A DNA stretch of 29,918 nucleotides. It comes from a virus. Location: the IMG/VR virus record IMGVR_UViG_3300032053_007431, positions 1 to 29,918 of that record. One strand, given 5' to 3'. Below, in pieces: positions 1-29,918 of this stretch. Within the stretch, counting starts at the first letter, position 1, and each line of letters begins with the position of its first letter. The notes beneath the pieces are model-generated. The model was not told where the DNA came from. It did not search any database and was given only the letters and a program-made list of their open reading frames with translations. A program made the translations under genes and the position numbers.

Positions 1-1432
1 CCAGCATAGCTCCGCTGCTGGCCAGTTCCGTGGCAGCTTTGTCTACAGCCTCCTTGGACTGCGCGAGCACGCGCTGGCGTTCCTTGAGGGTGGTCTGGGC
101 TTCCTTGAGCGCCGCGTCGCTGACGGCGGTCTTGGCGCTGTTCAGGGCCAGTTGCTTCTGGTGAATCTCGTTCTGCGCGGTGGAGATGGATTCCTCCAGT
201 TCCTCATCTTCACTGCGAAGGTTTTCCATTTCTTCCTCGACGCCCAGCGCGGCGGTGCGCTGGCGGTTCTGCTCCAGCAGGTCGCGCTGAGCTTGGATTT
301 TGCCTTGGTGAAGCTCGTAGGCTTTCTTCTTTTCGTCTACAACGGTCTTAGCCGATTCCAAAGCTTCCGCCAGCCCGGCCAGATGGGTCTCGTCGATTGG
401 CCCGGTCATGGGGCGGCGGCAGGTGGGGCAGACCTTGGCGCTGTTTTTGTAGTTGCTGTGCGCGGTCTCGGCCTGCGTGTGGGCCTTGATGGCGCTGTCC
501 CGTTCGGAAATCAGAGGCCGCAGTTTGACCTGAAGTGATTGTATACGGTCGTTGATGGCGTTGGCCTCAATCTCCAGCTTGTGATAGGCACCGGCCTTGG
601 CCTGAACGCTTTCCTCGACCAGCTTGGCGATGACCGTCCGGCGTTCCTGCATCTTCACGACCTCGGCATCCTTGGCGGCGATGGCAGTGGTGTGTTCCTT
701 GATTATCTTGTCGTTCTTGGCCTTTCGCTGCTTGTAGGCTTCGGCTTGCGTGTCTACTTCGCTCTGGGCATCCTCCACGTCCTGTTCAGCTTCCCGGACA
801 CGCCGGGCGGCCTCGGCGTGCGTGGCTTCATCCTTGGCAATGGCCTGTTTGAACTTGCCCAGCACCTTTTTGCTGGCTTCATGGTAATCGTTCCACGGCG
901 GCTGGCGCAGGGCGCTCATCACCAGTTCCACGCATTGGGCTTGGCTGAGCTTGTTGAACTTCAGGTTGTCGCCGTCTACAAACACCGTCCATCGGGCCAG
1001 CAGTTGGGGCACGCCCAGCAGCTTCAGTAAGTCCTCGCGGGTTTGTTCAACACGGCCTCGTGACTTGGGCTGGCCTTCGCCGTACGTGTACTGTAGTGCT
1101 TCACCGCTGGATTTCAGTTCTTTGCACTTGTAGCCCATCTCGACCTTGAGGGGTTTACCGAGGAAGTCGGCTTCGAGGCAGATGTAGGTGTCGCCGTTGG
1201 TGTCGAGGCTGTAGTCGCCCACGTGGTCAAAGTGGCTGGAGACGCCCAGCAGGGTGTGGCAGATGGCCTCACCAAAGCCGGTCTTGCCGGAGCCGACGGA
1301 TTGGAGCGCCCCGTTGGAGGCGAGGTTGTGGCCGGTGACCACGACCAGTCCGCGTTCCGGGAATTTAAGGTGTACATTTCGGAATTTCATCCAATTCCGT
1401 ATCTGGATGCTTTTGAGCTTCAGGTCTGCCAT
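1..1432 (-). CDS. SMC/Rad50/gp46-like recombination ATPase (N-terminal 477 residues, runs off window)
   Basis: Reading from ATG at 1432 toward base 1 stays open for 477 codons without a stop, so the C-terminus lies outside the window. The N-terminus has the SMC-family strand and P-loop: LVVVTGHN at 29-36 and GSGKT at 47-51. A long charged coiled coil begins near residue 185. A CPTC zinc hook lies at 335-338, and the returning coil follows. This is the architecture of Rad50, SbcC and T4 gp46, DNA-end-processing ATPases that pair with an Mre11/SbcD/gp47 nuclease. The Walker B and signature motifs would lie in the missing half. The P-loop is split by about ten residues (37-46). The gene diverges from the PDZ gene across 35 nt. 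No clear Shine-Dalgarno precedes the ATG. Family assignment is firm; the exact subfamily is inferred. Confidence 0.9.
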   Translation of the reverse strand, partial: MADLKLKSIQIRNWMKFRNVHLKFPERGLVVVTGHNLASNGALQSVGSGKTGFGEAICHTLLGVSSHFDHVGDYSLDTNGDTYICLEADFLGKPLKVEMGYKCKELKSSGEALQYTYGEGQPKSRGRVEQTREDLLKLLGVPQLLARWTVFVDGDNLKFNKLSQAQCVELVMSALRQPPWNDYHEASKKVLGKFKQAIAKDEATHAEAARRVREAEQDVEDAQSEVDTQAEAYKQRKAKNDKIIKEHTTAIAAKDAEVVKMQERRTVIAKLVEESVQAKAGAYHKLEIEANAINDRIQSLQVKLRPLISERDSAIKAHTQAETAHSNYKNSAKVCPTCRRPMTGPIDETHLAGLAEALESAKTVVDEKKKAYELHQGKIQAQRDLLEQNRQRTAALGVEEEMENLRSEDEELEESISTAQNEIHQKQLALNSAKTAVSDAALKEAQTTLKERQRVLAQSKEAVDKAATELASSGAML

Positions 1433-1457
1433 ACAGGCAAAGAACCTGATTAGTGAG

Positions 1458-1463
1458 TAGTTA
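1458..1463 (+). promoter_or_regulatory. TAGTTA start-proximal motif (PDZ gene)
   Basis: GTAGTTAAGGC stands directly before the GTG at 1468, with four nucleotides between TAGTTA and the start codon. It is one of nine such sites in the window. It supports GTG 1468 as the true start, since no Shine-Dalgarno is present. Its function (promoter or translation signal) is unknown. Confidence 0.5.
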
Positions 1464-1467
1464 AGGC

Positions 1468-2559
1468 GTGCGGAAAGCTGAATACATCGTTGCTTGTCTC
1501 TTGGAAGCCACTTCGACGGGGACCACCCTTCGATTTGGGCCGGGTGATGACCCGTATGGAGAGGAATTTTTCTCGTTCGTAGCCGCCTTGGAAGGCAACC
1601 GCGAAGATGAGATGTTGGCCAAAGGCCATTCCTTTGCGACTCAGAAGAATCCCGGTGACATAGGCGTATACAGTCTCAAGCCTCAGATTCCAACAATGGA
1701 GAAAGGCACAGAGCTTATTGCTCAGACCTTTGGCATTGACCCAGAGACGAAGGTGAATTTTTCCAACAAATCTGGAGCACCCGGAAAGCCGATTCCGCTC
1801 AAAGACGTTTTTCGTGAGCGCCCCATGCACAAAAAGAGCGGCGAACCGGAGCCAGAAGTTCCGCGAGCAAATCCAGTCAAGGCGGCGGGTGTAGCGCATC
1901 AGCCCTCTGACGTGCCTGATAAGGACATGATGCAGCCGGATGCGGAACGCGAGAAATACGTTCAGTCCCTTCAGGGCAAGCCGGTGGTCCAGAACATCCC
2001 GTTGGACTTCGGCATGGAAGTGGACAGCACGTGGCGTCAGGGCGGTGTGCTGGTTTCGCACGTTATCCCCGGAGGTCCGGCAGCCCAAGCCGGTTTGCAG
2101 ACTGGAGACCGCATCACCAGAGTTGAATTTGAAACCAGCCAAGGCTACTGGGGTCCGTACAAGGTGAGGACGCTGGATGAGTTCAAGCGGTTGCGCTCGT
2201 TCATGGAGCCGGGTTACCACGCGGGCGTGAAGTACGTTCGCGGAGGTCACGAATATCCTGCGGGCATTACACCGACGCCAGCTAAAGCGGGTCAAGAGCA
2301 ACGCCCGGCGCAAGAGCGGCCTGACAACCCATTCCAGCGGGCAACTGTAGCAATGGAACAGGACAAAGCGGACCTGCCCGGTTTGACGGTGGGCGAGTTG
2401 GCGCAGTACCATCAGCTTACTCCCAAGCAGGTTGTTGCTATTTTGAACAAGATGGGAGCGCGGGCCAAAGATTACATTCCTAGCGAGCAGCAGCCCAATG
2501 AGCAGGAGCCTGCCAGCGTCACTGGAAATCAGCCTGCGAACCCCAGCGCCTTAACATGA
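1468..2559 (+). CDS. PDZ-domain phage protein
   Basis: This 363-residue protein carries a PDZ-like domain at about 180-260. The segment GGVLVSHVIPGGPAAQAGL (192-210) followed by QTGDRITRV matches the carboxylate-binding and 'aGLqtGD.I' regions of HtrA/DegP-type PDZ domains. No protease domain accompanies it, so it is more likely a peptide-binding or scaffolding protein than an enzyme. The middle (120-165) and the C-terminus (265-363) are Pro/Gln/Glu-rich and probably disordered. The first 13 residues, MRKAEYIVACLLE, resemble the start of the protein at 17754 and end in L-L-E, the kind of site cut by T4 gp21-type prohead proteases, so they could be a capsid-targeting peptide. Its stop overlaps the next start (ATGA). 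The PDZ call is fairly secure; the role is inferred. Confidence 0.72.
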   Translation: MRKAEYIVACLLEATSTGTTLRFGPGDDPYGEEFFSFVAALEGNREDEMLAKGHSFATQKNPGDIGVYSLKPQIPTMEKGTELIAQTFGIDPETKVNFSNKSGAPGKPIPLKDVFRERPMHKKSGEPEPEVPRANPVKAAGVAHQPSDVPDKDMMQPDAEREKYVQSLQGKPVVQNIPLDFGMEVDSTWRQGGVLVSHVIPGGPAAQAGLQTGDRITRVEFETSQGYWGPYKVRTLDEFKRLRSFMEPGYHAGVKYVRGGHEYPAGITPTPAKAGQEQRPAQERPDNPFQRATVAMEQDKADLPGLTVGELAQYHQLTPKQVVAILNKMGARAKDYIPSEQQPNEQEPASVTGNQPANPSALT

Positions 2560-3950
2560 CCCGCATCAGCCTTTGCGAGCGCCTGACGTTCGACAAGCTC
2601 TTTCGGATGAGCGAGCCGAAGCGCGTTCAGCGTTCGCTCACGGTCAAAGGTCCGCCGCTGGAAATCGACTCCTATCAGGATGTCGTCTACTACTGCTTCA
2701 ACTTTAAGGCCAATCCGTCTACAACGGGACTGCGCCACAAGGGCTACGTCAAATTTTACAAACCGGCCAATCCCAGAGCCAAGCCGCTTCAGCATTTGGA
2801 GTGCTTGGTGGACTGCACCTGCCCGGACTATCGCTACCGCTGGGCGTGGACCAACAAGCAGCGCGGTTCCGGTGTGGTGGGCGGCAATTCACTCAATCAA
2901 GCGTGGAACAGAGCGCCCCGTATCACCAATCCGTCGGGCCGTTCTGGTCTTTGTAAACACATCCTTGCAGCGCGAAGCTACATCTACGGCTTGCTCTCAT
3001 CTTTCCCCGGCGATGAACCCGATACGGCTGAGAAGCTGAACAAGCTCACGAAGTACGCGAAGAAACGCTGGACTGATTTTCCGGGCGCAATGGCCGCAGC
3101 CAAGGAGCGCGATAAAGAGATGGCCCGTATCCGGGCACTTCGCAATATCGCGGGGCGTCTGCCAGAACCGCCGCCGGAAAAGGAACCGGAAGAACCGTTG
3201 AGTGTAGACGCACGCACGGACGAACCGGAAGAACAGAAGCCAACCGATACTGCGGCTTTCAAAAAAGCCCAGCCACCAGCATTGCCGAAGAAGCCTGCCA
3301 AAGCCGCTCAAGCGCCGTTGGCAACGCCTCCCGGAAAGCGCGGACGTGGCTTTCCCGCAAAAGAACCAACGCCGAAGCCACATGGCGGCTACGGCAGCAA
3401 AGCCGAGTACGACTTCTATCGTCGTCAAGGTCTCGGCGACTCGCTGATGCGAGAATTGGAAAATCCCGTAATGGAGCGTGTAGTTAATTCAAACAACGGC
3501 AAAAGTATGAGCGACCTGAACCTGAAAGAAGCAATCAAACTCGTCCAAGAGATGGAGGACGACATTCTCGGCGGTGCCGGAGCCTCGCCGGAGATGCCGG
3601 GCGACATGGGGGCACCGGAAGCAGAACCTATCGAGCCGATGGAACCGCCCATCAGTGACACCGCCATTGGCGCGGACACCGAGGGCGAGACCGCACTTGG
3701 TTTGCTTGGGCAGATGAAAGAACTGCTCCAGCAGATTGCGATGGCCGTTGCTCCGCCCGAAGAAGGTATGCCGGGCGAGGAAGGCGAAATGCCGCCGGGT
3801 GCCGAAGGTGCCGAAGGCATGGGCGACATGCCGCCGGAGCCACCCACGGACGAGGAAATTCCTTCCGAGGAAGCCCCAGAGGGCCACGAGGAAGAAGATG
3901 AAAAGGAGCCGTTCGAGGAAGCCGCTCCCAATCGCCGTCCCAGCAAGTAA
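2556..3950 (+). CDS. SWIM zinc-finger protein with acidic C-terminal tail
   Basis: This 464-residue protein is translationally coupled to the PDZ gene through an ATGA overlap. Residues 87-89 (CTC) and 133-135 (CKH), followed by ILAAR, form the CxCx(n)CxH signature of SWIM domains, which bind zinc and mediate DNA or protein contacts. Here n is 43, longer than is usual for the family. Residues about 190-290 are Pro/Lys-rich. From about 340 to the end the chain is dominated by Glu, Pro, Gly and Met and is strongly acidic and probably disordered. Next to virion genes it may be a head or internal protein, but nothing proves that. It encodes no recognisable enzyme. Confidence 0.7.
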   Translation: MTRISLCERLTFDKLFRMSEPKRVQRSLTVKGPPLEIDSYQDVVYYCFNFKANPSTTGLRHKGYVKFYKPANPRAKPLQHLECLVDCTCPDYRYRWAWTNKQRGSGVVGGNSLNQAWNRAPRITNPSGRSGLCKHILAARSYIYGLLSSFPGDEPDTAEKLNKLTKYAKKRWTDFPGAMAAAKERDKEMARIRALRNIAGRLPEPPPEKEPEEPLSVDARTDEPEEQKPTDTAAFKKAQPPALPKKPAKAAQAPLATPPGKRGRGFPAKEPTPKPHGGYGSKAEYDFYRRQGLGDSLMRELENPVMERVVNSNNGKSMSDLNLKEAIKLVQEMEDDILGGAGASPEMPGDMGAPEAEPIEPMEPPISDTAIGADTEGETALGLLGQMKELLQQIAMAVAPPEEGMPGEEGEMPPGAEGAEGMGDMPPEPPTDEEIPSEEAPEGHEEEDEKEPFEEAAPNRRPSK

Positions 3951-3975
3951 CTTTTAACCAGCACAGGAAGCCACT

Positions 3976-4440
3976 ATGTACCCCGGCGAATACACACAAC
4001 CGCTCGTGCGGAAAACCTTCGTTCAGGTTCCCGTTGTTTCTGGGTATGTGGCCGCCCGTCTGCAAGCACAGGATTGGGTCCAACCGGCCATCTCCGGCCT
4101 CAACACGAGGTTCGGGGTCACTTACGAGAACGTAGGCAATACGTGGTTCAGCGTTGTCTTGCAGTCAACGGACGACCGCAGCATCTCAGGTGTTCGCACT
4201 CAGGTTCCCAATACTGCCGCCTCCATCTGTCCCGGCGGCATGTATGGTGTCTTGGGCGCGACAAAGCAGCGTTACTTGGAAGTGCTCTGCACAGGCACCA
4301 CGACCGGCAACCTGCGGATGCAGTTGGAATCGCAGCGTCAGTGGACGAAGCTTGGCTTCGACAAGGTTGACGATGCCACTTTCTATCCGACGAGCCTCTG
4401 GCAAGCGAAGGAATACCCCGGCCCGGTCTCGGCCCCGTAA
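3976..4440 (+). CDS. Unknown 154-residue protein, probably virion-associated
   Basis: The ORF has one of the few good Shine-Dalgarno sequences here (AGGAAG, seven nucleotides before ATG), and a 25-nt gap separates it from the SWIM gene. The product has no signal peptide, membrane segment or motif that I recognise. It is rich in Thr, Ser, Val and Gln with alternating hydrophobic residues, as expected of a beta-rich structural protein (for example residues 56-75 and 90-110). It abuts the hub-like gene tail to tail: its TAA ends at 4440 and the opposite stop begins at 4441. A minor capsid or tail protein is plausible from context only. Confidence 0.6.
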   Translation: MYPGEYTQPLVRKTFVQVPVVSGYVAARLQAQDWVQPAISGLNTRFGVTYENVGNTWFSVVLQSTDDRSISGVRTQVPNTAASICPGGMYGVLGATKQRYLEVLCTGTTTGNLRMQLESQRQWTKLGFDKVDDATFYPTSLWQAKEYPGPVSAP

Positions 4441-5751
4441 TCAAGCCCCCGGAAGTTTTTGTGCATCCTCTACTGTCGCATAGACGGTAGAGGATTCTTG
4501 TTTTCCAGCACCCACGGTCAGGATGGAGTTCTGGGTCACTGACGGATTGATGTCCTGTCCCGGAGCCGTGGTTTCCGGTATGAGTTGAGAAGCGGTGTTG
4601 GGCTGGGTGATGGTGGTCCGGTCTTGGACGATTTCTCCGCGCCTGAGTGTATACAACGTTTCCAGCGTCTCCTTTTTAACGGTGCGACAGACACCAGCTA
4701 CGATGTAGTACCCAGACCACGGCGAAGTCTTTTCCTTCTGGGGTGAGAGCACGAAGCGCAGAATGTCGCCCACGCGGATATTCATGCTGCGCGTCAGGTC
4801 CGCTGAAATCTCGAAAGTTTTGGCTCGACCAAAACTGTATACATTCTGCGCCAGCGCCGACACTTCCTGCGGCTCGTTCTGGCTCAGGTGGTAGGTCATG
4901 GTCTGGACGCCATTGGGCACCTTGTCCATCCGGTAGATGCCGTCGGCCAAGCGCAGGTACTTTTCCGGGTCGCTGACCACTTCGTTGGTCTGGCCGGTGT
5001 AGGGGTCGTAGGCGATGCAGCGGGTGCCCGCGATGCCCACGTCAAAAAGCTGCTGGCTGCGGTCGTTCTGGACCATGCCCTTGAAGGGCGTGTCGAAGTA
5101 GGCGATTTCTTTGATTTCGGTCTGGTAGTCCGGGGTGTGGAAGTGGAGCACGTTGTCCCGCATGTAAAGCAGGTATTGACCGCGCCCCTTGTCGTTGAGG
5201 CAGCGGTGGACCAGTCGGCGGTTGATGAACTCAACATCGGACTCGTTGACCTGAATGTAGGCAAAGGTGCCGACGGTTGGCTCGACGACGGCTTCGACTC
5301 CAGCATCAGAGGCCATCTGCTTTACCATGTCGCTGATTTTGCCCTTGCGCGAAAGTATCTTGGTGCTCCGGTTGACGGTGAACAGCCGGTCGGCGGTGCT
5401 TATCTCGAAATTGTGCCCGGCATTGTTGCCCAGCCCCTTAATCATCGCGGAGCAGTGGACAATCTGGTGCTCCTGCCACGGGAGCCACATGCTCTTGCCT
5501 TCGGTCACAAAGCCGATGCGCCAGCGCACGAGCGGGGTGCCGTCGGCCATGAGCGATTTGATGGATTTGTCTACAATGTCCACCTGCTGGGTGACGAAGC
5601 GGTGGTAGCTAATCGGGATTTCCTCCATGTTCTCATTCAGGGTGCTTTCCATGTGCTGGATGAGACCGGTGTTCAGGGACAGGGGCTTGTCGGTCGTGCC
5701 TTTAAGCTCGATGTCGAAAAGAACCTTTCCGGTGGGTAGGAAATCAATCAT
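4441..5751 (-). CDS. Baseplate hub-like protein (gp27 / late control D type)
   Basis: This 436-residue protein looks like the tail hub that connects the tube to the spike in contractile tails. Support comes from the order of segments: beta-rich N-terminal half, a central helix-strand region (MVKQMASDAGVEAVVEP then a 'DVEFINRRL' helix and 'LYMRDNVLHFHTP' strands), and a further barrel ending near residue 375. This is the pattern of the gpD/gp27/VgrG hub family. The last 60 residues are low-complexity Thr/Gln/Pro. GAGGG five nucleotides before the ATG serves as Shine-Dalgarno. The small gene at 5753-6064 is upstream with a one-nucleotide gap, so the two are co-expressed. A different baseplate subunit remains possible. 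Confidence 0.6.
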   Translation of the reverse strand: MIDFLPTGKVLFDIELKGTTDKPLSLNTGLIQHMESTLNENMEEIPISYHRFVTQQVDIVDKSIKSLMADGTPLVRWRIGFVTEGKSMWLPWQEHQIVHCSAMIKGLGNNAGHNFEISTADRLFTVNRSTKILSRKGKISDMVKQMASDAGVEAVVEPTVGTFAYIQVNESDVEFINRRLVHRCLNDKGRGQYLLYMRDNVLHFHTPDYQTEIKEIAYFDTPFKGMVQNDRSQQLFDVGIAGTRCIAYDPYTGQTNEVVSDPEKYLRLADGIYRMDKVPNGVQTMTYHLSQNEPQEVSALAQNVYSFGRAKTFEISADLTRSMNIRVGDILRFVLSPQKEKTSPWSGYYIVAGVCRTVKKETLETLYTLRRGEIVQDRTTITQPNTASQLIPETTAPGQDINPSVTQNSILTVGAGKQESSTVYATVEDAQKLPGA

Positions 5752-5752
5752 G

Positions 5753-6064
5753 TCAGCCCTCGTCTATCGCGGTGAAGCGGCGCTCAAGGATGTCCAGAAT
5801 GTAGCCCGGCACGGTGACATCGAACAGGGCGATGGTCGCGTCGGCAGGGTCGTTCAACGCTTCCAGCAGCCGCTCGATGGTGTTGGCGTTGGCAAAAACA
5901 AGACGGCATTCTTCTCCGGTCAACGTGATGCCGTCATCGTTGTTGGCCGAGTCCTCGGTGGGGTACAGCACGGCTTTGGATTCGCGGATGGTTTCCACCT
6001 GCGAGTCGATGCTTTCGCCGCGCAGTTCCTCAATCAATTGGACCAAGGCTTCTGGCTTCTTCAT
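5753..6064 (-). CDS. Small unknown protein upstream of the hub-like gene
   Basis: The product has 103 residues, is acidic and mostly helical, and shows no motif that I recognise. It begins MKKPEALVQLIEELRG and contains no Cys. Its stop is one nucleotide before the hub-like start, so both are probably made from one transcript and may act together, for example as an assembly partner. The gene diverges from the + strand gene at 6081 across only 16 nt. The TAGTTA motif in that gap points toward the other gene. Confidence 0.6.
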   Translation of the reverse strand: MKKPEALVQLIEELRGESIDSQVETIRESKAVLYPTEDSANNDDGITLTGEECRLVFANANTIERLLEALNDPADATIALFDVTVPGYILDILERRFTAIDEG

Positions 6065-6070
6065 CTAGGA

Positions 6071-6076
6071 TAGTTA
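6071..6076 (+). promoter_or_regulatory. TAGTTA start-proximal motif (gene at 6081)
   Basis: TAGTTACGTT lies directly before GTG 6081, with four nucleotides between the hexamer and the start codon. The same TAGTTACG core precedes the tube-like gene at 20184. It supports the GTG start; its mechanism is unknown. Confidence 0.5.
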
Positions 6077-6080
6077 CGTT

Positions 6081-6632
6081 GTGAGATTTACCGACAGACG
6101 CGAATTTTTGTACGACCCGGAGTTGTTCGGGTTGGCCGACACCCAGACGGCGCTCAAAATCCACAGCGAGTACATCCGGCGCAGTTCCCCGCGCCCGCTG
6201 CCTCGCTTTCTTGAGGTAGACCGCCGCTCGTCCAAAATTGACCATCTTTGGCATGTGCCGTTGGACGATAGAACGGTTTTCTCGCGGGTAATCGACATGC
6301 CCTCCATCATTCAGTTCGAGAAGCCCGATTGGCGGCTGACGCGGGTGGGCCTCGTGCCCCAGCAGAAATGCAAGGTCTGGATGGGCAACCTGCTCCTTCA
6401 GGAAGCGGATTGGTTCCCGATGCGGGGCGATATGGTCTACTGGAACGGCTATCGTCACATGGTCATCAACGTGATTTTGGACCCCTCGGCCTTCTGGCAG
6501 CAGACCAATGTGTGGCTGGGTCTGGTTTGTGAAACCGTCATCCCGGCGGAAGGCGACGCTCGCCCCATCAACAATCCGGGGGTGCCTGTGCCCCGCGAAC
6601 TGATTCAGACCCGGCCCGTGCCAGAGGTCTAA
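6081..6632 (+). CDS. Unknown 183-residue protein, possible virion component
   Basis: A GTG start is chosen because TAGTTA precedes it and the protein begins sensibly (MRFTDRREFLYDPELFGLAD). The sequence is rich in Trp, Arg and Pro with several predicted beta strands, such as KVWMGNLLLQEADW and 'MVYWNGYRHMVINVIL' near 112-145. I see no catalytic motif, signal peptide or membrane segment. Its place at the head of the + strand virion block suggests a tail or neck component, but I cannot assign a family. The next gene starts immediately after its TAA. Confidence 0.6.
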   Translation: MRFTDRREFLYDPELFGLADTQTALKIHSEYIRRSSPRPLPRFLEVDRRSSKIDHLWHVPLDDRTVFSRVIDMPSIIQFEKPDWRLTRVGLVPQQKCKVWMGNLLLQEADWFPMRGDMVYWNGYRHMVINVILDPSAFWQQTNVWLGLVCETVIPAEGDARPINNPGVPVPRELIQTRPVPEV

Positions 6633-7001
6633 TTGTATACAGTGAGCACGGCGACCACTGACATTTTTCCGACGATTCTGGAGGGCGTACACAACGTATT
6701 CCAGCAGCGGCTTGATGACCGCGAGCAGCGGAAGAAGGTCGCGGAAGCTTTGATGTCTTGGCTCGCTGATACGGCCCGCAAGAAAGACGTGCCGGACCTT
6801 GATGTGAAGCTGGCAGGTATGCAGCAGCGGGTGAATAAGCTGGTCGAGAACATGACCATCGAAATCGAAAAGGATAAGCCTGTAGTTAAGGCAGCCGGTA
6901 GTGATGAGGATACGTGGAAAATGTTCCGCCTCGGCACAAGCTGGTTTGAACCGAACCCGGATTTGATTGAAACGGTCCTGTCCGGGCTGTTTAACGAGTA
7001 G
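6633..7001 (+). CDS. Small helical unknown protein
   Basis: This 122-residue ORF can start at TTG 6633, abutting the previous TAA and preceded by AGAGG six nucleotides upstream, or at GTG 6642. The Shine-Dalgarno spacing favours TTG. The protein is mainly helical and charged (for example residues 24-55 and 62-85) and has no Cys and no recognisable domain. The start region contains TGTATACA (6634-6641), one of the dispersed 8-mers. Its TAG stop is the first half of the TAGTTA motif serving the next gene. A small structural or chaperone role is possible but unproven. Confidence 0.6.
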   Translation: MYTVSTATTDIFPTILEGVHNVFQQRLDDREQRKKVAEALMSWLADTARKKDVPDLDVKLAGMQQRVNKLVENMTIEIEKDKPVVKAAGSDEDTWKMFRLGTSWFEPNPDLIETVLSGLFNE

Positions 7002-7004
7002 TTA
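6999..7004 (+). promoter_or_regulatory. TAGTTA start-proximal motif (gene at 7011)
   Basis: GAGTAGTTAAAGCGC precedes ATG 7011 with six nucleotides between the hexamer and the start codon. The TAG is also the stop codon of the gene upstream, so the motif and the stop are shared. Confidence 0.5.
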
Positions 7005-7010
7005 AAGCGC

Positions 7011-7268
7011 ATGAACATTCAAAAAGTCATCAGTGAATCCGTGAACAACGGCGGCAAGAACTACGTCACCGAAGCCGTGAACCAGATTCTCGGTGAGGAC
7101 ATCAAAACCGGCCAGACGGTCGCCGTTATCGACGACCCCATCTCCGGCTATTCCGGGGCCAAGGGCAAGGTGAAAGCCGAGTCCGAAGCGAACCCCGGAT
7201 TCGTGGATGTCGAACTGGAGAACGGCACCACGGTTAAGATGCAGTCCTCGCTGCTTGTCCCGGTCTAA
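7011..7268 (+). CDS. Small beta-barrel-like protein (KOW/SH3-like appearance)
   Basis: The product has 85 residues. After a short helix (1-27) it reads as a compact small barrel: 'KTGQTVAVIDDPISGYSGAKGKV', then 'GFVDVELENGTTVKMQSSLLVPV'. The pattern 'G..V.V.ddP.sGy.G..G.V' is typical of KOW or SH3-like modules that bind nucleic acid or proteins. This is a resemblance by eye, not a proven match. The gene is followed by a strong hairpin, which suggests that it closes a transcription unit. Confidence 0.55.
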   Translation: MNIQKVISESVNNGGKNYVTEAVNQILGEDIKTGQTVAVIDDPISGYSGAKGKVKAESEANPGFVDVELENGTTVKMQSSLLVPV

Positions 7269-7332
7269 GTCCGCGTCGCTGGCCAGTTGTGTATCGTTCT
7301 GCCTGCCAGCGGCAGACGACATTCGACTTTTG

Positions 7333-7376
7333 CAAGCCAGCCGTGTGGAGTCATCGCGCTCTCCACGGCTGGCTTG
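7333..7376 (+). terminator. Strong hairpin, probable terminator
   Basis: A 13-bp perfect stem (7333-7345 paired with 7364-7376) can extend by three inner pairs (7348-7350 with 7361-7363). It is followed by GTTTAGTT, a weak T-tract. It lies 64 nt after the previous stop and only 12 nt before ATG 7389, so the TAGTTA motif begins three bases past the stem. It may end transcription, block ribosomes, or define the 5' end of the downstream mRNA. A second small hairpin (TCTGCC...GGCAGA) lies just upstream, near 7300. Confidence 0.6.
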
Positions 7377-7378
7377 TT

Positions 7379-7384
7379 TAGTTA
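7379..7384 (+). promoter_or_regulatory. TAGTTA start-proximal motif (gene at 7389)
   Basis: TTAGTTAAGGC stands directly before ATG 7389, with four nucleotides between the hexamer and the start. It sits at the base of the 7333-7376 hairpin, so any new transcript starting here would be leaderless or nearly so. Confidence 0.5.
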
Positions 7385-7388
7385 AGGC

Positions 7389-9386
7389 ATGGCCGACGAA
7401 ACTCTGAACGCCAATGACGGAACCCTGAATGTTCGGGCAGGCTCGCTGGGCGGCACGTCGATGCGCTATCACGAGCTTGCGCTTCAGCGTTGGCTGAACC
7501 AACTATTCTACGTCCGTGAGGGTTACCCAGTCCCGGTGGTGTTTACGTCGCCGATGGACGCCTTCTCCTATTTCGCCCAGCTTTGGTCTGACTCCAACAA
7601 CCCTTTCGACTACCTGCTCAACCTCAAGGATGCCAACGGCACTCCGCTTTATGAGCCGCATCCTTCGCCGATTCGCTACCCGATAATTTCCGTTTATCGC
7701 AAGGGCTGGAAGTACCGGCAGTACCAGAACTTTTCGATTCATCGCTGGCGTCACATCAACTGGCCAACGGTCGCCAACGCTGGTACTGAGCGTTATGGCC
7801 CGGAGGCGCAGGGCTGGGATGTGACCAAGTGCCGCCTCGGCAACGTCACCACGTCGCGGATGCCGATGGCGTGGGACTACCGCTTTCAAGTAGACCATTT
7901 TTGCAACCGCCCGGACACGCAGGCATTCTTCATCGAGCAGTTGATGCAGGAGTTCTGGCGCACAGGCGGCACCGTTCCGCAGACGTGGGTCACGGTGCCC
8001 TACCCCGGCTGGGGCAATCGACGGGTGCGCCTTTACCTCGACGGCGACATTGAAAACTTGACCCCGGAGGAACCTGAGACGGGCAAGAACGTGGAGTTCC
8101 GCACGAGCTTCACCATCGTCGTCGAGGGCTTTGACGTTGACCTGAAGTACGAAATTTACCCGGCGCTTTGGAATCTGGTCATGCGCTTTGGCCCGGTGGC
8201 TCCCATCGAACTGGAGGACTGCTTCAACTTAACCAAGACCACGGACCTGCGGGTGACCGGCAGCAACACGACGCTGGACAGCAGGCCGAACGTGCCTTCG
8301 TGGGGCACTTGTCAGGAGGTTATCGAAGCGGCAGAGAGCGTGGCTTCCACACAGACGAACATTTACCTGACTTCGGCCAATGCTTCCTACACGGTCGAAA
8401 ACGGCCTGCCCATCGTCATCCCTCCGGTCAACACTTTTGGAGTGTTTACAATCGGTACGACGGTTCCGGTTTATCTCATCACCGGCCACGTCACAGAGAA
8501 TGGCACGGGCATGGATAATGTGCCGCTGACGATGACCGGAATCGGCACGACCTACACGGATGTCAACGGCAGCTACGGCATCAACGTGCTTGGACCTTTC
8601 AGCGGCGTGGCCCAGCCCGTCTGGTTTGGTGGCGCGTTCACTCCACCGTTCCGCACTTACACCGCGCTGGGCACCAATCAATCCGGGCAGGACTACGCCT
8701 TCACCGGCACAACGCCGCCGACCTATCTCATCTCCGGCGTGATGAGCAACAACTTGGTGCCATTCAGCACGGACATTGCCTTTGACAGCCTTGGAACGTT
8801 TACATCTGCTGCCGACGGCAGCTATGGCGTATTGGTGCCTTACCTGTACAGCGGCGTATCCACGCCACTCTCAACCGGGGGCGTTTGGACGCCTGATTCG
8901 CGCACCTACGTTCAGGTGGTCGCGGACACGCCCAATCAGAATTTCGACTTCGCGGGAGCCGCCGTCATGGCCTACGGCACCGATTACGCCAGTGCGAACG
9001 GTTCGTTCGTCTACGGGTCTGCCGACCTCTACGTTTACACGATGGCGGGCGCTTCCCACGTGGCTTTCCTAAGCGGCAGCGTGTTGGACGCGGCAGTGCC
9101 GGGCGGCACCTTCTACAGCTACGGGACCAATACCGTGTCGCTCTACAGTGGCACGCTGGCCGACACGATTGTTTACAGCTTCGGGACGGATTACGGCACG
9201 AACACCATCTCGCTTTACACGGGCACCCTGTTCGATACTTCGGTTAGCACCGGGACGACGATTGACGGCGGCACGAACTCGGTTTCCCTCGTGAATGGCA
9301 CGCTGGCCCTCCTGATGATTGAGTCGGGAACGCACTTTGCCCAGACAACCATCCAAGTCTCCTTCTTGAATGGAACACTAGCGTAG
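7389..9386 (+). CDS. Large adhesin-like virion protein with Ig/CarboxypepD-reg-like repeats
   Basis: This 665-residue protein has three parts. Residues 1-265 are a Trp/Tyr-rich domain I cannot name, presumably the virion-attachment part. Residues 361-440 and 445-523 are two tandem beta-sandwich repeats: both begin 'YLI(T/S)G', carry 'T...D..GSYG..V' and 'GG.(F/W)TP..RTY', and end in '(Y/F).F.G', like the carboxypeptidase-regulatory/transthyretin-like modules used in cell-surface and phage adhesins. Residues 580-665 hold four repeats about 25 residues apart with the core (V/I)S(L/F)xxGTL, suggesting a beta-helical or fibrous tip. A receptor-binding or tail-decorating role is inferred. The start is set by ATG 7389 and its TAGTTA motif. 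Confidence 0.72.
   Translation: MADETLNANDGTLNVRAGSLGGTSMRYHELALQRWLNQLFYVREGYPVPVVFTSPMDAFSYFAQLWSDSNNPFDYLLNLKDANGTPLYEPHPSPIRYPIISVYRKGWKYRQYQNFSIHRWRHINWPTVANAGTERYGPEAQGWDVTKCRLGNVTTSRMPMAWDYRFQVDHFCNRPDTQAFFIEQLMQEFWRTGGTVPQTWVTVPYPGWGNRRVRLYLDGDIENLTPEEPETGKNVEFRTSFTIVVEGFDVDLKYEIYPALWNLVMRFGPVAPIELEDCFNLTKTTDLRVTGSNTTLDSRPNVPSWGTCQEVIEAAESVASTQTNIYLTSANASYTVENGLPIVIPPVNTFGVFTIGTTVPVYLITGHVTENGTGMDNVPLTMTGIGTTYTDVNGSYGINVLGPFSGVAQPVWFGGAFTPPFRTYTALGTNQSGQDYAFTGTTPPTYLISGVMSNNLVPFSTDIAFDSLGTFTSAADGSYGVLVPYLYSGVSTPLSTGGVWTPDSRTYVQVVADTPNQNFDFAGAAVMAYGTDYASANGSFVYGSADLYVYTMAGASHVAFLSGSVLDAAVPGGTFYSYGTNTVSLYSGTLADTIVYSFGTDYGTNTISLYTGTLFDTSVSTGTTIDGGTNSVSLVNGTLALLMIESGTHFAQTTIQVSFLNGTLA
9132..9380 (+). 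repeat. Four coding repeats of about 75 nt at the 3' end of the adhesin-like gene
   Basis: Residues 582-590, 606-614, 631-639 and 656-664 share the pattern (V/I)S(L/F)xxGTL, spaced 24-25 residues apart. The fourth copy is the most diverged. The repeat ends at the C-terminus, as if the tip grows or shrinks by repeat number. Confidence 0.6.
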
Positions 9387-9389
9387 TTA
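9384..9389 (+). promoter_or_regulatory. TAGTTA start-proximal motif (gene at 9395)
   Basis: GCGTAGTTATAGCG precedes ATG 9395, with five nucleotides between hexamer and start. As at 6999, its TAG doubles as the stop codon of the upstream gene. Confidence 0.5.
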
Positions 9390-9394
9390 TAGCG

Positions 9395-10612
9395 ATGAGC
9401 ACGTATCAACTGCATCAAACGGCACGCGGGCTTTACAAGGTCGCGGTCGTTGACGCCGCCACCAAAGAAGTTGTTTGGGAACAGAAAGAATGGGGTAAAA
9501 ACCTCATCCTGAACAACGGCATGGACGCTGTGGCTGTTCGCTACTGGGCCACCTGCATGAGCTACGCTGTTGCGGGCACCGGCATCATTCCCACCGCCAT
9601 TTCGTCAGCAGAAGTCACGGCATCGCAAGCGGGCAGCACCGTGAGCGCCACGGTTGGCAGCTACACGTTCTCCAGTGGCGACATCGGGAACATGATAAAA
9701 TGGGACGTGGGCGGCGAGGAAGCTCGCATCACCGGCTACACGAATCCGCAGTCGGTCACGGTCACGCCTGCTCAGTCGGTGGGCAGTGGAACGTTCGTGG
9801 TCTACCAGACCAATCAGACCGGCATGGCCACCGAGGTCAAACGCACGACCACTTATCTCCCCAATGCACCGTATTGCCAGACCTCAGTGGATACTTCCAC
9901 GGGCGTTGTGGCCATGCGCCGTACCTACGATTTTTCAGCAGAAGTAATTCAGCGCAATTACACCGAAGTTGGTGCGTGCTGGAATCAAACCGCTTTTACC
10001 GGCAATACGACTTTTTCGCGCATTCTGCTTCCGCTGGCGGTGACCGTGAATCCCGGTCAGCAGTTGCGCTTTGTATACGAACTCCAAATTATGGTCGGGC
10101 CTATCACCCCGGTCAGCTTTAGCGCGGCGGTGTCTGGCTGGCCGGTGCTGCCGTCTGTAAACACCAACGCCACTCAGCAGCTTGAGCATCACGGTTTGCA
10201 GATGGTAAGCGCAACAGGGTCACCTACCAACGGTACGGGTGGTTTTACCAACGAACCTTCGGAAATCAGCATTTACGGCGGGTACATGTTCGTCTCGCCC
10301 AATTCCACAGCTTTTCAGGCATTCGACACATCGACTGACCGGCGAACGACGGGTTACGATGTCAATGCGATGAGCCTGCTGCCTTACACGCCGCTGAGTT
10401 TCACGTTGGACAAGACAGCAACCTTTACCGTTGCCCAGTTGAACCGCACGGATTTGAGGACGGTTGGAATCACGGCCAACTATTCCGGTTTGAATTTGAA
10501 TGCAGCAGTCGCCAATGGGCTGGTGGTCCTGTTTGCCCAGTCTCAATCCAAGAACAATACCCAGACGCTCACTTTCATCTTCCGGTTCACTTGGGGCCGG
10601 ACGCTGGCTTGA
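9395..10612 (+). CDS. Fibre- or tail-appendage-like virion protein
   Basis: This 405-residue protein is rich in Thr, Ser, Asn, Val and Gly and lacks charged clusters, as expected of an extracellular beta-rich fibre. Its start resembles the protein at 14013: both have 'N-L-x-x-(N/D)-N-G' followed by a 'V/A..GTG..(P)T' stretch, here NLILNNGMDAVAVRY then AVAGTGIIPTA. Such 'NLi.d.G' openings are common in small phage tail-tip and appendage proteins. Residues 70-130 form a repetitive Thr/Val beta segment. It sits directly before the tail sheath. Receptor binding or tail decoration is inferred; no enzyme motif is visible. Confidence 0.62.
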   Translation: MSTYQLHQTARGLYKVAVVDAATKEVVWEQKEWGKNLILNNGMDAVAVRYWATCMSYAVAGTGIIPTAISSAEVTASQAGSTVSATVGSYTFSSGDIGNMIKWDVGGEEARITGYTNPQSVTVTPAQSVGSGTFVVYQTNQTGMATEVKRTTTYLPNAPYCQTSVDTSTGVVAMRRTYDFSAEVIQRNYTEVGACWNQTAFTGNTTFSRILLPLAVTVNPGQQLRFVYELQIMVGPITPVSFSAAVSGWPVLPSVNTNATQQLEHHGLQMVSATGSPTNGTGGFTNEPSEISIYGGYMFVSPNSTAFQAFDTSTDRRTTGYDVNAMSLLPYTPLSFTLDKTATFTVAQLNRTDLRTVGITANYSGLNLNAAVANGLVVLFAQSQSKNNTQTLTFIFRFTWGRTLA

Positions 10613-10655
10613 GTTGTAGACAAATGTGTTCCAAGTGACCGAATCACGAACCGAG

Positions 10656-10661
10656 TAGTTA
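10656..10661 (+). promoter_or_regulatory. TAGTTA motif upstream of the tail sheath gene
   Basis: GAGTAGTTAAAGGC lies 15 nt before ATG 10677, the longest spacing in the set. It sits in a 64-nt intergenic gap that also holds a TGTAGACA copy (10615-10622). This gap is the likeliest place for a promoter of the sheath-tube unit. Confidence 0.5.
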
Positions 10662-10676
10662 AAGGCAAAGAAAGAT

Positions 10677-12983
10677 ATGGCAACGATTACTGCGAAAACT
10701 TTTCCGGGCGTATACGCGCAGATTATCGACCGGAGCTTCCTCCCGGCTCAAACGAGCCGATTTAAGCCCGGCCTGATTGGCGTAGCGAGCAAAGGACCGT
10801 TCAACACGCCGGTCGCCATCGCGTCGCTTCAGGAGTTCGTGCGGAACTTCGGCAATCCCATCACCACCACGTACTCGACCACGGGCGACACATCTGCGGT
10901 CAAGCCCGGCGAAGTCACGCCGGTTGGCTTTGGCTACTTTTTGGCCGACGCCGTGGGCATTCTGGCTGACCTCACCGACAGCATCACTGTCGTCCGCGTG
11001 GGCAACCAGTACAATGCCATGCCGACACCGACTGCGGATGGCACTGCGGGGAGCACCAAGGTTATCACGTCCGGGACCAACAGCGATTTCGTTAAGTGGA
11101 TGAAGCAGCAGGGTGCTCAGGTTTATGTCACGGTAAGCGACCCACCCAAGCACAGCAGCGTCAACCTCCCGGTGACCAGTGCGCTTCTGGGCATGGATGG
11201 CATTGGAACGCTCACCGTCAGCACGCCCCTATCGGACACCTACAACGGTGCGACCATCAGCTACAGCAACTATCCGAATGCTGCGTGGAACTCTGAGAGC
11301 GTCATTTACGGTTACGGCTACGACGACATCACGGCCAGCATCGGCAAAGTTTACGGTGACGGCAACACCATCGGGGTGAAGGGCGGGTTTGCTTTCAACA
11401 TCCAGTACGGGTCGGAGACGCTGGACACCCAGAGCCTCTACGCCATCACGGACTCAGGTTCTCAGGCCAATCCGACCTACGAGTTCCGTATCAGTCAGGT
11501 GGCTGGCAACACGATTTACATGGTGCCGACGGACAACACCCAAGTCGGCTATCAATCGGTGCCTCTAGGCGACAACTACGACGACGGCAAGCTCTGGAAA
11601 GTTACGTCTCGTCCGGCGTTCTTGGTCGTTTCAGCGGTCACGGCAGGTATCTGGGCCAATGGCGCGGTGGCCAGCCAAGGTCTCTACGTCGTGGTCAAGC
11701 CCGGTTCGACTTCCGGCACCAAGAAGCTCGAAGTTTATTGGAACTCCGGCATCGTCGAGACCTTCGACAGTCTTTCGGCCAATCCGACCAGCCCGAACTT
11801 CTATACCACGCGCATCAATGGTCTGAGCGGTTACATCAAGATTGACCACGTGTTCGCGGACTACAGCACCAGCGCCTCTCTCACGCTGGCGCAGGCCGGA
11901 ACACACGCAGCCAACACGGTCAGTCCGTGGGATTCTGCTTACTACGGCAGCACCGCAACAACGCCTTACTACGCGCTGCCGTTCGGAGCCGTGAACGCAG
12001 GCTGGCTTTACCAGAGCGTTTCGACGGTCATCGACACCGGCTGTCAGTTCGTCAGCGGGTTGAACGGTGAGAACGCGCAGGCAAGCGACTTCGTGGGCGC
12101 AGTGCTGGGCGATGACTCGGTGACCGGCCTGAAGTGCTTCGACGACCCGGACAACGTGGACGTGAACATGCTGGCCGCGCCGATGGACGACATTCCCATC
12201 AGCGTCATGCAGGAACTTCGCCGGGTGGCCAAGAAGATTAACGCCATGTCGCTGGCCGATGTGCCCGCCGGGCTGAACATCTGGGATGCCATCGACTGGC
12301 ACAACGGCGCGGGCAAGTTTCGTGGCCGTGGCCGCATTGACGACCCGAACATTGCGGTGTTCTGGAACTGGTTCACCCTTACCAGCCCTTACGATGGTCT
12401 GGCCAAGATGGTGCCGCCGACGCTGGGTGCCCTGCGCTGCATGGCCGCCACGTGGGAGCGCGAAAAGCCGTGGTTTGCGGCTGCCGGTATGATTCGCGGT
12501 CAGATTCCAGAAGCTCTCGCTGTTGAGTGGGACCGCATCTCCGAGGACGCCAAGCAGGCGATGTACGGCAACGGGAACTCCATCAACCCGATTTGGAAAA
12601 CCAACGGGCAGTTCCTCCTGTGGGGCGACCGCACGTTGCAGCGGTCGGAAAGCAAGCTCACCGCCATCCACTCGGTCAACCTCGTCAACTGGATTGTCAA
12701 CGGTCTGTCGGACCTTGGCCGCCAGTTCGTGTTCGACCCGAACGACAACGAACTCCTGCTGCACATCCAACTCTCGTTCTCCGAGTTTCTGGACAAAATC
12801 CAGAACGAGCGCGGTCTGGAGCAGTACGAACTCGTCGTAGACGAGCGGAACAACACAGCGGAGACCCGGAACAACCGGTCGGTCGTTGTTGATTTGGCCG
12901 TCGTCCCGGTGGACGTGATGGAACGCCTCTATTTGAACGTCACAGTGCGCGAGAGCGGTGCAATCCTGAACAGCGTAACATAA
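10677..12983 (+). CDS. Contractile tail sheath protein
   Basis: This 768-residue protein builds the contractile outer tail. The N-terminus carries the sheath hallmark 'FPGVYAQIIDRSF.P' near residues 9-22, then a 'GLIGVASKGPFNTPV' strand and 'SLQEFVRNFG'. The C-terminal third carries the conserved sheath core: 'WEREKPWFAAAG' near 598-609, 'INPIWKTNGQFLLWGDRTLQ', and 'NWIVNGLSDLGRQFVFDPND', ending in the strand that swaps with neighbouring subunits. The middle (about 130-480) is a variable, Gly/Ser/Thr-rich surface insertion. It is longer than T4 gp18 (659 residues). The tube gene follows after six nucleotides, the usual sheath-tube order. Confidence 0.95.
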   Translation: MATITAKTFPGVYAQIIDRSFLPAQTSRFKPGLIGVASKGPFNTPVAIASLQEFVRNFGNPITTTYSTTGDTSAVKPGEVTPVGFGYFLADAVGILADLTDSITVVRVGNQYNAMPTPTADGTAGSTKVITSGTNSDFVKWMKQQGAQVYVTVSDPPKHSSVNLPVTSALLGMDGIGTLTVSTPLSDTYNGATISYSNYPNAAWNSESVIYGYGYDDITASIGKVYGDGNTIGVKGGFAFNIQYGSETLDTQSLYAITDSGSQANPTYEFRISQVAGNTIYMVPTDNTQVGYQSVPLGDNYDDGKLWKVTSRPAFLVVSAVTAGIWANGAVASQGLYVVVKPGSTSGTKKLEVYWNSGIVETFDSLSANPTSPNFYTTRINGLSGYIKIDHVFADYSTSASLTLAQAGTHAANTVSPWDSAYYGSTATTPYYALPFGAVNAGWLYQSVSTVIDTGCQFVSGLNGENAQASDFVGAVLGDDSVTGLKCFDDPDNVDVNMLAAPMDDIPISVMQELRRVAKKINAMSLADVPAGLNIWDAIDWHNGAGKFRGRGRIDDPNIAVFWNWFTLTSPYDGLAKMVPPTLGALRCMAATWEREKPWFAAAGMIRGQIPEALAVEWDRISEDAKQAMYGNGNSINPIWKTNGQFLLWGDRTLQRSESKLTAIHSVNLVNWIVNGLSDLGRQFVFDPNDNELLLHIQLSFSEFLDKIQNERGLEQYELVVDERNNTAETRNNRSVVVDLAVVPVDVMERLYLNVTVRESGAILNSVT

Positions 12984-12989
12984 CGACTT

Positions 12990-13607
12990 ATGCCAACGAG
13001 AATGAACTTCAAGAATACCTTCGGTGCGTCAACCGACGCCGAGGGTATTGACCTGCAACGTGTCGATTTGTGGAAGGTGACCCTCACCTTTCCAGCCGGA
13101 GTCGGCATCAAGTGGACGGACGAGGTTGAGTTCGCGCTGGAGAAGTTTCCGTTCCCGGAACGCAGCCGCGAAATGATTGAGGTCAAGTACATGCAGCAGA
13201 CGAACTATCTCATCGGCAAGGATATGCCTACTCCTGCCATTGAGATTCCCGTCCGCTACGCTTTCCAAGCCCTCACTGCCGAGGCGCTGGAGAAGTGGTA
13301 CTACCTCGTCTCCAACCCGCAGACCGGCGGCGTGGGCCTCACCAGTTCCCTCAAGGCCAAGGGCACGATGCGCTGGATGGTGCCGGACATGAATCGTCAG
13401 CGCCAAGACCTCGTGAAGAATCCGCCCGTCACCAACAGTCTGGCTACGGGCCTGCAATACGCGCTGGAAGGCTGCATCATCAAGGGTCTCCGGTTCACCG
13501 ACGCTGACATGACTCAGAGCGGCTACGTCAACCTGTTGTTCGGCCTCCAGATTGACCGTTATTACCCGGTGGATGTCTCGAACATGAAGGTCTCGGTCTC
13601 GCCGTAA
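12990..13607 (+). CDS. Tail tube protein (T4 gp19-like)
   Basis: This 205-residue protein follows the sheath, as tube genes do, and has the tube fold pattern: an N-terminal arm, 'R.DLWKVTLTFP' strand (near 24-35), a central 'ALTAEALEKWYYLV' helix, and a C-terminal 'LEGCIIKGLRFTD...YVNLLFGLQIDRY' strand pair. It forms the inner channel through which DNA passes. The tube-like protein at 20184 is a paralogue with a similar N-terminus. No Shine-Dalgarno precedes the ATG. The length is in the usual range of 150-210 residues. Confidence 0.88.
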   Translation: MPTRMNFKNTFGASTDAEGIDLQRVDLWKVTLTFPAGVGIKWTDEVEFALEKFPFPERSREMIEVKYMQQTNYLIGKDMPTPAIEIPVRYAFQALTAEALEKWYYLVSNPQTGGVGLTSSLKAKGTMRWMVPDMNRQRQDLVKNPPVTNSLATGLQYALEGCIIKGLRFTDADMTQSGYVNLLFGLQIDRYYPVDVSNMKVSVSP

Positions 13608-14023
13608 TGGACCCACTGTTTCAAATCGACGATGAAGTTGGCCTCGAAGCTCCGCCCGTGGGCGAGCTTGGGCCGGGGGAGGCTTTGGGCGCTCCAATGC
13701 CCGCTCCTGCGGCTCAGCCAACCACCGTCCTTCTTGTGTGCCCGAACTGTGGCTGCAAAGAATGCAGCGGTGATGGCGGTCAAGACCCAGCAGTGCAGAT
13801 GGCAGATGAGGCCAGTGTGGTCACCTGCCCGGTCTGTCAGTCCCAATTTGAACCTCCGTGCGAACAGCCCGGCGCTGGTGCAGAAATTGCACTTCCGATG
13901 GAGTCCAGCGTTCATCGCATCCTTGGCCGGGTGTTCGAGCGCCATGTCCGTCGTCACGCTCATGCAGTGAAGCGTACGGCTCATCGCACAGAGCTACCAG
14001 AATTACCCGGCAATGCGTCCTAA
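13607..14023 (+). CDS. Small Cys-rich, zinc-ribbon-like protein
   Basis: The ATG overlaps the tube TAA by one nucleotide, so it is coupled to the tube. The 138-residue product has a Pro/Ala-rich first 40 residues, then CPNCGCKEC at 45-53 and CPVC at 74-77 with another Cys at 85. Two knuckles separated by about 20 residues would form a zinc ribbon. The C-terminal 50 residues are His/Arg-rich. Its last codons overlap the next gene by 11 nt. In T4-like phages a chaperone or assembly gene often sits near the tube, but I cannot equate it to any known one. Confidence 0.6.
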   Translation: MDPLFQIDDEVGLEAPPVGELGPGEALGAPMPAPAAQPTTVLLVCPNCGCKECSGDGGQDPAVQMADEASVVTCPVCQSQFEPPCEQPGAGAEIALPMESSVHRILGRVFERHVRRHAHAVKRTAHRTELPELPGNAS

Positions 14024-14546
14024 AGGCTTAGTCACCATCTCGAAAATCACGCTCGCGGACGGCAAGCAGTTGTCCACCCAGCAGGCGATTGATTACGGTT
14101 GGATTTGTCAGCCGGTGGGCCGCCAGCCCGGTGGTTGGGGTCTGGAGCGCCATGAAGTGCCGCTGGGCCAAAACCTGTTTGTAGACAATGGCCGCCAGTT
14201 GGTCGCCTACGCCTTCGGCTTCCGCGCTCCCATCCAGAATTTCGTCTGCCAGAACTTCGGTGTCGGCACCGGGGTCACGACCGCTCGTGTGACTGATGTC
14301 GCGTTGGAAGCCCCTATCACACTTACCACGGGCCTCACCAAGCCAATCGACACGGTGGACTTCCTCTCGGCCTTCGTGGTGCGCGTGGCCTTCACCTTGG
14401 GCTTGTCTGACGCCAATGGCTACGTCATCTCGGAGATGGGCTTGTTCTCCGGCAACAACTCGCTGATGGCCCGTAAAATCCGGGCGGTCAGCATCAACAA
14501 GAACTCGGAATTTGCGCCCACGCTCACGTGGCGGTTGCGCTTCTAA
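14013..14546 (+). CDS. Small tail-appendage-like virion protein
   Basis: This 177-residue protein has 'NLFVDNGRQLVAYAFGF' followed by 'QNFGVGTGVTTARVTDVALEAPI' (about 50-95). This resembles the N-terminal region of the 9395 protein and the 'lv..G......i.vG.G....' pattern of many phage fibre or appendage subunits. The rest is beta-rich and ends 'FAPTLTWRLRF'; the 9395 protein also ends with aromatic 'FIFRFTWGRTLA'. Both share the 'T.T(F/W)..R.(R/T)' ending, suggesting a common fold. A decoration or fibre-tip role is inferred. It starts inside the previous gene. Confidence 0.6.
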   Translation: MRPKGLVTISKITLADGKQLSTQQAIDYGWICQPVGRQPGGWGLERHEVPLGQNLFVDNGRQLVAYAFGFRAPIQNFVCQNFGVGTGVTTARVTDVALEAPITLTTGLTKPIDTVDFLSAFVVRVAFTLGLSDANGYVISEMGLFSGNNSLMARKIRAVSINKNSEFAPTLTWRLRF

Positions 14547-14549
14547 TTT

Positions 14550-14903
14550 ATGTACATTCAAGTCACTGATTCGCAGGTGGTCTCCGAGGTCGTCAGCACG
14601 CTCTGGAGCACCATCCAGCAGGGACCGGTCAACGCGATGGTCATCATCAAGAACTCCGGCGTGAATACGATGAACTACCGCTTTCAGGAGTTCAACGGCA
14701 CGGCTTGGGTGGACCTCGGCACCAGCGGCAGCGACTTTTACAATACGCTTTCGGTGAACGAAGTGAAGCTCATTAAATTGGTCAGCAGCTACCCGCAGGT
14801 CCAGATGGTGGGCAATGCCAGCGGCGGCGCGTTCCTTGAATTTGCCGTGACCCGTTACTCGAACCGTGCGTCCGGCGGCCCGATTCCTATCTTGACCCTG
14901 TAG
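14550..14903 (+). CDS. Small beta-rich virion protein
   Basis: The 117-residue product begins three nucleotides after the previous TAA. It alternates hydrophobic and polar residues throughout ('NAMVIIKNSGVNTMNYRFQEFNG...', then 'GGAFLEFAVTRYS'), as in small beta-sandwich decoration or fibre subunits. No Cys, membrane segment or enzyme motif is visible. It is the last gene before a rho-independent terminator, so it ends the sheath-tube-appendage operon. Confidence 0.58.
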   Translation: MYIQVTDSQVVSEVVSTLWSTIQQGPVNAMVIIKNSGVNTMNYRFQEFNGTAWVDLGTSGSDFYNTLSVNEVKLIKLVSSYPQVQMVGNASGGAFLEFAVTRYSNRASGGPIPILTL

Positions 14904-14926
14904 CCCCTTGGTGCGCCCCCTCCCGG

Positions 14927-14959
14927 AAGGCCGGTCGTATAGCGGCGACCGGCCTTTTT
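14927..14959 (+). terminator. Rho-independent terminator ending the main virion block
   Basis: An 11-bp GC-rich stem (14927-14937 with 14946-14956) has an eight-nucleotide loop and is followed by a T5 tract ending at 14959. It lies 24 nt after the last + strand gene, and its 3' end overlaps the stop of the convergent exonuclease gene. For the minus strand the tract is not T-rich, so it mainly terminates + strand transcription. Confidence 0.85.
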
Positions 14960-15797
14960 ATTGGAAATCGTTCCCGCTGGCGGCGTCGTAGAGGTAGCGC
15001 AACTCGCGCAGGCGGTTCAACACTTCCGGCATTTCCAGAGCCGCCACGTCCGCATCGCTGCCAAAGACCAGTGGCGCGGGCTTGGGCAGCTTGATGCTGG
15101 TGGTCAGCAGCGTACGTTCCAGCGAGCCGTAGAACTGTTCGCGCTGTTCCTCGTTCATGTTGTTCTCCAGTGCGCCAAGGCAGTCATCAAAGGTCATGTC
15201 CTTGGTGATACACTTGAACAACTTCTTCACCTTCTCTTTGCCCCAGCCGCGCACGCCCGGTATGCAGTCCACGCTGTCCCCTTGGATGGCCAGCGCCATC
15301 GCAATTTGACAGGGCTTTTTTACGTGGAACTTGTTGCAGACGAAGGTCTCGCTCAGCACGCATTTTTCGTTCAGGCTGTAGTAGGCCACGTTTTTGTCTA
15401 CAAGTTGCATCAGGTCTTTGTCCCCGGATGCGACCACGAGGTTGGTCTTGGGACCGGCATTGTAAACAGCCGAGGCAACCAAGTCGTCGCCTTCAAACTT
15501 TTCAAGCTCGACGTTGGCGGTGCCTATCAGGAGGGCAAACAGTTCCTTGGCGATGTCCCGAAAGTCGTAGTATTCCTGCGGCTTGGGTTCGCGGTGCTTG
15601 GACTCGTGAGGGCCACCATCCCAGCAAAACATGGTGCGGTCAAAGGTCGTGCCTATCTGGCTCGTGACCGGGTTGAGCAGGCTCAGAATGGTGACGGCGG
15701 CCAAGCGAAGCGTTTGCTCAGGCTCCGGGCCTATCTTCTGCGCGGCGTACCATGACCGGGCATACAGGGAGTTAGCGTCTACAATTAAGTCGGTCAT
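14958..15797 (-). CDS. 5'-3' exonuclease, FEN / RNase H family
   Basis: This 279-residue enzyme matches the N-terminal exonuclease of DNA polymerase I and phage FEN proteins, which remove RNA primers and 5' flaps. Metal-binding acidic residues are in order: D7 in LIVDANS, D60 in CWDGG, E102/D104/D105 in FEGDD, D126/D128 in SGDKDL, and D174/D177 in GDSVD. A helix-hairpin-helix DNA-binding turn (IPGVRGWGKEKV, 179-190) follows the last pair. The length is near the phage FEN norm. It starts within the previous gene's stop (ATGA), so it is coupled to the 45-residue protein. Confidence 0.92.
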   Translation of the reverse strand: MTDLIVDANSLYARSWYAAQKIGPEPEQTLRLAAVTILSLLNPVTSQIGTTFDRTMFCWDGGPHESKHREPKPQEYYDFRDIAKELFALLIGTANVELEKFEGDDLVASAVYNAGPKTNLVVASGDKDLMQLVDKNVAYYSLNEKCVLSETFVCNKFHVKKPCQIAMALAIQGDSVDCIPGVRGWGKEKVKKLFKCITKDMTFDDCLGALENNMNEEQREQFYGSLERTLLTTSIKLPKPAPLVFGSDADVAALEMPEVLNRLRELRYLYDAASGNDFQ

Positions 15798-15931
15798 CGG
15801 GGGTGTTGAGCGCGTTCATTATCTTCCTGTACACGCTCGTTCCGCCATTCGACAATCTTTTTCAGCATGTCGTCCGGCACATTTTCCAAATTGAACACCA
15901 TGCCCTTATCGTCCCACGCCAGAGTGAACAT
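15794..15931 (-). CDS. 45-residue unknown protein upstream of the exonuclease
   Basis: This short frame from ATG 15931 stays open to a TGA that overlaps the exonuclease start by four nucleotides, a common coupled arrangement. The product begins MFTLAWDDKGMVFNLENVP and ends in a charged helix. It has no recognisable domain. The frame is open upstream of the ATG back into the neighbouring gene, so a longer start is possible but no better start codon was seen. Reality is supported by the overlap and by coding-like composition. Confidence 0.5.
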   Translation of the reverse strand: MFTLAWDDKGMVFNLENVPDDMLKKIVEWRNERVQEDNERAQHPR

Positions 15932-15968
15932 GGTGAAGTATCGCGCCTCTCGGTTGGCTAAAGAGGCT

Positions 15969-16742
15969 TCAACGAAAAAAGTCTTGGTCGAAGGTCAGGT
16001 TGTGCCGGAACTCCCGGTTGCAGTCCTGTTTGGCGCAGGTGTGGACCAAGACCGTGTTCAGATGCGGGCTGAGTTCGCGGGACTGTTCTTCCAGATACCG
16101 GGCGTCTTTGGGCGGCAGCGCCTCGAACCACTCCTGAAGCTCTGCCAGCTTGTCGGCGGTGGAGTCGTTGATGGTGACCACCCGCATCAGGTTGCGGAGG
16201 GTGTTGTCGGAAATCTTGGTGCGCTCCAAGGCCGGGCGTTCCATGATGATGCGCTCGTCTTTGATGAGCAGCGGGCGCACCTTCACCACGTCTTTGCATT
16301 CCGGCAGGGTGATGAGGTCGAAGCCGGGGTAGCCCGGTTTCTTTTCTGAGACCTTCTCCAGTTCGTCGGGCACCTTGACGCGCTCCTGCTCCTTGGCGTT
16401 GCAGTAGGGGCAGACCGACGTGTAGGTGATGGTGTTGTCCTGCGCCAGCGCCCGCGAGACCAGCAGGATGATGTTGGTCTCGTCGGCCACAAAATCGTCC
16501 AGTTGGCCGCCGTTCAGGTCGCACAGCTTGCCGACCAACTCGAACAGCACGTTCTGCCGGGCTGAACTCTTGCGGTTGGCTTCCAGAAGGAAGTCGTCCA
16601 CGCTGCTGTCCCAAGGATAGACCGTGATTTGGCCGTCCGGCCAAGCGGTGGGGTTGCTGAACCCGTGGGACGGCAGCATGATGGCTTTCTTAAACGCCTG
16701 TCGCCGGGGCGTCAGGGACTTGAGGTTGGTTTTGATTGGCAT
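15969..16742 (-). CDS. gp26-like baseplate assembly protein (probable)
   Basis: This 257-residue protein fits the T4 gp26-type baseplate family by layout: an 'LPSHGF' turn early (23-28), a 'DGQITVYPWDSSVDDFLLEA' segment, a helical domain with 'IILLVSRALA' (91-100), and a CPYC (111-114) plus C236/C241 pair that could bind zinc. Such proteins help to assemble the baseplate hub. The match rests on remembered family patterns, so the exact family is less certain than the baseplate context. It starts across from the leaderless gene at 16885, about 142 nt away. Confidence 0.55.
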   Translation of the reverse strand: MPIKTNLKSLTPRRQAFKKAIMLPSHGFSNPTAWPDGQITVYPWDSSVDDFLLEANRKSSARQNVLFELVGKLCDLNGGQLDDFVADETNIILLVSRALAQDNTITYTSVCPYCNAKEQERVKVPDELEKVSEKKPGYPGFDLITLPECKDVVKVRPLLIKDERIIMERPALERTKISDNTLRNLMRVVTINDSTADKLAELQEWFEALPPKDARYLEEQSRELSPHLNTVLVHTCAKQDCNREFRHNLTFDQDFFR

Positions 16743-16761
16743 AGATAGATGATGGCACGAG

Positions 16762-16833
16762 TTAGCGTTTCGACAGAATCTTTTGCGTGGCCCTTTTTAG
16801 CCACTGGTCAAGAGAACAGAAAATAAACGCTAA
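16762..16833. promoter_or_regulatory. Inverted repeat and nested hairpin in divergent intergenic region
   Basis: TTAGCGTTT (16762-16770) and AAACGCTAA (16825-16833) are perfect 9-nt inverted arms 54 nt apart. Between them GTGGC (16787-16791) pairs with GCCAC (16800-16804). The region separates divergent genes at 16742 and 16885, with the sigma70-type promoter immediately to the right. It could be an operator pair, a looping site or a cruciform. No T-tract supports a terminator. Confidence 0.4.
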
Positions 16834-16849
16834 AATACGTTTTTTCTGG

Positions 16850-16878
16850 TTGACGAGCGACTGAAGTATGTCTACAGT
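16850..16878 (+). promoter_or_regulatory. sigma70-type promoter, apparently leaderless (gene at 16885)
   Basis: TTGACG (16850-16855), a 17-nt spacer and TACAGT (16873-16878) make a good sigma70 promoter. ATG 16885 begins seven bases past the -10, exactly where transcription should start, so the mRNA would be leaderless. A 19-nt block (16838-16856) is identical to that at 18227-18245. TGTCTACA (16869-16876) overlaps the -10. Confidence 0.75.
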
Positions 16879-16884
16879 GCTCGC

Positions 16885-17625
16885 ATGAACGACATCAAAG
16901 CCATCGTCCGGGAAATCGCCGACAAGTTCCACGCGCAGCTTGTGGAGCAGTTCACCCAGAACGCGAACGCCACGATTGCCAACTGGCAGAAGGAGAGCGC
17001 CGAGAAGAATTTGACCGACCCGCGCCACCTGTGGCCCACGAGCAGCACTCGCCAGAACCGTTACGAGTACTTCGCCAATCAGCAGAAGCAGCAGGCCATC
17101 ACTCCCTACGTCGAGCAGGCCGCCGGGCAGTCGCATTCAATCTGGCATACGCCCAAGAATTACGTGCTCAAGAGCGGCAATGACGAGCGCATCGCCAAGC
17201 AGGCCAAGGACTACGCTGATTACGCCGTGGCCGGTTTTATCGCCAAGATGGTGGATAAGTTCGAGGGCATCTGCGAAGCCAAGGGCAACTGCACCGTGGT
17301 CAAGGCCAACGGCAGCCTCGGCTGGAATGCCATCCGCTTCGAGTTCGCCGATGGCGCAAGCTTTGACGCCCAGAACAGCATCGTCTCCAAGTGGTCCTCC
17401 AAGGGCCGTCCCTTCAACCAGTATCCGACCACCTTCCACAACGTCATCCTGCCCGGCGGCGAGCGCATGAAGCTGCCTTCCGAGGCCAAGGTCAAGAAGG
17501 CGTTCGTGGCCCCGATTCAGCAACGGGAAGGCACGATTCCGAACATCGTGGCTGTTGGACAGGACACCGGATTGTCGCCTTACGAGGCTTTGAAACGGGC
17601 CGGGCTTATCGGCAAGCCTATCTGA
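16885..17625 (+). CDS. Unknown protein under leaderless promoter
   Basis: This 246-residue, mostly helical protein has no motif that I can place. Residues 1-75 are rich in Gln, Ala and Asn. The middle has a beta region with 'GNCTVVKANGSLGWNAIRFEFADG' features (133-156) and the end is a small helical segment. No Shine-Dalgarno is present, and the sigma70-like promoter places the start of transcription on the ATG. It shares its promoter type with the gene at 18275, so the two may form an early or host-takeover set expressed by host polymerase. The TGA stop is followed by an open frame (see next entry). Confidence 0.62.
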   Translation: MNDIKAIVREIADKFHAQLVEQFTQNANATIANWQKESAEKNLTDPRHLWPTSSTRQNRYEYFANQQKQQAITPYVEQAAGQSHSIWHTPKNYVLKSGNDERIAKQAKDYADYAVAGFIAKMVDKFEGICEAKGNCTVVKANGSLGWNAIRFEFADGASFDAQNSIVSKWSSKGRPFNQYPTTFHNVILPGGERMKLPSEAKVKKAFVAPIQQREGTIPNIVAVGQDTGLSPYEALKRAGLIGKPI

Positions 17626-17775
17626 CTGAGCGCCAAGCAGGCTGAACTGCTGCTGACCGGGTTGTATTTGCTTCGGCAGCAGCGGTTTCGTTGGCGTCCT
17701 ACGCTGAACCCTCATTATCCAGACATCCTTGAAGTGGAGGCCATAGTTAAGGCATGGACCGCGCTAGAAAAATAG
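17626..17775 (+). CDS. Possible 49-codon ORF continuing the frame after the TGA stop
   Basis: Directly after the TGA at 17623-17625 the same reading frame stays open for 49 codons to TAG 17775. The translation looks protein-like ('LLLTGLYLLRQQRFRWRPTL', then 'HYPDILEVEAIVKAWTALEK'). It could be a separate small gene using CTG 17626 or TTG 17662 as start, or a C-terminal extension made by read-through, since the stop is in the leaky TGA-C context. It overlaps the next gene's ATG (17754) by 22 nt. No Shine-Dalgarno is visible. Confidence 0.35.
   Translation: MSAKQAELLLTGLYLLRQQRFRWRPTLNPHYPDILEVEAIVKAWTALEK
17744..17749 (+). promoter_or_regulatory. TAGTTA start-proximal motif (gene at 17754)
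   Basis: ATAGTTAAGGC lies directly before ATG 17754 with four nucleotides between hexamer and start. Ten of eleven bases match the element before the PDZ gene at 1468, whose protein has the same N-terminal peptide pattern. Confidence 0.5.
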
Positions 17776-18209
17776 TGGCTGCTCTATTGGAAACCGACCA
17801 GTTCGATTCACGCGAATGGCTGCTGGCCAACGACGTGGAGACCGCTCAGGACGTGCAACGGGTGCTGGTGGGCCGGTTCGGCTTCAAGGAAGGCCCGGAG
17901 CACTCCTACATGCGCCACGACACCCAGTTCGCCGCGCATAAGGTCTATCAGACCCCGGTCGGCCCTCTGACCGTGCTCATGCACAACTACTACGACAACG
18001 ACGATGAGTGGATTCATCTGGATGTGCGTGAGGCAGGCGGCAGGCAGGCCACAGGGGCGGGCTACTGGAACATGAAGCTCCCGGCGGACGGAACGGACAT
18101 CTTCAGAATCGTGGACATGCTGGACAAAAAGCTGGCCACGATGAAGGACTGGAACGACATCGACAATCTCCGGGTGGAGTTCCGTGGCAAGCTCATTGGG
18201 CACGCCTGA
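17754..18209 (+). CDS. Unknown protein with possible capsid-targeting N-terminus
   Basis: The 151-residue product starts MDRARKIVAALLE, matching MRKAEYIVACLLE of the PDZ protein in the pattern 'R.A..IVA.LLE'. In T4 a short N-terminal peptide ending in (L/I)xE sends internal proteins into the prohead and is then cut off, so a similar function is plausible. The remainder is acidic (pos. 25-45, 80-95) and ends with a basic helix; no domain is recognised. It lies between two leaderless-promoter genes but has the TAGTTA motif instead, so its timing may differ. Confidence 0.62.
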   Translation: MDRARKIVAALLETDQFDSREWLLANDVETAQDVQRVLVGRFGFKEGPEHSYMRHDTQFAAHKVYQTPVGPLTVLMHNYYDNDDEWIHLDVREAGGRQATGAGYWNMKLPADGTDIFRIVDMLDKKLATMKDWNDIDNLRVEFRGKLIGHA

Positions 18210-18238
18210 AATTATTTTCAATTATCCGTTTTTTCTGG

Positions 18239-18267
18239 TTGACGACAGCGGAGGAATTGTCTACAGT
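18239..18267 (+). promoter_or_regulatory. sigma70-type promoter, apparently leaderless (gene at 18275)
   Basis: TTGACG (18239-18244), a 17-nt spacer and TACAGT (18262-18267) lie eight bases before ATG 18275. The 19-nt block at 18227-18245, CGTTTTTTCTGGTTGACGA, is identical to the one at 16838-16856. TGTCTACA (18258-18265) overlaps the -10. A longer open frame starts inside this promoter, but the promoter argues for ATG 18275. Confidence 0.75.
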
Positions 18268-18274
18268 AACTCCC

Positions 18275-19087
18275 ATGAACGAACAAGAAATCATCGCCAA
18301 GCACGCCGCCCTTATTTCCGCCCGTGACGCCTTCGCCACGAAGCTCGCCGCCGCCCTCACCGTCGCCGGGTTGACTGTCAAATCGACGATGCCGACCGAA
18401 CAGTGGTCAACTGGCACGCTCGCCATCACGTCCGACAAGACCAAAGAACTGGAGCATTACGCCCGGCTTGAAATTTTGCGTGGCAGCCGGTGGAGCAGCA
18501 CGCCTGATAAAGTTCGTCTCACTTACGCGCAGGATGGCCGGTTCACTCGTGGCCAGAAAACCCACTACACCAAGCTCGACGACGCGCTCATCGTCAAAAT
18601 CGTCGAACTCGCCGTCCAAGGTGTCGCCGACCAGATTAGATTCGCCGCTCAGCGCAACACGCAGGCCAACCTCGAAGCGCACTACGCCGCCGTGAAAAAA
18701 GAACAACTGGCCGGGGTCGTGCTTCCTCCGGGCACCGAAGTCAAAATCGTGGCCAGCCAGAACGACACCTACGCGGGCAAATACTACGTCTCCTTCCAGC
18801 AGCACCACGGGGCCATTACCGGTCTGCCGTTGACCGCTGAACAGGTCAAGAAGCTCATGGCCGTCTTGAATGAGATTCAGGGCACGGCTAGTGGCTACGT
18901 TATTGTGGGCACGCATCCGCTGGATGGCCGACCGGTGGTTCGCGGTGTTTTCAGCATGGGCACTGACTCCCCGAAGATGTATGCGGACAAGCAGGCGGCG
19001 TTGGCCGACATTCCGCACGTCAGCCGGGATTTCGCCAACAAAGACAGCTTGCGCGTGATGCCCTACGCGGACTGGATGCGGATTTAA
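18275..19087 (+). CDS. Unknown protein under second leaderless promoter
   Basis: The 270-residue protein from ATG 18275 (MNEQEIIAKHAALIS) is a helix-rich N-terminal half followed by a beta-rich segment ('GTEVKIVASQNDTYAGKYYVSF', 157-178). I recognise no catalytic motif. An upstream TTG would add 12 residues, but it would place the whole promoter in the coding region, so ATG is preferred. Its TAA overlaps the stop of the convergent spike gene by three nucleotides. The shared promoter with 16885 suggests coordinated expression; the proteins themselves do not look like paralogues. Confidence 0.62.
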   Translation: MNEQEIIAKHAALISARDAFATKLAAALTVAGLTVKSTMPTEQWSTGTLAITSDKTKELEHYARLEILRGSRWSSTPDKVRLTYAQDGRFTRGQKTHYTKLDDALIVKIVELAVQGVADQIRFAAQRNTQANLEAHYAAVKKEQLAGVVLPPGTEVKIVASQNDTYAGKYYVSFQQHHGAITGLPLTAEQVKKLMAVLNEIQGTASGYVIVGTHPLDGRPVVRGVFSMGTDSPKMYADKQAALADIPHVSRDFANKDSLRVMPYADWMRI

Positions 19088-20157
19088 CGGCCAACGATGG
19101 TCGTGCTGAGCAAGGCGGGGGTAGGGGCGGGAGGTTGCATCGGAGTCGGTGTAGCCACGCCAGTACCCCCGCCGCTTTGTACCCCGGTTACGATGTGGGT
19201 GTGGGCCGCGTACATCGTGAAGAAGTCCAGCAGGAAGGTGAAAAGCTGGGTGCCCAGCACGAACGGCTCGTTGCTGCCGGTGCCGAGGGCCAAGAGGGAG
19301 AAGTCCAGCGTCATTGGCCCGGTGGACGTGAAGTGGGTCAGCCCGGTAGAGGTCGTGGTCAGGTCCGTTGCAGTGACGAGCTTGAGCGCCGTGGCAGCGT
19401 CCAGCGTGATACTGGCCAAGGCGTCGATGGTGAAGTTTCCCACGCAGGAGAAGTCGATGTTGTTGGCCGCCGTGGCTGACATGTCCCTGCCGACATTGGT
19501 GGAGTGGTCGCTGGTCGTGTTCCACGTGTAGTCGAAGGACGTAGACAGGAAGCTGGTGCCAATCAAAAAGTTTACATCTTCGAGGATGTTCAAAGTACAC
19601 GTACTCAGGAGGTCGTCGATTTCCAGCATGTTGCCCAGCGCGGTGCTGAGCTTGATGGACCCGTCGAAGCTGACGGGTGTTGAGGAATCGTTCAGGAGCA
19701 GGCGGTAGCCGCCGCTGGTGGTCTCGATGACGCCGCCCGCGTTCATCTCGATGGCGTGGTTGTAGCGCGTCCACACCGTCCTGTCCGGGGCACCTACGCT
19801 GCCGTCCACCCCGGTCTTGTAGGAGTGGAGCTTGAGGCCGCCGACGCCCATGACGCCTTCCCGGTCGCTGAATGACTGCATTCCCCACTCCCAGATGGGC
19901 TTTTCTGGCTCTCCATCGAGAAACCGGACCCAAACCTTGTCGCCGACATCCGGGAGTTGGCTGAAGCCCCCGGAGCGGGCGCTGCCACCTGCGGGCATCC
20001 CGGCTGGGAGCGCCCACGGCAGGTCGTTGGTGGCCACGAACCCTGACCCGCCGCCGGTTGAGCCGTAAACGTGGGGAACCCGCACTTTGACGCGGCCAAG
20101 CTTTAGCGGGTCTTTGTTGTTCTCGACCAGCCCGCCGTATGTGTACACGAGGTTCAT
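19084..20157 (-). CDS. Baseplate spike / gp5-VgrG-like OB-fold protein
   Basis: This 357-residue protein has the OB-fold start of phage baseplate assembly V/gp5 proteins: 'YGGLVENNKDPLKLGRVKVRVP' at 7-28, a 'DLPWALPAGMPAGG' region, and 'LPDVGDKVWVRFLDGEPEKPIWEWGM' at 68-93. Residues about 130-300 alternate Thr, Ser, Asn and Asp with hydrophobics, as in the triple beta-helix of tail spikes. The C-terminal segment 'AAHTHIVTG' is followed by a Thr/Pro/Ala-rich tail. It would plug the tube and pierce the host envelope. No lysozyme domain is inserted, unlike T4 gp5. It converges on the gene at 18275. Confidence 0.88.
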   Translation of the reverse strand: MNLVYTYGGLVENNKDPLKLGRVKVRVPHVYGSTGGGSGFVATNDLPWALPAGMPAGGSARSGGFSQLPDVGDKVWVRFLDGEPEKPIWEWGMQSFSDREGVMGVGGLKLHSYKTGVDGSVGAPDRTVWTRYNHAIEMNAGGVIETTSGGYRLLLNDSSTPVSFDGSIKLSTALGNMLEIDDLLSTCTLNILEDVNFLIGTSFLSTSFDYTWNTTSDHSTNVGRDMSATAANNIDFSCVGNFTIDALASITLDAATALKLVTATDLTTTSTGLTHFTSTGPMTLDFSLLALGTGSNEPFVLGTQLFTFLLDFFTMYAAHTHIVTGVQSGGGTGVATPTPMQPPAPTPALLSTTIVGR

Positions 20158-20170
20158 CTGTTGTCCAAGG

Positions 20171-20176
20171 TAGTTA
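20171..20176 (+). promoter_or_regulatory. TAGTTA start-proximal motif (tube-like gene at 20184)
   Basis: GGTAGTTACGCTAAG precedes ATG 20184 with seven nucleotides between hexamer and start. It lies in the 26-nt gap between the divergent spike and tube-like genes. It supports the ATG 20184 start over longer alternatives. Confidence 0.5.
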
Positions 20177-20183
20177 CGCTAAG

Positions 20184-21053
20184 ATGCCGCGATTGATTAA
20201 CTTGGCAGACCACAAGAATCTTTGGGGTGCCACTACCACTGCTGGGCTGGAGCCGCAAAGAAGCGATTTGTGGCTCGTGGACCTGACGGAACTGGTCAAG
20301 GGCTTGAACACCCAAGGCGTGTTCGAGGCGCTTGGATTTGCCAAGGTGCCAAAGTTTTATCCGCAATTTGTTCAATCAATCTCCCTTCCAGAACTGAAGA
20401 TGAAGCCGGAAGTTTACCGGCGTGATTCGGTGCCTTTCAACATGCCCTCGTGGGATGAGCCGCTGGACCCGGTGAAAATCAGCTTCCTGCTGGACACCTA
20501 CGACAACCCCAACCAGAGCATGGTGCTTTCGGTGTTGCAAGCGTGGCAGGCTATCGTTCGTGCCGGACGCGGGGACCGCAGCAGCCTCTACAGCGGGTCG
20601 ATTAAACTCGGTGATGTTGGCTTCGTTCCGCTGAACGCGAATTTTAGGTGGGATTACACCTTCCCGATTCGGGTTGTGCAGCTTCGAGGCGGTGCTGCAA
20701 TGGAGGCAACCCTGTCGAGGGAGCAGGTTTCAGAGATGAACCAGCAAATGGTTTACCGGTCGCAACAGGACAGTGACTTTCAAGACAAGCTTCAAGCGGC
20801 CTTGGCGGCAGGCGACCAAGAATCCGCGATAACCTATTCCAATCTGGCAAATCCCGAAGGAAACTTCAATTTTCAGTCAGCGGAACAGCGTCCAATGGAC
20901 CGCCAGCCGTGGCTGCAAATCGCCGGTAATTGGCTGCTGAAAGAGTGCTGGCTGGGAGGTTGGAAAATGTCAGACCACAGCTACGGCGAAAGCAAGCTGT
21001 CCACTGTAGACGCTACCATTTACGCCGAAGATTTGTACCAGACTCCCACATGA
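20184..21053 (+). CDS. Tail-tube-like paralogue (baseplate gp54/gp48 type candidate)
   Basis: This 289-residue protein shares its N-terminal layout with the tube at 12990: both begin M-P, have an N-rich arm, 'GA(S/T)T', 'QR(V/S)DLW.V.L' (near 25-34), and a helix-rich core before a C-terminal 'WLLKECWLGGWKMSDHSYGESKLSTVDATIYAEDLY' strand pair. It carries an extra helical Gln/Ala insertion at about 180-230. In T4 the baseplate proteins gp48 and gp54 are tube homologues that nucleate tube growth, so this gene, beside the spike gene, probably makes that junction. ATG 20184 is preferred because of the tube-like N-terminus. Its stop overlaps the next start (ATGA). Confidence 0.72.
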   Translation: MPRLINLADHKNLWGATTTAGLEPQRSDLWLVDLTELVKGLNTQGVFEALGFAKVPKFYPQFVQSISLPELKMKPEVYRRDSVPFNMPSWDEPLDPVKISFLLDTYDNPNQSMVLSVLQAWQAIVRAGRGDRSSLYSGSIKLGDVGFVPLNANFRWDYTFPIRVVQLRGGAAMEATLSREQVSEMNQQMVYRSQQDSDFQDKLQAALAAGDQESAITYSNLANPEGNFNFQSAEQRPMDRQPWLQIAGNWLLKECWLGGWKMSDHSYGESKLSTVDATIYAEDLYQTPT

Positions 21054-22252
21054 ACATATCGCCTACCAGAGAAGCGTTGGGTGTCATGGCCACGCTTCGC
21101 CCGCCGTCGTCCCGGCCTTTGAAGCTGCTCTACAGTTTCAGTTCGGAAGTGTACACAAACAACGGTTACACGTTCCAGCTTGAGGACGGTGAACCGGCTA
21201 TCTGCCCCGGCGACGGAACCGTGACCAGCGCGACAAAGCGGTTTGCCAAGTTCAAGTGCTCTCGCGGTGTGCTCACGGGAACGCCTTCCTACGAGGTCAC
21301 GATTACGCATAATCACGGCATCCAGACGGTCGTGGCCGGACTGGCAACACTGGCCATCCGCCCCGGCAATGCCATTGCACGCGGCGACATCCTCGGTCAG
21401 CCGTACACGAATGAAATTTTCTTTGCGGTGCGCTACAACCGGGAGACATTCAGCCCCCACGAGCTTGGCCGTCACTGGCAGCTTCAAGGCGAATACGTCT
21501 TGGGTCAGGCAGGCAATCTACGAGGCGGCCCGGACAAGCTGATTCGCAATTTTGCCGGGAGCATCTTTTCCACCATCTACGGCGGGATTCGTTACTTCAT
21601 TGACCGGGTGCGCGGGTTCAAGCCCATGCTCGTCAGCGTGGATTTCAACGGCAACGGGACCAAGACAGGCTTCGCCGGGCTGGGCTTCACCGATGCGGAT
21701 TACTGGAACGTCTACGCTGCTGGCGCATTCAACTGGCTCAACAACGTCAACGGCTGCTACGGCTACTACTATTATTACTACGCCTACGGCATTTGCGGTC
21801 AGACCAAGGTTTTCAACAAGAATCCTCAGACCTTCCTGAAGGATTCCACGAACACAAAGTCTCCGGTCTGGTTGGAGCGCGTGGCCGCAGCTACGGCGGC
21901 TTCGGGAACGTATACAGTCTGGGACGCAATGGCCTCCACGTGGATTGGCGGCTGGTCCGGCGGCGTGATACCGGAAGAAAACTTCTTTGCCCTGCGCGGG
22001 CTGCCCGCAGGCACTTACCGGCTGGCCTGCTATGCCAGCAATTACGGTCGGCCCATCGTCTTTAACACCGCGTTTTACGTCGCGGTCAACAATGGCGTGC
22101 CTGCCGTCAAGACGACGGCTGTTACTGCCGTTCCGGCTTTTCTGGAGAACTACAATTATGTGCTTTTTGACGTGACCGTGCTCGCTGGAGGCATTGTCAC
22201 GGTGAAGGGTTACGGTTACTTCGATGGCCTTCAAATCGAGCGCCTGTCCTAA
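21050..22252 (+). CDS. Virion protein with degenerate M23-peptidase-like domain
   Basis: ATG 21050 overlaps the tube-like stop and is preferred over upstream starts. The 400-residue protein has an M23/lysostaphin-like fold pattern at about 45-135: 'ICPGDGTVTSA', then 'YEVTITHNHGIQTVVAGLATLAIRPGNAIARGDILGQPY'. In active M23 enzymes a HxxxD and a HxH bind zinc. Here the first His is missing and the HxH strand reads FFAVRY, so it is probably not a working peptidase. A Tyr run (239-244, flanked by Cys236 and Cys249) follows, and the C-terminal half (310-400) looks like a carbohydrate-binding beta-sandwich. A structural, possibly wall-contacting, tail protein is inferred. It is followed by the glycan cluster. 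Confidence 0.68.
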   Translation: MNISPTREALGVMATLRPPSSRPLKLLYSFSSEVYTNNGYTFQLEDGEPAICPGDGTVTSATKRFAKFKCSRGVLTGTPSYEVTITHNHGIQTVVAGLATLAIRPGNAIARGDILGQPYTNEIFFAVRYNRETFSPHELGRHWQLQGEYVLGQAGNLRGGPDKLIRNFAGSIFSTIYGGIRYFIDRVRGFKPMLVSVDFNGNGTKTGFAGLGFTDADYWNVYAAGAFNWLNNVNGCYGYYYYYYAYGICGQTKVFNKNPQTFLKDSTNTKSPVWLERVAAATAASGTYTVWDAMASTWIGGWSGGVIPEENFFALRGLPAGTYRLACYASNYGRPIVFNTAFYVAVNNGVPAVKTTAVTAVPAFLENYNYVLFDVTVLAGGIVTVKGYGYFDGLQIERLS

Positions 22253-22254
22253 TC

Positions 22255-22269
22255 CGTTCTAAAAGAACG
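22255..22269. promoter_or_regulatory. Short inverted repeat before the first glycan gene
   Basis: CGTTCT AAA AGAACG is a perfect six-base inverted repeat directly preceding, and touching, the GTG at 22269. It may be an operator or a translational hairpin. AGAACGTG also precedes the small minus-strand gene at 28975, a short similarity of uncertain meaning. Confidence 0.35.
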
Positions 22270-22769
22270 TGGTTATTGACTGGCACATATTTCCGACCAT
22301 CACCGGTTTGATGGTCACGACCATCCCGGAAAGGCATGATTTTGCCGTGGAGTCGGTTAAGGACTTCCTTGCCCAGCACTGGCCACACAAGGAACTGGTC
22401 ATCGTGAATGCCACCGGTCTGCCCTTTCCAAAGGTGGAAGGCGTATTTGAGATTCCTGCCCGCAGCATGGAAAATCTCTGGGACTTTGGGCTGACCCAGT
22501 GCCGGGGCGAGTGGGTAGCGGACTGGCAGGATGATTGCCGGTACAAGGAGGTTTATCTGCACGCGATGGCCCGTCTGCGGAGCCGGGAGAAGCGAGTCAG
22601 CTTGACCGGTTACGGAGGCGTTTGTCTGTCCGACGGGCAAGCGGTCAACGTGGACAACGACGGCACCGCTTTTAATCTCGTCTTTCGCTTTGTGCCCAAG
22701 GCGGGTGGTGTTCCAAGCTGGCTGGACAGGCGGGAACTGGTGACTCGGTATTATGCCTCCAAAGCTTAG
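22269..22769 (+). CDS. GT2-like glycosyltransferase (small, GT-A fold)
   Basis: This 166-residue protein has the opening of family 2 glycosyltransferases: 'MVTTIPERHDFAVESVKDFLAQHWPHKELVIVNAT' (15-49), the nucleotide-binding first strand, then 'GEWVADWQDDC' (80-90), which places acidic residues where the DxD metal/nucleotide-sugar site belongs. The chain ends shortly after, so it is a minimal or partial GT-A domain. The GTG start lies just after an inverted repeat; an in-frame ATG at 22311 is an alternative. Its final codons overlap the next gene by 17 nt. It begins the glycan cluster. Confidence 0.68.
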   Translation: MVIDWHIFPTITGLMVTTIPERHDFAVESVKDFLAQHWPHKELVIVNATGLPFPKVEGVFEIPARSMENLWDFGLTQCRGEWVADWQDDCRYKEVYLHAMARLRSREKRVSLTGYGGVCLSDGQAVNVDNDGTAFNLVFRFVPKAGGVPSWLDRRELVTRYYASKA

Positions 22770-24729
22770 TCCAAAAGGGCTGTCGGTGTACACGCCGCTT
22801 CGCAGGCCGTTCCGGTTCCGTGCGCCTTTTAACGGCTACACTGGCTACGGTCTGCACGGGTCGTACATCGCCCGGTCTTTTTTCAACTTTGGCTACGATG
22901 TTCAAGCGTTGCCGCTCAGCATCGACGATAGCTGCTTTGAGGACGTGAAGGACTTGGTGAAGGACCAGCCTAGCGATGGTGACGTTCTGCTGCTGGCTCC
23001 GCCGTCTACAAAGGTCGGAGGTTCGACGTGGTTTTATACGATGCACGAAACCACTCAGATGCCCCCGGAGATGCTGGACAATGTGCGGCAGGCGCAAGCG
23101 GTCATCGTGCCCAGCCGGTGGTGTCAGCAGTGCTTTGATGCTCAGGGTGTCGATGTTCCGATTTCAGTGGTGCCGGTCGGAATCAACTTGGATTTATTTC
23201 GTCCACCCAAGCGCAGGCCCGGCATCTGCACTTTTGGTTCGGCTGGCAATCTCCTGCTGAGCGGGCCAAACCGCAAGAACATGGACCTGCTGGTGACCGC
23301 CTTCGTGGAAGCCTTCCGCACGGAAAAGGATGTGCGGCTGTCTTTGAAGATTCGCCCGGAGTGCCCGCTGCCCGAACTGAACGATTCCCGGATACTGGTA
23401 ATCCGCCAGCATTTTACCGAACTGGAACTTGCGGACTGGTACAGGTCGTTGGCGGTCTACGTCAGCCCCAGCCGGTGTGAGGCGTTTGGCCAGATGAATT
23501 TGCAGGCAATGGCCTGCGGCGTTCCGGTGGTCTGCTGTGATTTTGCCGGTGTGACCGATTACCACGACGAGCAGCACGGCTATAATATCGACTACCGCAT
23601 GGTGCCCCCGCAGGGGGACGGTTATTACAAGACGGGCTTGTGGGCTGAGCCAGACATGGACTCTCTGGTGGAGCAGCTTCGCCGTGTATACGAAAACCGC
23701 CGAGAAGCAGACCGCAAGGGACTGGAAGCTCAGCACGTGGCTTCGGCCTACGCTTGGAACTCGGTGAACTTGAGGCTGGAGAGCACTTTGAAGCGGGGTG
23801 GTTTTTGGAATCCTGAATATCGTCCGCCAAGGCCGGTGCGACCTGTGGCCCGTGAGCCTGCATCTCCGGTTCTTAACTCTGTGCTCAAAACTGAAGCGAA
23901 GCTCAAGAGCCTGTGGGGCAACGAAACGAAGATGTCGCTGCCTGTGACGACGCCTAAAGTGCCGTTGTGGCTGGCCCGGCGGTCGGGGGGCCGGGAACCG
24001 TCTTTTTACATGAGCGGCGATTTGGGTGACATCCTCTACGCCCTGCCAACGATACGGGGTCTTGGTGGCGGCCAGCTTTGCATTGGTCCGGCCCGTGACC
24101 ATCCCTATTACTGGCTGCGCGAGCCGATGACGGTAGCGCGTTACAACGTCCTGCAACCCTTGCTGGCGCTTCAGGACAGCTATTTGTCGAAGGTGGTTTG
24201 GTCGGATGAGATGGCAGGCTGGAAATGCCACGTGGACCTGAACGATTCTCGGCGGCTTCACCGGGAGCCTTACTACGTCGTCGAGCGCAACTTGTCCGAC
24301 GTGGCTTCCTGTTTCTTTGGCCTTGGTCCGGGGCTGTGGCGGCAGAAGTGGCTGGTTGTAAACAAAGTGACGGCGTTGGCCCGGTTTATCTTCGCCCGGT
24401 CTCTCCGGTATCACACCGATTATTTTCCGTGGAAGCAGCTTGTGGAGAAGCACAGGGCGCACGCTATTTTTGTTGGCCTGCCTGACGAGTACGACCAGTT
24501 TGTGGCTGAGTGCGGCCACGTGCCCTACATTCCGACTGCCAATTTACTGACGATGGCGCAGATGCTCGCCGGGGCTGAGTGGCTGGTCTGCAACCAGAGC
24601 GCCCCGCTCGCGGTGGCTGAGGGTTTGAAGATGAATGTGCTGCTGGAGCGGTTCGGTCCCGCCGCCAACTGTGATTACGAGCGCGAGGGCCATACCACCA
24701 ATCCGGCTCGCGTTTTGGACCTATGCTAA
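22753..24729 (+). CDS. Two-domain glycosyltransferase: GT4-type plus GT9/heptosyltransferase-like
   Basis: This 658-residue protein is a fusion. Residues about 20-345 have the GT-B fold of family 4: 'VIVPSRWC' (117-124), 'VVPVGINLDLFRP' (139-151), a donor-domain strand with 'RKNMDLLVTAF' and 'SRCEAFGQMNLQAMACGVPVV' at 240-260. The E-x7-E motif reads E243...Q251, so the second Glu is replaced. Residues 415-658 look like a GT9 (heptosyltransferase-type) domain, with 'SGDLGDILYALPTIR' (421-435) and a late 'WLVCNQSAPLAVAEGLKMNVLL' segment. It probably transfers two sugars or a sugar and a core unit. It overlaps both neighbours (17 and 7 nt). Confidence 0.8.
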   Translation: MPPKLSPKGLSVYTPLRRPFRFRAPFNGYTGYGLHGSYIARSFFNFGYDVQALPLSIDDSCFEDVKDLVKDQPSDGDVLLLAPPSTKVGGSTWFYTMHETTQMPPEMLDNVRQAQAVIVPSRWCQQCFDAQGVDVPISVVPVGINLDLFRPPKRRPGICTFGSAGNLLLSGPNRKNMDLLVTAFVEAFRTEKDVRLSLKIRPECPLPELNDSRILVIRQHFTELELADWYRSLAVYVSPSRCEAFGQMNLQAMACGVPVVCCDFAGVTDYHDEQHGYNIDYRMVPPQGDGYYKTGLWAEPDMDSLVEQLRRVYENRREADRKGLEAQHVASAYAWNSVNLRLESTLKRGGFWNPEYRPPRPVRPVAREPASPVLNSVLKTEAKLKSLWGNETKMSLPVTTPKVPLWLARRSGGREPSFYMSGDLGDILYALPTIRGLGGGQLCIGPARDHPYYWLREPMTVARYNVLQPLLALQDSYLSKVVWSDEMAGWKCHVDLNDSRRLHREPYYVVERNLSDVASCFFGLGPGLWRQKWLVVNKVTALARFIFARSLRYHTDYFPWKQLVEKHRAHAIFVGLPDEYDQFVAECGHVPYIPTANLLTMAQMLAGAEWLVCNQSAPLAVAEGLKMNVLLERFGPAANCDYEREGHTTNPARVLDLC

Positions 24730-25412
24730 ATCTCTCTAATGTCACGCTCTTGGCGATTGACGTGGCTGACCCCGGCAAGACGTTGGAGGCGCTGCTTTAC
24801 ACCATGCGCTACGTTGGGTTCGGCGACGTGGTGCTGGCGACTGACTTGGACCGCTGGCAAACGATTCCTGACCGATACCCGATTCGTCTACACCCGATTA
24901 AGCAATCCGATGACAAGATTCAAGGCTCCATCCGGTCGTTCTTCAAGGACTACGAACGGCAGCAAGTCACGCTCCCGGCGGAAATCATCAAAACAGATTT
25001 CGTACTCTGTCAGGAGTGGGACTCTGCCGTGGTCAACCCTCTGGCATGGGACAACTCGTGGTTCAACGTGGATTACATCGGCGCGGTCTGGCCGCCTTAT
25101 TACGACCCCGGCTGGCCGCCGACCACACAGGGCTATAACGTCGGCAACGGCGGGTTCTCGCTTCGTTCAAAGCGGTTCTGCGAATTGATACGCAAGGCGG
25201 CGCTGGACTGGCCGGATGACCCCGGCTTGATGTCCTACGATTGCTGGATGTGTCGGACGATGCGCCCGTGGCTGGAGACCAACGGAATGCGCTTTGCGAG
25301 CGAAGAACAGGCGCTTCGGTTCGCCTGTGAGGATGCGCTGTACACAGGTCAGTTCGGCTTTCACGGCAAGGCGACCATGAAGATGAACGGTTGGACCTTG
25401 CATTGGTTTTGA
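24723..25412 (+). CDS. DUF5672-like predicted glycosyltransferase
   Basis: This 229-residue protein resembles the DUF5672 group, thought to be glycosyltransferases. Key segments are 'TDFVLCQEWDSAVVNP' at 91-106, with E98/D100 as a possible metal site, 'YIGAVWPPYYD' at 118-128, and 'GNGGFSLRSK' at 141-150, a highly characteristic substrate-loop motif. The last 60 residues contain several Trp/Phe and 'CEDAL', fitting the family tail. It starts seven nucleotides inside the preceding gene and is three nucleotides from the next. Confidence 0.72.
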   Translation: MLNLSNVTLLAIDVADPGKTLEALLYTMRYVGFGDVVLATDLDRWQTIPDRYPIRLHPIKQSDDKIQGSIRSFFKDYERQQVTLPAEIIKTDFVLCQEWDSAVVNPLAWDNSWFNVDYIGAVWPPYYDPGWPPTTQGYNVGNGGFSLRSKRFCELIRKAALDWPDDPGLMSYDCWMCRTMRPWLETNGMRFASEEQALRFACEDALYTGQFGFHGKATMKMNGWTLHWF

Positions 25413-25415
25413 TTT

Positions 25416-27476
25416 ATGGAAACAGATACATGTCGAGAGCGGCTGGCCCCTTATTGCAAGGGGGCGGGTGTAGACATTGGCTTCGGTGGCTGTGCCATAG
25501 TGCCGTCGGCTATGTGCCTCGACCGCGAGGAATTGAACCCCAGTCGGGCCAAGAACCCGCACGCCTCGCCTACCCATCTGGTGGGAGAGGCGGAGTATCT
25601 GCGCTGGTTCAAAGACGGCGTGTTGGACTATGTTTACTCGTCTCACTGCTTGGAGGACTTCTACGACACCAAGACCGTGCTGGCGGAGTGGCTGCGCGTC
25701 ATCAAACCGGGCGGGTATCTGGTGCTGTTCCTGCCTGATGAGCAGGTCTACCGCAGCGTCACCCCGGAGGAAATCAGGAACAAGGCTCACCAGCACGCGG
25801 ACTTCAGCGTGGAGTACGTGAAGGGCATTTTGCGCGAATTGGGCTACAACGAAGCCTGCATCGTCCACGAACTCTGGCCGGTGCCCAATAACCTTTACTC
25901 TTTCGATTTGGTGGTCCAGAAGCCCGTGCTTCAGGTGGCCGCCGAAGCTGCGCTGTGGTCTGATGTGGCAGAGGCTCCGCCGCCCCCGCCGCGTAAGCGC
26001 AACGCAGCGAGCTTTGAAAACAAGAGGATTATCCAGATGGGCCGCTACGGGGACATCATCAACATTCTGCCCATCGCTAAGGACATCGCGGCCAAGATTG
26101 GCAGACCGGTGCCCATCATCTGCAAGAGCGACTATGCCGACATTCTGGATGGCGTGAGCTACGCGGTCGCGGAGCCTGCGGGCGGTGGAGAGTTGCCCAC
26201 GGATTCAGGTGTCCTCGATACCCACGCCGCGCATCCTTTAAGTGAGCGCCGCGTCCCCTACAACCTTCAAGCGTGGGAGCAGGTTGGCTACGCTGACCGT
26301 TTCCACGAGCTTCTGCCGGTGTTCGACCGGCGGTGTCGAATCCGCGAAGTGGCCTTGGTGGAAAGCCTTGTCACCTTCGAGAAGCCGGTCATGGTGGTGG
26401 CCCTCCACGGGCTATCCTCGGCGATGGCAGAGAACACGCGCAGCATCCTCAAGAAGCTGATTCACGAAAGCTTTAACCTTCAGTTTCAAATCGTTGAACT
26501 GACGACCAAAGCCCATCGGCCTTATGACCTCTTGGGCTTGCTCGACGTGGCGGCGGTGGTCTTGACCATCGACACCATGCTGCTACATCTGGCGACGGCT
26601 TCCAACGTGCCGGTCGTGGCCTTCTTGTCCAATCATCCTCCGGTGTTCTGGCGGGCCAGCGCCGTCAAAGGCAACGTTGTCTACAGTACACCTTATGACA
26701 AGGTTGTAGACAATTGGCCGCTGGTGGTCCGGGCCGTGGAGGCGCACAAGCGCCAGCCATTGATACCGAACAATCCGGTCTACCATGTGGTGCCGACCGT
26801 GGAGCCGAAAAACGAGGGCGCGGCCCGGCGCTATAAAGCTGCCAAAGATTCATGGCAGACGTTCCACGAGCAGGGCGCGGTGTTTCTGTCTTACAACGAC
26901 CAGAACGCGCTGCGAGTGTTTACAATGGGCGAACGGAAGTTGCCCTACCTGAAGGACGCCTTCAAAATGGCCTTGGAAGCTTCCAGCGGGAACAACGACA
27001 TCATCTGCTTCACCAACGCGGACATCATCCTGACACCGGGTTTTTATCACGCCCTGCAAAATCGGATGGGCGTGAACGACTTTTGCTGCTCGTTCCGCAT
27101 GGAGTTTGAAGCGACGGATACGGCCAAATGTGGTTATCGAACCCACGGGCGCGACATGTTCGCTTTCAAACGCCTGTGGCTGGCCCAGCATTTCGACGAG
27201 ATTCCAGATTTCCTCATCGGCATGGGCGGGTGGGACTATGCGCTGTCCATGTGGTTTCGGGTGCTCTCAGGCCGGTCGCCAGAAAGTTGCGACCCCTCCC
27301 AGTGTATGCCAGACATCGAGATGGAATACGGCTTTGTTTGGCACGAACGCCACGAGGCCGCGTGGTACACAGAGACAGAGACGGCTTATGCCGAAGCAGC
27401 AAATCACAATCGAGCTTGTCTCCGGGCGTTCTTTGAACGTATCGGTCTGGAGCAGGCGCATAAGGACATCAAATGA
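25416..27476 (+). CDS. Three-domain methyltransferase-glycosyltransferase fusion
   Basis: This 686-residue protein reads as three joined modules. Residues 1-170 are a class I SAM methyltransferase: 'GVDIGFGGCAIVPSAMCLDRE' (18-38), 'LDYVYSSHCLEDF' (70-82) and 'VIKPGGYLVLFLPD' (95-108). Residues about 204-445 look GT9-like: 'QMGRYGDIINILPIAKDI' (207-224) and 'LTIDTMLLHLATASNVPVVAFLS' (383-405). Residues about 480-686 carry 'NNDIICFTNADIILTPGFYHAL' (526-547), a GT-A-like core with a putative nucleotide-sugar site. A Pro-rich linker (188-193) separates the first two. Such fusions in O-antigen loci build and cap a glycan. It overlaps the next gene (ATGA). Confidence 0.78.
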   Translation: METDTCRERLAPYCKGAGVDIGFGGCAIVPSAMCLDREELNPSRAKNPHASPTHLVGEAEYLRWFKDGVLDYVYSSHCLEDFYDTKTVLAEWLRVIKPGGYLVLFLPDEQVYRSVTPEEIRNKAHQHADFSVEYVKGILRELGYNEACIVHELWPVPNNLYSFDLVVQKPVLQVAAEAALWSDVAEAPPPPPRKRNAASFENKRIIQMGRYGDIINILPIAKDIAAKIGRPVPIICKSDYADILDGVSYAVAEPAGGGELPTDSGVLDTHAAHPLSERRVPYNLQAWEQVGYADRFHELLPVFDRRCRIREVALVESLVTFEKPVMVVALHGLSSAMAENTRSILKKLIHESFNLQFQIVELTTKAHRPYDLLGLLDVAAVVLTIDTMLLHLATASNVPVVAFLSNHPPVFWRASAVKGNVVYSTPYDKVVDNWPLVVRAVEAHKRQPLIPNNPVYHVVPTVEPKNEGAARRYKAAKDSWQTFHEQGAVFLSYNDQNALRVFTMGERKLPYLKDAFKMALEASSGNNDIICFTNADIILTPGFYHALQNRMGVNDFCCSFRMEFEATDTAKCGYRTHGRDMFAFKRLWLAQHFDEIPDFLIGMGGWDYALSMWFRVLSGRSPESCDPSQCMPDIEMEYGFVWHERHEAAWYTETETAYAEAANHNRACLRAFFERIGLEQAHKDIK

Positions 27477-28015
27477 GCGAAAATAAATGTGAACTTCATA
27501 CCTTGCTTGACCGCTTCTCGGAGTTAATCCAGCCGGTCAGCTACTTGGAAGTGGGCGTGCGCGAGGGCGACTCTCTAAAGCGCGTGCTCAAACACACCTG
27601 TCCAATCAAGCTCTATCTTTGCGACGATTGGGGCCGGGCTGCCGGGGGCACCGGGAGGGGCAGCCATGACCATATTCAGGCTATGCTGGACGACCAAGCT
27701 TTGAACGTGAACCCGGTCTACATCGACGGGGACTCGCACGTGCTGCTCAAGGAGATTCGCACAACGTTCCAGATGATTACCGTGGACGGTGACCACTCCG
27801 AGCAGGGAGCGAAGCAAGACCTGCTTGATTGCTGGGAATTGCTGGAGCCTAACGGCTTTCTGTTTTTCGACGACATCTGCCATCCGCAGCACATGTATCT
27901 TGATGACGTACAAAAGCGATTTCTACACGACACGCCCAACGCCCGGTGCGTCCTGCGCCACACCTACGGCATGGGGTTTCCGGGTTGCGTCGTGCTCCAG
28001 AAAATCATCGTGTGA
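27473..28015 (+). CDS. Class I SAM-dependent methyltransferase
   Basis: This 180-residue methyltransferase has 'SYLEVGVREGDSLKRVL' (23-39), the SAM-binding strand and glycine turn (EVGV-REG); 'LYLCDDWG' (47-54), the acidic residue for the ribose; 'MITVDGDHSEQGAKQDL' (101-117), and 'LLEPNGFLFFDDI' (123-135), a late core strand with an FDD pair. This ordering fits the small Methyltransf_24-type family. AAGGA lies upstream and the start overlaps the previous stop by four nucleotides. It likely modifies a sugar or another product of the cluster. Confidence 0.82.
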   Translation: MSENKCELHTLLDRFSELIQPVSYLEVGVREGDSLKRVLKHTCPIKLYLCDDWGRAAGGTGRGSHDHIQAMLDDQALNVNPVYIDGDSHVLLKEIRTTFQMITVDGDHSEQGAKQDLLDCWELLEPNGFLFFDDICHPQHMYLDDVQKRFLHDTPNARCVLRHTYGMGFPGCVVLQKIIV

Positions 28016-28809
28016 AAACCTTGTTCTGCTGCGGCACGGCCACCCAGACCACCCAAGGCCAGTCCGGGCTGTGGCGCTGGTGGTTTTACTACCGTCCGCT
28101 CAAGGAGCAGTTCGGCGCGACACATTACGCTGTAAACAATGACGGCAATGTGAACTTGCCCAACGAAGCTTTCATCAAGCACCACGACGGCGAGAAGCCT
28201 ATCGACCTGTTGAGCGAGGACCAGTTGAACGTCATTCATTGGCCAAACTCACTTCCGCGCAAGAGCCAGTATGCCTGCCCCGGTTATTACCGGAGTGTCA
28301 GCACCCTTGCAGAAGTGGCTATCCGGCAGGGCTTCGACAAGCTCATCTACATCGAGTGGGACTTCTGGGTGCTGGGCGCGGAAATGATGCGTGAAATTGC
28401 CCAAGTCACCCACGGCCTGATTGCCTACTGGGTGCCTTTTTACGTGTTCCCGGAGTGCAACATCATCGTCTGCGGCAAGGACCAGTTTAAGGTATTAAAA
28501 GTGTTCGCTGACCGGCTGGGAGCCAAGGAGGACATGACGGCGGAGACGATTGCGGAGGTCACTTTCCCGTGGACTGAAATCAGGAAGCATCGAATCGGTG
28601 ACCGCTACCCGGAGCACACGGACCAACTGCCGCTGGATGCGGAATACTGCGCTCAGTTGCCAAACACGCAGGTTGTCTACAAACGTAACTTGGTTCGGCT
28701 GGCGTGGGAGCTATGCCCGCAGTGCGGCGGGAAGATAGAGTTCAACGTCAAAGGAGTCCTGTCCTGCCGGGTCTGCCGCCCGGAGCAGTTCAGTTTGCCA
28801 CTGGAATGA
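28012..28809 (+). CDS. GT-A-like predicted glycosyltransferase with C-terminal zinc ribbon
   Basis: The GTG at 28012 overlaps the previous TGA (GTGA), which favours it over an upstream ATG that lies inside the methyltransferase gene. The 265-residue product starts with a beta strand (MKTLFCCGTAT) and has 'FDKLIYIEWDFWVLG' at 108-122, where E115/D117 stand where the DxD of GT-A enzymes lies. It ends in a zinc ribbon: CPQC at 235-238 and CRVC at 252-255. The closest description is a glycosyltransferase-like protein, but not a named family. It closes the six-gene run. Confidence 0.62.
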   Translation: MKTLFCCGTATQTTQGQSGLWRWWFYYRPLKEQFGATHYAVNNDGNVNLPNEAFIKHHDGEKPIDLLSEDQLNVIHWPNSLPRKSQYACPGYYRSVSTLAEVAIRQGFDKLIYIEWDFWVLGAEMMREIAQVTHGLIAYWVPFYVFPECNIIVCGKDQFKVLKVFADRLGAKEDMTAETIAEVTFPWTEIRKHRIGDRYPEHTDQLPLDAEYCAQLPNTQVVYKRNLVRLAWELCPQCGGKIEFNVKGVLSCRVCRPEQFSLPLE

Positions 28810-28975
28810 TGGGAGCCATCCGAGGTTGTTCAACCGGCGCGGGCTGGGGCTGTTGGCGGGCGGCCCATTCGAGTCCAAAAGCCGCTGCTGGAGCTTGGTC
28901 CTTGATAGGTATGCCTACTTCGGGAGGCGCGGTAAACTTGCTGGCGGCGTCGATTTTGTCGTAGAGCGTATTCAC
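28790..28975 (-). CDS. Small unknown protein (61 residues)
   Basis: The GTG start at 28975 is preceded, on the minus strand, by GCGATAGTTAGAAC, one of the TAGTTA elements, which supports the frame as real. The product starts MNTLYDKIDAASKFTAPPEV and is Pro/Ala/Gln-rich to the end, with no recognisable domain. It overlaps the glycosyltransferase-like gene by 20 nt tail to tail and diverges from the primase gene across 14 nt. Confidence 0.5.
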   Translation of the reverse strand: MNTLYDKIDAASKFTAPPEVGIPIKDQAPAAAFGLEWAARQQPQPAPVEQPRMAPIIPVAN

Positions 28976-28979
28976 GTTC

Positions 28980-28985
28980 TAACTA
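28980..28985 (-). promoter_or_regulatory. TAGTTA start-proximal motif on the minus strand (gene at 28975)
   Basis: GATAGTTAGAAC on the minus strand places TAGTTA four nucleotides before the GTG at 28975, the same spacing as at 1458, 6071, 7379 and 17744. It is the only such element on the minus strand, and shows the motif follows gene direction, not a fixed strand. Confidence 0.5.
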
Positions 28986-28989
28986 TCGC

Positions 28990-29918
28990 ATGATAGGTCC
29001 AGCGTTACGAGCCGAGATTGAGCACACATTCCAAATCGCCACCTTGCGGTGTACGACGGAGGAACTGGTGTTCCTGTGCCCGGAGTGCGGGGATACCGGT
29101 GGCAACCGTTCCGTAAATCTACGGACAGGCGTCACATCCTGTTGGCGCTGCGGCAAGGGCAAGTTCAACAAGGGCAACTTCGTCGCATGGGCCAAAGCCA
29201 ACGGTTATCAATTCACCACCGCTGGGGACATGACTGGGGTGCCGCTGGACGAAGTGCTGGTCGAGCCAGAAACGGCCAAGTCGCGTGTGCCTTACGTCAA
29301 AGCTGTCGATTTGCCAAAGGGCTTCATTTACCTCCGCGAAGAACCTGACAGCGCCTACGCCACGCTCATCGAGCGCATGGCCATCCGAAAGAATCTGACT
29401 TACGATGACTTGGAGGCTGCCGACGCTGGGTTCACTCGTGACGATGCCCTGTGGGAACCGTTCTGCATTTTCCCTGTCAAGGAACTGGGACAAATAACTT
29501 ATTATCAAGGTAGAACTTATGTGGATGTGCCGGGCCAGACGACCAAGAAGTTCCCCAGCCGCAACGAAGTTCCGCACGGCTCGTCCTGCTGGCTCTACAA
29601 CTACGACGAGTTCCGGGACCGGCAGGTGCCTACGGTTATCGTGGTGGAGGCTATCCTGAGCACCCTGTCGCTGAAGAAAAAGCTCCGGGAGTTGAATGAG
29701 CGCAGCGTGGTGCCCCTGTGCGTGTTCAAACATTCCATTGGCAGCATCCAGTTGACAAAGCTTTTGAAGTGCAAATGGCTGAAGGAAATCTGCCTCATGT
29801 TCGACCACGACGCCATCGACCAGACGTGGAAGCAGATGGGCAACCTCGGCAGTCAGGTGAAACTGACCATTGCGGAGATGCCCGCGACCGAGGACAACAA
29901 GAAGCTCGACCCAAACGA
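28990..29918 (+). CDS. DNA primase (DnaG/gp4 type), N-terminal 309 residues, runs off window
   Basis: The frame is open to the window end, so the C-terminus is missing. The N-terminus has a zinc-binding domain, CPEC (30-33) and CWRC (51-54), used by primases to read the template. From about 214 a Toprim domain follows: 'TVIVVEAILSTLSL' with catalytic E220 and 'CLMFDHDAIDQTW' with D272/D274, the E and DxD of DnaG-type primases and T7 gp4. A helicase domain, if present, would lie beyond the window. The ATG diverges from the 28975 gene across 14 nt and has no Shine-Dalgarno. It would start lagging-strand fragments that the FEN exonuclease later matures. Confidence 0.85.
   Translation, partial: MIGPALRAEIEHTFQIATLRCTTEELVFLCPECGDTGGNRSVNLRTGVTSCWRCGKGKFNKGNFVAWAKANGYQFTTAGDMTGVPLDEVLVEPETAKSRVPYVKAVDLPKGFIYLREEPDSAYATLIERMAIRKNLTYDDLEAADAGFTRDDALWEPFCIFPVKELGQITYYQGRTYVDVPGQTTKKFPSRNEVPHGSSCWLYNYDEFRDRQVPTVIVVEAILSTLSLKKKLRELNERSVVPLCVFKHSIGSIQLTKLLKCKWLKEICLMFDHDAIDQTWKQMGNLGSQVKLTIAEMPATEDNKKLDPN

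Follow-up and report, generated by a model that had tools for sequence, protein, structure and literature searches.

The near-palindromic 8-base word TGTNTACA, which takes the form YGTNTACR across a group of T4-like phages, is tentatively interpreted here as the core operator recognised by a regulator that binds DNA sequence-specifically, fused with the -10 region of a promoter at a minority of sites and dispersed elsewhere; the putative regulator is most likely a phage-encoded helix-turn-helix (HTH) protein. Computation establishes that the word is enriched, that its sites are selected at the DNA level, that their positions are conserved at short evolutionary distance and turn over at longer distance, that the word is present and drifts clade-wide and that a subset of sites overlaps promoters. 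The window, meaning the whole stretch of DNA analysed, is an entire IMG/VR record of 29,918 bases from a T4-like giant phage and is probably a genome fragment; the rest of the genome was therefore judged solely via a near-identical contig (99.6% identity to the window across 25.6 kb) and via relatives, the contigs of the site-bearing group reaching 238 kb.

Over-representation of the word in the window

The window holds 28 strand matches to TGTNTACA, which correspond to 25 distinct places because three TGTATACA copies match both strands. Dinucleotide shuffles give an expectation of 1.50 strand matches (maximum 6 in 100 shuffles), synonymous-codon shuffles a mean of 2.4 places (never more than 7 across 200 shuffles) and Markov backgrounds of orders 1-4 between 1.2 and 3.2 occurrences. 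A first-pass annotation of the same DNA had called the word strongly over-represented, with 24 copies against two to three expected. The enrichment is borne out (25 places compared with 2.4 under codon shuffling), with the count itself corrected to 25 places or 28 strand matches and the expectation to 1.50; neither the codon-preserving nor the Markov background, which the annotation had named as possible grounds for refutation, gives a similar count. When all patterns of the form abcNdefg are ranked, TGTNTACA comes first of 16,384 in the window, with a z of 12.1 (28 strand counts vs 3.2) and a runner-up at 5.5; the ranking analysis covered 14 contigs and six outgroup pieces. Furthermore, 20 sites lie within window genes where protein sequence and codon usage predict 1.8, and amino-acid or codon usage is rejected as the cause.

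The word might also stand out as a by-product of restriction-site avoidance or mutation bias, its neighbours having been removed and TGTNTACA left behind. GATC is indeed absent from the window (0 vs 116 expected), as are 28 of 36 testable 6-bp palindromes, and GTAC and GTMKAC are missing or nearly so in contigs G004-G006; avoidance thus explains which centre bases survive, and is the reason that some relatives hold TGTTTACA alone. However, the absolute count is about 10 times expectation and the enrichment is specific to the outer T..A of the word, while neighbours such as CGTNTACA are enriched rather than depleted (18 strand hits vs 6.4), which places the full motif nearer YGTNTACR, and avoidance leaves both promoter fusion and conservation unexplained. 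As a cause it is largely refuted by the codon-shuffle and Markov counts, the enrichment of neighbours and the pattern rank, and we regard it as highly improbable. A restriction or methylation motif would be expected to be avoided or to occur at the expected count, whereas this word is strongly enriched.

Presence, conservation and drift among relatives

The enrichment extends beyond the window, to 31 places per 33.9 kb in the near-identical contig and, at 3- to 12-fold, to 18 of the group's 20 contigs; these include near-duplicates (G000/G001, G002/G012, G016/G017 and G027/G030) and so do not amount to 18 independent lineages. One of the 20 contigs (G021) has drifted to CGTTTACR, no sites were found in another (G028), and enrichment was not significant in six outgroup pieces. 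Between related phages the word thus drifts among TGTNTACA, YGTNTACR and CGTTTACR, and most of the further counts for G021 use YGTTTACR in place of TGTNTACA. Contigs carry from 8 to about 200 sites. Counting was the only analysis applied to G023-G026, G031, G032, G007, G010, G013 and G014, and short capsid loci were left uncounted.

A host-derived signal, either a host regulator's site or an abundant host word mirrored in the phages (as HIP1 in cyanobacteria), would suit clade-wide presence and drift if hosts differ. The sole genome-bin match, with 161 strand hits per 2.2 Mb compared with 80 for reversed controls, is nevertheless far below the phage density, and we consider a host origin quite improbable. 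The bin match may itself represent a misbinned phage contig.

Close relatives keep sites beyond what protein sequence and ancestry account for. In G002 (75.6% identity), 12 of 14 alignable window sites (of 25) are kept, compared with 23% of control 8-mers; where the amino acids are identical, all 7 of 7 sites are kept vs 1.9 expected, and between G005 and G006 5 of 5 vs 1.35. Sites kept in G002 comprise TGTTTACA at 2952-2959 (-; gene 2556-3950), which is also kept in G003 and G006, as are the residues Cys-Lys-His; the perfect palindrome TGTATACA at 4648-4655 and TGTATACA again at 4836-4843, with TGTCTACA at 5568-5575 (+), all in gene 4441-5751 (-); TGTATACA at 6634-6641, at the 5' edge of called gene 6633-7001; TGTTTACA at 8443-8450 (+; gene 7389-9386) and 10156-10163 (-; gene 9395-10612); and TGTCTACA at 14180-14187 (-; gene 14013-14546) and 15395-15402 (+; gene 14958-15797 on the minus strand). 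Also kept is the intergenic TGTCTACA at 10615-10622 (-), which precedes the tail sheath gene (10677-12983) by 54 bp; in G004 and G005, TGTTTACA occupies the matching place upstream of the sheath gene, as it does in G006 if the sheath is taken to start at an earlier ATG than called. Lost in G002 are TGTCTACA at 40-47 (+), in gene 2-1432 (-), and, as a strict site, TGTGTACA at 20140-20147 (+), at the 5' end of gene 19084-20157 (-), which reads TGTATACG.

At five places the centre has changed or the strand has flipped with the site kept. Three are window places that read TGTATACA in G002, namely TGTTTACA at 9170-9177 (+; gene 7389-9386) and 15461-15468 (-; gene 14958-15797 on the minus strand) and TGTGTACA at 21150-21157 (-; gene 21086-22252). 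The fourth is TGTCTACA at 28674-28681 (+), within a replaced allele (28215-28696), where sister contig G001 has TGTACACA, a site on the other strand despite a codon change from Tyr to His; the fifth is G005:45843, compared with G006. In long-distance comparison, site positions turn over and density is kept.

Selection on the sites acts at the DNA level, as is also illustrated by valine codons in the context T-GTN-xAC-A. In the window GTA is used in 8 of 8 such codons compared with 12 of 56 elsewhere, and the same preference is found in G029 (36/53 vs 103/347) and G018 (11/13 vs 58/257), more weakly in G016 (5/13 vs 28/203) and G003 (4/5 vs 36/129), and not in G012 (13/27 vs 71/145), six contigs having been analysed.

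Arrangement of the sites

By the home-made gene calls used for the window and all contigs, 21 of the 25 window places are genic, in accord with the first-pass placement of copies within genes, and 4 are intergenic. Toward the right-hand end the sites are TGTTTACA at 24357-24364 (-; gene 22786-24729), TGTGTACA at 25339-25346 (-; gene 24723-25412), the intergenic TGTCTACA at 25469-25476 (-), three in gene 25512-27476 (TGTCTACA at 26678-26685 (+) and 26705-26712 (-), TGTTTACA at 26917-26924 (+)) and TGTTTACA at 28131-28138 (-; gene 28012-28809). Across 14 contigs 510 of 719 sites fall in called genes, with G006, G022 and G027, in which the majority are intergenic, as exceptions. Site density per kb is nevertheless highest in divergent gaps (1.51), followed by codirectional (0.98) and convergent gaps (0.65), with 0.33-0.36 in genes (14 of 20 contigs, near-duplicates, fragments and G028 being excluded). 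Gaps over 600 bp, a class that probably holds missed genes, contain 60 sites at 0.43 per kb; no sign of an altered genetic code was seen behind the long gaps of G012 and G016.

No clear bias of orientation relative to transcription is observed, either in genes (239 same vs 202 antisense) or in codirectional gaps (42 vs 31). Spacing is near random (Poisson), with a coefficient of variation of 0.7-1.3 in 19 contigs, and clustered or periodic placement is rejected except for close pairs under 100 bp, which are in excess in G027 (4 vs 0.4 expected) and G030 (2 vs 0.2).

Near-random spacing, free orientation and long-range turnover at kept density are also what a genome-maintenance or DNA-organising mark, host- or phage-encoded and acting in segregation, condensation or recombination like parS, matS, KOPS or Chi, would present, the promoter overlap then being a side effect. 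An HU-like protein in some relatives and a tubulin-like protein in 3 of 12 contigs are consistent with such a role; the fusion with -10 regions and the excess in divergent gaps argue against it. No ParB or SMC family occurs among the listed matches, which cover 64+36 of 118 proteins in G012, 114 of 246 in G006 and 139 of 249 in G029, the last list giving 25 of 87 families. We judge a DNA-organising mark unlikely.

A promoter-like subset

In a minority of cases the site makes up the -10 region of a promoter-like sequence, TTGACR-N12/13-TGTNTACAnT-N6/7-ATG, of which the window contains two. The first (16850-16878, +) combines TTGACG (16850-16855), a 13-base spacer and a TGTCTACAgT -10 region whose site, at 16869-16876, lies 8 bases before the start codon of a 246-aa gene (16885-17625, +) with no PHROGs match. 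The second (18239-18267, +) has the same elements, with TTGACG at 18239-18244 and the site at 18258-18265, 9 bases before the start codon of a 270-aa gene (18275-19087, +); the longer ORF 18239-19087 has no PHROGs match. TTGAC-N11-14-YGTNTACRnT has 55 matches across 15 contigs (two being common to G000 and G001), compared with a mean of 3.2 for five scrambled -35 words, and is absent from G005, G021, G027 and G030. Leaderless-type promoters near called starts in 13 contigs carry YGTNTACR at -10 in 29 of 42 cases, although the search, which also took in LIS04 and S-IOM18, required just TAnnnT there. In 13 contigs, called gene starts peak 8 bases downstream, at 13 of 828 oriented sites compared with mostly 0-3 at other offsets; this peak is confined to called starts, raw ATG counts being 54 at 7-10 bases past the site and 58 at 20 bases further.

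A TTGACA-like -35 element at 15-19 bases accompanies a subset of intergenic sites. Among the ten contigs with enough intergenic sites, two have a clear excess of this element (G029, P 1.8e-5; G018, P 0.002), one a marginal excess (G022, P 0.09) and seven no significant excess; for genic sites the excess is significant in none of eleven contigs. The final T of the -10 region follows 52% of 102 intergenic flanks of TGTATACA sites compared with 31% of 124 genic flanks (five contigs), with no intergenic/genic difference for asymmetric centres.

These observations bear on the possibility that the phage transcription machinery, a sigma factor or modified polymerase, just uses the core as its -10 element, with genic copies acting as internal or antisense promoters. 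In favour of this possibility, many contigs have promoter-like sequences in which a subset of the sites supplies the -10 region, and Sigma70_r4 matches exceed the curated cut-off at two places in G029, with a weaker match within a double-HTH protein of G006. The Pfam Sigma70_r4 family also picks up other HTH proteins. Against it, genic sites show neither a significant -35 excess nor a clear orientation bias, and the core is near-symmetric and can flip strand, which is unexpected for a polymerase element; the missing final T is weaker counter-evidence than it appears, being valid just for TGTATACA sites. Promoters as the whole explanation are thus disfavoured for genic sites, and we hold this reading to be rather unlikely.

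In the operator interpretation that we favour, the core would be fused with the -10 region at a minority of sites, so that the regulator would compete there with RNA polymerase. The remaining copies (23 in the window; one relative has as many as about 200 sites) have no recognisable promoter, are mostly genic in most contigs and lie in either orientation; protein bound at them might halt elongation or suppress spurious transcription, as stoperators do. We infer that a single protein would bind promoter-associated and dispersed sites alike, that it would be phage-encoded and that binding would have these effects. A more detailed version is possible but doubtful: an orientation-independent operator network in which one regulator reads a near-palindrome doubling as a leaderless -10, spaced at about one per 1-7 kb and largely genic, and thereby switches or silences the genome, the word drifting together with the regulator and being squeezed by restriction to an uncut centre base.

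Relation to known systems

Temperate mycobacteriophages of cluster A are documented to have dispersed operator systems (PMC6550527, PMC9283540). Their stoperators are tens of short genome-wide sites, some of them true promoter operators and most not promoter-associated, whose word drifts between related phages (PMC6550527); the centre is the most variable part, the repressor reads the word with two DNA-binding domains, and the 13-bp L5 sites are asymmetric, strongly oriented with transcription and located in promoters or short intergenic spaces (PMC9283540). The present sites resemble those of L5 and Bxb1 in their dispersal by the tens, word drift, variable centre and occurrence of some copies within promoters, an overlap recognised here by sequence only. 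Unlike the L5 sites, they are 8-bp near-palindromes, are orientation-free (239 same vs 202 antisense in genes) and are mostly genic in the window and most contigs, though gaps are denser; their bearers are T4-like phages whose contigs reach 238 kb and in which no integrase was detected, with HTH candidates only for a repressor. The stoperator precedent, one of those that the first-pass annotation named without choosing among them, holds for dispersal and for drift between relatives, and not for orientation, genic placement or an established binder; likewise, its near-palindromic, dimer-like site is upheld as near-symmetric and selected at the DNA level, with the protein still a candidate. None of the present results points to the primase or packaging recognition sequences that it also named, and the promoter-like subset goes beyond what it described.

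Phage lambda has few, clustered operators. The present sites are similar to those of CI/Cro in that a symmetric site overlaps a promoter and, in G027, a Cro/C1-type HTH gene lies behind a site pair, and differ in their number (8 to about 200 per contig) and near-random spacing. HIP1, Chi, DUS and parS-type words are short, overrepresented, scattered and often genic, as is the present word; none is known to be promoter-fused or to show comparable drift among phages of one clade, in contrast to the promoter fusion of a subset and the clade-wide drift seen here. A literature search for TGTTTACA with phage found no report, which does not prove absence from print, and one for TGTATACA or GTATAC with bacteriophage revealed no such sites in titles or abstract openings among the matches listed. 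If the operator interpretation is true, genome-wide transcription control would have evolved elsewhere, in a different form, in T4-like phages; an uncultured phage group would have a readable promoter and operator code with named candidate regulators, and the sites would be a natural experiment in which one sequence survives the opposing pressures of regulator binding and restriction avoidance.

Candidate binding proteins

Counting against the operator interpretation, no binding protein is common by sequence to all site-bearing contigs; HMM searches with four HTH families each matched some contigs only, a single conserved binder is rejected, and the candidates differ between lineages. IMG/VR relatives of the candidates were copies 100% identical to the query and nothing else. 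No integrase was found in 12 contigs, so that lysogenic repression is not indicated. A double-HTH protein is present in all three contigs over 200 kb, with YGTNTACR upstream in two of the three and no site upstream in G006; its AlphaFold2 model has a mean pLDDT of 65 and a pTM of 0.36 and is best in the first HTH. In G027 both HTH_3 matches appear to lie directly behind TGTTTACA sites, one of them behind a pair 13 bp apart.

Enrichment of the site in the window and related contigs

The window contains TGTNTACA at 25 separate places, corresponding to 28 strand matches, where 1.50 strand matches are expected (maximum of 6 in 100 shuffles). Of the 16,384 patterns that share its shape, the word has the highest rank (z of 12.1, with 5.5 for the runner-up). 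These figures bear out the strong over-representation reported in the first-pass annotation. Codon-preserving shuffles and Markov models, the backgrounds named there as a check, give counts far below that observed: synonymous-codon shuffling yields a mean of 2.4 places (maximum of 7 in 200 trials) and Markov models of order 1-4 yield 1.2-3.2, and the genes of the window contain 20 sites, compared with 1.8 expected from protein sequence and codon usage. The enrichment extends beyond the window, being 3.1- to 11.9-fold over codon shuffles in 18 of 20 contigs analysed whole, a set that includes the window itself and some near-duplicates. Among 14 contigs the word ranks first in eight and second in two; one further contig has it in fourth place and one in fifth, and it does not stand out in G021 or G028. 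Six outgroup pieces (LIS04, SP-15, S-IOM18 and parts of G008, G009 and G011) place it at ranks 811-16,153 with z of at most 1.7, the last three showing a slight, non-significant excess (4-6 strand hits versus 1.8-3.8).

The form of the word drifts within the group. YGTNTACR at large is enriched in G003, G012, G016 and G029, and in G021, where TGTNTACA is just 1.1-fold over codon shuffles, CGTTTACG (96 versus 13) and CGTTTACA (56 versus 8) are enriched, with YGTTTACR at 198 places over 203 kb. G028, a 64-kb relative, contains no TGTNTACA (2.5 expected) and is a possible contrast for tracing the binder.

The relatives were collected by searches with the tail sheath and capsid proteins. The window, which is an entire IMG/VR record (29,918 bases), carries a contractile-tail module, including a Phage_base_V protein, a tail sheath gene (10677-12983), and glycosyltransferase and methyltransferase genes; megablast of its bases 1-25000 against the phage collection gave no match. 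The tblastn matches of the capsid query in cultured phages, many of them Synechococcus and Escherichia phages, carry the annotation major capsid protein, and a Gp23 match is present in the scanned protein set of the related contig G012. Tubulin-like proteins occur in three of 12 contigs (G012, G029 and G021). G012 also contains a Ro60/TROVE protein and a predicted tRNA with anticodon CTA (L035:4837-4912), with no sign of a changed genetic code in open-frame tests; large tRNA arrays are seen in G012 (one 20-kb piece, L037, has 23) and G003 (13 in one piece, L027), and a tmRNA gene is predicted in the giant phage contig G029 (L101:235-652).

Selection and turnover

Between the window and G002 (75.6% identity), 12 of 14 alignable sites are kept, against a rate of 23% for compositionally similar control 8-mers; from G005 to G006 the figures are 6 of 10 and 11%, and from the window to G003 one of three alignable sites is kept. 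Where the encoded amino acids are identical, every site is kept (7 of 7 versus 1.9 expected for the window and G002; 5 of 5 versus 1.35 for G005 and G006). Sites also survive a changed centre base (window 15461, 21150 and 9170, relative to G002) and a flipped strand (G005:45843 in G006). The sister contig G001 differs from the window almost entirely in one stretch (28215-28696), an allele replacement within the gene at 28012-28809 with about 100 differences, compared with one other substitution in the shared sequence; the site at 28674 is present in both alleles, one of which reads TGTCTACA and the other TGTACACA, despite a codon change from Tyr to His. Selection is also seen in the choice of valine codon in the context T-GTN-xAC-A, which in the window is GTA in 8 of 8 cases versus 12 of 56 elsewhere, an effect seen again in G029 and G018, weak in G016 and G003, and not seen in G012. 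The word is very probably a selected site of the protein-binding type. Between distant contigs, codon-aligned positions are mostly lost (1 of 10 kept from the window to G003, 0 of 11 from G003 to G012) while density is kept, indicating that the sites turn over.

Restriction-site avoidance in the group is extreme: in the window GATC is absent (116 expected), as is CCWGG, and 28 of 36 six-base palindromes with an expectation of at least 5 are missing (82 occurrences in total versus 382), compared with 0 of 42 and 11 of 51 in the two controls, LIS04 and S-IOM18, respectively. The avoidance in the window points to a host armed with a very wide range of restriction systems. In G004, G005 and G006, where GTAC and every GTMKAC word are missing or nearly so, the site occurs solely as TGTTTACA (8, 19 and 51 places, respectively) and persists with the sole centre base that is not avoided.

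Layout and overlap with promoter-like sequences

Sites are spaced almost at random; G027 and G030 alone have more close pairs than expected. Across 14 contigs, density is highest in divergent gaps (1.51 sites per kb), followed by codirectional (0.98) and convergent gaps (0.65), gaps longer than 600 bp (0.43) and genes (0.33-0.36), with no clear orientation bias (239 versus 202 genic sites). The share within genes varies widely (21/25 in the window, 177/198 in G021, 10/25 in G022 and 6/28 in G027).

At some intergenic sites a TTGACA-like word lies 15-19 bases upstream of the TAC of the site. Across the ten contigs that have enough intergenic sites for this comparison, such -35-like words accompany 26% of 42 oriented intergenic sites in G029 (2% of controls, P 1.8e-5), 33% of 12 in G018 (0 in controls, P 0.002) and 33% of 15 in G022 (3% of controls, P 0.09), with no significant excess in G003, G006, G012, G016, G020, G021 or G027. 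Genic sites show no significant excess in any of 11 contigs (lowest P 0.083, G029), so that promoters of this form are an unlikely explanation for them. The full form, TTGACR-N12/13-TGTNTACAnT-N6/7-ATG, is exemplified by promoter-like sequences at 16850 and 18239 in the window, before the genes at 16885-17625 and 18275-19087; the two copies have the upstream stretch CGTTTTTTCTGGTTGACGA in common. When TTGAC, a spacer and TAnnnT were sought in the vicinity of starts, 13 contigs yielded 42 promoters, of which 29 have YGTNTACR at the -10 position, and LIS04 and S-IOM18 yielded none; in a census of 15 contigs, 55 promoter-like words were counted (none in G005, G021, G027 or G030), whereas scrambled -35 words gave 3.2 on average. 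The word very likely overlaps the -10 element at a subset of promoters.

Called starts peak 8 bases past the site (13 cases among 828 oriented sites), with an unexplained lesser peak at 30 bases (6), although ATG triplets counted without regard to gene calls are no more numerous at +8 to +11 than 20 bases further on (54 versus 58). Given a start codon 8-9 bases past the site, the transcription start would coincide with the ATG or lie close to it, and we infer that these messages are leaderless. A T two bases past the core is more frequent at intergenic TGTATACA (52% of 102 flanks) than at genic copies (31% of 124), but intergenic and genic sites with asymmetric centres do not differ, so that this mark is of little help. 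A separate word, AGTTAAGG, occurs at 1459, 6884, 7380 and 17745 in the window, three of the four copies lying close upstream of a start codon, and recurs in G012; it may serve this phage group in ribosome binding or as a start element.

Comparison with stoperators and candidate regulators

The simplest account of both kinds of site is a regulator that reads the core: it would require the core alone, and its operators would sit atop some -10 elements, with many further copies elsewhere. The chances of a phage-encoded regulator binding sites of both kinds appear evenly balanced, and hindrance of elongation by genic sites is a more doubtful proposal. The first-pass annotation had cited mycobacteriophage stoperators as a precedent. 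Such systems are described as comprising 20-30 sites, some of them promoter operators and most not promoter-associated, which block elongation and whose word differs among related phages (PMC6550527), and the repressor as a monomer with two DNA-binding domains that read a site with a variable middle (PMC9283540). The present sites share the dispersal, the mixture of some copies that overlap promoter-like sequences with a majority that do not, and the drift among relatives; in contrast to stoperators, they have no clear orientation bias, are nearly symmetric and are mostly not intergenic. They are thus considered to work like stoperators, without a claim of membership.

No candidate regulator is common to all contigs, a set that includes many fragments, and 12 contigs examined for an integrase showed none. 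A protein with two HTH domains and a Gly-Arg-rich linker is encoded in G029, G021 and G006, the three contigs analysed that exceed 200 kb, with a site upstream of the gene in G029 and G021. In G027, a 148-residue protein matches HTH_3 and Cro/C1-type families weakly (E 7e-4 and 9e-4), short of the curated cut-offs, and its gene is preceded by TGTTTACA at -38 and TGTAAACA at -25; the gene is identical in G027, G030 and L087, which therefore represent one independent case. A second HTH_3 match in G027 (131158) appears to fall within the gene starting 30 bp behind the site at 131096. In the same contig, for instance near 10988, 41636, 105122 and 120777, TGTAAACA is often adjoined by a second near-palindrome, GTCATAGAC/GTCTATGAC, spotted by eye within A/T tracts, which is possibly a second operator.
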